Assembly (NCBI GenBank): GCA_020050435.1
Contig: JAGVKQ010000017.1
Coordinates: 1-64,000, forward strand
Direction: 5' to 3'
DNA from: Candidatus Caenarcanales bacterium
GTDB lineage: Bacteria > Cyanobacteriota > Vampirovibrionia > 2-02-FULL-35-15
DNA length: 64,000 nt
The translations under genes and the position numbers were made by a program. Numbering within the stretch: position 1 is the stretch's first letter; every line of letters begins with the position of its first letter. Below, one piece after another: positions 1-64,000 of the stretch. Below the pieces are notes generated by a model. That model saw nothing but the letters and a program-made list of their open reading frames with translations, did not search any database and was not told where the DNA came from.

Positions 1-191
1 ACAATCAATGCATGATATTGACCAGGCTTAAATGCAGTAGTAAAAGCTTCTGGGGATTTTACTCTCTTTAAATTTATATTTCTACTTTCAGGATGTCTGC
101 GCCAATCATTGGGACTAAACTTAGACCTAGTATTTAGCCATAAAACTCTATGGACATTAGGCCACTCCCGAAGATTAACCTCTGTAGTCAT
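1..191 (-). CDS. Unknown protein, N-terminal 63 residues only
   Basis: An open frame starts at an ATG (191-189) and runs off the left edge of the window. It begins MTTEVNLREWPNVHRV and continues with a basic, Trp-containing stretch (WLNTRS, NDWRRHPESR). No stop occurs in 63 codons. The start follows a short AT-rich gap after the purA stop. No domain can be named from this fragment. It lies downstream of purA on the same strand, 62 bases away, so co-transcription is possible. Coding is inferred only from the open frame and a sensible start. Confidence 0.5.
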   Translation of the reverse strand, partial: MTTEVNLREWPNVHRVLWLNTRSKFSPNDWRRHPESRNINLKRVKSPEAFTTAFKPGQYHALI

Positions 192-253
192 TATTATACT
201 AATTATCTCACATTAGATGCCTAAACTCAATTTGTTTATTTTAAAGGCATTTC

Positions 254-1597
<1,344 letters not shown>

Positions 1598-1599
1598 TT

Positions 1600-1679
1600 A
1601 TGGAGTTTCAGACAAACTGAAACTTCCTTTTGCTATGCTTTCCGCTTGCTCGCATTTGCCGAGTAAATCGGACAAATGC
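1600..1679 (+). repeat. Two-hairpin intergenic element, copy A
   Basis: Hairpin 1 (1602-1627) pairs GTTTCAG with CTGAAAC around an ACAAA loop. Hairpin 2 (1652-1679) pairs GCATTTG with CAAATGC, then carries a one-base A bulge, then CCGA with TCGG around a GTAAA loop. The same layout recurs at five other places in the window with different but complementary arms. It sits just upstream of purA, in opposite orientation to that gene. Confidence 0.85.
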
Positions 1680-1781
1680 TTAAATCGTGAGTACATTATT
1701 TAGACCTGTTAAATCCAAACCTAGAAATCATAGCAAATTAGGGAGCAGAAGTCAGGGGAATTAATTTCTTAAACTTGTATA

Positions 1782-1910
1782 TTAGATTTTATCTTTACTT
1801 TCTTGGTCTACTTTATCAAAACCTTTAAGAAGGTTATCCACATATTTAGAAAGTAAAAAAAACATCAATAAATATACAGGTATAGCAATTAACTCAATAT
1901 CAACTTTCAT
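1782..1910 (-). CDS. Small membrane protein, 42 residues
   Basis: The frame begins MKVDIELIAIPVYLLMFFLL, has one membrane-spanning stretch (about residues 6-20), and ends in a charged tail (DKVDQESKDKI). Its ATG overlaps the 3' end of the upstream 75-residue membrane-protein gene by 11 bases. It is preceded by GGTAAGGAAAT, a good ribosome binding site. The overlap and shared strand suggest translational coupling. The family is not recognised. Evidence for coding is the site, the overlap and the coherent membrane topology. Confidence 0.6.
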   Translation of the reverse strand: MKVDIELIAIPVYLLMFFLLSKYVDNLLKGFDKVDQESKDKI

Positions 1911-2127
1911 ATTTCCTTACCTTTAAAACTTTATATCCTCTGATTATACACCACATACCAATTTTAGCTGTAATTATAGCTAGTAAAACATAAAGAATAA
2001 AAGCACCTACTCCACACTCTTTTACTAAGGCAATTGATTCATAAAAAATTCTTCCAGCTGGAGCTAGCATAGCAAATCCAGATATTTTTAAAACCTCAGA
2101 TCTATATTCAATATGTTTATCCATCAC
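1900..2127 (-). CDS. Small membrane protein, 75 residues
   Basis: The protein starts MMDKHIEYRSEVLKISG. It has a moderately hydrophobic stretch (about 15-35), then a clear membrane helix (about 41-62, GVGAFILYVLLAIITAKIGM), and a basic tail. No family is recognised. It overlaps the start of a second small membrane protein by 11 bases, so the two probably act or are made together. A perfect TGTAACCC-A-GGGTTACA inverted repeat lies 34 bases upstream of the start and is a candidate operator. Confidence 0.6.
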   Translation of the reverse strand: MMDKHIEYRSEVLKISGFAMLAPAGRIFYESIALVKECGVGAFILYVLLAIITAKIGMWCIIRGYKVLKVRKYES

Positions 2128-2160
2128 AATAAAAATACTATCAAAATAAATTTTGCAAAA

Positions 2161-2177
2161 TGTAACCCAGGGTTACA
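2161..2177. promoter_or_regulatory. Inverted repeat, candidate operator
   Basis: TGTAACCC-A-GGGTTACA is a perfect 17-base inverted repeat, 34 bases upstream of the small membrane-protein start at 2127. The same outer arms with the same 5-base centre (TGTAAC-N5-GTTACA) occur at 52090-52106, upstream of an ORF6N protein. TTTGCAAA precedes both sites. This suggests a shared binding site for a dimeric protein, though a short hairpin is also possible. Confidence 0.5.
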
Positions 2178-2300
2178 ACAAAGATAAAAAAATCCTTAAT
2201 TTTCAATTCTCAATTTTCAATTGTTCTCTCCCCATTTAACCAATTCTTAACTAAACCTCACTCTCAAGGTCAATTCTTTTCTTAACCCTACTTTGGTTTA

Positions 2301-2384
2301 TTTATGGAGCTTCAGACAAGCTGAAGCTTCCTTGTATCAATCCAAGAAGCTTGATCGGATTTGCCGAGTAAATCGGACAAATCC
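2301..2384 (+). repeat. Two-hairpin intergenic element, copy B
   Basis: Hairpin 1 (2306-2331) pairs AGCTTCAG with CTGAAGCT around ACAAG. Hairpin 2 (2357-2384) pairs GGATTTG with CAAATCC, has the bulged A, then CCGA/TCGG around GTAAA. TTTAT precedes hairpin 1, as in other copies. It lies about 146 bases upstream of the 2531 gene, in the same orientation. Confidence 0.88.
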
Positions 2385-2530
2385 TTCTATGACAAGGGCA
2401 TTTTTAAAATTTAACCAACCTTTAACGCAACTCTTTCTTTAACCTGCCTTTGTACAAAGTGAAGGTAGTAGTTATTACTAACTTTATTTATAAAAGATAA
2501 GTAAAAGTAATTTAAGGAAAAGAATATACA

Positions 2531-4306
2531 ATGTCGGCCGGAGCAACAATATTAAATCTGACTGCCAAATATACACCTAGTGCTATATCTGCAGCAAAAA
2601 GTATTTTAGCTAAATTTGCTCCTAACGCAGCATCTGCCATTGAAACTACTGCTGAAGTAATAAGTGCCACAGTAGCTGATGGTGGATACGCTAAATCTCT
2701 TTTAAATGCTAAAGAATTAATTGGTTCCACTGGAAATAGTTTTGGATCTCAACTTTTAGTATTAAGCAATGAACTGGGAGATAGCTATCCAGAACTAGCT
2801 TCAAAGCTTGATAAATATGCAAGCAAACTTATGATAGATAGAGGAATTCTTTCAGAAGATGAAATGAAATTTATTCATGATCAATTACTTCAAATTTCTA
2901 ATGGGGAAGAAGCTCATCAACAAAACACTACTGTTACAGCCAAAGACACTAAACAATCCCTAATAGAAGAAACGCTAAATGATAACATTCGAATTATTAC
3001 AACCTCTAAAGATGGTGCAAAAAAAGAAAAGGCTATAGAGACTCTGGCAAGACTTGTAAAAAATGGGGATTTAACTGAAGCTCAAATTGATGAAGCAATT
3101 TTATCAGTAGAAGTAAAAATACCTACAAATCACGAAACAGAAGTTCATACAAATGAATTCTCTACAACAGAAACCACTAATCATTTAGAAAGTGACTCTA
3201 CCACAGCCGTAGAAAGTGAAGTTATTAATAAAACAGACATTGCTGATATCCCATTTGATTTACTTGAAAAAGCATTTACCTCCATATTAGGAAATGATGC
3301 TGTGGGCTTAATAAAAGTATTACGTACTTCTGAAAATCTTGAGGCTTTAGGAAATAATTTTAATGCTGTTATGGAACATCAACCTAATTTTTTAGAGGAG
3401 TTATTTCCAATAATTAATGGTGAAAATGTTCCTAATAAGAATTTTTTAACTACTGCTGGAAATCTTTTTTATGTTGCTGGAAATCCTATGGAGCCAAATG
3501 ACGTAAACAATTTACACATGATTTACAACAGAAGATTTGCTAACCCTTCCGAAACAACTCCATCCCTTACTCCCGAAGCTCCTGGAGCTGATTCTCCTGA
3601 AACAGCAAGAACCGATCAACCTGAAAAGCCCTTAACACAAGCAGATTTACAAGCAGCATATAAAAAAGGACAAGAAGAAACTGCTAGAACTTCCAACAAC
3701 ACTACTGGAGAAATTAAATTAGATTCAGGCGATATTCATCATGATGTAGGTGTATTAGAGCGATCTGTACTTGAAATGCTTACTAAAGAGCTATCCAGAC
3801 CAGATACAATTTATGGTGCCCTTTATGATATGGCTCGCAAAGACGGTATGCCAGAATCCTCTGATAAAGCAGGAATACAAAAATATCTTCAGGAGCAGCT
3901 TTTTGGTAAGGAAAATAATGCACATGAATTTACCAATGCAGTAACTCAGTATCTTGGGTATTTAAAGGGAACTAGAACAGAAAAACCAAATATAGAAGCT
4001 TTAAATACCATGCAAAAGAGAGCATATCATGGTATGACATGGGGACTTTGGATAGCAAAATATATTCCCTCTGGTGTTCAAAGATTTTTAGGAAAAATGA
4101 AATTAATTACTCCTATAGCAAATGGTTTTCTTGGAAGGATTCCAGTAGTAGGACACTTCCTCGTATGGGGATTATCAATGTTTAATGAATATGGTGTTGG
4201 AACTCTTATGATGCATTCAGACAATGTTCAAAATATGACTAATGCCGCTGACAAATATAAACCTCAACCATCTACCACACAACCAGCAGCAAGTAATGCA
4301 GCTTAA
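2531..4306 (+). CDS. Large orphan protein, 591 residues
   Basis: No family is recognised. The N-terminus is Ala/Ser-rich without a charged signal peptide (MSAGATILNLTAKYTPSAIS). A helical, acidic region follows. Thr/Glu-rich linkers occupy roughly residues 190-230 and 340-400. The C-terminal ~90 residues are more hydrophobic (GMTWGLWIAKYIPSG, IPVVGHFLVWGLSMFNEYGVG) and could insert into or contact a membrane. The last residues are a Pro/Thr/Ala tail. It ends just before a strong ribosome binding site for a 22-codon frame. The unstructured start and lack of a Sec signal would fit non-Sec export or a cytosolic scaffold; neither is shown. Confidence 0.8.
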   Translation: MSAGATILNLTAKYTPSAISAAKSILAKFAPNAASAIETTAEVISATVADGGYAKSLLNAKELIGSTGNSFGSQLLVLSNELGDSYPELASKLDKYASKLMIDRGILSEDEMKFIHDQLLQISNGEEAHQQNTTVTAKDTKQSLIEETLNDNIRIITTSKDGAKKEKAIETLARLVKNGDLTEAQIDEAILSVEVKIPTNHETEVHTNEFSTTETTNHLESDSTTAVESEVINKTDIADIPFDLLEKAFTSILGNDAVGLIKVLRTSENLEALGNNFNAVMEHQPNFLEELFPIINGENVPNKNFLTTAGNLFYVAGNPMEPNDVNNLHMIYNRRFANPSETTPSLTPEAPGADSPETARTDQPEKPLTQADLQAAYKKGQEETARTSNNTTGEIKLDSGDIHHDVGVLERSVLEMLTKELSRPDTIYGALYDMARKDGMPESSDKAGIQKYLQEQLFGKENNAHEFTNAVTQYLGYLKGTRTEKPNIEALNTMQKRAYHGMTWGLWIAKYIPSGVQRFLGKMKLITPIANGFLGRIPVVGHFLVWGLSMFNEYGVGTLMMHSDNVQNMTNAADKYKPQPSTTQPAASNAA

Positions 4307-4321
4307 AAAGGAGAAGAAAAA

Positions 4322-4390
4322 ATGAGAGCACTTAAATTAATGATTCTAGACCTTATGAGAATTTATCCAGGAATGTTTATGTTTTTATAA
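4322..4390 (+). CDS. Possible 22-residue peptide
   Basis: An AAAAAGGAG site sits directly after the upstream stop and about six bases before this ATG. The frame reads MRALKLMILDLMRIYPGMFM, ends FL, and stops at a TAA whose last two bases are the first two of hairpin 1 of element copy C. It is short, amphipathic or hydrophobic, and Met-rich. The strong site argues for translation. The length leaves it uncertain whether this is a peptide gene or a leftover. Confidence 0.4.
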   Translation: MRALKLMILDLMRIYPGMFMFL

Positions 4391-4466
4391 GCTCAAGACA
4401 AGCTTGAGCTTACAGTGATCAATCTCATTTGTCGGATCGGATTCGCCGAGTAAATCGGACGAATCC
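4389..4466 (+). repeat. Two-hairpin intergenic element, copy C
   Basis: Hairpin 1 (4389-4411) pairs AAGCTCAAG with CTTGAGCTT around ACAAG. Hairpin 2 (4439-4466) pairs GGATTCG with CGAATCC, then the bulged A, then CCGA/TCGG around GTAAA. It lies between convergent genes, so here it could also work as a transcription stop. Confidence 0.88.
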
Positions 4467-4497
4467 TTTCTTTGCCAATGCATTATGCACAACATCT

Positions 4498-5877
4498 CTA
4501 CTCCCCTGGCACTGTCATATTTTTAATTCTTATAGAAGGTCCACCTACACCTACAGGCAAACCACTTTGACCACATTTTCCACAACCACCAGATTCATCC
4601 CAGTACATATCATTTCCTATAGCTTCTATATCTGACAATGTTTGAAAAACATTTCCCGAAAGGTTTACATCTTTTACAGGCTCAGCCAATTTTCCATCTC
4701 TAATCATTCTGGATTCACCACTAGCAAATGTAAACATCTCTCCATTAGTCTGTCCACCTAACCAATTTCCTGCCCATATACCAAGTTTTACATCTGAGAT
4801 CAAATCATTTACTGTACTCTTACCTAGTTCAATCCATGTATTTGTCATTCTTACAATAGGTGGAAATCTATAATCCAAACATCTAGCATTTCCTGTCGGG
4901 GTTTCATTCATTTTTCCAGCTGTTTCTCTGCTGTGCAATCTTCCTACAAGTATTCCTTCTTTTATAAGATAAGTGTTTTGTGCTGGTGTCCCTTCATCAT
5001 CAAAAGAAAAAGATCCTCTGTGATCAGGCACATGTGCACCATCTAAAATATTTAAAAATGGCTCACCAAACTTTTTTCCAAACTTCATAAATTCTTGCAT
5101 CTTTGGATTTTCAAAAATAAAATCACCTTCAGATAGATGCCCAAAAGCTTCATGAACAAAGAGCCCTGTAAGAATAGGGTCTATCACTACTGTATAATTT
5201 CCTGACTTAGGTGGTTTTAATGTTAATTGATGTACTGATCTTTTTCCAGTATCTAAGATTCTTTGATCAAGATTTTCCATCTCTTCAAAGCCTTTTCTAG
5301 AACCAAGAGTTTCAGATGCTACCTGGACTGAGCTGCCTTCTTTAGCTGTAGCAGAAAATCTTGCTTCCATATCTACCCAGCCATGTTCTAAATATGCCCC
5401 TTCAGAATTTAAAAAAGTTACTTTTTGTGTCTTTTCAAAATAGCGACTAGTTGTAGTGGTCACTTTATCTGAAGTGGAGAGAAGAAGCGAATTATAGTGC
5501 TTAAATAAATCCACCTTATAATCCAGAGTTAAAGTTCTAGGGTCTTTTCCTGCTAGCAGAATAGAACATTTTTTTTCTATGGGATTGACTAGTGACAATT
5601 TTGATTTTTCATTTATTGCAGCACCTAAAAATCTAGATTGATTAATAGCCTCTTCAATATATTTTTCCAAAGAAGTCAAATCGTTAAAAGAACAAAAGCC
5701 CCATGCCCCTTTATACAAACTTCTAACATAGCCGCCATGAGATTGCGATTCACTTAAATTATCCAGAGACTTACCAAGATACCTAATATTTGTAGTTTCA
5801 TTTTCTTCAAATCTAATTTCAAGGTAATCAACCTGTTTTTTATACTTTTCTAACAGGCCATTTAGTTTGTCGCGCAT
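4498..5877 (-). CDS. tldD: TldD/PmbA-family metallopeptidase (TldD-like)
   Basis: TldD, with its partner TldE/PmbA, forms a zinc protease that trims modified or unstructured peptides. The zinc motif HEAFGH is at residues 242-247. LSEGDF follows it, and the C-terminal half holds the usual SFDDEGTPA, GNARC and NLSGN-like blocks. The length of 459 residues fits the family. The start is an ATG with AAGGAG seven bases upstream. No TldE/PmbA partner is adjacent; if the two-subunit model holds, it is encoded elsewhere. The final residues include a GGCGKCGQSGLPVGVGGP stretch typical of TldD ends. Confidence 0.93.
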   Translation of the reverse strand: MRDKLNGLLEKYKKQVDYLEIRFEENETTNIRYLGKSLDNLSESQSHGGYVRSLYKGAWGFCSFNDLTSLEKYIEEAINQSRFLGAAINEKSKLSLVNPIEKKCSILLAGKDPRTLTLDYKVDLFKHYNSLLLSTSDKVTTTTSRYFEKTQKVTFLNSEGAYLEHGWVDMEARFSATAKEGSSVQVASETLGSRKGFEEMENLDQRILDTGKRSVHQLTLKPPKSGNYTVVIDPILTGLFVHEAFGHLSEGDFIFENPKMQEFMKFGKKFGEPFLNILDGAHVPDHRGSFSFDDEGTPAQNTYLIKEGILVGRLHSRETAGKMNETPTGNARCLDYRFPPIVRMTNTWIELGKSTVNDLISDVKLGIWAGNWLGGQTNGEMFTFASGESRMIRDGKLAEPVKDVNLSGNVFQTLSDIEAIGNDMYWDESGGCGKCGQSGLPVGVGGPSIRIKNMTVPGE

Positions 5878-6132
5878 TTAAATCTCCTTAATAGAATTGT
5901 ATCAATCATTCATTCAAGCAACAGATCATCAAAGATAATGTTCCCCTTAGGTAAATTTTCTTTAAACATTGTAAATTTTAAAGATTTTTCAAGTAAATGA
6001 TTGGTATTTCAACCAATTAACGTAGAGCATAGGTTTATTAGAATCAGAGCTGGGAATGAAATAATTATGAATGGGGTTTTGAGAGCTTAACCAATTCATA
6101 AATTATTTGTTTTAGCCTTTTACGTAATCAAT

Positions 6133-8802
6133 ATGAGACCAGAAGAAAAACAATTTAAAATCAACAAACAAGAAGAAGATGAATTAAAATCAACTCTTAT
6201 AAATAAACTTCTTGAATTGCAAGGAAGTTCTTTAAATGCTAAAGAACAAATTGTTACTTTGGTTAATTTTGTTCAATCAATTCTTGAAATTGACACGATT
6301 GCTGTTTATGCTAACTTTGCAAGTGAACAATTAAATCTAATAAATTCAAAATCTGGCGCCAAACAACATGCAATGCTTGGATATATGCTTGAAAGCATTT
6401 CAGAACAAGTAGATTTCAAAGAACAAAGATATTTTAATAGTTTAATTCCATTGTCAGAGTTGAATATCAAAAAAGAACTCTCACCAGCAGATCAACATAC
6501 TTACCTTTATCCTATAGTTTCTCCTCATGCAAAACAAATTTACGGCATTGTTCTAATTACAAATCCAAAGGGATTAAACACTCCAGAAAGAAATAAGATT
6601 TTTCTTTTTTTATTAAACTATATGACAAAAATCATAGAAGAATCTGATCTTACTTCACAGGTACATGAAAAAGATCACAGATTAAAACTTTTATCTAAAC
6701 TTTCAAATTCATTGAAGGGTATTCTAAAGGCAGAAAAAGCAGTTGAAATTGTTATTAAAGAAATTTACAACTTCTTAAAAATAGAAGATATTTATTTCAT
6801 ACGATGGATTCCTCAGGAAAAAAGACTTGAAGTAAACCAAGAAATAACAGCAGATAAAAAACACTCCCTAAAAGGATTTTCACACATAGCCAGCAATAAA
6901 AATCCTCTCATAAAACTTTTATATAAAAATCAATTATTAACATATAAGAACAAAAATATAAGAAGACTTAGCAAAGTCTTTCTAGGAAAAGAAACACCTT
7001 CAATCTTTTTTTTAATTCCAGTTTTAATCAGAAGTGAACTTCTTGGAATTATTGCTTGTTCCAGTACTTCTCCCTTCACGGAAGCCAGCAGTGAAGACTA
7101 CAGAATCACTCAGGATATAGCAGGACAATTAGCTGTTATTTTAAACCAAGCAAACTTATATGAAGAAAGCTTATCCACAGCTCAAAGAGAATTTTTATTA
7201 AACTCCATTACCACAATGATAAGAGACACCCTTGAAGTAGATGGTGTTCTAGAAAAAACTGCAAGAGAAGTCGGTCAAGTTTTCGGAGTGAATGCCTGTG
7301 GTGCTTTTATACATAAAGATATTGAAGATAGTAAATTTTCACAAAGAGCAATTTGGGCAACATCTGATGAATTTAAAAATAAACTTATGCGACTTCCTCT
7401 GGACTCCAATGATGAAACAGGACCAGAATCTCAACTACTACCGGATCCTATCACTCAAAGCGTTGCAATCTCAATGACAAGTTCTCATAATTTTGGTAAA
7501 GCACAAACTATTATTGATGAAATAAATTGTAAGTCTTACCTTGCCTGTTCATTGAATAAGGGAAATAAAACTATAGGTGTTTTAGTACTTGCTCATTTTG
7601 AACAACATAGAATTTGGACCAATTCTGAAATCCAGCTCTTAGAAGCGATTACAGATCAGGTAGAAATGGCTCTTTCTCAAGCCGAGCTTTACCAGCACGT
7701 TCAACAAACAGAAAGACAAATGAATTTGCTCCACCAAGTAAGCTCAGCCATTAGAGATACTTTAAATATTTCTACAGTTATGGCAAGAACTGCTCATGAC
7801 CTTGGCGAAATTTTATCTTCTAGCAGATGCTTTATAAGAAGACTTAGAAGTGCCGATCCTTTAATAGTGTCAGCCACTGAACAAGAGTATTTAAATAAAG
7901 ACCAAGACATAGATAAAGCTGCAGACTTAATTCTTGAATTTGAAAAAGAATGGCTTGAGTCTATAAATAAGTTACCTGAAGTAGAAAGAGCAAATGCAAT
8001 TCTCAACATCACAGATATTGAAGAAAAATATAAAGATGTTTCCGGACCAATGAAATCTATTTTAGAAGCTATTAAAATTAAAAGTTTTTTAGGTGTTCCA
8101 CTTGTAGCAGCAGGTCAAGTCATAGGCTCACTTTGTATTCATCAATGTGAAAGAAAAAGAAGATTTACAAAGAGTGAGGTTGAATTTGCAAAGAGAGTAG
8201 CATCTGAAGCATCAGTTGCTGTATTGAATGCTGATTTATTTGCCAGAGTAGAACATCAAGCTCAAAGAGACAGCCTGACAGAGCTTTACAATCATGCTTA
8301 CTTTCAGACAGCACTTCATCATGAAGCAGAACGTGCAAAAAGAACTGGCTCTGATCTTTCAGTAATTATGATTGATTTAGATTATTTAAAACAAATTAAT
8401 GATAAGTTTGGTCACAAAGGAGGAGATGAAGCAATTACTCTTGTCTCTGGAAAACTTCTACAGTGTTTACGACAAATGGATGTTGTAGCCAGATATGGTG
8501 GTGATGAGTTTGCTATTTTACTTCCTGAAACCAACCTTGAAATTGCTGAAACTATAGCTAAAAGAATATTAGAAACATTAAATAAATCTATTCATTCACA
8601 ATGGGGTCCACTGAGTGCCAGTGTAGGAGTTTCGGGAACTCCACATGAAGAAAGAAATAAAGATGCACTTTTAAAAGCCGCTGATGATGTAATGTATGTC
8701 TCTAAACGTGAGGGTAGAAATCGCGTAACATCATCTACAAAACTTGATGAGTTAGGACCAATTGAGAAGAAGCCTATTAGCAGGGGCGAAGCACAGCAAT
8801 AA
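6133..8802 (+). CDS. Multi-GAF diguanylate cyclase
   Basis: A soluble sensor that should make cyclic di-GMP from two GTP. About four GAF-like domains (roughly residues 20-165, 180-340, 350-520 and 530-720) precede a GGDEF domain (about 727-875). The active-site loop GGDEF is intact at 789-793. The RxxD product-inhibition site (RQMD, 780-783) sits five residues before it, so both catalysis and feedback are likely. No membrane segment or EAL domain is visible. The start has no obvious ribosome binding site. The ligand of the GAF domains cannot be read from sequence. Confidence 0.92.
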   Translation: MRPEEKQFKINKQEEDELKSTLINKLLELQGSSLNAKEQIVTLVNFVQSILEIDTIAVYANFASEQLNLINSKSGAKQHAMLGYMLESISEQVDFKEQRYFNSLIPLSELNIKKELSPADQHTYLYPIVSPHAKQIYGIVLITNPKGLNTPERNKIFLFLLNYMTKIIEESDLTSQVHEKDHRLKLLSKLSNSLKGILKAEKAVEIVIKEIYNFLKIEDIYFIRWIPQEKRLEVNQEITADKKHSLKGFSHIASNKNPLIKLLYKNQLLTYKNKNIRRLSKVFLGKETPSIFFLIPVLIRSELLGIIACSSTSPFTEASSEDYRITQDIAGQLAVILNQANLYEESLSTAQREFLLNSITTMIRDTLEVDGVLEKTAREVGQVFGVNACGAFIHKDIEDSKFSQRAIWATSDEFKNKLMRLPLDSNDETGPESQLLPDPITQSVAISMTSSHNFGKAQTIIDEINCKSYLACSLNKGNKTIGVLVLAHFEQHRIWTNSEIQLLEAITDQVEMALSQAELYQHVQQTERQMNLLHQVSSAIRDTLNISTVMARTAHDLGEILSSSRCFIRRLRSADPLIVSATEQEYLNKDQDIDKAADLILEFEKEWLESINKLPEVERANAILNITDIEEKYKDVSGPMKSILEAIKIKSFLGVPLVAAGQVIGSLCIHQCERKRRFTKSEVEFAKRVASEASVAVLNADLFARVEHQAQRDSLTELYNHAYFQTALHHEAERAKRTGSDLSVIMIDLDYLKQINDKFGHKGGDEAITLVSGKLLQCLRQMDVVARYGGDEFAILLPETNLEIAETIAKRILETLNKSIHSQWGPLSASVGVSGTPHEERNKDALLKAADDVMYVSKREGRNRVTSSTKLDELGPIEKKPISRGEAQQ

Positions 8803-8927
8803 GAACGTGTGGGAGTATCGGCATAGGCAATAAATACTACTAAAAGATAAAATGTTTTTAATCTTATTGAAGGTTAAGAAAGTTAATTGCTATAAGATTA
8901 GAGATACTATTTTTTAGAGTCTTAACA

Positions 8928-10715
8928 ATGAAAAATGCAGGCATACAGTTTTTATTAAAAGCTTATCCGAATAATATTTCGCATTCCGACTTTAGATATC
9001 GTCAGGAAAGAAGAAAATTAAGCGGAGAAAAATCTCCTTCTGGCAGAGCAGAAGAAGTAGAGGATTATTTAAATATTCTTCAAAGGACTCATAATTCTCA
9101 TAATGAAAAGCCATGGGTGGTAAAAAATGTAAGGAGATACTATCATGAAGTGCATGTTATTAAAGAGCTACCAAGTAGTTATATAGAAACACAAAGAAGA
9201 TTAGCAGCCGAACAAGGACATGGAAATTTAGAAATTACCAATGAACTAAAAGGTAGACTTAAAGAAACCGTTACTTCCGATCAAAAAGCAAGTTTAAATT
9301 TATGGCTAGATTACCTAACGTCACCTGATACTAGTCATTATCCTATGTGGGTTAAGTACTGGGTATTTAACAGTATGGTTAAACTATCTGCTTTTGACAT
9401 TGAAAAGCAAATTTTTGGGGATAGAAGTAAAAATACGGTTACACCTTTTCCAGAACTAAATAGAGAAGCACTGGCCTGTGTAATAGATACTGTTATTAAA
9501 CTAGTAGAAGAAAATGATTTAAGTAAAGATGTTAGACTTATAAGTTTTAAGAAACTCTATGCAAATGAAATTAGTAAAATCACAGTAATTAAAGAAAGTG
9601 ATTTAGAAAATACTAAAGGGGAATGGATAAAATATCCCCAGGGTTCTGATCACATGAAGCTAGTAAAAGCTCTTCAGGGGAAAAATACAGGTTGGTGTAC
9701 TGCAGCAGAATCTACTGCACAAACACATCTTCAAGGTGGAGATTTTTATGTTTACTATTCATATAATTCTTCAGGAGAGCCTGCATTTCCAAGAGCAGCC
9801 ATTCGAATGGAAAATGAAGATCTAGTTGAGGTAAGAGGAATAGGAATAGGGCAAAATTTAGATCCATATATAAGTGATGTAGTAAATGAAAAATTAAAAG
9901 AGTTTCCAGATGGAGAAAGATATAAGAAAAAATCAGCAGATATGAAAAGACTAACTCAGTTAGTTGAAAAAACAAAAGAAGGTAATGATTTAAATATAGA
10001 AGAGCTTAAGTTTTTATATGAAATCGATTCAAAGATAAAAGGTTTCGGCTATGAAAAAGATCCTAGAATTGAAGAAATTATAGAGAAAAGAGATAAAAAA
10101 GAAGATTTAGCAAAAATTTTAAAATGCCCAAAAGAACAAATAGCTATAAATGAAGAGGAAATAAATGACAATACTATTGTGGCTTACAATACTATTTTGG
10201 CTTTAAATTATCCGCTTAAATCATTACCAGAAGGGCTAACACATATCAGTGGAGATTTAATTCTTATTCAGAGTAGGCTTACATCACTACCAAAGGGACT
10301 AACCTATGTTGGTGGAGACCTGACTCTTATGAGTAGTCAGATTACATCTCTGCCAGAGGGACTAATACATATTGGTGGGGATTTTGAGCTTTGTCATAGT
10401 CAGATTACATCTCTGCCAGGGGGACTAACCTATATTGGTGGGAATTTTGATCTTAGACATAAAAGTAATAAGATTACATCTCTACCAGAAGGACTTACCT
10501 ATGTTGGTGGGAATTTAGATCTTAGAACTAGTCAGATTACATCTCTACCAGAAGGACTTACCTATGTTGGTGGGAATTTAGATCTTGGAAATATTACATC
10601 ATTACCAGAGAGACTAACACATGTTGGTGGGAATTTATATCTTAGTAAGAGTCTAATTACGTCACTTCCGAAAAATATAAATCAAATAGTAAGAGGAAAG
10701 GTAATTTACATTTAA
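8928..10715 (+). CDS. LRR-like repeat protein with a conserved GWCTA-type central domain
   Basis: The 595-residue protein has three parts. The N-terminal ~220 residues are basic and helical. The central domain (about 220-345) contains NTGWCTAAES, GDFYVYYS and EVRGIGIGQNLD. I recall similar blocks in uncharacterised proteins of poorly cultured bacteria, but I cannot assign an activity. The C-terminal part carries seven near-identical 19-23-residue repeats with the core SLPEGLTYVGGNLDL, a short leucine-rich-repeat pattern likely forming a solenoid for binding. No signal peptide is visible. The repeats are also strong at DNA level, so unit number may change by recombination. Confidence 0.75.
   Translation: MKNAGIQFLLKAYPNNISHSDFRYRQERRKLSGEKSPSGRAEEVEDYLNILQRTHNSHNEKPWVVKNVRRYYHEVHVIKELPSSYIETQRRLAAEQGHGNLEITNELKGRLKETVTSDQKASLNLWLDYLTSPDTSHYPMWVKYWVFNSMVKLSAFDIEKQIFGDRSKNTVTPFPELNREALACVIDTVIKLVEENDLSKDVRLISFKKLYANEISKITVIKESDLENTKGEWIKYPQGSDHMKLVKALQGKNTGWCTAAESTAQTHLQGGDFYVYYSYNSSGEPAFPRAAIRMENEDLVEVRGIGIGQNLDPYISDVVNEKLKEFPDGERYKKKSADMKRLTQLVEKTKEGNDLNIEELKFLYEIDSKIKGFGYEKDPRIEEIIEKRDKKEDLAKILKCPKEQIAINEEEINDNTIVAYNTILALNYPLKSLPEGLTHISGDLILIQSRLTSLPKGLTYVGGDLTLMSSQITSLPEGLIHIGGDFELCHSQITSLPGGLTYIGGNFDLRHKSNKITSLPEGLTYVGGNLDLRTSQITSLPEGLTYVGGNLDLGNITSLPERLTHVGGNLYLSKSLITSLPKNINQIVRGKVIYI
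10221..10685 (+). repeat. Tandem 63-bp coding repeats
   Basis: Seven units in a row have lengths 63, 63, 63, 69, 63, 57 and 63 bases, followed by a partial unit from 10662. Each encodes a copy of SLPEGLTYVGGNLDL plus a variable turn. The 69- and 57-base units differ by whole codons, so the frame is kept. The last units are most alike, which suggests recent duplication. Confidence 0.9.
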
Positions 10716-10762
10716 GCTATAGAAAAGTCTAATATTAGGCACGTAGGCACATATTTTATTGC

Positions 10763-10768
10763 TATAAT
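10763..10768 (+). promoter_or_regulatory. -10 hexamer of mnmE
   Basis: TATAAT ends eight bases before the mnmE ATG, which leaves almost no 5' leader and no room for a ribosome binding site. Confidence 0.55.
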
Positions 10769-10776
10769 CTTCTTGA

Positions 10777-12135
10777 ATGTACAACATCTCTGACACCATA
10801 GCTGCAATATGCACTCCAACTGGGGTGGGTAGCATTGCTGGCATTCGTATCTCTGGAAAAGACAGTTGGGATATCATTCAAAAGATTTTCTCTCCCTGTT
10901 CTCTATCCCACATGCAAGCTCAACATGGATATATAAAGGAAGACGATAAAACAATGGATGAAGTTATTGTTCTTCCATTTAAGGCTCCAAATAGTTTTAC
11001 TGCTGAAGACGTAATAGAAATTTTTACTCATGGTGGAAATCAAGTAACATCAATGGTTTTAGATCTTTGCCTTAAAAATGGAGTGAGATTAGCTAAAAAT
11101 GGAGAGTTTTCTTTTAGAGCTTTTATAAATGGAAGAATAGATCTAACTGAAGCTGAGGCTATAAATGATCTAATTAATGCCAGCAGCTCAAAAGCTGTTT
11201 TTTCTGCTAATGAGATTCTAAGCGGTTCTCTAAAAGAGAAGGTTAAAAGTTTTCACGAAGAGCTTCTATTCTTAGTTACAAAAATCGAAGGTTCTATAGA
11301 GTTTCCAATGGATGTTGGAGAATCGAAAAAAGATGAATTAAAAAAAGACCTGGAAAAAATAAATTCAGAGTTAAAAGTTCTTATTGAAACATCAAAAGAA
11401 GGTCAGATTTTAAGAGATGGATTAAAAGTATCTATAATTGGTGCACCAAATGCAGGGAAATCAAGTCTATTAAACAGACTCCTTGAAAATGAAAGAGCAA
11501 TAGTAACAAGTACTCCAGGAACTACAAGAGATACCATTGAAGAGAAAATAAACTTAAATGGCTATCCTATCGTTTTGGTAGACACTGCAGGAATAAGGCA
11601 TGATGGGAAGTTGGATGAAGCTGAAAAGCATGGAATAGAAAGAAGCAAATCAGCTCTTGAAAAATCAGATTTAGCGCTTGTAATTTTTGATGTTACGGAT
11701 AAAAAAGAAAATTACTCAGAGAAAATATTAAATTCTATCAATGGAAAACCTAAGATTTTAGTAGGAAATAAAATGGATTTAAATCCACAGCTCCCGGCTC
11801 TCAGCTCTAAGCTTGATATTCTCATTTCTGCCAAAGATGGCACTAACATTGATAAGTTAAAATCTCTTATAGTAGAAAAAATAAAACTCCTCTCACCATC
11901 AACCATAAACTATCAACCATCAACTTTTTTTATAAATCAACGCCAAAAAGAACTTTTAATTCAATGCTCAAACTCCATAGATTTTGCCACGGAAATCATA
12001 AATAAAAATGATCCAGAAGATTTAATTGCAGATGAGCTAAAAAAGGCTGTTTCAAAACTTGATGAAGTATCAGGACAGAAGGTGAATGAAGATGTAATTA
12101 ATAATATTTTCTCTAAGTTCTGTATCGGGAAATAA
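10777..12135 (+). CDS. mnmE: tRNA modification GTPase MnmE
   Basis: With MnmG, MnmE modifies uridine 34 of certain tRNAs (the cmnm5U pathway). The protein has the N-terminal folate-binding TrmE domain (DTIAAICTPTGVGSIAGIRISG), a helical middle, and a G domain with GAPNAGKSS (222-230), TTRD, DTAG, NKMD and SAK in order. It ends with the family C-terminal CIGK, whose Cys is catalytically important. The length of 452 is normal. MnmG is not nearby. A consensus -10 lies eight bases before the ATG, so the message is probably leaderless or nearly so. Confidence 0.97.
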   Translation: MYNISDTIAAICTPTGVGSIAGIRISGKDSWDIIQKIFSPCSLSHMQAQHGYIKEDDKTMDEVIVLPFKAPNSFTAEDVIEIFTHGGNQVTSMVLDLCLKNGVRLAKNGEFSFRAFINGRIDLTEAEAINDLINASSSKAVFSANEILSGSLKEKVKSFHEELLFLVTKIEGSIEFPMDVGESKKDELKKDLEKINSELKVLIETSKEGQILRDGLKVSIIGAPNAGKSSLLNRLLENERAIVTSTPGTTRDTIEEKINLNGYPIVLVDTAGIRHDGKLDEAEKHGIERSKSALEKSDLALVIFDVTDKKENYSEKILNSINGKPKILVGNKMDLNPQLPALSSKLDILISAKDGTNIDKLKSLIVEKIKLLSPSTINYQPSTFFINQRQKELLIQCSNSIDFATEIINKNDPEDLIADELKKAVSKLDEVSGQKVNEDVINNIFSKFCIGK

Positions 12136-12137
12136 CA

Positions 12138-12308
12138 TCAGTCCTTTAAATTGATTCCATCATCAATCATTGCCTGAGCAACATCTTTAGAATCAAACTT
12201 TAACTTTCCTTCTTTATACTGTTTCTTTAATTTCTCAAGTTCTTCTTTATCTAAGCTTTTACTTTTAGCCTTAATTGACTTATTACTAGTTTTTTTCTTT
12301 TTTTTCAT
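12138..12308 (-). CDS. Small basic protein, FlgM-like C-terminus
   Basis: A 56-residue frame is convergent with mnmE, whose stop is two bases away. It starts with a Lys-rich stretch (MKKKKKTSNKS). It continues with a helical segment, EELEKLKKQYKEGKLKFD, followed by SKDVAQAMIDDG. The pattern LK-x(3-5)-G-x-(3)-D-S-x-x-VA resembles the C-terminal sigma-28-binding part of FlgM anti-sigma factors, but it is shorter than typical FlgM. No flagellar gene lies in the window, so the role is open. The assignment is tentative. Confidence 0.45.
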   Translation of the reverse strand: MKKKKKTSNKSIKAKSKSLDKEELEKLKKQYKEGKLKFDSKDVAQAMIDDGINLKD

Positions 12309-12599
12309 CCGATAACTAATTTAACCCATGTTAAGGAAATCATCTTAATTGGTTTTCATATAATAAGTTCACAAGAATAAATGCAATTACAGATTAATTA
12401 ATTAATTATCAATAAAAGGAGTAATTATCAACTTTTTGCTTATTTAAATATTTTTCTATAACAAAAAGTGCTCTTTTGGAGATAATCTGATTTAATCATA
12501 CATAGGTGAAGCGAAAAAGTATTTATATATTCAATTTAAAATCCTAGTTTTTTTTATTCATTACGTTACAATATTTGAGGTTTGGAGGACAAACATTAA

Positions 12600-13400
12600 A
12601 TGGCAGAAACAACTCAGATAAATAAATATAAGCAGAAAAGGTCAACATTGTCTCAGGACACCTTTTTATACCCAACACAAAGTAAGCTTTATACAAAAGA
12701 AGAATTTGAGCTTTTAGATTCAATTTATTCAGATGGCTCTATTGGTATTGGCTTAGACTCCGCTGAAACTGCTAGAGAATTTCAAAAGGACAATTTTTGG
12801 GTGAGAAATAAACAAGAATTGTTGGCCTTACAAAGCAATAAAAGCAGCTTATTAAATAATGCAGGCTGGTTTACAGCAGGAATGATGCTGACATCAGTAG
12901 CCTTTCTTATCTATTTTCAAATGAATGGACGTGAAATCAAACAGAAACAAGACATACAAATTATTTTCCAAAAGTCTACTCAAGTAATGACTGATAAAAC
13001 TGCTGATGAAGCAGTAAGTAGAAAACTTGAAAGTAATGAGATTGCTCAAAGTCAAACAAACACTACCCCTAAAGCTGCTAACAAAGAATTCAAGTTTGAG
13101 CTTCCAAAATTTGCATTATTCACACCAAAGGCAGAAGTGCAAAAACCAGTTCAAGAAATTAAGCCAGAGCCAGTAAAAGAAGTAGTCACAGAAAGTGCTA
13201 AAGCTCCAATACAAGTAGTAGAAGAGACAAGCACTATTAAACATCATGTTGTTAGAAGTGGTGATTCTCTCTGGATCATTGCAAATAAATACTATTCAAA
13301 TCCTTCTCAAGAAAACATAAAAAAGATAATGAGAGCTAATAATATAAGAAGTATTTATAGCACTTTACGTTTGGGACAAAAGTTAGTGATTCCTTCATAA
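12600..13400 (+). CDS. Single-pass membrane protein with C-terminal LysM
   Basis: The 266-residue protein has a cytoplasmic-looking N-terminus (1-86), one membrane helix (about 88-107, GWFTAGMMLTSVAFLIYF), a Pro/Lys/Glu-rich linker (about 110-213), and a LysM domain at the end (215-266). The LysM includes VRSGDSLWIIANKYY and LRLGQKLVIP. LysM binds peptidoglycan glycans, so the protein likely ties the inner membrane to the wall. GGAGG sits about nine bases before the ATG, and a TACAAT -10-like site lies further upstream. The 291 bases before it hold no other gene. Confidence 0.88.
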   Translation: MAETTQINKYKQKRSTLSQDTFLYPTQSKLYTKEEFELLDSIYSDGSIGIGLDSAETAREFQKDNFWVRNKQELLALQSNKSSLLNNAGWFTAGMMLTSVAFLIYFQMNGREIKQKQDIQIIFQKSTQVMTDKTADEAVSRKLESNEIAQSQTNTTPKAANKEFKFELPKFALFTPKAEVQKPVQEIKPEPVKEVVTESAKAPIQVVEETSTIKHHVVRSGDSLWIIANKYYSNPSQENIKKIMRANNIRSIYSTLRLGQKLVIPS

Positions 13401-13402
13401 CT

Positions 13403-13489
13403 TTGTCATTCCCAGCTTGAACGGAATCCAGAACCATTGGATTTAAATAAACATATGTTTCTGGATTCCCGCTTTCGCGGGAATGACAA
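13403..13489. repeat. GTCATTCC-type inverted repeat (MITE-like)
   Basis: Ends TTGTCATTCCC (13403-13413) and GGGAATGACAA (13479-13489) are inverted repeats. Inside them GGAATCCAGA and TCTGGATTCC form a second pair. The right half reads as the familiar GGATTCCCGCTTTCGCGGGAATGAC dispersed-repeat type, here described by its halves. It fills the gap between the LysM gene and the ABC binding-protein gene and could stop transcription. Confidence 0.75.
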
Positions 13490-13504
13490 TATAATTACTT
13501 ATAA

Positions 13505-15253
13505 ATGAACATTCTAAAATATTTTTGTTTTCTTCTTTTCCTTAGTTCACAGCTCGCAGCTCACAGTTCGCAAGCTTCGGTTTCTAAAACCGTTCTATTA
13601 AACAATATTGAATACAAGCAAGTTCAAAATCCAATTGGAAAATTTGGGGGGACTTTAAATTTATCCGTTCTTGGAACTGGACCAAAAACATTTAATCCTT
13701 GGGCATCTACTGATAACACAAGTTCTGAATTATCCAGATTAATGTTTGACAGTTTGTTTGATGATGATCCTGATACAGGTGAAATAATTCCTCACCTAGC
13801 AAAAAGCTTTGAAATAAAAGATGGCGGAAAAACAATAATAGTAAAGCTTCGGAAAGGAATTACCTGGTCAGACGGCAAACCAATTACTGCAGATGATGTA
13901 GTTTTTACCTGGAATGAAATTGTATTTGGCGGATTAGAAGGTAGTGGATTTCAAGCATTGTGTTTGATAGATGGTAAATTCCCTGAAGTAAAAAAAATAG
14001 ATAATGAAACCATTGAGTTTAAAACACCAATCGTTTTTGCACCATTCCTCAGACAAATTTCTTATCCTCCCGCTCCTAAACATATTTTTGAGCCTCTTGT
14101 TAAAAAAGCAAAGTCAAAAGATGAAGCAAAACAAATTTTTAATCGCTTCTGGGGAACGAATACTACTCCAAAAGACTTTATTACCAGTGGTCCATTTAAA
14201 TTAAAAAGATATGTCCAAGGGGAGAGAATTGAATTTGAAAAAAATCCCAACTATTTTGTAATCAATACTGAAAATAAGAAATTGCCTTATTTAAACAAAG
14301 TGGTTTTCGCTACAATTCAAGATCAGGCTCTTGAACTATTTAAATTTTTAGCTGGGGAAATCGATACTACAACTATAAAAGGTGAAGATGTAGCACTTGT
14401 AAAAAAGCTAGAAGGGAAAAATAAGAAATTTAAAACGGTAAACCTGGGACCTAGTACTGGAACTGAGTTTTTAGTTTTTAATCTCGGCTATAAAAAAAAA
14501 GAGGGGGGGTGGTTTAACAATAACTATTTCAGAAAAGCAATCTCTCATGCTGTAGATAGAACTAGCATTGTTGATAATGTCTTAGGTGGGGTGGGCAAAC
14601 CTCTTTTTACATCTGAGTCACTTGCTTCAATTTACATAAACAAAAACTTAGCCAAAGGTCATCCACAAGATTTAAAAATAAGTAAAGAACTTTTAATAAA
14701 AGGTGGCTTCAAGTGGGATAAAGAAAAAAATCTTTTAGATGGTAAAAATCAAAAAGTAGAATTTACAGTTTTAACTAATGCTGAAAATGCTACCAGGCAG
14801 TCTATTGGTGTAATAATCCAGGATGATTTAAGAAAGCTCGGTATAAAAGTAAATCTAAGACCTATTGATTTCAATACTCTCATTGTTAAGTCAGACTCCG
14901 GGGACTGGGAAGGAATCATTATCGGGCTTACAGGAGGTTTTTTTGAACCAAATAGTGGATCAAATGTCTGGAGAACTACAGGCAGATTACATTTATTTGA
15001 TGGGTCAAAACATAAACCAAGAGACTGGGAAATTGAAATAGATAAAATTTTTAATGATGCTACAAAAGTTGTTGAATTTGAAAAGAGAAAAAAACTATAC
15101 GATAGATTTCAGGAAATTGCTTATGAAAAATTGCCTTTTATTTATTTAGTTTCACCAATTAGAATTTATGCTTATCAAAATACCTTAGGAAATATTAGAC
15201 CTACTGTTTATGGTGGCGTTATTTATAATCTTGAAAGTATTTACAAGAAGTAA
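13505..15253 (+). CDS. ABC transporter substrate-binding protein, family 5
   Basis: The 582-residue precursor has a signal peptide (MNILKYFCFLLFLSSQLAAH, followed by SSQAS). The mature part matches the extracellular solute-binding family 5 (oligopeptide/nickel type): GGTLNLSV, FNPWASTDN, ELSRLMFDSLF, LAKSFEIKDGGKTI, VKLRKGITWSDGKPITADDVVFTW and FRKAISHAVDR. This family captures peptides or similar solutes for an ABC importer. No permease or ATPase gene is next to it, so the substrate is undefined. It ends close to the groESL region. A G7 run inside (near 14503) does not break the frame. Confidence 0.92.
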   Translation: MNILKYFCFLLFLSSQLAAHSSQASVSKTVLLNNIEYKQVQNPIGKFGGTLNLSVLGTGPKTFNPWASTDNTSSELSRLMFDSLFDDDPDTGEIIPHLAKSFEIKDGGKTIIVKLRKGITWSDGKPITADDVVFTWNEIVFGGLEGSGFQALCLIDGKFPEVKKIDNETIEFKTPIVFAPFLRQISYPPAPKHIFEPLVKKAKSKDEAKQIFNRFWGTNTTPKDFITSGPFKLKRYVQGERIEFEKNPNYFVINTENKKLPYLNKVVFATIQDQALELFKFLAGEIDTTTIKGEDVALVKKLEGKNKKFKTVNLGPSTGTEFLVFNLGYKKKEGGWFNNNYFRKAISHAVDRTSIVDNVLGGVGKPLFTSESLASIYINKNLAKGHPQDLKISKELLIKGGFKWDKEKNLLDGKNQKVEFTVLTNAENATRQSIGVIIQDDLRKLGIKVNLRPIDFNTLIVKSDSGDWEGIIIGLTGGFFEPNSGSNVWRTTGRLHLFDGSKHKPRDWEIEIDKIFNDATKVVEFEKRKKLYDRFQEIAYEKLPFIYLVSPIRIYAYQNTLGNIRPTVYGGVIYNLESIYKK

Positions 15254-15505
15254 CCTTGATTTACAGATACCAATCTCTGACTGCATTTCAGGTTATTTGG
15301 ACTTTATTGCCAATGTTTTAAATTTCTTAACAGAAAAACTAAATTTTCCTTAAAAATTTGCCTTTAAATCAAAATTAAGTCAATAATTTAAACACCGAAT
15401 CTCGCTATGAAATATTAATCTTTGCTCTATAAATAAAAGTTTATAAATAAAGATTATACATTGTGAGAATCGGCCGTAAGGCATTAAAAAAGGAGTGTGA
15501 TTACC

Positions 15506-17480
<1,975 letters not shown>

Positions 17481-17506
17481 ACCACTGACGTAGATTACAA
17501 ACACTT

Positions 17507-17538
17507 AAGACCGGATTAAAAACCCGGTCTTTTTTTTG
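17507..17538 (+). terminator. Terminator of groESL
   Basis: AAGACCGG pairs with CCGGTCTT around a short A-rich loop and runs into eight T residues. Confidence 0.92.
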
Positions 17539-17547
17539 TTTTGCGGC

Positions 17548-17577
17548 GTAGATACGCCCCGGCGGGGGCGTATCTAC
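17548..17577. repeat. Long perfect hairpin after the groESL terminator
   Basis: GTAGATACGCCCC pairs perfectly with GGGGCGTATCTAC over 13 bases with a 4-base loop. No T-run follows. It resembles the GTAGAGACG-type hairpins common between genes in cyanobacteria. A shorter related hairpin (AGACGCCCC/GGGGCGTCT) sits at 61011-61031. Confidence 0.75.
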
Positions 17578-17690
17578 TGGGATCTTTGTCCTAAATTAAA
17601 AGATTTAGCCCTTCTCATAACTTTCCTTTAACTATGCGGCCGTTTAATACATGCATACAAGGAAATCATTTTTCTAACGGGAGAAAATAT

Positions 17691-17999
17691 ATGTCAACTA
17701 CTACACACATTGGAAATGCAAAGATTCAAGAATCTTATGATGCAGCTTTAGAAGGTAGACTTTCTAAAGTCAATAAAAGAGCAAGTGATGCAATTAATTC
17801 ATTTAGCGAATTAGTATCAGAATTAAACAAGCTTTCAAATGAAACAACAGGCACTACAGCTAAAAAAGAAGTGGCCGGAATTACAGCTGATTTAAATAAC
17901 TCAACAGTAATGGTTACTAGAATGTTAGAAGCTCAATTAGCAGCATTACATAATGTTGTTAAACCTGATGCTGGCGAAGCAGCACCATTCCCAGGCTAG
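17691..17999 (+). CDS. Small helical protein, 102 residues
   Basis: The start at 17691 (MSTTTHIGNAKIQESYDAAL) is chosen because a GGGAG site lies just upstream; an earlier in-frame ATG has none. The chain looks like two long helices (about 13-50 and 62-88) separated by a Thr/Asn loop (SNETTGTTAKK), then a loose Pro/Gly tail. No family is recognised. The size and helical-hairpin layout recall small exported helical proteins (ESX or type III needle classes), but no diagnostic motif is present. It is monocistronic, closed by a strong terminator. It may be highly expressed. Confidence 0.72.
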   Translation: MSTTTHIGNAKIQESYDAALEGRLSKVNKRASDAINSFSELVSELNKLSNETTGTTAKKEVAGITADLNNSTVMVTRMLEAQLAALHNVVKPDAGEAAPFPG

Positions 18000-18021
18000 A
18001 TCTTACACGTATTTTAACCAT

Positions 18022-18052
18022 AAAAAGGACACAATTAATTGTGTCCTTTTTT
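18022..18052 (+). terminator. Terminator after the 102-residue helical protein
   Basis: AAAAAGGACACAA pairs with TTGTGTCCTTTTT around TTAA; the right arm itself forms the T-run. Confidence 0.93.
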
Positions 18053-18098
18053 GCGTATAAAGCAAGATTTTGTCTTAAATGATATATTTATATATCAT

Positions 18099-18581
18099 AT
18101 GAAAGCTTTATATCCGGGTAGTTTTGACCCGATTACAAATGGCCATTTAGATGTTATTAAAAGAATTACACCTATTTTTGGTGAAGTCATAATTGCTGTA
18201 CTAAATAATAATGAAAAATCTAATACAATTCCACTTAAAGATAGATTAGAACTAATAAAAGAATCTACAAAAGGGATGAAAAACATCTCTGTTGAAAGTT
18301 TTACTGGTCTTACAGTCGTCTATGCAAAATCTAGAAATGCAAATGTAATAGTACGTGGCTTAAGAGCCCCTTCAGACTTCGAATATGAGCTTGAAATGTC
18401 TCAAATTAACTATTTTCTGTCAAATGGCTTAGAAACCCTTTTTATAATGACAAACCCAGCTTATTCTTTTATCAGGTCGAGTAGGGTTAAGGAAGTAATT
18501 GAACTTGGTGGTGATGTGAAAGAACTTGTCCCCACTCCTGTTTATAAGTATCTTTACGAAAAAATAGACTTAAAAAAATAA
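18099..18581 (+). CDS. coaD: Phosphopantetheine adenylyltransferase
   Basis: CoaD transfers AMP from ATP to 4'-phosphopantetheine, the fourth step of CoA synthesis. The 160-residue protein begins MKALYPGSFDPITNGHLDVI with the NGH variant of the HxGH nucleotidyltransferase motif. It also has VRGLRAPSDFEYE and SFIRSSRVKEV. The start at 18099 gives the standard N-terminus; a longer frame would begin inside the upstream terminator. No ribosome binding site is seen. A palindromic AT run (GATATATTTATATATC, 18081-18096) lies directly before the ATG. The coiled-coil gene follows 45 bases later. Confidence 0.96.
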   Translation: MKALYPGSFDPITNGHLDVIKRITPIFGEVIIAVLNNNEKSNTIPLKDRLELIKESTKGMKNISVESFTGLTVVYAKSRNANVIVRGLRAPSDFEYELEMSQINYFLSNGLETLFIMTNPAYSFIRSSRVKEVIELGGDVKELVPTPVYKYLYEKIDLKK

Positions 18582-18626
18582 ATATTGAAGTGTATAATAC
18601 TCTTCAGAATACATGAGGTAGGTGAA

Positions 18627-19229
18627 ATGAGCATTTATAAGTTAATCGACAGACTTGGTTTAGTAGTTGAAGAATCCCAATCAATTCCTTGGAGTTCTTA
18701 CAAGCTTGTAAACATTGAAAAATTTTATGACCAATTAGAGCTAGTCATGTCTAAACTTCCTCAAGAAATTAAAGAAGCCACATCGATTTTAAATCAAAAA
18801 GAAGAAATTTTAAGTCAAGCACAAATCAAATCAGACAAGGTTTTAAAAGATGCTCAAAAACAATCTGATGAGCTTATGGAAAATACTCAGTATAAAGTAG
18901 ACAAAATGGTAAAAGATTCTGAAATCTTAAAAAAGATAGAACAAGAAGCAGAAAAAATTAAACGTTCAATTCTTCAGGAAGCAGAAGAAATTAGGATGAA
19001 AGCACTTAAAGAGTCTGAAGAGATGAGAAAGAAAGCTTACGATGAAGCTGAAAATGTAAAAGTTGGAGCTGATCAATATGCTGAAAGCGTTTTATCCAGT
19101 CTCGATCAAGATTTAACCAATGCTCTTTCCATAGTAAGAAATGGTCAAAAACATTTAACATCAACCAAAGGAAACAGCAGATTTTCACCACAAACGAATG
19201 GTAGAGATAAAGAATCAGCTATTGTTTAA
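18627..19229 (+). CDS. Coiled-coil protein next to coaD
   Basis: The start at 18627 (MSIYKLIDRLGLVVEESQSI) is preceded by AGGTAGGTG; a TTG 42 bases upstream overlaps a TATAAT-like site and is less likely. Residues ~35-165 form a long coiled coil with regular Lys/Glu heptads (SILQEAEEIRMKALKE). This is like DivIVA-type or ATPase stalk-type proteins. The Ser/Thr/Asn-rich end is disordered. The N-terminal IYKLIDRLG...P motif is similar to a conserved coiled-coil family I recall beside coaD in other bacteria. A role in division or septum organisation is a guess. Confidence 0.8.
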   Translation: MSIYKLIDRLGLVVEESQSIPWSSYKLVNIEKFYDQLELVMSKLPQEIKEATSILNQKEEILSQAQIKSDKVLKDAQKQSDELMENTQYKVDKMVKDSEILKKIEQEAEKIKRSILQEAEEIRMKALKESEEMRKKAYDEAENVKVGADQYAESVLSSLDQDLTNALSIVRNGQKHLTSTKGNSRFSPQTNGRDKESAIV

Positions 19230-19240
19230 CCAACGTATCA

Positions 19241-19316
19241 TGTCATTCTGAGCGGTTAGCGAAGAATCCACTAACGTAATTAGATTCTTCAGTCGCATGG
19301 CTCCTTCAGAATGACA
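19241..19316. repeat. TGTCATTCTGA-type inverted repeat
   Basis: Outer arms TGTCATTCTGA and TCAGAATGACA, with inner AAGAATC/GATTCTT, make an imperfect long hairpin. It fills the gap between two convergent genes and probably stops transcription from both sides. It is the same general class as the GTCATTCC repeat at 13403. Confidence 0.78.
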
Positions 19317-19318
19317 TT

Positions 19319-20170
19319 TTACGTGATGTCTTGTACTGCCAAACTACCCCAGTGAAATTTTTGTCTAATAGTCCAGTAGAAATCACTTTCTTCACCCAAT
19401 AATCTAATTAATTTTGCATTTACTTTTGATTTTTTTACTTTTACTGACTCATGAGCTTTGATCGGATAGTTTTCTTGTCCATCCATTTGTAAAATGGTGC
19501 CTTGATGGGCTCTGTTAAATGTAATAGTTAGTTCTTTAGTATCTGAAACTATATGTGGTCTATTCGTCAAACTATGTGCACACATAGGTACAATCTCTAT
19601 ACCTCTAACTTCTGGATCCATAACTGCACCACCAGCAGCCATTGCATAAGCAGTGGATCCTGTAGGTGTAGAAATAATCAATCCATCTGAATGATAGTCA
19701 GCTACCGGTCTTTCATTTACACTAAGTGTTAAGTGAAGCATTCTTTTATCAACTGCACGATAAATAACGATGTCATTTAATGCAATCATACACTTATCAG
19801 AGCTTGAGATTTGAGCTTCAAGCATAGCTCTTTCTTCCACCCTATATTCACCAGCTAAAACCTTATCTAAAAGTTCATGAACATTTCCAGGTCTTCCTTC
19901 AGTTAAAAATCCTAAGTGACCGGTATTCACACCAAACATTGGAATATTTTTAGGAGCTAAAACTCTACTAGTACCTAGCAATGTACCATCGCCACCAAGA
20001 ATAAGTGCAAAATCTAAATGTTCACTCAAATGAACTAGATCACTATCTGGAACTCCCGTCTTATATATGCAAGTGGTTATTCCCTTGCCTGATAAATACT
20101 CTCCAATTTTTTTAGCAAAATCTAGATTAGAACTTCTGGTGGCATTGTAGATTAGACCAATCTTTTTCAT
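19319..20170 (-). CDS. nadK: NAD kinase
   Basis: NadK phosphorylates NAD to NADP in the cytosol. The 283-residue protein shows the diacylglycerol/NAD-kinase fold motifs: GGDGTLL (about 59-65), NTGHLGFL, LNDIVI, YHSDGLIISTPTGSTAYAMAAGGA and HSLTNRPHIV. TATAAT ends exactly six bases before the ATG, so the message should start at or next to the AUG. tlyA is upstream, 23 bases away on the same strand. The pair tlyA-nadK is a common neighbourhood in many bacteria. Confidence 0.97.
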   Translation of the reverse strand: MKKIGLIYNATRSSNLDFAKKIGEYLSGKGITTCIYKTGVPDSDLVHLSEHLDFALILGGDGTLLGTSRVLAPKNIPMFGVNTGHLGFLTEGRPGNVHELLDKVLAGEYRVEERAMLEAQISSSDKCMIALNDIVIYRAVDKRMLHLTLSVNERPVADYHSDGLIISTPTGSTAYAMAAGGAVMDPEVRGIEIVPMCAHSLTNRPHIVSDTKELTITFNRAHQGTILQMDGQENYPIKAHESVKVKKSKVNAKLIRLLGEESDFYWTIRQKFHWGSLAVQDIT

Positions 20171-20176
20171 AGCATT

Positions 20177-20182
20177 ATTATA
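20177..20182 (-). promoter_or_regulatory. -10 hexamer of nadK
   Basis: TATAAT (minus strand) followed by AATGCT and then the nadK ATG: six bases between hexamer and start codon. Confidence 0.65.
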
Positions 20183-20193
20183 GCAAAGGGACG

Positions 20194-21039
20194 TCAGCGC
20201 CTCTTCACTAACAACCTATGTGCTTCTTCCACCGTATTATGAATAGTCTCCTCTGTCACTGAGCCCACATCTTTTTCATTAAAAGTTATATCTAACCAAA
20301 ATTCAATGTTTCCTTTAGCACCAGTAATGGGAGAAAAAGTTAATCCTCTTACAGCAAGTCCAAGATTAGTTAAATTTTCTGTATATCCAAGAAGCAAGCC
20401 CTTGTGAACATTTTTATCAGTTATTATTCCTCTCTTCCCAACCTCTTCAGGAAGAGCTTCAAACTGTGGCTTAAATAAAGTTAGAATATTTGTCTTTTCA
20501 CCCTGATCAACAAGTTCCATTATGGGTTTGAACACTTTAGAGAGAGAAATAAAAGATAAATCAACTACACAAATTGTAGGTCTAGGATCATCTTTTTTAT
20601 AGAGCTTATCTGGCATTAAATAACGAACGTTGGTTCTTTCAAGAAGTATAACTTTAGGATCTTTTCTTAAGCCATAGTCAAACTGACCATAGCCAACATC
20701 TATTGCATAAACTTTGCTTGCACCACGCTTTAAGAGACAGTCGGTAAATCCACCAGTAGATGCCCCTACATCAAGACAAACTCTATCAACAATACTAAGC
20801 TCAAAATATCTAAGTGCTCCTTCTAATTTTATTCCACCACGACTTACATAAGGGTTTGTAGTAAATAAAACAGTAATGTTTGATTTTATATCTATAAAAG
20901 TACCTGGCTTTGAAATCTTTTCTTTATCTACTAGAATAGCTCCTTGCATTATGGCTGAACGAGCTTGTTCACGTGAAGGAAAGTATTCTTTCTCTACAAG
21001 AAAAGTATCTAAACGTTTTTTTTCTTTTTTAGGTGGCAC
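20194..21039 (-). CDS. tlyA: TlyA-family rRNA 2'-O-methyltransferase
   Basis: The TlyA family methylates ribose in 16S/23S rRNA and was historically called hemolysin. Residues 1-65 form an S4 RNA-binding domain (RLDTFLVEKEYFPSREQAR). Then comes a FtsJ-like SAM domain with YVSRGGIKLEGAL, CLDVGASTGGFTDCLL, YAIDVGYGQ and VVDLSFISL. It starts with GTG. TATAAT ends six bases before it, again suggesting a leaderless message. It is 23 bases from nadK and probably shares transcripts with it. The length of 281 is normal. Confidence 0.94.
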   Translation of the reverse strand: MPPKKEKKRLDTFLVEKEYFPSREQARSAIMQGAILVDKEKISKPGTFIDIKSNITVLFTTNPYVSRGGIKLEGALRYFELSIVDRVCLDVGASTGGFTDCLLKRGASKVYAIDVGYGQFDYGLRKDPKVILLERTNVRYLMPDKLYKKDDPRPTICVVDLSFISLSKVFKPIMELVDQGEKTNILTLFKPQFEALPEEVGKRGIITDKNVHKGLLLGYTENLTNLGLAVRGLTFSPITGAKGNIEFWLDITFNEKDVGSVTEETIHNTVEEAHRLLVKRR

Positions 21040-21045
21040 AGATTG

Positions 21046-21051
21046 ATTATA
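21046..21051 (-). promoter_or_regulatory. -10 hexamer of tlyA
   Basis: TATAAT then CAATCT then GTG. A second overlapping TATAAT lies five bases further upstream. Confidence 0.6.
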
Positions 21052-21057
21052 TTATAT

Positions 21058-22038
21058 TTAATTTAATCTACGTAAGATATTTGTAATATCAATACCAGCT
21101 TCTTCAGTTTTCACTCCTATTGTAGAAAATAATTCACCAGTATAGTGAGAACTGCGTAATGAGGTTAACATATCCCTAATTAGCCTTTCATCGTTTCTGT
21201 CATTTTCTAATCTCACAATTTCTAATGCTTCTTTAGCTTTATCAAAACTTGAATTTTTAATTAAAGGAAGAAGTAATTTAGTTATATCTCTTTTTTCAAA
21301 TGAATATCTTTTTTTCTTTCCAGCCAAGACTACATCTGCATATTTTTCATATCTTCCAGATTTATACAGTACAACTAAAACTATATTTATTGCACTTGGC
21401 TTTAGCTTAGACTCACTGCTTTCTATCCCTAAAATTAAAACATCAGAAGAGCTGTCCAGGTCAACTTTTTGTAGGTTAATAGCTAAGCACTCAAACATAT
21501 CAGCAGAAAATGAATATTGCATTTTTAATGCTTCAAGAAAAATATCTTTTGCTAATAAAGAGTCTCCTGTTTTAGCTATACGAAAAATAGAAGTTGTGAT
21601 AGTAGGATGAGAAATATTATATTTATTTTGAAGTGCTAGAAGTAATATTTGCCCTGCTAAATCATCATCTCTACTAACCTTCTTCCACATATCTTTCTCA
21701 CGAGGAGACTTAAGACCAATCTCTGTTTTAATTAAGACTGTTTCTATCTGCTCAGATCTAACAACATAGTTTTTTGCTAAAGCCAATCTCGTTAATACAG
21801 CAGCAGTTTGAAATTCCTGCTCGTCAATAAGCTTAGAAATGTTTTTTTGCAAAGCATGATTCACTTCTGGATGAGAACACTTATCGCTTATACTTAGCTC
21901 ATGTATAAAATCTCTAGCGACACTTAATGGGTCAGCTTCTTGACCATTAGATACATCAGAAGGACTTATTAAGAAATGAGGCCCGCGTAGTACTCCATTC
22001 CCCACATTAGTTACTTCTCTTCTTGTTAATAGTGACAT
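21058..22038 (-). CDS. Helical-repeat protein, PPR/TPR-like
   Basis: The 326-residue protein is almost wholly helical. It carries repeated segments such as AKDIFLEALKMQYSFSADMF, INIVLVVLYKSGRYEKYADV and KAKEALEIVRLENDRNDERL. These look like degenerate 34-36-residue alpha-alpha repeats of the PPR or TPR kind, usually used to bind RNA or protein. No signal peptide. The start has AGGAT a few bases upstream, and TATAAT lies 23 bases before it, so this gene has a short leader. It sits between tlyA and mqnC, all on one strand. Function unknown. Confidence 0.72.
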   Translation of the reverse strand: MSLLTRREVTNVGNGVLRGPHFLISPSDVSNGQEADPLSVARDFIHELSISDKCSHPEVNHALQKNISKLIDEQEFQTAAVLTRLALAKNYVVRSEQIETVLIKTEIGLKSPREKDMWKKVSRDDDLAGQILLLALQNKYNISHPTITTSIFRIAKTGDSLLAKDIFLEALKMQYSFSADMFECLAINLQKVDLDSSSDVLILGIESSESKLKPSAINIVLVVLYKSGRYEKYADVVLAGKKKRYSFEKRDITKLLLPLIKNSSFDKAKEALEIVRLENDRNDERLIRDMLTSLRSSHYTGELFSTIGVKTEEAGIDITNILRRLN

Positions 22039-22102
22039 TGAATCCTAAATCTAATTAAGAGTATTATAGTGGTTTAATTTTTAATTTAGGGGGAATTGTA
22101 TA

Positions 22103-23206
22103 TTATTTACGAGAAAAGACTTTAATTACGTTATATGCAGTATCTCTCTGCGCTGCATTTTTTCCTGTTTCCTGAATAGAGTGAACTATTTCATCTATAG
22201 TCGCACAGTGTAATGTTCCTGCCGCTGAAACTACATTTTCTTCAAGCATAGTTCCACCCATATCATTTGCACCAAAAGCTAAAGCCAACTGTCCAATTTT
22301 AATTCCTTGTGTAACCCATGAAGATTGAAAATTTTCTACATTGTCTAAATAAATTCTAGAAATAGCAAGTGTTTTTAAATACTCAAGACTATCAGATGAT
22401 TTTATATCTTTCTCATCAAACTCTTTTCCAAGCGGACTATTATCCCTCTGAAATGTCCAAGAAATAAATGCAGTAAAGCCATTTGTTTTATCCTGCAATT
22501 CTCTAATTCTATCCATATGTTCTATGCGTTCTTCTAAAGTTTCTACATGTCCAAACATCATGGTAGCTGTAGTTTTTAAACCTAATTTATGAGCTTCTTC
22601 CATTACACCTAACCAACGATCAGATTTAATTTTCAATGGACTAATTTCATTTCTTACTCTATCTACTAATATTTCAGCACCACCACCAGGAATAGAATTC
22701 AACCCTGCTGTTTTTAATCTTTCTAAAACGGTCTTAGTATCTAAGTTAGATACATTACAAATATGATCTACTTCTGAAGGAGAAAGTGCATGAAGTAAAA
22801 CAGTAGGAAAATCTTTTCTCAGCCTTGTAAATAAATCCTCATAGTACTCTATTTTTAAATCTGGATTGTGACCACCCTGTAAAAGGAGTTGGGTGCCCCC
22901 CAACTCTACAAGCTCTTTTGTTTTTTCTTGTATGGTTTCATATGAGTTTACATATGTCCTCTTATCACCAGGCCAATATGCAAAGGCACAAAATCTACAT
23001 GCTGCCGTACATGAGTTCGTATAATTTATATTTCTATCAATAATAAAAGTAACTGGCTCAGAATCAGGATGATGTTTTCTTCTAACTTCATTTGCCCATT
23101 GACCAAGTTCAATCAAATCAGCATTTTTATAAAGATCAAGTGCTTCTTCTTTAGAAATACGTTTATTAGAGAGTTTGTCAATATTAGGTTTTGTGAGGAG
23201 ATGCAT
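22103..23206 (-). CDS. mqnC: Cyclic dehypoxanthinyl futalosine synthase
   Basis: MqnC is a radical SAM enzyme of the futalosine route to menaquinone. The cluster-binding motif CTAACRFC (CX3CX2C) follows RNINYTNS. Family blocks are GGTQLLLQGGHNPDL, LHALSPSEV, GLNSIPGGGAEILVDRVR, TATMMFGHVETLEER, TAFISWTFQRDNS and GANDMGGTMLEENVV. These fit MqnC better than MqnE or CofH. The other mqn genes are not in the window. The promoter is TTGACA, 19 bases, TATAAT, then six bases to the ATG, giving a leaderless layout. The product supports respiration with menaquinone. Confidence 0.94.
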   Translation of the reverse strand: MHLLTKPNIDKLSNKRISKEEALDLYKNADLIELGQWANEVRRKHHPDSEPVTFIIDRNINYTNSCTAACRFCAFAYWPGDKRTYVNSYETIQEKTKELVELGGTQLLLQGGHNPDLKIEYYEDLFTRLRKDFPTVLLHALSPSEVDHICNVSNLDTKTVLERLKTAGLNSIPGGGAEILVDRVRNEISPLKIKSDRWLGVMEEAHKLGLKTTATMMFGHVETLEERIEHMDRIRELQDKTNGFTAFISWTFQRDNSPLGKEFDEKDIKSSDSLEYLKTLAISRIYLDNVENFQSSWVTQGIKIGQLALAFGANDMGGTMLEENVVSAAGTLHCATIDEIVHSIQETGKNAAQRDTAYNVIKVFSRK

Positions 23207-23212
23207 AGAAAT

Positions 23213-23243
23213 ATTATAGCGTAAGTGTTTTTTAAGCTGTCAA
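23213..23243 (-). promoter_or_regulatory. Promoter of mqnC
   Basis: On the minus strand, TTGACA (23243-23238) is followed by 19 bases and TATAAT (23218-23213), then six bases to the ATG. This is a consensus sigma-70 pair, though the spacing is slightly long. Confidence 0.7.
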
Positions 23244-24395
23244 TAAACTCTTAAAGCTAGCGATAAACCCTTGACCTGACAATCTTTGATCTGGGCTTTT
23301 ATTTAGACCTCTCATAACTAAATCATTCATAGAGTCATTACTTAAAGGTTTTGGATCTAAGCTTATAGTATTTTTTAATATTTGATCTCTATTTGGACCC
23401 GCAAATGGTGATTCTCCTGTAGCAATTTTATAAATTATTGCACTAAGAGAAAAGAAGTCTGCCCTAGAATCAACATCTCCACCACTTATAATTTCTGGTG
23501 AAACAAATCCAGGGGTTCCACGTAAACGTCCTGTTTTTAAGGCACCTTCATCAACATAAGGATTAGAAGCAGCACCAAGATCTATTATATGTGGAACCAT
23601 TTTTCCATATTCATAACTAAGCAAAATATTAGCTGGTTTAATATCACAATGAGCTACATTTTGTTCTTTAAGAAAATCAAGTGCCATGGCTACAATAAGC
23701 ATTGCATTTAAAATCTCTTTTTTTAATTGCTCTCTTAAAAGAATTCTTTGATCAGGCATAAAACATTCTCTCAAAACATTTTCATAGCGAGAAATGCCAG
23801 TATGTGTTCCTTCAGTATTGGTAAGAGTTAATGCTGGTCTTTTCAAATCTTCAAAAGGATCTTTTCTTTTTTGTCTAGGAATTTTTCTCTCAGGGTTTAG
23901 GACTCTGCTATGTATTAAATCAATTGCTTGTTTTAATGATATTCCATTTATTAGATCCATGACTCCAAATTTCCTAGAATCTATGGCTTCCCCAATAAAT
24001 TTAATTCTTGTAATATTTGGATGATAAAAATTTAATCCAGCTTCAAAATCCCAATTCTCTACATCGTCTGAAGATTTTCTTCTTACTTTAATTGCATACT
24101 GATCAGATGAATATTCAGAATGTTCTGGTGCTGCAAAAATCACTTCTGTGCCTAGCCATGGGTTACCTGTAGCAAATACACCATAAATATCAAGCGGTCC
24201 TAAAAAAGATTCTTTAGGTATAAATCTATGATCATGATTTTTATTAAAAATTGCATCAGGGAAAACCGGTGTTAAAAGACCCGTCAAATCAAACTGATCT
24301 CCTCTTTCTGAAATGCAATCACCTATAGGACTTCTTGCATAGAGTGTAGTCGATAAGCCTCTTGAAGTACAAACTGGTGTAGGAATTAATTTCAT
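23232..24395 (-). CDS. Hanks-type Ser/Thr protein kinase
   Basis: The 387-residue protein has kinase motifs in order: AIKV with Lys103, EAG in helix C (about 118), HCDIKPANILL (249-259, HCD in place of HRD), DLG (272-274), GTPGFVSPE (293-301) and DSRADFFSLSAIIYKIATGESPF. An atypical N-terminal 75 residues and an insert at about 163-210 with Pro/Lys-rich sequence are unusual. No membrane helix or PASTA domain is seen, so it is probably cytosolic. It stands alone upstream of mqnC on the same strand. The phosphorylation target is not evident. Confidence 0.88.
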   Translation of the reverse strand: MKLIPTPVCTSRGLSTTLYARSPIGDCISERGDQFDLTGLLTPVFPDAIFNKNHDHRFIPKESFLGPLDIYGVFATGNPWLGTEVIFAAPEHSEYSSDQYAIKVRRKSSDDVENWDFEAGLNFYHPNITRIKFIGEAIDSRKFGVMDLINGISLKQAIDLIHSRVLNPERKIPRQKRKDPFEDLKRPALTLTNTEGTHTGISRYENVLRECFMPDQRILLREQLKKEILNAMLIVAMALDFLKEQNVAHCDIKPANILLSYEYGKMVPHIIDLGAASNPYVDEGALKTGRLRGTPGFVSPEIISGGDVDSRADFFSLSAIIYKIATGESPFAGPNRDQILKNTISLDPKPLSNDSMNDLVMRGLNKSPDQRLSGQGFIASFKSLLTA

Positions 24396-24459
24396 ATTTA
24401 ATACTAAATAATAGGTTATTTATCTAGTAAATTTAATAGCAATATATGATTAAATTTCT

Positions 24460-25725
24460 TTAATCTACCTTCTTAAAAACTAAACAAGCATTATGCCCGC
24501 CAAAACCAAAAGAATTTGAAATAACTAATTTTAAATCTTTAACTTTTCTTGCTTTATTTGGAATAAAATCCATCATATCAAATTGTGGATCTGGATTATC
24601 TAAATTAATCGTAGGTGGAAGTGTGTTTGTCTGAAGAGCCATTATGCAAGCAATGGCTTCTACAGCACCAGTAGCACCGAGTAAATGTCCATGCATAGAT
24701 TTTGTAGAGCTAACAGGCAAATTACCCATTTTCATTCTGTCACCAAAAACTTTTTTTAATGCAATGGATTCTACAGCATCACCTACAACGGTAGCTGTAG
24801 CATGAGCGTTTACGTACTGAACATCTTCAGGTTTAGAACCAGCACTTTCAATAGCAAGTTTAATAGCTCTGGAAGCACCATCTCCATCAGGAGAAGGGGA
24901 CACTACATCAGAAGCATCAGAAGTAGCACCAAAACCAGCAAGCTCTGCATAAATCTTTGCTCCGCGAGCAATAGCATGTTCATATTCTTCAAGAATTAAA
25001 ATGCCAGCTCCTTCACCCATTACAAAACCATCTCTATCTACGTCAAATGGTCTGGAAGATTTTTCAGGCTCATCATTATATCTAGTGGAAAGAGTTCTTG
25101 CTGCACAAAAAGATGCAACACTTACTCCAATCAACGGTGCTTCACAACCACCTGCAATCATTACATCAGCAGTACCTGACTGAATAGCCTTATATGCATC
25201 ACCGATACAGCTAGTACCAGTAGCACATGCAGTAACAGTACAACTAAGTGGACCCTTAGCATTATGGTAAATAGAAATATAACCAGCAGGCATATTTGCA
25301 ATCATGGATGGAACTGTAAAGGGGCTAATTCTTCCTGCACCTTTTGTCTGTAAAACTGTATGCTGTTCAATAATAGTTAAAATACCACCAGCAGCACTTC
25401 CTACAACTACTCCCACTCTTTCAGGATTAGGATAATTTGTTAAATCTAATTTCGCATCTTTAATAGCATTAATAGAAGCAGCTAGTGCTAATTGAATAAA
25501 TCTATCTGTTCTTCTAATTACTTTTAATTCTAAATAACTTTCAGGATTAAAGTCTTTGCAAACGGAGCCAACTCTGGCAAGATCTTTTGAGGTATTGGTA
25601 TCCTGGAAAAAATCCATTTTAGAGATTCCAGACTTACCTTCAGTTATATTCTTCCAAAAGTCTTCTTTACTCTCACCAAGTGAGGTAATTAAACCCATTC
25701 CAGTTACTACTACTCTGCGTTTCAT
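24460..25725 (-). CDS. fabF: 3-oxoacyl-ACP synthase II
   Basis: FabF elongates acyl-ACP with malonyl-ACP in type II fatty acid synthesis. The protein shows RRVVVTGMGLITSLG, the active-site block TACATGTSCIG with the nucleophilic Cys, and the two His regions NAHATATVVGD and STKSMHGHLLGATG. GFGGHNA is near the end. 421 residues is slightly longer than many FabF. A hairpin terminator separates it from acpP upstream, and a TATATT lies seven bases before the ATG. So fabF probably has its own near-leaderless start plus read-through from acpP. Confidence 0.97.
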   Translation of the reverse strand: MKRRVVVTGMGLITSLGESKEDFWKNITEGKSGISKMDFFQDTNTSKDLARVGSVCKDFNPESYLELKVIRRTDRFIQLALAASINAIKDAKLDLTNYPNPERVGVVVGSAAGGILTIIEQHTVLQTKGAGRISPFTVPSMIANMPAGYISIYHNAKGPLSCTVTACATGTSCIGDAYKAIQSGTADVMIAGGCEAPLIGVSVASFCAARTLSTRYNDEPEKSSRPFDVDRDGFVMGEGAGILILEEYEHAIARGAKIYAELAGFGATSDASDVVSPSPDGDGASRAIKLAIESAGSKPEDVQYVNAHATATVVGDAVESIALKKVFGDRMKMGNLPVSSTKSMHGHLLGATGAVEAIACIMALQTNTLPPTINLDNPDPQFDMMDFIPNKARKVKDLKLVISNSFGFGGHNACLVFKKVD

Positions 25726-25741
25726 AGTCTCTAATATACCA

Positions 25742-25770
25742 AAATAGGGGCACGCTATGTACCCCTATTT
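25742..25770 (-). terminator. Partial terminator between acpP and fabF
   Basis: AAATAGGGG and CCCCTATTT pair across an 11-base loop, followed on the minus strand by a short T run. The position would let acpP be made in excess over fabF. Confidence 0.6.
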
Positions 25771-25794
25771 AAGATTTAAGCTTGATTTCTTCTA

Positions 25795-26046
25795 TTATGA
25801 GTGAGAAACAATGTAATCAACAGCTTGTCCAACTGTAGTGATTTTCTCTGCTTCTTCGTCTGGAATTTCTACGCCAAACTCTTCTTCAAATGCCATTACT
25901 AACTCAACTGTATCAAGTGAGTCAGCACCTAAATCGCCAGTAAAACTAGCTGATTCATTTACTTCACCATTATCTACGCTAAGCTGTGAACAAACTACCT
26001 TTTTAACTCTTTCTAATGCTTCTGCTCTATCCATAACTTTTGTCAT
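25795..26046 (-). CDS. acpP: Acyl carrier protein
   Basis: ACP carries growing acyl chains on a phosphopantetheine arm. The attachment site [18 protein letters not shown] contains the modified Ser (DSL). The 83 residues are acidic, as expected. A GGGGGAG ribosome binding site is directly upstream. fabF follows after 69 bases with an intervening hairpin. On the upstream side, a plus-strand orphan gene separates acpP from fabG, which are usually adjacent. Confidence 0.98.
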
Positions 26047-26259
26047 ATCTCCCCCTCAAAATGAGTTTAAACTCTGGTTTAGAATAACATAGAATATTTC
26101 TCAAGAAAACGCATTGACATATAATAAGACCCATGACTGTTAGCTTACAGGTAATGTTAAGAATTTAACCTTTACTCTATATAAATTACATTAAAATTAT
26201 TTTATTTTGTATTGCATTAGAGCTTGTATATAATAAATTCAATTGTTTAGAGGAGAATT

Positions 26260-26796
26260 ATGACTGCAATAGTAACTCTACCAGTCTCAAGACCACAACC
26301 AACTTCTTTGACTACACCTACAAGTCTATCTAAAGAATTAGACATTTTATTCCTTGCTCTTGATGATAAAAGATTATTTCAAGATCCTAAGATAGAAGCA
26401 ATTCAGCTGCAATATGATGGCAGAATATTTCCTAAATATGAAGGTCGTAAATATCTTCAGGCTAAGGATGAATTAATTACTGATTTTACGGGACCCCTTC
26501 CAGCTTTAAGAAATCTACTTAAGGAATTACATACAATAAGAATAAGTAAAAGATGCTTTATGGAATCCCCAAATGCTTTAAAAGAATTACTATTAAGATA
26601 CGATGAGCTATTAAAAATTCAAGATCATAATAGCAATTATAGATTTCAACATGATAGCCAAGCAGTAGAAATTACTACAATGTGTCACTTTAGAAAAGGT
26701 CAGCTTGCTTTTTATGTGCCTGGTGAAACAAGTGTTTTCAATGAGTACATATTAGGACTTTCTGCTAAAAGACAAACTGTTGATTTAGCTATATAA
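26260..26796 (+). CDS. Orphan protein inserted between fab genes
   Basis: 178 residues, no recognised family. The first 20 residues are Thr/Pro/Ser-rich without a Sec signal. The rest is mixed helix and strand (LDILFLALDDKRLF, LRNLLKELHTIRISKRCF, AVEITTMCHFRKGQLAFYV). AGAGGAGAATT precedes the ATG and a TATAAT sits 25 bases upstream. It runs opposite to fabG and acpP on either side. Its stop is 14 bases from the fabG stop, across a small inverted repeat (AAGATCT/AGATCTT, 26795-26810). It looks like an insertion into a fab cluster. Confidence 0.72.
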   Translation: MTAIVTLPVSRPQPTSLTTPTSLSKELDILFLALDDKRLFQDPKIEAIQLQYDGRIFPKYEGRKYLQAKDELITDFTGPLPALRNLLKELHTIRISKRCFMESPNALKELLLRYDELLKIQDHNSNYRFQHDSQAVEITTMCHFRKGQLAFYVPGETSVFNEYILGLSAKRQTVDLAI

Positions 26797-26810
26797 GATC
26801 TTTAGATCTT

Positions 26811-27590
26811 CTACATGAACATTCCGCCATCTACTACGATGGTTTGTCCTGTTACATAAGATCCGCCACTAGCGAAGAAAAATACTGCTTCAGCTACATC
26901 TTCTGGCTGACCAAATCTACCCAGAGGAATAAATTTCATATATTGATCTTTTACTTCTGGCTTTAATTTTTGAGTCATTGCTGTATCGATAAAACCTGGT
27001 GCCACTGCATTACAAGTAATATTTCTGCTGGCATATTCTTTAGCAATGGTCTTAGAAAGCGCTATAGCACCAGCTTTTGATGCTGCATAGTTTGCTTGCC
27101 CCATATTCCCATGCATACCAATAACGCTAGCTATGTTTACGATACGTCCGTAATTTGCTTTTGACATGTGCTTAATAACTGCCTGAGTAACTTTGAAAAT
27201 ACTGGTTAAGTTAGTTTCAATAACTGCACTCCAGTCTTCAAGTTTCATTCTCATAAAAAGAGTATCTTTAGTAATTCCTGCATTATTTACAAGAATATTT
27301 ATCTTTCCAAACTTTGCCATTATTTCTTCAGCCATTTTTTCTACACTGGCTACATCTGTAACATTACAAACTGCACCATGAGCCTTAAATCCTAAATCTG
27401 TAATTTCTTTTGCTCCAGCATCTGCAGATTCTTGAGTAAGATCTGTAATAACTGCAGTAGCTCCAGCTGCTGCTAATCTTTTAGCTATTGCTAAACCAAT
27501 ACCACGGCCTGATCCAGTAACGATAGCTACTTGATCTTTTAATAATTCACTTTTTACTAATTTTGTTTCTTCCATTGTTTGTGTGGACAT
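26811..27590 (-). CDS. fabG: 3-oxoacyl-ACP reductase
   Basis: FabG reduces 3-oxoacyl-ACP with NADPH. Residues show the short-chain dehydrogenase pattern: VTGSGRGIGLAIAKRLA, NNAGIT, the catalytic Ser in VNIASVIGMHG, YAASKAGAIALSK and a C-terminal GGSYVTGQTIVVDGGMFM. The 259-residue length includes a 15-residue N-terminal extension (MSTQTMEETKLVKSE). GGAGG is eight bases upstream. The gene is separated from acpP-fabF by a plus-strand orphan. It may also take non-ACP substrates, but the fab neighbourhood supports FabG. Confidence 0.95.
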   Translation of the reverse strand: MSTQTMEETKLVKSELLKDQVAIVTGSGRGIGLAIAKRLAAAGATAVITDLTQESADAGAKEITDLGFKAHGAVCNVTDVASVEKMAEEIMAKFGKINILVNNAGITKDTLFMRMKLEDWSAVIETNLTSIFKVTQAVIKHMSKANYGRIVNIASVIGMHGNMGQANYAASKAGAIALSKTIAKEYASRNITCNAVAPGFIDTAMTQKLKPEVKDQYMKFIPLGRFGQPEDVAEAVFFFASGGSYVTGQTIVVDGGMFM

Positions 27591-27805
27591 ATTTCCTCCA
27601 TCTTAGAAATTAGAGTTCTAGAGTAGCAAAGAAATAGAAATTCTTGCAATGAATTACATATTTATTCCAAATAATTGCATAATTTTTTTATATTATTTTA
27701 GATATAATCATATGGAGCTCAAAGGTCAAACCTGAGAATTAGAACCCTGAAAATCAAAACAATGTTTTCCTTGAAACTGGAAACTTAAGTCTTGCAACTC
27801 CTTTT

Positions 27806-27879
27806 GCGGGTGTAGTTTAATGGTAAAACGAAAGCCTTCCAAGCTTTAGTCGAGGGTTCGATTCCCTCTACCCGCTCCA
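27806..27879 (+). tRNA. tRNA-Gly(UCC)
   Basis: A full cloverleaf: acceptor GCGGGTG/TACCCGC, anticodon stem AAAGC/GCTTT around CTTCCAA (anticodon TCC), and T arm GAGGG-TTCGATT-CCCTC. The 3' CCA is encoded (27877-27879). The second tRNA-Gly at 51283 shares its upstream leader and lacks the encoded CCA. Confidence 0.97.
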
Positions 27880-27898
27880 TTTTTTCAATAACTATAAA

Positions 27899-28585
27899 CT
27901 AAGTTTTATTTTCTTGAGCTTTACACAAACAAATAGAAAGCTCAATACCATCATCAAGCTTTACAGAGCTCAAAGCTAAATCACAAACAAAGTTAACTGG
28001 AAGAGCCTTTTTTACATGTTCAACAGTCCATAGCTTTGCCATAGGAAAGTTAGTTGTTAATGCTAAAGTATAAGCAACTCCAGAAGGCTTTAAAAATGTT
28101 TTGAAACCATCCAATGCTCTATGGTTAACCTCAAAGTTTTTACCAGCAAATGAATCAACAGCAGTTCCTTTAACTGGTTCTCCTTCCATTATTGGATTAT
28201 TAAAGAAAATAAAATCAAAAGCGACTTCTTCTTCAAGTATCAATGTTTTTAAATTATTATAAAGGTCACTACGACAAAAAGAGATTCTCTTTTGTACTTC
28301 ATTTGACTCTTGTTCAACGTTTAGTTTTGTACTTGCAATTGCATTTTCTAAAATATCCACTGATACTACTTTTGCACCATGTCGCGCAGCAGCAATTCCT
28401 ACAACTCCACAACCACAACCTAAATCAAGTACATTTTTATCTTTTAGCTTTGTAGACAAGTCATCAATTAGGTTCAGAAAAAGTGTAGTTGAGGTTTGAA
28501 CAGGACTCATCACACCTTCACACACAGTAAATTTCCTGTTTAATTCAGGAACCTCTACTAAAAAACTTTTTTCAGTTAAACTCAT
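27899..28585 (-). CDS. SAM-dependent methyltransferase, HemK/RsmC-like
   Basis: 228 residues. The SAM motif is VLDLGCGCGVVGIAAARHGA, with VVSVDILENAIAST as motif II and FDFIFFNNPIMEG as the NPP-type motif IV of N6-adenine or glutamine methylases. A start at 28585 is preferred. An earlier TTG (28630) would place a TATAAT within the coding region, so the region between is more likely a promoter. A tRNA gene lies 20 bases beyond its stop on the other strand. Substrate unknown. Confidence 0.82.
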   Translation of the reverse strand: MSLTEKSFLVEVPELNRKFTVCEGVMSPVQTSTTLFLNLIDDLSTKLKDKNVLDLGCGCGVVGIAAARHGAKVVSVDILENAIASTKLNVEQESNEVQKRISFCRSDLYNNLKTLILEEEVAFDFIFFNNPIMEGEPVKGTAVDSFAGKNFEVNHRALDGFKTFLKPSGVAYTLALTTNFPMAKLWTVEHVKKALPVNFVCDLALSSVKLDDGIELSICLCKAQENKT

Positions 28586-28677
28586 TTTTAATATACCAAT
28601 ATTTAGATGTTCATTAAGATTATATCTCAAGATAAGCTCGATCTTTCTTTTGCAGTTTTTCTTTGACGCTCTTTAAT

Positions 28678-29424
28678 TTATTTCCAAAGATTAACATTCA
28701 GCCCCATTAAAACAGCTCCATAATCCTCATGCAAAGCATCAGAGAGATCAGTTATTCTAAACTTGACTTTTTGTTCTTTCAAATTAATTTCAGGCTTAAC
28801 ATTTAAGGAAGATGAACTTACTCTGCCTCTTGCATCTGTAGGAAACTTCCCCATTAAAACAAGATTTATTTTATTCAAATCATTAACTTCAGTCGAAGTT
28901 AGTCTAATAGTTTTATTGGTTCCAGCACATTCTATAGTAGGATTATGTAAAAATTGTAATAGTGTTTTTCCTGGAACGAATTCTTGCCCTATACTATAAA
29001 CTGTTCCATCACTATGCTGAATGGCTTCGCCTTGTGGAATTATGCTATGTTCTACATCACACTCTGTACCACTAATAGTAATTTTCTGTTCGAGCGGATT
29101 TGGATTTTCATTCAAGACCCGGTGAGCTACTTCTGTATCATACTTATATTGCTTTATAACATCAAAAGCTCTACCAGCATGATGAGCTCTTTCTTTAAGC
29201 CCTGTATATGCTTTCACAACGACTCTACCTGCATTTAAATCCTGACTAACTTTTACAAGATTAACTGTAGAATCACTACCTTCACCCAGTACTTCTTTAT
29301 CTCCTTGCATACATCTAATTACAATTTCATTAAGATCCAATACAGGTACATTACCCTGGTCCAGTGGGGTAGATACACCTAGGACAAATTTTTGGGGAGT
29401 CATGTGGCTAGGGTATACAAACAT
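28678..29424 (-). CDS. Kinase-like orphan lacking a clear catalytic loop
   Basis: 248 residues. LGEGSDSTVNLV (46-57) resembles a glycine-rich loop. VVVK (68-71) provides a lysine like the beta-3 one. QEFVPGKTLLQFL (147-159) looks like a kinase hinge. ITDLSDAL (224-231) sits where DFG would. No HRD-type catalytic loop is seen in about 160-223. That suggests either a divergent kinase or a pseudokinase. It starts two bases after the stop of the 859-residue gene upstream, without a clear ribosome binding site, so the two should be co-transcribed. Confidence 0.65.
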   Translation of the reverse strand: MFVYPSHMTPQKFVLGVSTPLDQGNVPVLDLNEIVIRCMQGDKEVLGEGSDSTVNLVKVSQDLNAGRVVVKAYTGLKERAHHAGRAFDVIKQYKYDTEVAHRVLNENPNPLEQKITISGTECDVEHSIIPQGEAIQHSDGTVYSIGQEFVPGKTLLQFLHNPTIECAGTNKTIRLTSTEVNDLNKINLVLMGKFPTDARGRVSSSSLNVKPEINLKEQKVKFRITDLSDALHEDYGAVLMGLNVNLWK

Positions 29425-29426
29425 AA

Positions 29427-32006
29427 TTAAGCAGCCATTTTCCTTTTACGATTTTCAATCATTCCCATCATATCCAACTCATCAACACGCTGTTTTACAA
29501 GTCTATTCAAATCAGCTAATTCTGCTTTTGTTTTCTTATAATCACTTTGTAATTCATCAACAATGTTTCCATCTTTTTGTAATAAAAAGACTGGGTCTAA
29601 AATTTCAGATCCATGGATAGTTGTTATTTCATCAATTTCACAAATTAATCTTTTTTGCTTATCAGCTAACTCAAAGAGCCTTTCAAAGGATTCCATTTTA
29701 AAAGTATCAGGAGCAAAAGCTTGTAGTGAAGCAACCAATTCAGGAATCAATTCATTTTTACGTTTTGCTTTTTGGACCTTATCTTCTAATTTTTCTCGTG
29801 ACAGCTTATCTATTTCATCCATTACTTTTCTTGCATCATCCAATGTAAGATCTTTAACTTTATCTTTAGGCTGCTGAGGAAGATCATCAAGACTATACTT
29901 TCCTATGTTAGAAATTGTCTGGTCACAAAGCTCAATATTAGGATTTTTTGCATCTTCATCCTTAACTCGCTTAAATTCAATAAATATAGCAGTTAAGCAA
30001 TTTTCAATTAAAAAATCGATGCTTTTAAAGTATTGAGCTGAGTTTCTAAGCTGATAAGAAGTTTTTAAAAGTTCGCCATCATAAGGAAGATCTGAAGCCT
30101 GGCAAGTAAGTGTTCTTAATTTTTCTGCACTTGTATTTCTTCTTTGAATAATTTCTAAATTTCTTTCTTGCTCTTCTACTATGGCAACAGGATCCAAGCC
30201 AAATACATCTCCTGGGATCTTTGTTTTTATTTCAGGAAAATGTCTTTGAGTGTGTTCTGCAATTCTTCTACAATACTGTACTTGTCCTTCTTGAGCTCTC
30301 ATTTCTTCATTACATTCTGCATATTTTTGTGATCCTAAAGAATCCAATCCACCCATAGCTACTTGATATTCAAAAATCTCTATACAATCAATTGCTGATC
30401 TAAAACCAAGAGCCAAGCCCTCGTCATTCATTTTTACATATTCAGAAAAAATCCCTAAATCCCTTTGTTTTCCTGTGGAGATATATGGAGAAATAGGAGT
30501 TTCCGCAAACTGCCTTCCGGCAGTAAATTCATATCTAAATACACAAGCCTCAACTAAACCTTGCAATGTATACATTGCAAGCATTTTAGCAGTATCTTCA
30601 TCATTATGAAACTGAGAAGAAAATTCAGGATGTTGAACTACTAAATCATTTAAAAACTTTTGCCCTTCATTATTTATCTCAACTTTATCAAATCCAAAAG
30701 GCTGCATACCTGGAAAATCTTTTCCATATTTTCTGTCAACTTTGTCAGCATGTTTTCCATTTGCTATATCAAGAATTAATTCCCTAATTGTTTCTCTAAG
30801 AGTTGGTGAAGTTAAAACAGGTACTGTAGTAAATCCATTTTGACCAATAATTGATTTACCTGGCTGTTTAAGATCCAAATTAATTCTTTCAGAAGCTGCT
30901 GCTTCTTTCAATTCTTTAGGAAGAAAAGTTCTTGCCCAGGCTTCAATAGCATGTACACCTGATTCATGTCCTGCATATTCTTCTGGTAATAGTGGATTAG
31001 CTGACTGAATGGCTGAATCATGATTAATAAATACTGCATTTAAGTAAGGTGAAAATCCTGCCATGAAAGAACTTGTATCTGGGTTAATATTAGGAAAATC
31101 CTTGGTGATTCCTTTTCCATATTCATCTGGGGTTAAATTAGCAGGTACTATCTGAAGAATAACATCTTCATCTAATCCTAAGGTTTTAGCTCTTTCTATA
31201 AAAGATGCTTTTGAAGCTGTGGACATCCTAAATGCAAGATTCATTGTATTTCTTAATTGCTCTGCAGATATCCCAAATCTATCAAAACCATTATTATCAA
31301 AATCAAGACGTGATGCATCTAAACTTTTACCTTCGCCTAGATTAAGCTCTTCCATAATTTCAAGTATAGGAATTTTTTCATTAAAATCAAACAACAATCT
31401 TTGTATTGAGCCATCACTTACTGCTAGATCAACTATTTCCGAAATAGAATTCACAAATGTAGGAACAGCAGATTCCATAAGAGGAGATACAGTGGAAAGC
31501 ATTGCTGGCAATTCCTCATTTTTCATTTGCAACATTAAAACATTTTGGAGCAAGAAAAACTCTCCCATATTTGAAAAATTAGCGTGCCCTTGAGCCATTT
31601 TGGGGGAAAGTTTTTCAAAATGCACTTTATTATCAAAGTAAAATTTAAATGCTTGAGAAAATGGAATTGATTTAGTCCAAAGTTCATTTAAATTTCCTCC
31701 ATAAGTCAACAAACTTAAAGTAAGAATTGAAGATTTTGCTTCATCTGAAATAGTTGAATCTCCTGACAAGCGATTCAAAATTCCTTTCATTTTTTCTAAA
31801 TTAACAGGACTTCTATATGCAAATTCATCAGAGGAATCACTCATGAGCCTAGCTGAAAGAGTGCGGATTTTAGCAAAAGCATCTGAATTACTCGAGGTGG
31901 GAGATGTTAACGGTAATTCATTTTCAACAATTTTTGGCCTAACTACCTTACCAAGAAGCCTAAAACTTTCTATTAGATTGTTTACTAAACCAATGTCCAC
32001 ATTCAT
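29427..32006 (-). CDS. Giant orphan protein with an HExxxH motif
   Basis: 859 residues, no recognised family, no signal peptide or membrane helix. It is acidic and mostly helical. The middle holds GHESGVHAIEAWARTFLP, giving H347-E348-x3-H352 and E355; this could be a metal site but proves nothing alone. The C-terminal ~200 residues are coiled-coil-like (DKLSREKLEDKVQKAKRK, DYKKTKAELADLNRLVKQ). A -10-like TATCTT lies nine bases before the ATG. Its stop abuts the kinase-like gene, so the two form an operon. The size and pairing suggest a linked function, possibly a regulated structural or effector protein. Confidence 0.75.
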   Translation of the reverse strand: MNVDIGLVNNLIESFRLLGKVVRPKIVENELPLTSPTSSNSDAFAKIRTLSARLMSDSSDEFAYRSPVNLEKMKGILNRLSGDSTISDEAKSSILTLSLLTYGGNLNELWTKSIPFSQAFKFYFDNKVHFEKLSPKMAQGHANFSNMGEFFLLQNVLMLQMKNEELPAMLSTVSPLMESAVPTFVNSISEIVDLAVSDGSIQRLLFDFNEKIPILEIMEELNLGEGKSLDASRLDFDNNGFDRFGISAEQLRNTMNLAFRMSTASKASFIERAKTLGLDEDVILQIVPANLTPDEYGKGITKDFPNINPDTSSFMAGFSPYLNAVFINHDSAIQSANPLLPEEYAGHESGVHAIEAWARTFLPKELKEAAASERINLDLKQPGKSIIGQNGFTTVPVLTSPTLRETIRELILDIANGKHADKVDRKYGKDFPGMQPFGFDKVEINNEGQKFLNDLVVQHPEFSSQFHNDEDTAKMLAMYTLQGLVEACVFRYEFTAGRQFAETPISPYISTGKQRDLGIFSEYVKMNDEGLALGFRSAIDCIEIFEYQVAMGGLDSLGSQKYAECNEEMRAQEGQVQYCRRIAEHTQRHFPEIKTKIPGDVFGLDPVAIVEEQERNLEIIQRRNTSAEKLRTLTCQASDLPYDGELLKTSYQLRNSAQYFKSIDFLIENCLTAIFIEFKRVKDEDAKNPNIELCDQTISNIGKYSLDDLPQQPKDKVKDLTLDDARKVMDEIDKLSREKLEDKVQKAKRKNELIPELVASLQAFAPDTFKMESFERLFELADKQKRLICEIDEITTIHGSEILDPVFLLQKDGNIVDELQSDYKKTKAELADLNRLVKQRVDELDMMGMIENRKRKMAA

Positions 32007-32115
32007 GTATATAAAAAGATACTTTTAGCCTGGAATTGTTAAAGGTTAAAGAGATTTAATCTAATTATTTAGATTCTCAACAAAACACCACAAATTTAAG
32101 CAGTTAAACAACCAT

Positions 32116-32610
32116 CTACAAACACTTACACATACAAAATGACCTATGGTGATGACCAGTATTTCCCATAGGCTTTTCTAAATATTTAAACCCATACTTC
32201 TCATAAAGTTTAATAGCTTTTTCCATTTTATGATGCGTCTCTAAATATGCAACTTTATAACCTGCATTTTTTGCTCTATCAACTAAGCACGATAAAAGTT
32301 TCTTTCCTAAACCTTTACCTTGTATTTTTTCTGTAAAATAGAATTTTTGAAATTCACAAATAGCTTCACTATCACTAGTACCTTTTAATCTGGCAAAACC
32401 ACCGCCACCTAAAACTTCATCTCTTTCTTCATCAACTACAACACAGTACTTTTTATCATCCCCAGAAAAAGAGGAAGACAAATCATTAAGCTCTTTATCT
32501 TCAGAGGTACAACCGCCACCAATAATATCCAACTGTTCCAATGAAGAGATTATAATTTCTTTCATTTGTAAGTTATCTGACTCTTCAATAGCCCTTACTT
32601 TAATTTTCAT
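32116..32610 (-). CDS. GNAT-family N-acetyltransferase
   Basis: 164 residues with the GNAT acetyl-CoA motif QGKGLGKKLLSCLVDRAK and the C-terminal YLETHHKMEKAIKLYEKYGF. The N-terminus MKIKVRAIEESDNLQMKEII is typical of the fold. The ligand is unknown. TATAAT sits eleven bases before the ATG. It stands alone, between the giant orphan and the divergent P-type ATPase gene. Confidence 0.9.
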   Translation of the reverse strand: MKIKVRAIEESDNLQMKEIIISSLEQLDIIGGGCTSEDKELNDLSSSFSGDDKKYCVVVDEERDEVLGGGGFARLKGTSDSEAICEFQKFYFTEKIQGKGLGKKLLSCLVDRAKNAGYKVAYLETHHKMEKAIKLYEKYGFKYLEKPMGNTGHHHRSFCMCKCL

Positions 32611-32713
32611 ATCTTTAATAAATTATATCTCAAACTCATTGTTTTAAGATTTACAGATTGTTTAGCTCTAATCCTAGCAATTAGCTTAATAAACTTAGTA
32701 TTATGCTTAGGAT

Positions 32714-35284
32714 ATGAACTGGCATTCTTTATCCGTAAAAGAACTATATGAATTTGTCAAATCATCTGATAACGGTCTTACTTCTTCTGAGGCAGAATTA
32801 AGACTAAAAGCAATTGGATTAAATGAACTGAAAGAAAAGAAAAAGAAATCCTTATTAGTTCTCTTCTTTAATCAGTTTAGAGATTTCATGATAGTAGTCT
32901 TAATAGCTGCTGCAGTTATATCAGGAATGATTGGAGATATCACTGACACTATTATTATTTTAGTTATTGTACTTTTAAATGCAGTTATCGGGTTTATTCA
33001 AGAATATCGTGCTGAAAAAGCAATTGAAGCTTTAAAAAAGCTAACAACATTTGAATCAAATATATTTAGAGATGGGAAGCATTTAAGAATTCCTTCCTTG
33101 CAAATAGTTGTTGGTGATGTAGTATTTCTTGAGGCTGGCGATTCTATTCCTGCTGATATGCGAGTTATAGAAGCACATAGCTTAAATGTCGACGAATCAA
33201 CACTTACAGGAGAATCAGTACCAGTAAATAAAGTTAATAGCGATAAGCTAGCAGAGAACCTTCCCATTGGTGATCGCACTAACATGATGTTTAAAGGCAC
33301 ATTAGTAAATAATGGGAGAGGAAAAGGACTTGTTGTAGCTATAGGCATGAATACTGAAATCGGAAAGATTGCTAATCTACTTCAAGAAAATGAACCCCAA
33401 ACACCTTTACAAAAAAGGCTAGCTGATTTTGGCAAAAAGCTTTCATGCATCATTCTTGTCATTTGCTTAATCTTATTTATCATAGGGTTAATTAAAGGCG
33501 AAGAACCAATGAAAATGTTTTTACTTTCTATTAGTCTTGCTGTAGCGGCAATTCCAGAAGCATTGCCAGCACTAGCTACTATTGCTCTTGCCTTAGGGGC
33601 AAAAAGATTAGCTAAACAAAAAGCCCTTATTAAAAAACTCCCTGCTGTTGAAACCCTTGGATCAGTGACATATATTTGCTCTGATAAAACAGGAACTCTA
33701 ACACAAAATAAAATGACAGTTGTAAAAGTACATGAAGAGAATAAAAACAACTTTACCATTCAAGACGTTTCACCGCTCTATTTAGCTATGGCTCTTAATC
33801 ATGACGTAAAAATGACTCCTGAAGGGAAGTTTTTAGGTGACTCTACTGAAATTGCTTTGGTGGATTATGCAAGTAAAAAATACGAATCTAAAGTTGTTAA
33901 AGATATTTTACTAGAGTTGCCAAGAGTAAAAGAATTGCCATTTAATTCAGACAGAAAATGCATGACATCTATTCATCGCTTTAAAGAAAAATATATTTTA
34001 TTTTCTAAAGGTGCTCCTGAAATTATTTTCAATAATTTATCAGATGAGGAAAAAAATAAAAGTGCAATCACTATAAGCAATGATTGGACTGAGCAAGGCT
34101 TAAGAGTGCTGGGATTTGCATATAAAGTTTTTGATGAATTACCTGAATCATTTTCTTCTGAAACAATTGAAAAAGATTTAAACTTTATTGGGTTGGCTGG
34201 CATGATGGATCCACCAAGAGAAGAAGTTAAATTAGCCATTAAGGAGTGTAAAAGTGCAGGAATAATTCCTGTCATGATTACAGGTGACCATCCTAAAACA
34301 GCCATAGCAATTGCTAGAGAACTAGGAATTTTAGATGATACTGGGATTGTAATAACTGGAATGGAATTACAGTCAATGACTTCTCAAGAACTAGAAAGTA
34401 AAGTAGAAAAGATAAGGGTCTATGCAAGAGTTGGTCCAGAACAAAAATTAAATATCATAAAAGCTTTACAAGCGAAAAATCACTTTATTGCTATGACTGG
34501 TGATGGTGTTAATGATGCACCATCATTAAGAGCTGCAAATATTGGCATAGCCATGGGAATTAATGGAACTGATGTTAGTAAAGAAGCTGCTCATATGATT
34601 CTTTTAGATGACAATTTTGCAACTATAGTAAAAGCCATTAAAGAAGGTCGGAGAATTTATGACAATATAAGGAAATTTATAAAGTATATAATCACTACCA
34701 ATAATGCAGAGATTTTAACGATCGTTTTAGCTCCATTAATAGGGCTTCCAATTCCATTTCTCCCAGTTCAAATACTCTGGATAAATTTAATATCTGATGG
34801 ATTGCCAGGATTAGCTTTAGCCAGCGAAAAAGCTGAACCAGATATAATGAATCAGCCGCCCAGAAAATCAAATGAAAGTTTATTTGCAAGAGGAATTGCT
34901 TTTCATGTTATATGGGTAGGAACATTAATGGCAAGTATTACCCTTGGTGTACAAGCCTGGGCTATACATGAGAACAATAATAACTGGCAAACATTGGTAT
35001 TTGCTACCTTATCTTTATCACAATTAGCACATGTTTTAGCTATTCGTAGTGAAAGAACATTCTTATTTAAACAAGGATTATTAACAAATCTACCTTTATT
35101 AATTACCGTAATATTTACTTTTTTTCTACAAGTTCTAGTTATTCATCTCCCATTTGCAAACAACATTTTAAAAACCAAGCCTTTAAGCATTAACGAATGG
35201 TTGATTTGCATTGGCTTAGCTGTTTTCGTATTTCATACAATCGAATTTGAAAAGTGGTTTAAAAAGAAATTTAATCAGAATTAG
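32714..35284 (+). CDS. Cation (calcium-type) P-type ATPase
   Basis: An 856-residue pump of the inner membrane. It has the N-terminal cation-ATPase domain, the actuator motif LTGESVPV, the phosphorylated Asp324 in CSDKTGTLTQNKMTV, the nucleotide-domain KGAPE, and the hinge TGDGVNDAPS (Asp597). The M4 signature VAAIPEALPALATIALALG is that of bacterial Ca2+-ATPases. About ten membrane helices are expected. The last six end with a basic tail. The gene is followed by an AI-2E-type transporter 66 bases later. Calcium export is the best guess; other divalent ions are possible. Confidence 0.93.
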   Translation: MNWHSLSVKELYEFVKSSDNGLTSSEAELRLKAIGLNELKEKKKKSLLVLFFNQFRDFMIVVLIAAAVISGMIGDITDTIIILVIVLLNAVIGFIQEYRAEKAIEALKKLTTFESNIFRDGKHLRIPSLQIVVGDVVFLEAGDSIPADMRVIEAHSLNVDESTLTGESVPVNKVNSDKLAENLPIGDRTNMMFKGTLVNNGRGKGLVVAIGMNTEIGKIANLLQENEPQTPLQKRLADFGKKLSCIILVICLILFIIGLIKGEEPMKMFLLSISLAVAAIPEALPALATIALALGAKRLAKQKALIKKLPAVETLGSVTYICSDKTGTLTQNKMTVVKVHEENKNNFTIQDVSPLYLAMALNHDVKMTPEGKFLGDSTEIALVDYASKKYESKVVKDILLELPRVKELPFNSDRKCMTSIHRFKEKYILFSKGAPEIIFNNLSDEEKNKSAITISNDWTEQGLRVLGFAYKVFDELPESFSSETIEKDLNFIGLAGMMDPPREEVKLAIKECKSAGIIPVMITGDHPKTAIAIARELGILDDTGIVITGMELQSMTSQELESKVEKIRVYARVGPEQKLNIIKALQAKNHFIAMTGDGVNDAPSLRAANIGIAMGINGTDVSKEAAHMILLDDNFATIVKAIKEGRRIYDNIRKFIKYIITTNNAEILTIVLAPLIGLPIPFLPVQILWINLISDGLPGLALASEKAEPDIMNQPPRKSNESLFARGIAFHVIWVGTLMASITLGVQAWAIHENNNNWQTLVFATLSLSQLAHVLAIRSERTFLFKQGLLTNLPLLITVIFTFFLQVLVIHLPFANNILKTKPLSINEWLICIGLAVFVFHTIEFEKWFKKKFNQN

Positions 35285-35350
35285 AAAGTATAATTATTAT
35301 GTATGTAGGAATAGAAAGCTAGGAAAGAAAGAAAAATATTAGGAAATACT

Positions 35351-36403
35351 ATGAATCCCAACCAATTTCGCTTAATTTCAATTTCACTTTTTTTAGCTTT
35401 AATATTCTGGCTTTGTTATTTAATAATTTCACCTTTCTTATTACACATAGGCTGGGCAATGATTCTTACTGTAATTGTCTTTCCACTTCATAAAAGAATT
35501 TTGTCTTTAATAAAAAAGCCTACCTTAGCAGCTTTAACTACTTGTTTCATAGTTTTGTTAATTATGATTATTCCATTAATTCTAATATCTATAAAGGCTA
35601 CATATGAAGCCAAGGATTTAACAATCTACCTGCAACATAATATAGAAGAAGTAGATTTTGTTCTACTTCAAGAAGATATAAAATCTAAACTTCATCCATT
35701 TATTGCTGACATAATCAATCAAGCAATTCCAGATACAGATTTAAAATCATTTATTGTTGAGCGTGTTAGTAAAATTGGAACATACTTTGTTCATCAAAGT
35801 ATAAGCATTGGAAGAAACATAATTTTATCAATTGTTCATTTTACAATAGTAATGATTACTTTCTTTTTTCTTTTAAGAGATTTTGAAAAAATCAAAGAGT
35901 TGATTTCTACTGTTTTACCACTGGGAAAAAGCGACAATAAAAAACTACTTGAGGAACTTGGTTTCACTTTGCATACTACCGTACACGTAGCATTAATAGT
36001 AGCTCTAGTACAAGGCACTTTAGGTGGTCTTTCTTTTTTATTTTTAGGACTTGATGCTCCAATTTTTTGGGGAGCCATAATGACTATTTTTTGTTTGATA
36101 CCATTTATGGGAGCACCAGTTATATGGTTACCTACTGCTATTTTTTTAGCGATTCAGGGTTCCTACATTAAAGCTATTATTCTTGTTTTATGGGGAATGT
36201 TTGTTATTGGACTTATTGATAATGTTATAAGAACTTTTTTAATAGGTGGAAGTACAAAATTACATCCTTTACTAGTGTTTTTCAGCGTACTAGGCGGTGT
36301 ATTTGTATTAGGTCCACTTGGGATTTTTATGGGTCCAGTAATATTAGCTGCAGGTATATTTCTACTAAAACTAGTAAAAGTTGAATATATGCATGATCAA
36401 TAA
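35351..36403 (+). CDS. AI-2E/PerM family transporter
   Basis: 350 residues with about eight membrane helices. The first is ISLFLALIFWLCYLIIS. The family block includes MITFFFLLRDFEKI, LVQGTLGGLSFLFLGLDAPIFWG, VIRTFLIGGSTKLHPLLVFFSVLGG and GIFMGPVILA. Members of this family (formerly UPF0118) export small molecules or act as antiporters, so the substrate is uncertain. AGGAA precedes the ATG. It lies 66 bases after the P-type ATPase on the same strand. Confidence 0.93.
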   Translation: MNPNQFRLISISLFLALIFWLCYLIISPFLLHIGWAMILTVIVFPLHKRILSLIKKPTLAALTTCFIVLLIMIIPLILISIKATYEAKDLTIYLQHNIEEVDFVLLQEDIKSKLHPFIADIINQAIPDTDLKSFIVERVSKIGTYFVHQSISIGRNIILSIVHFTIVMITFFFLLRDFEKIKELISTVLPLGKSDNKKLLEELGFTLHTTVHVALIVALVQGTLGGLSFLFLGLDAPIFWGAIMTIFCLIPFMGAPVIWLPTAIFLAIQGSYIKAIILVLWGMFVIGLIDNVIRTFLIGGSTKLHPLLVFFSVLGGVFVLGPLGIFMGPVILAAGIFLLKLVKVEYMHDQ

Positions 36404-36533
36404 AGTAATTAAAAATCTCATCAATTAATCATCTCTTTAGAGGATTTTATTTAACCTTGTGATAAGAATCCTCTGATATAAAAGACACAGTCAACAAGAC
36501 CGTTTACAAGGAGATTTTTTTTACAAAAATACC

Positions 36534-36548
36534 TTAGGAAATTCCTAA
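36534..36548. promoter_or_regulatory. Short palindrome, candidate operator
   Basis: TTAGGAA-A-TTCCTAA is a perfect 15-base palindrome about 88 bases before the disordered-protein gene. A looser hairpin with a 20-base loop (36439-36474, AGAGGATT/AATCCTCT) sits nearby after the transporter gene, without a T-run. Confidence 0.35.
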
Positions 36549-36635
36549 TAAAACTTAATATTTTTATAACTCTATTTTAATACTTAGAGCCTAGTATCCC
36601 TCTTGCAAACAACGTAAGAAAGAGGAGATATTATT

Positions 36636-37457
36636 ATGTCACTAACTGCTATACCAGACACTTCACCAATAACTCAGGCAAGATCAATTCTTCCTCAGAA
36701 AGCTCCAAAACCAGGAGAAGCCACATCAGCAAAAACTCAGCTTGAAGGGCTTAAAGGTCAAATCAATAATTTAAGAAGTGGAGAAGGAAACGAATCAAAA
36801 AATACTGCTGGACTTGGAGGTCCTACAGTACCAACAATTGCTAAGCCTACAGAAGAATCTGCAAAACAACAAGTACAAGCATCGACTCCTCCCAAACAAC
36901 CTGAACCTGCATCTACTACTACTGAATCCTCAGGAGACAAAGGAGATAAGAAGGTTGAAGGAAAAAAAGAAACAGAAGATTCGAGCAAAGTACAAGATAA
37001 AATTACTGAAATGTTTTTAAAGATGATGGAACAGTTTATGCAAAAAATGATGGAGCAAATGAGTAAAGAATCTGAAAAGGCAGATAAACCTGAAGATAAA
37101 CAGAAAGAAGAGACACCTAAATCTAGCGGAGGTGGCGGTGGCGGACCTCAAGCAGGTGGAGCAGGTGATCAAAAAATGCAACAGATGTTAGATAAAATGC
37201 TAGCTGAAATAGATAAATTGGTAGAAGCACTTGGTCCTAAAGAGACAGAAGCATCAAAGCCAGATAACACAAAACCAGATAACAAGCCAGACAACACAAA
37301 GCCCATTGAAAACAATGGAACAAATAACGCTGACCCATCAAGTCAGGGAAATAAACCTGTAACCGGAGCAGATGTTCCTAGTGGAATAGATATGAGCAGT
37401 AGTTCTACAGATGCTGCTGCAAGTGGCTCACCAATGTTAAAAGTAGCAGTTAAATAA
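36636..37457 (+). CDS. Disordered, Pro/Lys/Glu-rich protein
   Basis: 273 residues, no recognised domain. Low-complexity Pro/Thr/Lys/Glu tracts flank a Met-rich amphipathic helix (MFLKMMEQFMQKMMEQMS, about 126-143). A second helix, MQQMLDKMLAEIDKLVEAL, follows after a Gly-rich hinge. KPDNTKPDNKPDNTKP is a short repeat. No signal peptide. AGAGGAG lies upstream and a good terminator downstream, so it is a single-gene unit. The two Met-rich helices could dimerise or bind a hydrophobic partner. Other orphans here share the Ser/Thr/Ala/Pro start without a signal. Confidence 0.7.
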   Translation: MSLTAIPDTSPITQARSILPQKAPKPGEATSAKTQLEGLKGQINNLRSGEGNESKNTAGLGGPTVPTIAKPTEESAKQQVQASTPPKQPEPASTTTESSGDKGDKKVEGKKETEDSSKVQDKITEMFLKMMEQFMQKMMEQMSKESEKADKPEDKQKEETPKSSGGGGGGPQAGGAGDQKMQQMLDKMLAEIDKLVEALGPKETEASKPDNTKPDNKPDNTKPIENNGTNNADPSSQGNKPVTGADVPSGIDMSSSSTDAAASGSPMLKVAVK

Positions 37458-37464
37458 TAATATT

Positions 37465-37502
37465 GAGGTCATCATAAATATTGGTGACCTCTTTTTATTT
37501 TT
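37465..37502 (+). terminator. Terminator after the disordered-protein gene
   Basis: GAGGTCA pairs with TGACCTC, followed by TTTTTATTTTTT. Confidence 0.88.
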
Positions 37503-37574
37503 TAGTGCGTATATAGTTGAAGCTACTAAATTTTAAATATAACGAAGTTGAAATATTGAATTCGTATTTTACGT

Positions 37575-37580
37575 TATACT
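37575..37580 (+). promoter_or_regulatory. -10 hexamer of the His-rich outer-membrane gene
   Basis: TATACT ends seven bases before the ATG at 37588, leaving no ribosome binding site. Confidence 0.5.
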
Positions 37581-37587
37581 ACATGAA

Positions 37588-38709
37588 ATGAAATTTGGCA
37601 CTGTAAAAAGAGCATTTACCATAGCAATTATTGTATTTGTGTGTGGCTTTAATAAACCTGCAATGGCACATCACAACCCTACTTTTGGTTTTGCTGGAAC
37701 AGCAGGGCCTATAATTACTAATCCTGCAAGCACTATTCAAAAAGGACGTTTTACTTTTGGTGTAAGAAATGAATATGTTAATTTCAATGAGTATTCTAAT
37801 GATGCTCTAAAATTCTTTGCAAAGAAAAAACAGTTTGTTCATGGTGCTCAACACTTTATGAGACCCTCATTAGTCGCAGCATATGGAGTTACAGACAATT
37901 TCACTATATCTATTAGTTTTCCCTATAATGTTCAGGGTGGCATTGCTGATGGTTCTTTAAGTGCAAATGGTACACCAATAATAATCAGAAGAGGAACGGC
38001 TGACGGACTTGGTGATTTAACTTTATTTGGACAGTATAGATTTTTAAATCTAAGAAAACATGAACTTGAAGCAGCGATTTTAGCAGGTATAACCATCCCT
38101 TCTGGCTTAGCTCATGTAAAAGATAATGTAAATGAAAGATTTGGACCAGATCACCAACCATCTAAAAGATCTTTTGATCCTTTAGTAGGATTATCTATAA
38201 CAAAGAGATTTAAGAAAAAATATTCTTTTGATACCAATTATTTATATACAAAAGCAGTGAAGGGAATTCAAAATTTTTATAGTGGGGATCTACATAACTA
38301 TAATTTAGCTTTGTCATATAATGTATTTAATGGGCATCATCACAGTCATCCTAAAATAAATGAAACTCATAGTCACGAACATACTCATAAGCATTTCAGT
38401 ACCTATCATTCTCATGAGCACTCACATACACATAAACAAAATTGGTACACAAATTTATCATTAGATAGTGTTTTAGAGTTAAATGGTGAATGGAGACAAA
38501 AGCAAAAATTTGGAACCCTGCAGCCTTTTGGGTTTAAAGATGAAGATAGCGGTGGAACATCTATTTATCTTTCACCTGGTTTTAGAGTTGGGTTTGGGAA
38601 AAACTGGTCTACATATTATTCTTTTGGGCTGCCTATAATTCAAGATCCTCATGGTGATGGACAAAAAACTGACTTTAGAATGGTATTTGGTTTAAGTAAA
38701 GCATTTTAG
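37588..38709 (+). CDS. Outer-membrane beta-barrel-like protein with a His-rich loop
   Basis: 373 residues, with a signal peptide ending near GFNKPAMA-HHNP. The rest reads as amphipathic beta-strands (FTFGVRNEYVNF, LVAAYGVTDNFTISISFPY, DLTLFGQYRFLN, and a final FRMVFGLSKAF with C-terminal Phe). This fits outer-membrane channels of the phenol-degradation MetA-like type. An insert at residues 250-283 contains 14 His in 34, plus two near the signal cleavage site. Such loops bind Zn, Ni, Cu or Co. It faces the HupE-like gene tail to tail, five bases apart. A role in metal handling is inferred. Confidence 0.75.
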   Translation: MKFGTVKRAFTIAIIVFVCGFNKPAMAHHNPTFGFAGTAGPIITNPASTIQKGRFTFGVRNEYVNFNEYSNDALKFFAKKKQFVHGAQHFMRPSLVAAYGVTDNFTISISFPYNVQGGIADGSLSANGTPIIIRRGTADGLGDLTLFGQYRFLNLRKHELEAAILAGITIPSGLAHVKDNVNERFGPDHQPSKRSFDPLVGLSITKRFKKKYSFDTNYLYTKAVKGIQNFYSGDLHNYNLALSYNVFNGHHHSHPKINETHSHEHTHKHFSTYHSHEHSHTHKQNWYTNLSLDSVLELNGEWRQKQKFGTLQPFGFKDEDSGGTSIYLSPGFRVGFGKNWSTYYSFGLPIIQDPHGDGQKTDFRMVFGLSKAF

Positions 38710-38714
38710 CTTTA

Positions 38715-39863
38715 TTAAAATGGTAAAAAACTTAAATTAAATGCTCTCTCAATAAACCACAAAATAGCAATTACACAAATTACTATTGAGCCAAAAATTA
38801 AAATTAGACTTCTATAAAAAGATGTCTTTCTGAGTAAAAAAGCAATTGGTGTAAAAATTAATACAATGGCTAATTGTCCCAACTCTACACCCAGATTAAA
38901 TCCAAAAAGAGAAATTACAAGTGAAGACTTATTTAGATCTAATTCCATAAGTACACTAGCAAAACCAAAGCCATGAATCAATCCAAAAAGAAATGCAATA
39001 AGCCATTTTTTCCCATAAACTACAGGAAAGATATTGTTTAAAGCAGCCAGAAAAACAGAAAAAGCAATTACTGACTCTACAAATGCAGATGGAAGAGAAA
39101 CAATTCCAAGTACTGCAAGTGAAAGCGTTATTGAATGTGCAATAGTAAATGCAGAGATAATTTTCACTATTTCAATTAAGACTTTTTTTAAACTATCAGC
39201 TTCTTTCCATGCATTTTTTTCCCTAATTAAAACTGATGCAAATAAAAGACTAAGTAAGAAGAGGATATGATCAATTCCTATCCATATATGCCAGATTCCT
39301 TGCCAGATAAAATCCAAAAGTTGCTTTAATTTACTGGAGTCATTTAGATTAAAGTGTTGAGTACTGTTTTCAGGACTAAAAATATAAGTGCTTGTATTTT
39401 CTTTATGTCTTATTGTAAGTATTCCTCTATGCTGTGGATCAATATCAAACAAGAAATCATATGTGATATCAAAAGTTTTTGGTAATTTATCTTTTCCTGG
39501 GGGATCAATTTTAAATCTAAGTACAGCATATAAACCATCTGAATGTTTATTAACCAAATGATCAACCAAACCATAACTAGACTTTTCCCCTTTAACTATA
39601 AAAGAAAACTGAGGAAGAGCATATTCTTCTATATCTTTATGCTTTGCTTTTAATTCTCCCCAGGTGATTTTCCCATCATTATTTTTATCTAGATCTATAG
39701 CATAATCTAAATCTTTCAATGATATTTCCCAATCACAAAAGATACTATCTCCTTCCCTTCTAATAAAAATATAGCTATCGCTTGGTTTATGAGCAAAAGA
39801 ATTTAATGCAAAAGCAAGATTTAAAACAATCTGGAGAATAATAATTTTAACGAAGCGACTCAA
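38715..39863 (-). CDS. HupE/UreJ-like membrane protein with an EF-hand
   Basis: 382 residues: a signal-like first helix, a periplasmic domain (~25-185), then seven or so helices with GIDHILFLLSLLFA, FTIAHSITLSLAVLG and FLFGLIHGFGFA. These are the motifs of the HupE/UreJ permease superfamily, whose characterised members move nickel or cobalt. DKNNDGKITWGE is a canonical EF-hand loop, so calcium may bind outside. It starts with TTG at 39863, with GGAGG nine bases before. It overlaps the upstream TPR gene by 17 bases, so the two are coupled. Cargo unknown. Confidence 0.85.
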   Translation of the reverse strand: MSRFVKIIILQIVLNLAFALNSFAHKPSDSYIFIRREGDSIFCDWEISLKDLDYAIDLDKNNDGKITWGELKAKHKDIEEYALPQFSFIVKGEKSSYGLVDHLVNKHSDGLYAVLRFKIDPPGKDKLPKTFDITYDFLFDIDPQHRGILTIRHKENTSTYIFSPENSTQHFNLNDSSKLKQLLDFIWQGIWHIWIGIDHILFLLSLLFASVLIREKNAWKEADSLKKVLIEIVKIISAFTIAHSITLSLAVLGIVSLPSAFVESVIAFSVFLAALNNIFPVVYGKKWLIAFLFGLIHGFGFASVLMELDLNKSSLVISLFGFNLGVELGQLAIVLIFTPIAFLLRKTSFYRSLILIFGSIVICVIAILWFIERAFNLSFLPF

Positions 39864-40995
39864 TGTTTACATCCTCCAGTTTTGTTTTAGTTAAAAAGCT
39901 TTCAACCTCTTTTATAGAATCTTTATCTTTTCTTTTTAAAGCTGATTCCAGAAGTATTCTTACATCAATTGGTTCTTTTTGAATTTGCCAGTTTTCTTTA
40001 GCTAATTCTAAAGATTTAACAGGATCGTCTAAAAGTTTTAAATAATATATTGCTTCTTCTCTATGATGAACAAAATCTTTTCTAAGTTTTTGCTCTATAA
40101 ACCTAATACCTAATTCTTCCGAATGAAGCTTACTTTCTTTTATTAAACCCTTTTCTTTTTCTGCAATTGCTAGTCGTAAAAGTAATCCATCGTTATTAGT
40201 TCTATCCTTTAGCAAGTTTATTACTTTATCTAATTTTTGTTCATGTAATAAAAAATCAGCATAATTAGAGAGCAAAAAAGAATCATTTGGTTTTAAGATT
40301 ACGGCTTGATTGAAATATTTTTCAGCAAGTTCCTTTTTATCTAACCTTTGAGCAAGATCTGCTTTTAAAGATAGAATCCATACTTTTTCTTCAACAGGAG
40401 ATTTTAATAGTCTGGGTGAAATACCTTCAAGCAAAATAAGACTTCTTTCTGCACTACCATTTAAACCTGAGGAATAAGATGCACATCCAATTGCTATTAT
40501 CTCTCCAGCAGATCTTAAAAGAGGTAAGCAATATCTTTTTGATTCTAAGTATTCGCCCTGTGTACAAAGCAAATTGGATTTTATAAGACAAGCTTGAGGG
40601 TTTTCTTTATCCTTCTTAAGTACAAAATCTAAATCTTTTAATGCTTTATTAAATTTATGATTATACTGGCTTATCGTAGCTCTCAATACATACCAATCTA
40701 GGTTTTCGCTATCACGTTCAATCCATTTATTTACTATAGACTCAGCATATCCAAAATACCTGGGATCTGATTCGGCTTTCCCAATTTGAATAAACTTACT
40801 TGCTGCTTTAAAAGCAAGCTCTGGATCATTTTGATTTATAAAAAGTATTGTTTTAAGTCTTTTTACTTCACCAGAAATTGAACCCTTAGGAAGAACTTCT
40901 AAGACTTCTGAGTCTTTGCTAGGAATAAATGCTGCTCCATATGAGCATAAAGATAAAAAGCAAACTGTTAATGCTATAAATAATTTTTCTTTCAT
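39847..40995 (-). CDS. Exported TPR protein
   Basis: 382 residues with a signal peptide (MKEKLFIALTVCFLSLCSYG) and several TPR-like helix pairs. Examples are ALKDLDFVLKKDKENPQACL, LAEKYFNQAVILKPNDSFLL and NYADFLLHEQKLDKVINLL. It should sit in the periplasm as a scaffold. Its start lies 16 bases after a hairpin and seven-T run that ends the DUF4331 message, and no ribosome binding site is seen. It overlaps the HupE-like gene by 17 bases. The order DUF4331-TPR-HupE is a neighbourhood I recall from other bacteria, but no role is established. Confidence 0.8.
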   Translation of the reverse strand: MKEKLFIALTVCFLSLCSYGAAFIPSKDSEVLEVLPKGSISGEVKRLKTILFINQNDPELAFKAASKFIQIGKAESDPRYFGYAESIVNKWIERDSENLDWYVLRATISQYNHKFNKALKDLDFVLKKDKENPQACLIKSNLLCTQGEYLESKRYCLPLLRSAGEIIAIGCASYSSGLNGSAERSLILLEGISPRLLKSPVEEKVWILSLKADLAQRLDKKELAEKYFNQAVILKPNDSFLLSNYADFLLHEQKLDKVINLLKDRTNNDGLLLRLAIAEKEKGLIKESKLHSEELGIRFIEQKLRKDFVHHREEAIYYLKLLDDPVKSLELAKENWQIQKEPIDVRILLESALKRKDKDSIKEVESFLTKTKLEDVNIESLR

Positions 40996-41003
40996 TTTTT
41001 TTT

Positions 41004-41035
41004 ATAAAAAAAGAGGCATTAAATTTAATGCCTCT
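41004..41035 (-). terminator. Hairpin and T-run between the DUF4331 and TPR genes
   Basis: On the minus strand AGAGGCATT pairs with AATGCCTCT, followed by seven T residues. It lies directly before the TPR start, so the TPR and HupE genes depend on read-through or an internal promoter. Confidence 0.85.
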
Positions 41036-41063
41036 CCTGAATTCCTTGGAATAAAGTATTAAC

Positions 41064-42509
41064 TTATGATTTACCAGGATTTGGTGATTTTAGATATGGA
41101 AAAGTCTGATCAAAATCATCAGCACTGATAGAAACACCATCAGTTAATGGTAATTGACCAGCTGGAGCATCTGCAACAGGAAGTAAAACCCCTGAAGCAA
41201 CTCTAAGCTCTATATCTACAACATCGTCACCAGGTCTTCTTCCATTTGGAAATCCTGCATTATCTCCATCAATAACACCTAGTGTTTTTTGTTGGGAAGC
41301 AGTTACTGCAGCTATGCTTGTATTTAATCTCATTATTTCTGCAGTAGCATCGGTTTTATTTAAACCATCAACTCCTGTTAAAAATGCTGAAACTAAGTCA
41401 GTTCTAGGGAATACAGTAGGTGCTTTATAACCAGCACTACTAAACAAAATTTCCAGAATTGCTGGAAGGGTTGGATTAGTTACATATGAAGCAAATTGAG
41501 CATCATCTTTTGGTTCACTGTTATTGAAAACATCTTTATCAGCTAAGCCAATTATAACTTCATTTACAAGAGGAGCTGAAAGTCTGGAAACTTGTACGAG
41601 TCCAGCCTTAACCGTTCTTTTTGGTGCATTAATTGTAAAAATTTGCTTTTTATTAGCTAATGCTACTGGCAAACTTGATGTAGTCCATGCTCCAATAATA
41701 CTACTTCCTGATGTCCCAAGAAGAAATGCTTTTGGAATTTCAAGAGCAATCGTAGTAACGTTTTTATCTCCAATTGTATTTGGTGTAGCATCTGTTGCGC
41801 CAAGAGGATTTAAATTTACAAGATCAAATACTCCTCCAAGGTCAACAGCAAAGCCTTCTTTTCTTTGCCCTACAAATACCTTCCCTTGGCTACTAGTACT
41901 TCCTGGAAGATTAACGTTATAAATATGCTTTTTAGCATAAGCTTCATAACTTGCAATTGATTTTGTTCCAACATTATCTGATGGTTTAGTGAATTCTGCA
42001 GCGCCGCTATCTGCATTAGTAATTGCAGCTGGTGCACCTTTACGTCTTTGTCCTTTAATTAAGTTTACTGTATAACTTTCAACAACATTTGTTGAAGAAT
42101 TATCAGTAGCATTTGGTCCAATGGCTCCTACATTAAAGAAAGGAACTTTAACTGATTGACCACCTATTCCAAGTGCAATATTTTTTACAGTGTTTTTAAA
42201 TTTGAATTGGAAGGTTAGATCTTCAACTGCGTCTCCATTATTATCTATGTGAATTTCATAAACTGCATTTGGGTCAAGGGTGAAAAAATTAGGACCACCA
42301 TAACCATCTTGAAGTGGTTGATAGTTTGCAATAATAGTTACAAAATCACTTTTTCCACTCTCATAACTATTAAAAACATAAAAATCTGTACCATCTAGCT
42401 TTGGCATTTTTGCAATACCAGGTGCTTCTCTATGACTTGACGAAAAAGCAGGGATTATAAAATTTAATCCGAGTAAAAGGCCTAAAAATATACTTAAAAC
42501 TCTTTTCAT
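41064..42509 (-). CDS. DUF4331-family exported protein
   Basis: 481 residues, with a signal peptide followed by SSHREAPGIAK, the hallmark start of DUF4331. Further blocks are LDGTDFYVFNSYE, VTIIANYQPLQDGYGGP and YEIHIDNNGDAVEDLTFQFKF. The C-terminal part has NGRRPGDDVVDIELRV. The family is beta-rich and its function unknown. GGAGG lies before the ATG. It is followed by a strong terminator and the TPR gene. Being first and separately terminated, it is probably the most abundant product of the cluster. Confidence 0.9.
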   Translation of the reverse strand: MKRVLSIFLGLLLGLNFIIPAFSSSHREAPGIAKMPKLDGTDFYVFNSYESGKSDFVTIIANYQPLQDGYGGPNFFTLDPNAVYEIHIDNNGDAVEDLTFQFKFKNTVKNIALGIGGQSVKVPFFNVGAIGPNATDNSSTNVVESYTVNLIKGQRRKGAPAAITNADSGAAEFTKPSDNVGTKSIASYEAYAKKHIYNVNLPGSTSSQGKVFVGQRKEGFAVDLGGVFDLVNLNPLGATDATPNTIGDKNVTTIALEIPKAFLLGTSGSSIIGAWTTSSLPVALANKKQIFTINAPKRTVKAGLVQVSRLSAPLVNEVIIGLADKDVFNNSEPKDDAQFASYVTNPTLPAILEILFSSAGYKAPTVFPRTDLVSAFLTGVDGLNKTDATAEIMRLNTSIAAVTASQQKTLGVIDGDNAGFPNGRRPGDDVVDIELRVASGVLLPVADAPAGQLPLTDGVSISADDFDQTFPYLKSPNPGKS

Positions 42510-42703
42510 TAATTGCCTCCAAAAATATTTCTAATATCCTGAGAACCAGGCTATACAATATGATATACGATTGAATTGATTTATTATTCCATTTGTAAAT
42601 TTAGTACTCTTAATATACTTATCTTGTATAACGCTTTACCGAGGGGATATTTTTATTTCAAAGCTAGAAATTATTTAAAAAGTATTATTCTTATTAAACT
42701 TTA

Positions 42704-43906
42704 CTAAGCTGCAATATCAATCAACTGTTTATTTACATAAACCACTGTGGGATTAAGCATTTCATTACCATTCCATTGGTTTTGATTTGAATCAACAAAT
42801 GGATGCACTGAAAAATCATGCTCCCAAACAGTTAGATTTGCTTCATCGCCTATATCCATTCTCCATCTAGATTCTGGAAGTCTAAGAGCTTCTGCTGGGT
42901 ATCTGGTAATAGATGCAATTGCATCTTCTTTAGTCATTCCAAGTGAAATCATCTTTGCAACTACATCTGGCAAGCTTTTCGCAGGAGTTTCTAAACTAAA
43001 GCAATGTAAATCAGTAGAAGTTGTAAAGGGTCTATAGTTTGCATTACTAAGGAGTTCTGCAGCTACAATAGCACCCATTCCTGCTAAAACATTGTCTTTG
43101 TCAAAGCCTCCATATCCATGACCAATATCAAATCTTACTCCTCTTTGTAATGCACTAAGTACAAAAGGTTTTAATCTATTACCTTCATCAAGAATATTAC
43201 AATTAGGATTTTTTCTAAAAGCATGAGTGACTATATCATCTGCATCTAACATATTAAAGATTTTTTCAAGCGGTGATCCATCTTCTATATGAACCATTAC
43301 AGGAAGACCACCTGCAAGTCTTGCCGCTTCTTTTGCCATTTCTAGAGCTCTTATTCCAATTTCTTCAGTAGCATTTTGAGTAGGTCCATTTCTAATCTTA
43401 ATTATTTTTATCGTGTCTGGATTTGCTATGGCTAATTCTGCGGTTTTTTGTACACTGTGATTTGTTAAAAACCAATTTTCTCCTGTTTGCTGTGCCAGAC
43501 CAGCAGGTGAAATATTTAACATTGCTATTAACATACCATTCATATTTTTTAATGTGTACTTATTAAAATCTTCAAATGTACTCATTCCAGAACTTCCTGC
43601 ATCTACCTGAAGAGTAACTCCTTTATAAAGTCCATGAGCAATGGGGTCCATTTTATTTCCCCAACATCCAAAATAATGAGTATGAAGGTCTATACCCCCA
43701 GGAGTTACAATATCATTTTCATTTAGCATTCTTACTGTATCTGTCCGAGCAACTTCTAAATTTTTTCCCTTAGCTGCAATTTTTCCATTTTGGATTTTTA
43801 AATCCATTGTTTCAATTTTATTTGCTTTGGCATCATACACACGGCCACCTTTAAAGATAAGAGTGGTTGGAGTTGTTGCATTTGTTATTGGAGATATGAT
43901 AGCCAT
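42704..43906 (-). CDS. Amidohydrolase-family metallohydrolase
   Basis: 400 residues. The metal-binding HxH is DLHTHYF, the carbamylated-Lys-like IKIIKIRNGP is present, and two more His lie in MVHIED and FDIGHGYGGFD. TSTDLH provides the catalytic Asp. This pattern belongs to the dihydroorotase-like/deacetylase amidohydrolases. N-acyl-amino-acid or cyclic imide cleavage is possible. The N-terminal FKGGRVYDAKANKIETMDL is standard for the fold. The ATG is preceded by TATAAT thirteen bases upstream. It is not obviously linked to its neighbours. Confidence 0.85.
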   Translation of the reverse strand: MAIISPITNATTPTTLIFKGGRVYDAKANKIETMDLKIQNGKIAAKGKNLEVARTDTVRMLNENDIVTPGGIDLHTHYFGCWGNKMDPIAHGLYKGVTLQVDAGSSGMSTFEDFNKYTLKNMNGMLIAMLNISPAGLAQQTGENWFLTNHSVQKTAELAIANPDTIKIIKIRNGPTQNATEEIGIRALEMAKEAARLAGGLPVMVHIEDGSPLEKIFNMLDADDIVTHAFRKNPNCNILDEGNRLKPFVLSALQRGVRFDIGHGYGGFDKDNVLAGMGAIVAAELLSNANYRPFTTSTDLHCFSLETPAKSLPDVVAKMISLGMTKEDAIASITRYPAEALRLPESRWRMDIGDEANLTVWEHDFSVHPFVDSNQNQWNGNEMLNPTVVYVNKQLIDIAA

Positions 43907-44077
43907 AAGAATTAATGAAAATTATAACAACCATTCTTTAAATTATTTTCTTAAACTTGTATATTTAGCAGCAATATAGTTATCTTTTATAAATATTAAG
44001 CACATAGAAACACCCCTACTTTAAAAAGTTAAGCCTGGGTAAATCTTCTTTACCGCTTAGATCCTAAAGGAGTTACT

Positions 44078-45232
44078 ATGTTTTCTAAAAAAATTAATTT
44101 TATTGTTCTTAGCTTAGCTGTATTATTTTCTTTTGGATATTTTTCTAAAAGTTCAGCAGAAATAATTACTAGCACATTAACAGATACCTATACTATTAAT
44201 TTAAACGGGATACATTTAAACAATGTAAGTGGTTTAAATATAAAAGTAAAACTACCAAGAAAACAAGCAGATATTACTACTGGAGTAACATTTACATCAA
44301 TGGGTGCAAATGTTTTACTTTCTACAGTTACGGGACCTAGTGCTGAAGAATATACTATTAGTTTAGTTCTAACCGGAATGATTACAGATGGAAAAGCTAC
44401 AATTACAGGGAAATTTATAGATAATTCAATAATTCCAGGAGCTGAGTTTTTAGTTACTTCTATTACACAGGACGGTGGACTTGATTTAACAAACTTACTA
44501 ACTACAGAAATTATATTTTCAAACTCAAAAGCAACACCTACTCCGACACCCACAGCCACCCCTTCAGCAACTGCAACACCTTCAGATTCAGGAAGTGTGA
44601 CTGCTACACCAACACCATCAGCTTCAATATCAGCTCAAGCTCAAGATATTATTGATTTAATTAGTGAAGATGGTTCTGATATAGATCCCTCTGAAATTCA
44701 AGAAGCGCTCGTCGATGAAGGAGATGCAACAGTAACAATAAAAACAGCTGACTCAATTCAACTTAAAAAGAATGGTTTAAATAAATTGTTTGGTAGGTTA
44801 AATGGGTTATTAGGCAAAGGTTTTACTAGTTCATTTAATGATAGAGTCTCTTGTGTGGTATTTTCATTTCCAAGTTATTTAAAAATACAAAATCCTGTTT
44901 TTTCAGCATCTGCCAGATTTAATCGTAATACTAAGTATAGATTTTCTAAAAGGATAGCAGCTAGTATACTCCCAGATGGAGACGGACTTAAATTGCTAAG
45001 TGGTGAAATTGATAGTACTAAAGTAGGCGTTGTTCCTATATGCTTTGCTTATAGAAAGTCTGATGGGGACAAAGCATTACAAAATACTGCAAATAAAAAA
45101 GGTAAGCCTATTGAGAATTTTACTGCAACTGAATATTTTATCGGTATTTTAGATGGAGGCGCTGATATTATATTTGGGGATTTAACAGAGGTAACTTTAC
45201 TTGCACCTAAAGCTGCTAATGTTCATAATTAA
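44078..45232 (+). CDS. Secreted two-domain protein with a Thr/Pro linker
   Basis: 384 residues, with a signal peptide (MFSKKINFIVLSLAVLFSFG, then YFSKSSAE). A beta-rich first domain (25-145) is followed by a linker of TPTPTATPSATATPS and SVTATPTPSAS type (about 150-185). A second domain (190-384) has two Cys. Such linkers are common in surface-displayed proteins and may be glycosylated. No enzyme motif was found. AAGGAG lies before the ATG. The neighbouring YVTN protein on the opposite strand ends with a similar SPTPSPSPS tail, which suggests both are exposed. Confidence 0.78.
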   Translation: MFSKKINFIVLSLAVLFSFGYFSKSSAEIITSTLTDTYTINLNGIHLNNVSGLNIKVKLPRKQADITTGVTFTSMGANVLLSTVTGPSAEEYTISLVLTGMITDGKATITGKFIDNSIIPGAEFLVTSITQDGGLDLTNLLTTEIIFSNSKATPTPTPTATPSATATPSDSGSVTATPTPSASISAQAQDIIDLISEDGSDIDPSEIQEALVDEGDATVTIKTADSIQLKKNGLNKLFGRLNGLLGKGFTSSFNDRVSCVVFSFPSYLKIQNPVFSASARFNRNTKYRFSKRIAASILPDGDGLKLLSGEIDSTKVGVVPICFAYRKSDGDKALQNTANKKGKPIENFTATEYFIGILDGGADIIFGDLTEVTLLAPKAANVHN

Positions 45233-45256
45233 TATAGAACTATTCAAGTAATCTCT

Positions 45257-46249
45257 TTATGGTGTAGGAGAAGGACTTGGTGACGGTGAAGGACTAGGCG
45301 TAGGTGAAACTAAAGTGTTTCCTATAACAGAGATTGTATTATTTCCTCTATTTATCACATAGAGCTTACTGGTTTTAGTATTAAAAGCTAATTTTGTAGG
45401 TCCTGCTCCTACTGGTATGGTTTTTTCAATTTTTTCACTGTTTAAATTAATAATACTTACTCTATCTGTATCCCTATTAGCTACATAAAGCTTAGTCTTA
45501 TTTTTATTTAAAGCAAGTCCACTGGGTGTAGTACCACCATTAAAATCATCTGTTTTGATAGAGGTAGAAAATAATCCTTCATCCAATTCAGCTGAAAAGA
45601 TTTTATTATCTCCTTGATCAGAGATATAAAACTTTTCTTTAAAGGAATTAAAAATAATGGAGTGTGGTCTGTCATTCAGAGATTGAGTTGCTAAAAGATT
45701 TCCATCATCAGCATCAATAACATACACATCGTCTGAACCCTGGTTAATTACTAATATCTCACTATTACCCTCATTAATAGCTAAATCTACAGGATTACTT
45801 CCAACACTAATAGTATCTAAAACTTTTTTAGCATTTGAATCTATTTCAAAAAGACTATCGGAATCAGCATTTACTACATAAGCTTTTCCAGATCTAGAAT
45901 TAATAGCTACAGCAATTGGTCTTGATCCTACCGTTATAGACCTAATAATAGAATTATCAGTAGAGTTGATTATTCTAAGTCTATTTTCATCTTGAGCGAC
46001 TACATAGATCCTATTATTTTTTTTATTTATAGCAATTCCATTAGGTCCACCATTTACTGTAAATGTAGCTTCTACCTCATCAGTGTCACCATTTATAACT
46101 GAAACGAAATCATCATTTATATGTGTAATATAAATCTTATTTAGTTTTTGATTAATAGCAATCTGGGCGGGTTCTTTTTCTAAGGTAATAGTTTTTAATA
46201 CTCCTTGTTCAGCAAATGCAAAACTTGAAGTATAAAAAATTGAAACCAA
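45257..46249 (-). CDS. YVTN-type beta-propeller surface protein; start region may be frameshifted
   Basis: 330 residues with about seven repeats of the form NKIYITHINDDFVSVINGDT or NRIYVVAQDENRLRIINST. This is a YVTN-family propeller, usually exported. It ends in a SPTPSPSPSPSPSPTP tail. The frame as read begins at a TTG with a truncated signal peptide. Reading further upstream in the same frame gives NKKILLVLLVSIFYTSSFAFA, a complete signal peptide, but with no start codon. An ATG at 46278-46276 would be in frame if the A7 run (46264-46270) were A8. A sequencing error, mutation or slippage could explain this. Confidence 0.8.
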   Translation of the reverse strand: MVSIFYTSSFAFAEQGVLKTITLEKEPAQIAINQKLNKIYITHINDDFVSVINGDTDEVEATFTVNGGPNGIAINKKNNRIYVVAQDENRLRIINSTDNSIIRSITVGSRPIAVAINSRSGKAYVVNADSDSLFEIDSNAKKVLDTISVGSNPVDLAINEGNSEILVINQGSDDVYVIDADDGNLLATQSLNDRPHSIIFNSFKEKFYISDQGDNKIFSAELDEGLFSTSIKTDDFNGGTTPSGLALNKNKTKLYVANRDTDRVSIINLNSEKIEKTIPVGAGPTKLAFNTKTSKLYVINRGNNTISVIGNTLVSPTPSPSPSPSPSPTP

Positions 46250-46442
46250 TAAAACTAATAATATTTTTTTGTTTGCATAATCCTATTTTACCAGTATTTT
46301 GACTCTAAAAGTCCTAATTCTTTTTATGACAATATTAAAATTTATAGCGAAAAACAAGCAAACCATTCACACAAACACATCCTTATAGGTTATTATTACT
46401 AGTAGAAAAAACCCTTAGTTATTAGAGAAATTTAATGATTCT

Positions 46443-47981
46443 ATGTGGGAATTAATTTCAAAACTTTTTGATACTTCTGACTTCCCTGCCAGGTGGCATT
46501 GTGGACACTGGACTAGCCTGCATGGTTGGATTCACATAATTTCAGATTTTGCTATTTGGGGGGCATATGCAGCAATTCCAATTATACTTTATTATTTTAT
46601 TTCTAAAAAAAGAGATGTCCCATTTTCATTTATATTTATTCTTTTTGGTGGATTTATCCTTTCTTGTGGTACGGGACATTTAGTAGAAGCAATAATATTT
46701 TGGCATCCATGGTATAGATTTTCAGCATTAATAAAATTTGCTACTGCAGTAATTTCATGGGCGACAATATTTGCTTTAATTCCAGTCATTCCAAAAGCAC
46801 TTGAGCTAAAAAGTCCTTTAGAGCTTGAAAAAATTGTTAAAGAAAGAACCAGTGAATTAGAAAGGATAAATGAGAATTTGGCCATTGAAGTTGTTCAAAG
46901 AAAAGAAGCTGAGGAAGAACAAGTTCAATTAGCTGCACTTGTAAATTCATCATATGATGCAATCATAAGAAAAGATTTAAACAGTGTAATTCAAAGCTGG
47001 AATTATGGGGCTGAAAAAATATTTGGTTACACAGCAAAAGAAATTATAGGAAAATCAATAACCGTACTAATACCACCTGACTTGCTAAATGAAGAAGTAG
47101 ATATCATGAGGAAAGTAAAATCAGGAGGGCCTATAGAAACATTTGAAAGTAAGAGACTAAGAAAAGATGGTTCTACATTTGATGCTTCAATAACAATTTC
47201 ACCGATAAATGATACTAATGGAAATATTATTGGTGCTTCTAAAATTGCCAGAGACATTACAAAACAAAAACAGATGAAGAAAGATCTGTCCGAAGCAATG
47301 GAAAAAGTAAAACAATCAAATCAAGAATTAGAAATGTTTGCATATGTTGCTTCCCATGACTTACAAGAACCTTTAAGAATGGTGGCAAGTTTTACAAAAT
47401 TACTTGAAGAAAAATATAAAGATAAACTGGATGAAAAGGCAAATAAATACATTGCTTTTTCTGTAAATGGTGCAAAAAGGATGCAAGAGTTAATTAATAG
47501 TCTTCTGGATTATTCCCGAATACAAAGAGCTGATACAGAACCAGAAGAGTTAGATTGTAATGAGATAGTAAATGAAGTTATATTAAATATGTCAAATATA
47601 AAAGAGACAGGAGTAAAAATAAATTATTTAGAACTACCTAAAGTTTATTCTAATAAGATCCAATTAAGTCAAGTTTTCCAAAACCTTATAAGCAATGCTA
47701 TTAAATATAGAAGTTCAAGACCTTTAGTAATAGACATCTCAGCTAAAAAAGAAAAGGATAAATGGTTATTTGCTATAAAAGACAATGGCATTGGATTTGA
47801 TCAAGAGCATGCAGAAAGAATCTTTGAATTATTTGAAAGATTACATTCAACTAAAAGTTATGAGGGAACAGGAATGGGGCTAGCAATTTGTAAAAAAATT
47901 ATAGAAAAACAAGGGGGGGGGATTTGGGCAGAGTCTGAAGCAGATAAAGGTAGTACCTTTTACTTTACTTTACCAGCATAA
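46443..47981 (+). CDS. Ethylene-receptor-like sensor histidine kinase
   Basis: 512 residues. The membrane domain (1-122) resembles the ethylene-binding domain of ETR1. Asp35, Tyr42, Ile45, Pro46, Ile72, Cys75 and His79 all match ETR1 Asp25, Tyr32, Ile35, Pro36, Ile62, Cys65 and His69 with a constant offset of ten. That set includes the Cu(I) ligands. A PAS domain (~160-275) and a HisKA domain with His305 in SHDLQEP follow. The HATPase has NLISNAIKYRS, DNGIGF and GTGMGLAICKKI. Two response regulators follow, the first only five bases later. Whether the ligand is ethylene is an inference. Confidence 0.88.
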   Translation: MWELISKLFDTSDFPARWHCGHWTSLHGWIHIISDFAIWGAYAAIPIILYYFISKKRDVPFSFIFILFGGFILSCGTGHLVEAIIFWHPWYRFSALIKFATAVISWATIFALIPVIPKALELKSPLELEKIVKERTSELERINENLAIEVVQRKEAEEEQVQLAALVNSSYDAIIRKDLNSVIQSWNYGAEKIFGYTAKEIIGKSITVLIPPDLLNEEVDIMRKVKSGGPIETFESKRLRKDGSTFDASITISPINDTNGNIIGASKIARDITKQKQMKKDLSEAMEKVKQSNQELEMFAYVASHDLQEPLRMVASFTKLLEEKYKDKLDEKANKYIAFSVNGAKRMQELINSLLDYSRIQRADTEPEELDCNEIVNEVILNMSNIKETGVKINYLELPKVYSNKIQLSQVFQNLISNAIKYRSSRPLVIDISAKKEKDKWLFAIKDNGIGFDQEHAERIFELFERLHSTKSYEGTGMGLAICKKIIEKQGGGIWAESEADKGSTFYFTLPA

Positions 47982-47986
47982 AATTT

Positions 47987-48430
47987 ATGAAAGAAAAAAT
48001 AATTGAAATTTTACTCGTAGAAGACAATGATGGAGATGTTGAACTTGTCTTGGAAGCTTTTAAAAGGTCAAAAATTAAAAATAACATTACAAATGTAGGA
48101 AATGGAATTGAAGCTATTTCTTACCTTCGCAAAGAAGGGAAATATAAAGATTTAAATAGGCCTGATCTGGTAATACTTGATTTAAACCTGCCTATAAAAG
48201 ATGGTAGATGGGTACTTACTCAGATTAAATCTAATGAAGATCTTAATGATATTCCAGTAATAATAATGACTTCATCAAATTCTCAAAAAGATATTTTAAA
48301 TTCATATAAATTAAATGCAAATTGTTACATAACTAAACCACTTGATTTGGAAGAGTTTTGGAAAATTATGAGTTCAATTGAAGCTTTTTGGTTAAGCACA
48401 GTCAAATTACCTAGTTATTCTCAACAGTAA
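47987..48430 (+). CDS. Response regulator, Rcp1-like
   Basis: 147 residues, receiver domain only. The acidic pair sits in LLVEDNDGDVE, the phosphoacceptor is Asp65 in VILDLNLPIKDG, and the conserved Lys is in YITKPLD. Its ATG is five bases after the kinase stop, so it is probably the direct partner. The ENDG-type start and the MTSSNSQKDI block are like the small Rcp1 regulators that pair with phytochrome-like kinases. There is no output domain, so it likely acts through protein contact. Confidence 0.95.
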   Translation: MKEKIIEILLVEDNDGDVELVLEAFKRSKIKNNITNVGNGIEAISYLRKEGKYKDLNRPDLVILDLNLPIKDGRWVLTQIKSNEDLNDIPVIIMTSSNSQKDILNSYKLNANCYITKPLDLEEFWKIMSSIEAFWLSTVKLPSYSQQ

Positions 48431-48606
48431 ACAACATCTTAAGAATAAATTGTTAAAATTTTTAAACTCCGAATTATTAATATGATCTAAAGAATAGTTT
48501 TTCATATACAATTTCACTAATTAATAAGTTGCTATGGGTATCCCTAGAAATATAAGTAGAGCTTGATACTTGTATATTATTGGTAAAATTTAAATGAGGA
48601 CTATTT

Positions 48607-49008
48607 ATGAATGGAAATATCAGAGCTTTACTTGTAGAAGATAATGATGGTGATGCATTTTTGCTAGAAGAAATTATTTCAGAGAAAAAAGAATCCAGTC
48701 ATATAGAATTAACTCGAGCTGAGTCAGTATCTCAAGGAATAAGTCAACTTTCTCAAAATAAATTTGATGTTGTTTTATTAGATCTTGGGTTGCCAGATGC
48801 TAATGGAGTTACTTCCATAAAAAAAATTAAAGAGCATGCAAATGAAGCACCTATAATTATAATTACTGGCTCAACTTTAAAAAGGGATGAATTAAGAGAT
48901 TGTATTTCATCCACTGATGAATTTTGTATAAAGGGATTTTTAGATTCTGAATCATTAACTTACACTATTGAATCAGCTATTAGAAATCATAAAATTGAAA
49001 ACAAATAA
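48607..49008 (+). CDS. Response regulator, receiver only
   Basis: 133 residues, with LLVEDNDGDAFLLEEI at the start, phosphoacceptor Asp59 in VVLLDLGLPDANG, and a Lys in EFCIKGFLD. GAGG lies upstream, and a TTGATA/TAAAAT pair (15-base spacing) suggests a separate promoter. It is 176 bases from the first regulator. It ends three bases before the argG stop on the opposite strand. It is probably an alternative output or a sink for the same kinase; this is inferred from position. Confidence 0.93.
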   Translation: MNGNIRALLVEDNDGDAFLLEEIISEKKESSHIELTRAESVSQGISQLSQNKFDVVLLDLGLPDANGVTSIKKIKEHANEAPIIIITGSTLKRDELRDCISSTDEFCIKGFLDSESLTYTIESAIRNHKIENK

Positions 49009-49011
49009 GAA

Positions 49012-50352
<1,341 letters not shown>

Positions 50353-50388
50353 TTAGCCGTTTTAATTATATCGCATAGGCAAAATAAA

Positions 50389-50467
50389 GGATCGATCCAA
50401 TTTATTTGGTCGATCCATGCAAAGCACAGAATTGAAAGATTTCAGCTTGTCTGAAATCCCACAAATA
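50389..50467 (-). repeat. Two-hairpin intergenic element, copy D
   Basis: Read on the minus strand: hairpin 1 (50458-50438) pairs GATTTCAG with CTGAAATC around ACAAG. Hairpin 2 (50416-50389) pairs GGATCGA with TCGATCC, carries the bulged A, then CCAA with TTGG around ATAAA. The spacer contains CTGTGCTTT, shared with copy F. It lies upstream of argG, in the argG direction. Confidence 0.88.
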
Positions 50468-50473
50468 AATATA

Positions 50474-51184
50474 CTACCTTTTAAATTCTATGCAGAGATA
50501 TAGGTCCTTTTTAAATAGTTCCTTTTGTTTAGAAAACCCAGCCTCATTAGCAATATCTCTAATAACAGAAACACTTTCAGGATAATCAAAATTATAGACA
50601 TGATCACAAACATAATTTTTGTCTTCAACAGTTAATGCACTCCAGTTTTTATAAACACCAGATTTATACACATTAAACCACTCTTCTCTACTTCCTTTTT
50701 CATTTATTATGTCTACTAAAATAAAACAACCTTCTTCTTCCAAAGAATCAAAACATTTTTTAAAAAATCTTTTCTTATCATCTAAAGATAAATGATGAAG
50801 CGCAAAGCTAGACCAAATTAAATCATATTTATTTAAAGCTGGGGACTCTAAAAATTCTTTAGATAAATCTTTTACTAAGAATTCTTTTTTACATTTCACT
50901 ATATCCAAGTTTGTTTTTGCTTCTTCTAAAGATTCTTTAGATAAATCATAAGCGGTATAAGATTCCACCTTAGAATTTTCTAATACCTGTGTCATAAAAA
51001 ATGCATTTCCCGAACCAAGATCTAATAGTTTAAAAGGTTTATTTGATAATTCTTTTTCAATATAGTTTTTTAAAATCCCATACATTTCACTATGAAACAT
51101 ATAATTATTCTTCACTACCTTAGAATAAACATCCAAGTTGCTAAAATAATCTTCTACATTCTTAAATAAGGGAAAACTATGCAT
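50474..51184 (-). CDS. SAM-dependent methyltransferase
   Basis: 236 residues. The SAM motif I is LLDLGSGNAFFMTQVL, motif II is YTAYDLSKESL, and motif IV is YDLIWSSFALHHL. This is the generic Methyltransf_25/12 pattern. TATAAT ends exactly six bases before the ATG, so the message appears leaderless. It lies next to tRNA-Gly(CCC), which is divergent from it. The substrate cannot be told from sequence. Confidence 0.88.
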   Translation of the reverse strand: MHSFPLFKNVEDYFSNLDVYSKVVKNNYMFHSEMYGILKNYIEKELSNKPFKLLDLGSGNAFFMTQVLENSKVESYTAYDLSKESLEEAKTNLDIVKCKKEFLVKDLSKEFLESPALNKYDLIWSSFALHHLSLDDKKRFFKKCFDSLEEEGCFILVDIINEKGSREEWFNVYKSGVYKNWSALTVEDKNYVCDHVYNFDYPESVSVIRDIANEAGFSKQKELFKKDLYLCIEFKR

Positions 51185-51190
51185 AAAAAT

Positions 51191-51196
51191 ATTATA
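51191..51196 (-). promoter_or_regulatory. -10 hexamer of the methyltransferase gene
   Basis: TATAAT (minus strand) followed by ATTTTT and then the ATG at 51184: six bases between hexamer and start. Confidence 0.6.
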
Positions 51197-51282
51197 ACTC
51201 CTAATATTTAGGGTAGAATATTAGAGAATACTGAAAATTTAGTCTTTCTTGAAACTTGCAACTTTATCCTTGCAACTTACGT

Positions 51283-51353
51283 GCGGGTGTAGTTTAGTGG
51301 TAAAACGAAAGCTTCCCAAGCTTTAGTTGAGGGTTCGATTCCCTTCACCCGCT
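51283..51353 (+). tRNA. tRNA-Gly(CCC)
   Basis: Acceptor GCGGGTG/CACCCGC, anticodon stem AAAGC/GCTTT around TTCCCAA (anticodon CCC), and T arm GAGGG-TTCGATT-CCCTT. CCA is not encoded; a run of T follows and then two-hairpin copy E. The leader (CTTGAAACT...CTTGCAACT) is like that of tRNA-Gly(UCC) at 27806. Confidence 0.95.
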
Positions 51354-51356
51354 TTT

Positions 51357-51440
51357 TTTTATGGGGCTTCAAACAAGTTGAAGCCTCCTTTAGGTAAAAG
51401 TAACAATCTATCGGATCCGCCGAGTAAATCGGACGGATCC
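51357..51440 (+). repeat. Two-hairpin intergenic element, copy E
   Basis: Hairpin 1 (51363-51388) pairs GGCTTCAA with TTGAAGCC around ACAAG. Hairpin 2 (51413-51440) pairs GGATCCG with CGGATCC, then the bulged A, then CCGA/TCGG around GTAAA. It begins right after the T-run of tRNA-Gly(CCC). Confidence 0.88.
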
Positions 51441-51523
51441 TGTTTACTGACAATACGAAGCTGGGCAGACCCACTTTTTTATTTCACCCTCTACTTGCTC
51501 TTCCCCTCAATCTTTTTAATATA

Positions 51524-52030
51524 CTAAACCTGAAATCCTATCTTCTTTTTAGGCTTTATTGGTTCTTCCACTAATTGTTTTATAGCATCAAATACAACTT
51601 GAAATTGTTTATCATATTTAGATTCCATTTCTTCTATCTTTTTTCTTAGATCTTTGTGACTTTCTATCATTTCTCTAAGCTTAGTAAAAGTACGCATGAT
51701 TTGAATATTTACCATAATGGCTCTTTCACTGTTAAGTACACTAGAAAGCATGGATACTCCTTGTTCTGTGAAAACATGCGGTAAAGTCGGATAAAATTTT
51801 AGTTTCTTAAGGTTATCACAAATTGTGATAACCTCATCTCGCTCAGACTTTGTAAGTTGAAACATAAAATCCTTCGGGAAACGTTTTTTATTTCTCTTTA
51901 CTGCCTGGTTTAAAACTCTTGTTTCTACATCATACAATTCAGCTAAATCAGTATCAATCATCACTTTTTTACCTCTAATAAAGTAAATTTTATTTTCAAT
52001 TTTTTCTGCTGGGATTAGTGCACTTGCCAT
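51524..52030 (-). CDS. ORF6N-domain DNA-binding protein
   Basis: 168 residues from the ATG at 52030, with GGTGA before it; a GTG nine bases earlier is an alternative start. The ORF6N domain is clear: KIYFIRGKKVMIDTDLAELY, VETRVLNQAVKRNKKRFPKD, FMFQLT and FTEQGVSMLSSVLNSERA. A coiled coil and a basic tail (KPKKKIGFQV) follow. ORF6N proteins occur in phages and as chromosomal regulators. No other phage gene is nearby. The TGTAAC-type inverted repeat lies about 60 bases upstream and may be its own operator. Confidence 0.88.
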   Translation of the reverse strand: MASALIPAEKIENKIYFIRGKKVMIDTDLAELYDVETRVLNQAVKRNKKRFPKDFMFQLTKSERDEVITICDNLKKLKFYPTLPHVFTEQGVSMLSSVLNSERAIMVNIQIMRTFTKLREMIESHKDLRKKIEEMESKYDKQFQVVFDAIKQLVEEPIKPKKKIGFQV

Positions 52031-52089
52031 AAATATCACCGTTTTAATTTGAATGATATTTTACTTCTTAAATTTAATATTTGCAAACA

Positions 52090-52106
52090 TGTAACTCTCG
52101 GTTACA
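52090..52106. promoter_or_regulatory. Inverted repeat before the ORF6N gene
   Basis: TGTAAC-TCTCG-GTTACA, with a further GGTTACATA half-site near 52121. TTTGCAAAC precedes it, as TTTGCAAAA precedes the matching 17-base repeat at 2161. Candidate operator for the ORF6N protein or a shared regulator. Confidence 0.5.
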
Positions 52107-52132
52107 TTGAATGATACCTACGGTTACATAAT

Positions 52133-52999
52133 TCAACTTCTAACTTTTCTACATTCTATTAATTGTGTGGGTTGGTTTGAAATATAGTGATCCCAATATC
52201 CTGGAGAATAAGCAGACGTATCATCAGAAAGAACAAGATCATGCCATTTAATATCATCAAATCCTGCTTTTCTTAGAGCACTTTCATAAGTTTCTTTACT
52301 CCACTGAAAAATTTGAAATTTACATGGTTGTAAAATATGCTTTTTATCATAATCAGTAATTGTTAAAATTGACCCTTCTTCTAGATTTCCGCTTGCACTG
52401 ATGTCACAAAAATATTTTTCACCATTAAAAAGTGGGTTATCAGGATTAGAGTTTAGGGCAAAAAATGGTGAGCCTGGTTTTAAATTCTTCGCAATGTTTC
52501 TACAAAGTTTTTCTAGCATATTTTTATCTTTTGCATAGTGAAGAAGAAAGCCTGCAAAAGCAACATCAGCATGAAGTATCCCCCTCATTCTGGATAGATC
52601 TTCATTCATAAGAACAATTCTTGATTTTCTTTTACACACACGAATATTTTCTTTTGCAATTTCTAACTGATATTCTGATTCATCTATAGCAGCGACACAA
52701 TCTGCACCCTTATCTGCAAATAATTTAGCCCATGAAGCATCTCCTGTAGCTAAGTCGTGAATAAATAGATTTTCAAGATTGGGAAGGCGTTTTATTACCG
52801 TAGGTACAAAAATACATTTTCTATCATCATGATTGTTGCTTACTTCTTTGTAATGATATCCAGCAGAATTGAATTGATATCTTCTATCCAAAAACTGGGT
52901 TTCTAAAAGTGGTGCCGTAAAAGGATTTGAGCTTAATCTACCAATTCCTCCATAAGAAAAAGATAAGTTTGGATTAAAAAGAAAATTCATATTTTTCAT
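52133..52999 (-). CDS. Putative SAM-dependent methyltransferase
   Basis: 288 residues. The SAM-like motif is IHDLATGDASWAKLFADKGA, followed by CVAAIDESEYQLEIAKENI and a DVAFAGFLLHYA block, as in class I methyltransferases. The first 50 residues are a loose, aromatic-rich extension (FNPNLSFSYGGIGRL). The Gly-rich loop is ATGD instead of GxGxG, so activity is plausible but not certain. TATAAT lies nine bases before the ATG. It is monocistronic. Confidence 0.78.
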   Translation of the reverse strand: MKNMNFLFNPNLSFSYGGIGRLSSNPFTAPLLETQFLDRRYQFNSAGYHYKEVSNNHDDRKCIFVPTVIKRLPNLENLFIHDLATGDASWAKLFADKGADCVAAIDESEYQLEIAKENIRVCKRKSRIVLMNEDLSRMRGILHADVAFAGFLLHYAKDKNMLEKLCRNIAKNLKPGSPFFALNSNPDNPLFNGEKYFCDISASGNLEEGSILTITDYDKKHILQPCKFQIFQWSKETYESALRKAGFDDIKWHDLVLSDDTSAYSPGYWDHYISNQPTQLIECRKVRS

Positions 53000-53165
53000 A
53001 GATAATTAATTATATACAAAAGTATATTATTTTTCTAAATTAACCTCTTAAACATGTATTTGACATTCAAACAATACAAAAGTACTATGTCTTTTTTACC
53101 AACCTTTAACCATTCTTTGATATAAATCTTTCATTGATTATTCAATTTTGAAAAAGGAGCAGTTA

Positions 53166-53759
53166 ATGGATATGAATGTAACGGGCGCATCAAGGTCAGC
53201 AGGAGCATCACAAGGTACACAAAGTTCATCTGGTGGAGGTGGAGCATCTGGACAAATAGCTCAACTTCAGCAAAGAAAAGCAACTATTCAGGGACAAATA
53301 GCACAAAAGGAAGCATATGCAAAAGAATGTTATAACGCTCAAGCTGGTCCCGGACAACTGAATAGTTCTGGTGGTTCTTCTGGAGGATTAGATAAAGCAA
53401 AAGTAGAGACTGGCAAAATAATGGCGAACTGGGCAATGGGACCCGGTGCTGGTGCTGGAGAACAAGGAGTAGATCAATTAAAAGCTGAACTTGCTAGTAT
53501 AGATGAACAAATAGCTAGTTTAGAGAGCCAACAACAAGCTGAACAACAGCAACAAAATGATGGAAGCAGCAATAGCGAAAATCAATCTAAGGTAAAAGAA
53601 CTAGAGGATCAAGTTTCTAGTTTAAGAACTGAGGAAAGCCAGGCATTAAAACGAAATGATCTCCCTAAAGCACAAGAGATTGATATTAAAATAGACACTC
53701 TTCAAAGTAGAATTAATGCTATGAGAGGCGGCAATAAAGTACCTGCTGCTGCACAATAA
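53166..53759 (+). CDS. Gln/Ser/Gly-rich coiled-coil protein
   Basis: 197 residues from the ATG at 53166 (MDMNVTGASRSAGASQ), chosen because AAAAAGGAG ends six bases before. A Ser/Gly-rich start and middle linker separate two coiled coils (QIAQLQQRKATIQGQIAQKE and LKAELASIDEQIASLESQQQ). A third, KELEDQVSSLRTEESQAL, lies near the end. No signal peptide or known family. The sequence ACCAACCTTTAAC, found also before the 2531 gene, lies 56 bases upstream. Element copy F follows the stop. It resembles other unstructured orphan proteins here in composition. Confidence 0.75.
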   Translation: MDMNVTGASRSAGASQGTQSSSGGGGASGQIAQLQQRKATIQGQIAQKEAYAKECYNAQAGPGQLNSSGGSSGGLDKAKVETGKIMANWAMGPGAGAGEQGVDQLKAELASIDEQIASLESQQQAEQQQQNDGSSNSENQSKVKELEDQVSSLRTEESQALKRNDLPKAQEIDIKIDTLQSRINAMRGGNKVPAAAQ

Positions 53760-53782
53760 ATTCCATCTTACTTGCAATTAAA

Positions 53783-53897
53783 GGATCGATCCAATTTCCT
53801 GCCCTCCAAAGATTATCGAAGGAGGGATTTGGTCGATCCGTACAAATGTAAAGCACAGCTATAAGAGAGTTCAGCTTGTCTGAACTCCAACAAATAA
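53783..53897 (-). repeat. Two-hairpin intergenic element, copy F, with an extended loop
   Basis: Minus strand: hairpin 1 (53887-53867) pairs GAGTTCAG with CTGAACTC around ACAAG. Hairpin 2 (53839-53783) keeps GGATCGA/TCGATCC, the bulged A and CCAA/TTGG, but its loop carries an extra hairpin (53802-53826, CCCTCC/GGAGGG). It ends next to the -10 of the cyclase gene. Confidence 0.85.
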
Positions 53898-53901
53898 ATG
53901 C

Positions 53902-53907
53902 TAAAAT
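53902..53907 (+). promoter_or_regulatory. -10 hexamer of the cyclase-family gene
   Basis: TAAAAT then GCATTT then GTG: six bases between hexamer and start codon. Confidence 0.6.
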
Positions 53908-53913
53908 GCATTT

Positions 53914-54687
53914 GTGCAAACAATTATTGACATCTCAATGCCCATTGAAAATGATGTAATTTCAGATCCAGCACCTTTTGGACCAAAAGTTACTTATATA
54001 GATCACAAACAAAGCGTCAGTCAAATAGCAGGATTTTTCCCTGGTCTAAAAAAAGAAGATTTACCTGATGGAGAAGGCTGGGCTATAGAACATGTTTCAC
54101 TAATTACCCACAATGGCACACATTTAGATGCACCATATCATTTTCATTCCACTATGGATAATGGAAAACGTGCCATAACCATCGATGAAGTGCCTCTTGA
54201 ATGGTGTTATAAGCCAGGAATAAAACTTGATTTTAGAAACTTACCTAATGGCTATGTAGTTCAGATAAAAGATGTAAAAGAAGAACTTGAAAGAATAAAT
54301 CATAAACTTAGTCCACTTGAAATTGTTTTAGTAAACACCAAGGCTGGGTCTAGATACGGACATGATGATTATGTAAACAGCGGTTGCGGAATGGGAAGAG
54401 AAGCCACATTATTTCTACTCGAACAAGGAGTAAAAATTACTGGTACTGATGCATGGAGTTGGGATGCACCTTTTGTTTACACAAAAGAAAAATATGAAAA
54501 GAGCAAAGATTCATCTATCATCTGGGAAGGACATAAAGCTGGAAAAGAAATGTGTTATTGCCATCTTGAAAAGTTACATAACTTAGAGGCATTACCATCT
54601 AAAGGTTTTACGGTATCTTGCTTTCCTGTAAAAATAAAAAGAGCTTCAGCTGGGTGGACAAGAGCTGTAGCAATTTTGGAAGATTAA
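53914..54687 (+). CDS. Cyclase-family metal hydrolase (kynurenine formamidase-like)
   Basis: 257 residues. The metal motif HNGTHLDAPYH is present (HxGTHxDxPxH), with DISMPIEND at the start and GTDAWSWDAPF later, as in the cyclase/KynB superfamily. These enzymes open N-formyl or cyclic ester and amide bonds, but no kynurenine gene is close. The GTG start has no ribosome binding site. TAAAAT ends six bases before it, so the message is likely leaderless. It sits just after two-hairpin copy F. Confidence 0.9.
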   Translation: MQTIIDISMPIENDVISDPAPFGPKVTYIDHKQSVSQIAGFFPGLKKEDLPDGEGWAIEHVSLITHNGTHLDAPYHFHSTMDNGKRAITIDEVPLEWCYKPGIKLDFRNLPNGYVVQIKDVKEELERINHKLSPLEIVLVNTKAGSRYGHDDYVNSGCGMGREATLFLLEQGVKITGTDAWSWDAPFVYTKEKYEKSKDSSIIWEGHKAGKEMCYCHLEKLHNLEALPSKGFTVSCFPVKIKRASAGWTRAVAILED

Positions 54688-54802
54688 ATTCTCCTAGTCT
54701 TTTAGTACCACTCAATTCCATTCTTAAGCAAATTTAATCTTTAACCAATGAATATTGATTAGCTTAAAGTCTTTATATAATAAGAGAAATTGGGTTAGTA
54801 AA

Positions 54803-55426
54803 ATGCTTTTAACAACTATTCTTCCAAATTTTAATTTATTTAAACTTTTAGCTAGAAAAGCTAACTCACTAAAGGATTTACCTACTGCAAAAGACTCTAT
54901 TTCTGATTTTGATGTTTTAGGATTAAACCACAGATCTACTTATCCAATATCCAGAGAAACAATTTCTGAAACTGTTGAAGCTATTTTATCTGGAGAAGGA
55001 TTTTCAAGAACATTATTTTTTGCTGCAAAGAAAAATCTAGCAAGAAGCGGAGAGGCAAATTTTGAGTTTCATTTACAAAAAGAAGGTTCTTTAGAATTGG
55101 ATTTATTTGATACTTTTGGCTTACATTACTGTGGAAGTAAGAATGGTCTTTTGTTTGTTTCAAGAATTCCAAATGATTCACTTAAATTAGGAGATGATGA
55201 TGATAAAAGTCCAAGACCAGTTAAAGGATTTAAATTAAGTCCTGATAAAGAAGTACAAATAGGAGATTTAGTATATAGAGGTTTAGATAATGGCAAAAAA
55301 CTAAAAGTTAGTAGCACTGGAATAAATGATGAGAATCCTAGAGAAATACAATTAATTTTTACAGGTCCTCAATATGACTCACTTCAAACACCTGAACCAT
55401 TAACAATACATTTAAAAGTTGCATGA
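54803..55426 (+). CDS. Unknown protein, 207 residues
   Basis: The start at 54803 (MLLTTILPNFNLFKLLARKA) is preferred. The earlier TTG at 54755 would place a TATAAT promoter-like site inside the gene. The N-terminus is amphipathic, not a clear signal. The rest is mixed, beta-rich in the second half (GDLVYRGLDNGKKLKVSSTG, IQLIFTGPQYDSL). No family is recognised. guaA starts 31 bases after its stop but has its own -10. Context gives no role. Confidence 0.62.
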   Translation: MLLTTILPNFNLFKLLARKANSLKDLPTAKDSISDFDVLGLNHRSTYPISRETISETVEAILSGEGFSRTLFFAAKKNLARSGEANFEFHLQKEGSLELDLFDTFGLHYCGSKNGLLFVSRIPNDSLKLGDDDDKSPRPVKGFKLSPDKEVQIGDLVYRGLDNGKKLKVSSTGINDENPREIQLIFTGPQYDSLQTPEPLTIHLKVA

Positions 55427-55445
55427 TTATTAATCTCTTTTGATG

Positions 55446-55451
55446 TAAAAT
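55446..55451 (+). promoter_or_regulatory. -10 hexamer of guaA
   Basis: TAAAAT then GTTCTC then ATG: six bases between hexamer and start. There is no room for a purine riboswitch in a leader. Confidence 0.6.
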
Positions 55452-55457
55452 GTTCTC

Positions 55458-57065
55458 ATGAATGAACTCCAACAAAACTTAAGTAAAGAAGATAAAAATA
55501 TCCAATTTTATGACTCAGTAGTAGTTTTAGATTTCGGATCTCAATACTCAGAACTTATTGCCAGACGCGTCCGTGAATTAAATGTTTACTCTGAACTTAT
55601 TCCATATCGCTCCACTGCTAAACAAATAAAAGACATGGCACCAAAAGGCATCATCCTTTCTGGTGGTCCAAATAGTGTTTATGATGAAGGTGCACCTGTT
55701 TGTGATCCTGAGATTTTTAATCTTGGCATTCCTATTTTAGGTGGTTGTTATGGCATGCAGCTTATGGCTAAAACCCTTGGTGGGAAAGTAGTTAAAGCTG
55801 ATAAACATGAATACGGCAAAGCTATTCTTGAAATAAATCCTAAAGATAAACTCTTTCTAGATCTAGAAAGTAAATTCACTAGCTGGATGAGTCATGGCGA
55901 TAGCGTATTAGAACTTCCTGAAGGGTTTTCTATCAGTGCAAAAACTACAAATACTCCATGTGCAGCTATTTCTAACAAAGACAAAAAGCTCTATGGCGTT
56001 CAGTTTCATCCTGAAGTAATTCACACTATGAATGGAATTGAGATCTTAAAACATTTTGTTATAACTATCTCAAAAGCAAAGCCTACATGGTCAATGTCAA
56101 AATTTATAGAAGAGTCTATAAATCAAATCAAAGCAAAAGTAGGAGATAAAGATGTTTTACTTGCTTTATCAGGTGGAGTAGACAGTTCGGCACTTGCTTT
56201 TTTACTTCACAAAGCGATCGGTTCACAGCTTACCTGTATGTTTATTGATCAGGGATTCATGAGAAAAGGTGAACCCGACAGATTGCTTACTACATTTCAA
56301 AATGAGTTTGAAATAAAAGTTCACTATGTACATGCTCAAGAAAGATTTATTTCTGCTCTTAAAGGAGTTATTGATCCTGAAGAAAAAAGAAAAATTATCG
56401 GTAGAGAGTTTATCAGGGTTTTTGAGGAAGAGTCAAAAAGAATTGGACCTTTTGATTACTTAGCACAAGGTACTTTATATCCAGATGTTATAGAGTCAGC
56501 AGACACTAATTATGATCCAACTAGTGGCGAAAGAGTAGCAGTAAAAATAAAATCCCACCACAATGTAGGTGGCTTACCTAAAGACTTACAATTTAAACTC
56601 ATAGAACCATTTAGAAAACTATTTAAAGATGAAGTGAGAAGAGTGGGACGAGAATTAGGTGTGCCTAAACGTATTATTGAACGCCATCCATTCCCAGGTC
56701 CTGGTCTTGCAATTAGAATCATCGGAGAAGCTACTAAAGAACGCCTAGAAACCATTCGTGAAGCAGACTCTATAATTAGAGATGAAATAAATAAATCAGG
56801 ACTTTATAATTCTGTCTGGCAAGTATTCGGAGTGTTACTAACATCAGTTCAGAGCGTAGGTGTAATGGGAGATAAAAGAACTTATTCTAATCCTATAGTT
56901 TTAAGAGCAGTAACCAGCGAAGATGGCATGACTGCTGACTGGGCAAAACTTCCATATGATGTTTTAGAAAAAATCAGCACTAGAATTGTAAATGAAGTTC
57001 CTAATATAAACCGTGTAGTTTATGACATTACATCTAAACCACCTGGCACTATTGAGTGGGAATAG
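55458..57065 (+). CDS. guaA: GMP synthase (glutamine-hydrolysing)
   Basis: GuaA aminates XMP to GMP using glutamine. The N-terminal glutaminase has the nucleophile in GGCYGMQL and HPE in VQFHPEV. The synthetase P-loop is [10 protein letters not shown]. The C-terminal dimer domain has [12 protein letters not shown] and ends KPPGTIEWE. The 535-residue length is normal, with a 15-residue N-terminal extension. The promoter leaves six bases to the ATG. No guaB is nearby, although purA lies elsewhere in this window. Confidence 0.98.
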
Positions 57066-57068
57066 ATT

Positions 57069-57923
57069 TCAAGCTGTAAGAATTGTAAAGAATTGATCTA
57101 AGTGCATTTCTTGCAATTTATTTAATGGCTCATTGCTTATTCCTGATATAGTCAAAACTTTTGGATGTTGCTTATGTAGTTTTACTAAGCTACATATAGC
57201 AGGTTTATCTATATAGGTAACATTTCCAAAGTCTAATACTAAGCTTGAATTATCTTTATGTGGTTTTACAAATCTTAAAAGCGTTTCGCCCAACGTATCA
57301 AGTCCAACAATTCTATCTGAGTCAAGACAGCTATCGGGTTTAAAACTAATCGTAACAACTCCTGCCTTTGTACTTACCGTGGCAATCTCTGCTAATGTTT
57401 GTTTTTCTTCAAATAAAAGAGTTCTTACTCTTCCAACTCCTTCCAACCTTGCTAATTCTCTTAAATCTCTTTTTTGTCCTGTTCCTAGGCTTTCCCCTTT
57501 AAATTTTTCTATCATTTCTTCTTCTGTATTAGATATTAAAAAGTGTTTGTCGAAATGTTTTATCTCAAGATTTTCTAGAACCTCTGACTTCAAAGATATA
57601 AGCCCTAACTTAACACCACTATTTTTTAGATTCTTGCCTAAGGCAAATAATGCCCCTGAAGCATCTTCACCCAGAAAAGTAACCTTAGAGAGATCAAAAA
57701 TAACTTCATTTGATGTTGTAGTTAGATTCCAAAGCTCATTCTTTAAATTAATTGAATCCACATTATCATCACACAATGACGTTCCTTCATTAAATCGAAA
57801 AACACAAAGGTCACCTTTAATTTCTGGCTTTCCACCAGTCAAATGATCTCTTATACTTCTATATAGATTTAGTTCACGACTAAAAGCTCGTGAACTGCCT
57901 GCAGAAACAGTTAATGTACTCAT
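57069..57923 (-). CDS. Protein with two STAS-like domains
   Basis: 284 residues with two STAS-like units (about 37-141 and 187-283). The first holds VIFDLSKVTFLGEDASGALFAL; the second, LVLDFGNVTYIDKPAICSLV. In phosphorylated STAS proteins this loop is DSSG. Here it is DASG in the first unit and KPA in the second, so the usual regulatory Ser is missing or altered. AGGAG precedes the ATG. It is the last gene of the group STAS5-small-STAS2. It may be a scaffold or constant-state switch in a partner-switching pathway; no SpoIIAB-like kinase is visible here. Confidence 0.8.
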   Translation of the reverse strand: MSTLTVSAGSSRAFSRELNLYRSIRDHLTGGKPEIKGDLCVFRFNEGTSLCDDNVDSINLKNELWNLTTTSNEVIFDLSKVTFLGEDASGALFALGKNLKNSGVKLGLISLKSEVLENLEIKHFDKHFLISNTEEEMIEKFKGESLGTGQKRDLRELARLEGVGRVRTLLFEEKQTLAEIATVSTKAGVVTISFKPDSCLDSDRIVGLDTLGETLLRFVKPHKDNSSLVLDFGNVTYIDKPAICSLVKLHKQHPKVLTISGISNEPLNKLQEMHLDQFFTILTA

Positions 57924-58000
57924 TTGTTAAACTCCTTTGTTTAATTAATTGGATTTATTGTAGCACTATAAAAGTTAAGAAAAGAATTAATATAAAATCG

Positions 58001-58177
58001 CTATTTTATAGACTTCGGGGCTTTAGGAGGTTCATTTTGAATACCTCCTGAAATTGTTGTTCTATTCCCACTATTTTGCCTCAATACTCGACTCATAAGA
58101 TATCCTGCCATTCCTGGATAACCTTTTTTTTCAAAGGACATACCAAGTATTAAAGCTTGCTTTGGGGTTAATCTCAT
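58001..58177 (-). CDS. Small protein between two STAS genes, 58 residues
   Basis: The frame reads MRLTPKQALILGMSFEKKGY followed by PGMAGYLMSRVLRQ and a Gly/Asn/Pro/Lys-rich tail. It starts 15 bases after the stop of the five-STAS gene and ends 77 bases before the next. The first half looks like a helical pair; the tail is disordered. No ribosome binding site is clear. Position and reasonable composition support a real gene. Function unknown. Confidence 0.55.
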   Translation of the reverse strand: MRLTPKQALILGMSFEKKGYPGMAGYLMSRVLRQNSGNRTTISGGIQNEPPKAPKSIK

Positions 58178-58192
58178 ATTTTATATTTTACT

Positions 58193-60301
58193 TTACCACC
58201 TCATAGGAGAAAATGGCAATAACTCTTTAGCATCTTCCATTCTATCTGAAACTGGAATCTTTGATCTTTCAAACAATTCCTTAGTACTTTTACTTTCAGC
58301 TAAAGCCACATAATGAAGCTTTGCTTCATCTAACATATGAAAGCATTCTTTTAATAAGGGGATTTCATCAGGATCTACTGCTAAACTCTTAAAATTTATT
58401 ATAAAGTTTCTATATGCTAATTGTTTTTTTGAGGTGGCATTAGCTAAAGCATAAAAGTCTTCTCTAATAGCTGATTTTATATGGCTTCCTAAAACTTTTT
58501 TATTAAAGTAAACCTCAAATCCATCTCCAAAAAATTCAGGCACTTCTATATAATTCCATCCTCTGGGTGGAGGAATAATTCTTTTAGCCATAAGTCCATC
58601 TAAATATTCTTTTCCTTCTACTATATGTTCACATGTAGGAAATCCTTCACAACTAAAGTCAGCTCGTGTAAAATCATCTTCAGCCAAGATTATAAAAGGG
58701 ATATTGTTTTTAACAAAAAACTCTTTAACTTTCGCTTTTATTAATTGAATGGCTTCCAGGTCAAATTCCGCTTTTCCAAAATCTAATATTAGTCCAGCCC
58801 TTCCATCTTCTCTTTCTTTTACACCCTTCATAATTAAAATATCATCTTCAAAACAAGCTTTTATAATTTGATTTGAATCAGAGGCATCTAATGTAAACAA
58901 AAAGCTGTTGCTTAGAGGTTTTGCTTTAAATCCCTTCAACCTGTGTTGATTTAGCAAAGGACCTGAGTTTTCTTTAAGTCTTTCTTTTGCTTCGCTTAAA
59001 TCATCATATACTTCTACCCTATGTTCTCCTAATTCCAGTGTTGTTTTTCTATTACAAGAGTAAATTACCGAATTTAAACCAGAAAGTCTTTCATGAGAAA
59101 CTTTCAAATACTCAGCAGCAACAATATCTCTAACTTCTATATTTCCAAAATCTATTAAAAGGGCTCTTCCTTTCATAAGAACATTTCTTAGTTTTGCTAA
59201 CCCTTTAAAGTCTTCATCTAACAATGCCAGCAAACGTTCATTGTCTTTTGAAATAGATCCTTTATAACCTACCTGAATATGAAACCCTCCATTAATTGGT
59301 TTTGGTTTTTCTATTAAACCCCAACCAAAATCTGGACAAGGAATAATAACCTCCGCTTTTAGTTCTTTTAATTTCTTTAAAGCACTATTTCTATCAGTAA
59401 AAGCCTCTAAATTAGCAGCTCTTAGTCTATTCATTCCATCTACAACACTAAGAACTCTTTCTTCAGGAAGTAATACAACAAGATTGCCATTCATTCTTTC
59501 AACTTTGTTTTTCAGTAAATTTATAGCTGCTACAACTTGCTCTCTGGGCTTATCATATAAAACTACTACTACTTGTTTTTGTTTCTTTGCACCGATAGAC
59601 AATATTTTCTGAGTAAGATTACTTATTAAAATATCATATGACTCTACACCTAAAGTTGGTTTAAATGAAAGGGGTGACATAAGATAATTTTTATCTATTT
59701 CCACAAAAACTACATCTTCATACCTATAAGGTCTTTGATAAATATTCAGTGGACTGACTTCTGAAGTAGAAGATGGTTCGATAAGAAAATGCTCTCTTGC
59801 ATTATTAACCATTTTAAGAGTAGATAAAGCATCTGATTCTAGTGGAAAGAAAGGTATTCCTTCAGAACTTAATACTTCCCTGTTAGATAAATCTGCATTT
59901 AAAAAAGCAATCTCTGTATTGTTTTGACTTCCCCATTCACTTATATCTAAAATAAATTCAATATCTACTGCATGTGAATTTGCTTTTATTAAAACACTAT
60001 CTGCATTTCTAATATTACTGAGTTGTTTTATCCTAATTAAATCCATGGAATCATAGTCAATAATAGGTTTTCTCAAAGAGACTAAAAGTACGTTAGACAT
60101 TCCAGAATTAACAACTACAGCATTATTAAAATCAAAAGTTAGAGCCCTCTCTTCTGCTCCAAAACTATGACTAGCTCCTTTAAACGCTGCACGAGAAAGT
60201 GTTTCACTTCCTAATTTTGCACGTTCTCTTCTCCGCAATTCTCTTGCAAGCGCCAAATTTGCTGGATCTACACCAAGTAATTTTATTATTCTACGGCTCA
60301 T
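58193..60301 (-). CDS. Protein with about five tandem STAS-like domains
   Basis: 702 residues. Five segments repeat a STAS-like pattern: a hydrophobic beta-strand, a D/N-x-(S/G) loop, a helix, then strand and helix. They are about 99-163, 240-314, 335-441, 460-570 and 583-694. Examples of the central strand are ALLIDFGNIEVRDIVAAEYL and GLILDFGKAEFDLEAIQLI. Units keep the fold-like hydrophobicity but not the DSSG phosphorylation loop. The N-terminus (RRIIKLLGVDPANLALAREL) is basic and helical. No membrane segment or enzyme motif is seen. I know no close relative with five such units; this needs structure prediction. Confidence 0.72.
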   Translation of the reverse strand: MSRRIIKLLGVDPANLALARELRRRERAKLGSETLSRAAFKGASHSFGAEERALTFDFNNAVVVNSGMSNVLLVSLRKPIIDYDSMDLIRIKQLSNIRNADSVLIKANSHAVDIEFILDISEWGSQNNTEIAFLNADLSNREVLSSEGIPFFPLESDALSTLKMVNNAREHFLIEPSSTSEVSPLNIYQRPYRYEDVVFVEIDKNYLMSPLSFKPTLGVESYDILISNLTQKILSIGAKKQKQVVVVLYDKPREQVVAAINLLKNKVERMNGNLVVLLPEERVLSVVDGMNRLRAANLEAFTDRNSALKKLKELKAEVIIPCPDFGWGLIEKPKPINGGFHIQVGYKGSISKDNERLLALLDEDFKGLAKLRNVLMKGRALLIDFGNIEVRDIVAAEYLKVSHERLSGLNSVIYSCNRKTTLELGEHRVEVYDDLSEAKERLKENSGPLLNQHRLKGFKAKPLSNSFLFTLDASDSNQIIKACFEDDILIMKGVKEREDGRAGLILDFGKAEFDLEAIQLIKAKVKEFFVKNNIPFIILAEDDFTRADFSCEGFPTCEHIVEGKEYLDGLMAKRIIPPPRGWNYIEVPEFFGDGFEVYFNKKVLGSHIKSAIREDFYALANATSKKQLAYRNFIINFKSLAVDPDEIPLLKECFHMLDEAKLHYVALAESKSTKELFERSKIPVSDRMEDAKELLPFSPMRW

Positions 60302-60381
60302 GTTTTTCTTAAATACTTTAAAAAATTAACATAAAGGCATTAGATAAACATTAAAAAAGTTTAATCTTTACCATCCTTATT

Positions 60382-60403
60382 TTCTCCATCAAATGATGGA
60401 GAA
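60382..60403. promoter_or_regulatory. Inverted repeat between divergent genes
   Basis: TTCTCCATCA-AA-TGATGGAGAA is a perfect repeat with a two-base centre, between the five-STAS gene and the small secreted-protein genes. The tiny centre makes a DNA-level operator more likely than a terminator. Confidence 0.45.
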
Positions 60404-60499
60404 GGGTGTAAAAACACATTAAAAATCACAGGTCTACCTATGAAAAGGATTAGCTTTTTCTGCTTCTGTCTATATAGTATTTAGAAATAAGGAGATATT

Positions 60500-60727
60500 A
60501 TGCTAGTAGGACTATTAACAGCATTTTTAATTATTAGCTTTAATTCAAACGCTTTGGCAATGTCACCTAGTGAATATTGTGGCATCCATGCTGAAAGCAA
60601 GGCCCCAGGAACTTGTACTGAAAAAGGGGACTGTGCAGTAATTACGACAAACCTTGGTACAGAAGAATGCAAACAATGTGGTGATGGCGGTTGTGAACTT
60701 AGTGATTGCAGCGAATGCGAAGAATAA
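60500..60727 (+). CDS. Small secreted Cys-rich protein
   Basis: 75 residues: a signal peptide (MLVGLLTAFLIISFNSNALA) and an acidic mature part with eight Cys (CGIHAESKAPGTC, CAVITTNLGTEEC, KQCGDGGCELSDCSEC). Paired Cys suggest disulphides or a metal site. AAGGAG lies before the ATG. The following gene starts three bases after its stop codon. No family recognised. The CxxC-like spacing near the end is reminiscent of small metal-binding domains, but that is a guess. Confidence 0.72.
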   Translation: MLVGLLTAFLIISFNSNALAMSPSEYCGIHAESKAPGTCTEKGDCAVITTNLGTEECKQCGDGGCELSDCSECEE

Positions 60728-60729
60728 AT

Positions 60730-61002
60730 ATGAATTTTAAATTAAGAATATTAGTGATTTTACTCATTGCTATAGGTTTACCTTTTGTAAGCGTCTCTGC
60801 TGTTCACTCTGTTGTTGAAGAAGAAGTAACAGAAGATGAAAGTACCGTAGCAGAAGATGAAGATCCTGAAATTGAAAATCATTTAGCTGAGAGAAAAAAG
60901 AAAAAAGGAAAGAATCTTTCCAACAATGAAAGCGGTTTCCCTAAACATGTCCACACTGTAAAAGGTGCCGATGATGATGTAGTTTTAGAATTGGACGAAT
61001 AA
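60730..61002 (+). CDS. Small secreted acidic protein
   Basis: 90 residues from the ATG at 60730 (MNFKLRILVILLIAIGLPFV), which is two bases after the upstream stop codon. A signal peptide ends near VSA. The mature part is Glu/Asp-rich, has a Lys cluster (AERKKKKGKNLS), and ends in VLELDE. No known domain. Close spacing to the Cys-rich gene suggests one transcript and a joint function. A short GC hairpin terminator follows. Confidence 0.7.
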   Translation: MNFKLRILVILLIAIGLPFVSVSAVHSVVEEEVTEDESTVAEDEDPEIENHLAERKKKKGKNLSNNESGFPKHVHTVKGADDDVVLELDE

Positions 61003-61010
61003 TGCTGTAA

Positions 61011-61031
61011 AGACGCCCCGATGGGGCGTCT
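61011..61031. terminator. Bidirectional terminator, AGACGCCCC hairpin
   Basis: AGACGCCCC and GGGGCGTCT pair around GAT, between convergent genes. The T-run on the plus side is short (CTCTTTAATT). Confidence 0.75.
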
Positions 61032-61033
61032 CT

Positions 61034-61723
61034 TTAATTCCTATTTCTGCCACCAAATAATATTATTGACCAACGAATAATTTCAATTAAGCTATAAAGT
61101 GCTGCTGCTATATAGGTAAAAGCACAGGCTTGGAGTATTTGATTTGCATTTTGTTTTTCATCACTTGAAATATATCCTGATCCTTCAAGTACAGGAATAG
61201 CTCTTCCAAAACTAGCATCTAGCTCTACAGGAAGAGTAATAACCTGAAAAATAAAAATCCCAATGTACATAAAAAGGCCAATAAAAGCAGTCATTTTCCA
61301 TATAGGACTAGATAAGAAAGCTGTCAGCATAATACTAAACATAAGCAAATATGGACCGAACTGACAAATCTGAACTACTGGAGCAATGCCTGCTCTTAGT
61401 CTCATAAAACCATAATTTTCAGCATCCTGAATAGCATGACCACACTCATGTGCTGCCACTACAATTGCTGTCAATGATGTGCCATAAAAGTTATCGTTTG
61501 AAAGTCTTACAGTTTTAGAACTGGGATCATAATGATCGCCCTGATTAGTAACTTCTACCATTACACTCGTTAAATTATGCCTATTTAAAATTTCTTTGGC
61601 TATTGCAGCCCCTGTTCTACCTGCTGATGAAGGGATTTTTGAAAATTTATTCAAAACACCTCTAACCCATAATTGGGGAATTAAAACTAAAGCAAGACCA
61701 GCCATCATAAGTAGTGTTAGCAT
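61034..61723 (-). CDS. YugP-type membrane zinc metallopeptidase
   Basis: 229 residues from the ATG with GGAGG five bases before. The zinc motif AAHECGHAI (HExxH) is at about 90-95, in the YugP/PF04298 pattern with DHYDPSSKTVRLS before it. It has one N-terminal helix (LTLLMMAGLALVLIPQLW) and two or three further ones (LLMFSIMLTAFL, IGLFMYIGIFIFQVITL, and the last near the end). LPVELDASFGRAI also fits the family. The substrate is unknown. Its stop is three bases from a bidirectional terminator. Confidence 0.92.
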   Translation of the reverse strand: MLTLLMMAGLALVLIPQLWVRGVLNKFSKIPSSAGRTGAAIAKEILNRHNLTSVMVEVTNQGDHYDPSSKTVRLSNDNFYGTSLTAIVVAAHECGHAIQDAENYGFMRLRAGIAPVVQICQFGPYLLMFSIMLTAFLSSPIWKMTAFIGLFMYIGIFIFQVITLPVELDASFGRAIPVLEGSGYISSDEKQNANQILQACAFTYIAAALYSLIEIIRWSIILFGGRNRN

Positions 61724-61795
61724 TTTTACCTCCAGAAACAATATTTTGTCATTGCGATCGAAACAATCTTATCTCTTATATTATATAACGAATAA

Positions 61796-62731
61796 CTAAC
61801 TAAACGTATTCCCAATTTGAACCCTAGCTCCATTAACCCAATCTTTACCATTTAGAATTTTTTTATTTTCTGGTTGGAGTTTATATATGTCGATAGAACT
61901 ATCTTGTGTTTTTACTCTAATGTAATCTTTAATTTCAACAATTGATCCTATTTCCCCATCCGCCAATTTCTCATCATTAATCTTAGTTTCCCAAATCTTC
62001 ACGACTTTTCCACCAAATGTACTATAAGCCGAAGGCCATGGCTGCAGGGCTCTAACTTGATTATGAATTTCTAAACTTGATTTATTCCAATCAATTTTTC
62101 CTAATTCCTTTTTTAAGGTGGGGGCTTTTGTAACTTTTTCATGATCTTGCTCTATAAAGTTTGCTTTTCCATCTCTTATTAATTCAAGTCCTTTAAGCAA
62201 AGCCTTAGCACCAAGTAAACTCATTTTTTTAGTTAGTTCTGCTGATGTCTCATTTTCTTCTATTGGACACTTTTCTTGAATTAGAACTGGACCACTATCC
62301 AATCCAAGTTCAGTTTTCATAATTGAGATTCCAGTTTCTTTTTCACCATTTAAAATGGCATAGTTAATGGGGGCTGCTCCTCTATATTTAGGCAAAAGTG
62401 ATGCATGCACATTGATCACACCTAACGGTGCAATATTTAAAACTTCATCATTTAAGATTTGACCAAATGCACAAGTAATTAAAAGATCTGGTTTTAATTC
62501 TTTAATCTTATTTTTTATCTCTTCATCTTTTGAAATTTTCTGAGTTTGTAAAACCAAAATCCCTTTTTCATTTGCAAGTTTTTTTACCGGTGGTTCTTGT
62601 ATTTTTTGGCCTCTACCTGCCTCTTTATCTGTTTGTGTACATAAAGCAAGAACACTTATCCAGGAAGTATTTAAAAGAGCCTCTAATGATGGCACTGCAA
62701 ATTCTGGCGTGCCTAAAAAAATGATTTTCAC
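61796..62731 (-). CDS. fmt: Methionyl-tRNA formyltransferase
   Basis: Fmt formylates Met-tRNA before initiation, using 10-formyl-THF. The core begins IIFLGTPEFAVPSLEALL and includes DKEAGRGQKI, INVHASLLPKYRGAAPINYA (the active region), and GLDSGPVL. I chose the GTG at 62731, which gives the family-standard start; a GTG 13 codons earlier adds a hydrophobic stretch and is less likely. 311 residues is normal. Only the C-terminal portion is less conserved, as is usual. def (peptide deformylase) is not nearby. Confidence 0.95.
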   Translation of the reverse strand: MKIIFLGTPEFAVPSLEALLNTSWISVLALCTQTDKEAGRGQKIQEPPVKKLANEKGILVLQTQKISKDEEIKNKIKELKPDLLITCAFGQILNDEVLNIAPLGVINVHASLLPKYRGAAPINYAILNGEKETGISIMKTELGLDSGPVLIQEKCPIEENETSAELTKKMSLLGAKALLKGLELIRDGKANFIEQDHEKVTKAPTLKKELGKIDWNKSSLEIHNQVRALQPWPSAYSTFGGKVVKIWETKINDEKLADGEIGSIVEIKDYIRVKTQDSSIDIYKLQPENKKILNGKDWVNGARVQIGNTFS

Positions 62732-62946
62732 AAGATACAAAAGTACCACGGAAATACATATTATTTTCACTGTTTTTCAATTTATCTTCCTTATGTAAGA
62801 AAGCGTAAATAGAATTATTAACTAATTATAAAGATGTTTTGATGTCTGTATTTTACATTGAATAATTACTAGTAATTACTACATAAAAAAGGGAGTTCTA
62901 AGTTAAGAACTTTTATTTTATTTTTTTATTCTCACTATAAAATTTC

Positions 62947-64000
62947 ATGATTCTAATTGCAACATCACAAATACAAGGAAGTCGTTCTTATGCAAACAGT
63001 GCATCAGATATTAGCTTTCAATCCTCTAATGGGCAAGAAAAATCAAAATCTGGAATAGAAATAGGTCAGCCACCTCAAAGAATAAAAGGTGAAGTTATAC
63101 ATCAAGGTATGAATCCATTTTTTCAATGGTTAAATGGAAAACTAGTCCCAAAAAATCCAGAGAATCCTACTCTCTATGAAAGTACTAGTGGCTATCTACA
63201 AAACATCACAAAAACACTTTGGACTACTACACCAATAATTCAAGCATTTGGTCTGGTTAGTAAAAGAGCAAATATGTTTGCCAGAGCAATTTATGGTACA
63301 TGCTGGTCTGTAGTTTATTCATGTTTAAGGCCACTTAAAGCTGATGCTGAATTACTTACTGATGAGGGTGCAACAAAACCTATATCAGATACCGTTAAAA
63401 CTTTTGACAGAGCTAATGAACATTTTAGATTAGGAATGGGAAGTATCGTTACAGCTTTTTATGGTAGTGGGGCAGTAGGGATGCTTTGGAATGCCATAAC
63501 TGGAAATGAAGAAGGATTTGAATCTGCAAGTAAACTCTATCAAAAAGGGATGTTAGATCAAAATCAAGTTTTTGCTTCCATGAACACTAGTATTTGCATG
63601 AAAAGAAAATATAATGCAAATCAGCTTCCAGAGGATGACAGAACAACTGGAAACGTAAAATCAACAGCAGAATTTATTGATTCTATTTTATTTTTACCTA
63701 ATGTTATAGCTCGCGGAATTGATACAGTTGATTTTTTTGGTTGGCATGTAGGTGATGGATTAGGAAAAATTATAAATTCCTTAGGTTATTTTTCATATGG
63801 GACATGGGCAGCAAGATTTGGTTTTGTTAAGGGACAGGAATTTAAAGGTGCAGGTGCACTTGAACCTAAAAATGAAGATTTAACTGGTTCTTTAAAGACA
63901 ATTGATGATGCTCTCTATAACACTCAGAAGTATGGTGCTGAAACTTTTAAATATTCACTGCCAGCACTATCTTTCATATCTTCTGGTCTAGAATTGTTTG
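62947..64000 (+). CDS. Unknown protein, truncated at the window edge
   Basis: An open frame runs 351 codons from the ATG at 62947 (MILIATSQIQGSRSYANSAS) to the window end. The N-terminus is Ser/Gln-rich and has no signal peptide. Several longer hydrophobic or aromatic stretches appear (IIQAFGLVSKRANMFARAIY, GMGSIVTAFYGSGAVGML, LGYFSYGTWAARFGF). It may bind or insert into a membrane. No family is recognised. It resembles the 591-residue orphan (2531-4306) in style: Ser/Ala start, Trp/Gly-rich later parts. A TATAAA lies a few bases before the ATG. Confidence 0.65.
   Translation, partial: MILIATSQIQGSRSYANSASDISFQSSNGQEKSKSGIEIGQPPQRIKGEVIHQGMNPFFQWLNGKLVPKNPENPTLYESTSGYLQNITKTLWTTTPIIQAFGLVSKRANMFARAIYGTCWSVVYSCLRPLKADAELLTDEGATKPISDTVKTFDRANEHFRLGMGSIVTAFYGSGAVGMLWNAITGNEEGFESASKLYQKGMLDQNQVFASMNTSICMKRKYNANQLPEDDRTTGNVKSTAEFIDSILFLPNVIARGIDTVDFFGWHVGDGLGKIINSLGYFSYGTWAARFGFVKGQEFKGAGALEPKNEDLTGSLKTIDDALYNTQKYGAETFKYSLPALSFISSGLELF

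Follow-up and report, generated by a model that had tools for sequence, protein, structure and literature searches.

A stretch of 64,000 nucleotides from a Candidatus Caenarcanales bacterium (hereafter, the window) contains six similar repeats, each with two hairpins, and raises the question of whether these repeats are structured RNAs, signals placed at the ends of genes, or copies of a mobile DNA. We consider it likely that they are copies of a miniature, non-autonomous mobile element, with hairpins that are important as DNA and a mode of insertion that produces long target duplications of variable length.

Layout and distribution of the two-hairpin element

Re-inspection of the sequence showed the six copies at the positions given by the initial annotation, with the hairpins, loops, bulge and complementary arms that it had described (Table 1). 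The element spans ca. 105 nt and consists of a T-rich left edge, hairpin 1 (HP1), a linker of ~26 nt, hairpin 2 (HP2) and a tail of ~20 nt. HP1 has a 7-bp stem and an ACAAG or ACAAA loop, and HP2 has a 7-bp outer stem, one bulged A, an inner stem that reads CCGA/TCGG or CCAA/TTGG, and an RTAAA loop. The outer stem of HP2 is GCATTTG, GGATTTG, GGATTCG, GGATCCG or GGATCGA, always facing its exact complement, and copy F contains an extra hairpin inside the HP2 loop; a similar insertion occurs at G000:C1:68384. The intergenic placement also held, with all six copies located between long ORFs. Copy A is immediately upstream of a purA-like ORF (254-1582, minus strand) and antisense to it; the best named matches of this PurA are 59–64% identical and come mostly from cyanobacteria, Gastranaerophilales among them, which suggests a host from a cyanobacterial lineage that probably does not photosynthesise. 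Copy E starts 3 nt past the end of a tRNA gene (51283-51353).

The source genome, of 2.49 Mb, contains 33 occurrences of a 14-nt core of the element, CCRARTAAATYGGA, and none of its reversed control, so the element is not a product of chance. As had been proposed initially, we built a covariance model, from 31 copies, and ran it on the source genome, where it retrieved 62 copies, exactly six of them in the window. It also retrieved copies from relatives: the ten other genomes of the family contain 19 to 112 each, and all 11 family genomes, which represent eight genera, were positive, with roughly 700 copies in total. A scan of the source genome for HP1 alone yielded many chance matches. The element was absent from the 29 genomes examined from other families of the same class, as well as from the 239 non-family genomes of a phylum-wide sample of 244. 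An origin from phages or plasmids was considered and rejected, as copy A has no blastn match in phage and plasmid collections; likewise, three pattern matches in viral contigs lacked the rest of the element. Copies can also occur in tandem, and an array at L284:15650-16000 (G005:C13) contains three elements head-to-tail plus a partial fourth, with a unit of ~118 bp, and adjoins a tRNA gene.

We also found a second subfamily, of ~190 bp, which has HP2 in common with the element but a different 5′ part. Judged by inspection and not against a null, its copies have ends resembling terminal inverted repeats (GTTTTTGCCTACC / GGCTAGGCAGTAAC) and are flanked by direct repeats of 8–14 bp (for instance TAAAGTTC, CTAATTTA, CATTATTC and GGTTAACATTTCTA). 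This subfamily has probably been active recently, because there are several near-identical copies in G005, and, since it also has HP2, this hairpin seems to be a module on which more than one element draws.

Table 1. Location of the element copies, flanking repeats and related sequences discussed in the text
Feature	Location	Strand	HP1	HP2	Details
Copy A	window 1596..1699	+	1605-1623	1652-1679	
Copy B	window 2300..2404	+	2309-2327	2357-2384	
Copy C	window 4382..4486	+	4391-4409	4439-4466	
Copy D	window 50368..50466	-	50439-50457	50389-50416	
Copy E	window 51357..51461	+	51365-51385	51413-51440	
Copy F	window 53763..53895	-	53868-53886	53783-53839	HP2 includes the hairpin inserted in its loop
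Copy B flank repeat, left half	window 2271..2295				CAATTCTTTTCTTAACCCTACTTTG; degenerate direct repeat of ~25 bp, individually weak
Copy B flank repeat, right half	window 2428..2452				CAACTCTTTCTTTAACCTGCCTTTG; individually weak
Direct repeat	L239:7391				41 bp, 98%
Direct repeat	L267:7902				36 bp, 94%
Direct repeat	L066				18/18
Direct repeat	C12:96159				19 bp
Direct repeat	L259:7513				22 bp
~190-bp subfamily (G005/G009)	L276:12474				
~190-bp subfamily (G005/G009)	L293:7190				
~190-bp subfamily (G005/G009)	L288:14936				
~190-bp subfamily (G005/G009)	L254:17427				
~190-bp subfamily (G000)	C5:157156				
~190-bp subfamily (G000)	C26:27819				
TGTAAC-type palindrome	window 2161-2177				TGTAACCCAGGGTTACA
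TGTAAC-type palindrome	window 52090-52106				TGTAACTCTCGGTTACA

Covariation and the level at which pairing is kept

The initial annotation took the compensatory changes between the arms as a sign of selection on structure. The covariation is real: double-sided changes affect 17 of the 21 pairs among 31 copies, whose covariation score of 0.528 (0.228 for shuffles) was reached in none of 500 shuffles. Likewise, in an unsupervised mutual-information scan of 112 copies from several genera, ranks 1 to 15 were all occupied by stem pairs, a ranking less affected than the pairing percentages, which are inflated because this alignment was fitted to the model. The conclusion drawn from it was, however, too strong, because near-perfect Watson-Crick arms such as these can also be equalised by template switching. 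Strand switching between the arms of inverted repeats equalises the arms and inverts the loops (PMC8604942), and template switching can yield compensatory changes of several bases without a wobble intermediate (PMC8794818). A few copies have an inverted HP1 loop, CTTGT instead of ACAAG. Strand switching probably contributes to the covariation, which can be explained without selection on an RNA.

The same process would tend to remove the bulge and would not conserve the loops. The bulged base is A in 111 of the 112 copies, and identity between copies reaches 0.89–0.91 in loops and bulge, versus 0.44–0.60 in the linkers. This invariance of the bulge, together with the conservation of the loops, points to some constraint and, because of this difference in identity, recognition of the structure or of the loops has probably been selected too; the better preservation of loops and bulge also hints that each copy is used in place.

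By transition, a G-C pair becomes G·T or A·C with equal ease, and an RNA tolerates G·T, but not A·C, on its own strand. Among ~2,000 cells from HP2 and the inner seven pairs of HP1, we counted 13 G·T and 18 A·C mismatches, with no strand preference, whereas the T and acceptor stems of tRNAs from the same sequences had 41 G·T and eight A·C (Fisher p=1.8e-4 versus the element; this control is rough, with a simple stem rule and 70 unassigned cells). Given this differing balance, it is seemingly in the DNA that pairing is maintained, unless one arm is copied from the other.

These data bear on one of the readings offered initially, that of a structured RNA, in which the repeats would be a dispersed small RNA or a 5′-leader regulator with stems selected at the RNA level. 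Its favourable evidence includes the strong covariation, the conserved loops and the loop extensions, but G·T and A·C mismatches are equally rare, and a search of the window with Rfam 15 retrieved two tRNAs and no other match.

Empty sites, target duplications and gene edges

Genomes G005 and G009 belong to the same genus, with 78% identity at the locus that was compared. In 21 cases, the sequences on the two sides of an element could be traced in the sister species, and 17 of these were sites without the element; the other four correspond to two shared positions seen from both sides, with elements that differ in their stems or are truncated. G005 and G009 carry different versions of the element between one divergent gene pair, a site that is empty in G000 and G007 and that is occupied by other, unrelated sequences with palindromes in G001 and G010.

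Using a fixed offset, the search for target duplications yielded nothing convincing, and we therefore looked for direct repeats of variable length. Local alignment of the left and right flanks of 88 copies produced six scores of at least 18, versus 0.5 expected from permuted pairs, and BLAST comparison of the 400-nt flanks of 134 copies produced four of at least 30, versus 0.11 expected. The repeats have variable lengths of 18, 19, 22, 36, 41, ~70 and 81 bp, and in the L239, L267, L066, C12 and L259 examples (Table 1) the left repeat ends no more than ~5 nt from the left edge of the element. Most copies have no recognisable target duplication; the degenerate repeat around copy B is probably an old one. 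At C20:3272 (G000), an intact tRNA-Ser(CGA) gene is on one side of the element and a second copy of that gene, without its first nucleotides, is on the other (L026:1386-1626), as expected if the element had inserted inside the tRNA gene with a duplication of ~80 bp; an old tandem duplication of tRNA-Ser is less likely. Together, insertion polymorphism and target duplications favour a mobile palindromic element, which was among the possibilities raised initially.

Against this reading, besides the scarcity of recognisable duplications and the failed search for a mobilising gene (see below), no pair of dispersed copies exceeds 82% identity, which is odd for an active element, and the copies within a genome are as divergent as those from different genera. 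The combination of sites not common to sister species with diverged copies may reflect long retention, mutagenic copying or a diverse source pool.

With genes positioned by mechanical ORF calls, orientation with respect to genes differed between genera. Of 87 copies in genus g6, 72 turn their HP1 side towards the start of the adjacent gene. Among the best 64, 32 are at a coding start (versus 18% of intergenic TTTT sites), and many copies end a few nt before an ATG. Among 58 copies in the source genome, the HP1 edge abuts 13 coding starts, 13 coding stops and eight tRNA ends. The arrangement in g6 adds to the evidence for a structured RNA, because the reverse strand could there serve as a leader that stops just short of the start codon, in which HP1 might bridge a purine-rich site to the AUG. 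Such a hairpin-bridged ribosome site, or mobile 5′ leader, is attractive in g6, but it is weakened by the mixed orientation in the source genome, where 32 of the left neighbours are forward and 26 reverse; since, besides, sites are not conserved in sister species, we think it unlikely that the repeats are structured RNAs.

The initial annotation also considered a 3′-end element, and the repeats could correspondingly be intrinsic terminators or other 3′-end elements behind genes. In the source genome, T-rich sequence often comes after HP1 and HP2, and, of the 58 copies, 13 are placed directly behind a stop codon and five behind the 3′ end of a tRNA. However, g6 copies are mainly upstream of genes, the wobble asymmetry of an RNA is missing, and a terminator would not need loops, bulge and linker length to be so well conserved, which together make this explanation very improbable. 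We infer instead that a target duplication that restores the edge would account for the placement at gene edges, without a regulatory role. Two other explanations of the placement were discarded: a fixed CAT target, because many g6 copies come after CAT but most of those in the source genome do not, and a replication-strand preference, because two contigs that differ in the sign of their GC skew showed no consistent bias.

For the mobile element that we favour, we envisage that the hairpins would act as folded DNA, either single-stranded or as a cruciform, recognised by a protein. Insertion would proceed via a step, staggered or strand-switching, in which target sequence of variable length is copied, such that a gene hit at its edge would stay intact. 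Strand switching within the hairpins would keep the arms equal and, at times, invert the HP1 loop, adding to the covariation.

Known mobile systems and candidate mobilising genes

Like REP and REPIN sequences, mobilised by TnpA-REP/RAYT proteins, the element is a short intergenic palindrome, present in tens to hundreds of copies, with a folded DNA hairpin, and in REP hairpins a bulge can be essential (PMC8266576). However, REP palindromes are preceded by a conserved tetranucleotide, mostly GTAG, and there is no GTAG-type motif at the foot of our hairpins, the group consensus being T-rich before HP1 and TTGATC before HP2. It also differs in having two different hairpins per unit and target duplications, and in that RAYT genes are paired with another palindrome. 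The element resembles the MITEs of DDE transposons in being small, non-coding and dispersed, with target duplications, and its ~190-bp sister subfamily is MITE-like in its ends and its short duplications. Inspection of the left and right edge consensuses of the main family, of which the right one is variable, revealed no terminal inverted repeats. Unlike in MITEs, the length of the duplication ranges from 18 to 81 bp instead of being fixed, and no parent transposon was found. Long direct repeats of variable length, of 8–514 bp, also characterise IS1634/IS1549 (PMC2266710). These are, unlike our element, full insertion sequences. Members of IS200/IS605 have subterminal hairpins with unpaired bases and a fixed orientation. 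The element resembles these and their derivatives in such hairpins, but theirs are similar at both ends and their insertion makes no target duplication. In all, the element is somewhat similar to REP elements and MITEs in how it works but lacks the features that define them.

No mobilising gene was found among the candidates checked, which were RAYT, IS200 TnpA, IS1634-type transposase and reverse transcriptase. The initial annotation had suggested looking for a TnpA/RAYT gene; RAYT genes are indeed present in several family genomes, but they adjoin another palindrome and not the element. None of the eight RAYT loci checked contained the element according to our model, and most were adjoined by a TGTAACC..GGTTACA-type palindrome, which probably constitutes the true REP family in these genomes; the element is thus not a REP in the strict RAYT sense. 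Two palindromes of this type occur in the window (Table 1), and TGTAAC-type palindromes are just upstream of an ORF (51524-52039, minus strand) whose product resembles an ORF6N-type phage-related protein.

A REP- or IS200/IS605-type element, moved as single strand by a Y1 or RAYT transposase, would agree with the presence of RAYT genes and with hairpins bearing a required bulge, which are typical of single-stranded transposition (PMC8266576). Nevertheless, besides the palindromes at the RAYT loci, the two hairpins do not resemble each other, such transposition is not expected to leave long target duplications, and the Y1 transposase family PF01797 was not detected in five of the 11 family genomes; RAYT-type proteins are, for their part, commoner than this search shows. 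We thus regard this alternative as decidedly improbable. Further candidates were also discarded. The IS200 copy in G005 has different hairpins of its own, and the IS1634-type transposase is patchy, being intact in one of 11 genomes, with flanks that do not match. In ~1.5 Mb of G009 and G005, we found no composite in which HP1 and HP2 flank a gene. Separately, an ORF resembling the start of an IS1634-type transposase appears to be interrupted by an IS200-like transposase gene in G006:C29 (L095:1076-1447 and 1399-1890).

A SINE-like retroposon, formed from an RNA copy by target-primed reverse transcription, would account for an A-rich end (the reverse strand ends in TATAAAA) adjoining the duplicated target, and for the variability of both duplication length and far end. 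However, reverse transcriptase PF00078 was found in none of the 11 family genomes and the stems have no RNA-type wobble asymmetry, leaving this origin scarcely conceivable.

The element is abundant in all 11 genomes examined from the family, and we found no description of it in the literature searched. It combines DNA hairpins like those of REPs with target duplications that are long and variable in length, a feature that had no proposed mechanism even in IS1634/IS1549 (PMC2266710). As a tentative and rather doubtful extension, it could be a family-wide mobile DNA that lacks a transposase or reverse transcriptase of its own, spreads by means of its two hairpins, copying tens of target bases and thereby sparing the genes at whose edges it inserts, and is then retained by the host for its structure. 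More generally, mobile DNA can display covariation of the textbook kind, and the count of G·T versus A·C mismatches offers a simple test to distinguish stems conserved at the DNA level from those conserved at the RNA level.
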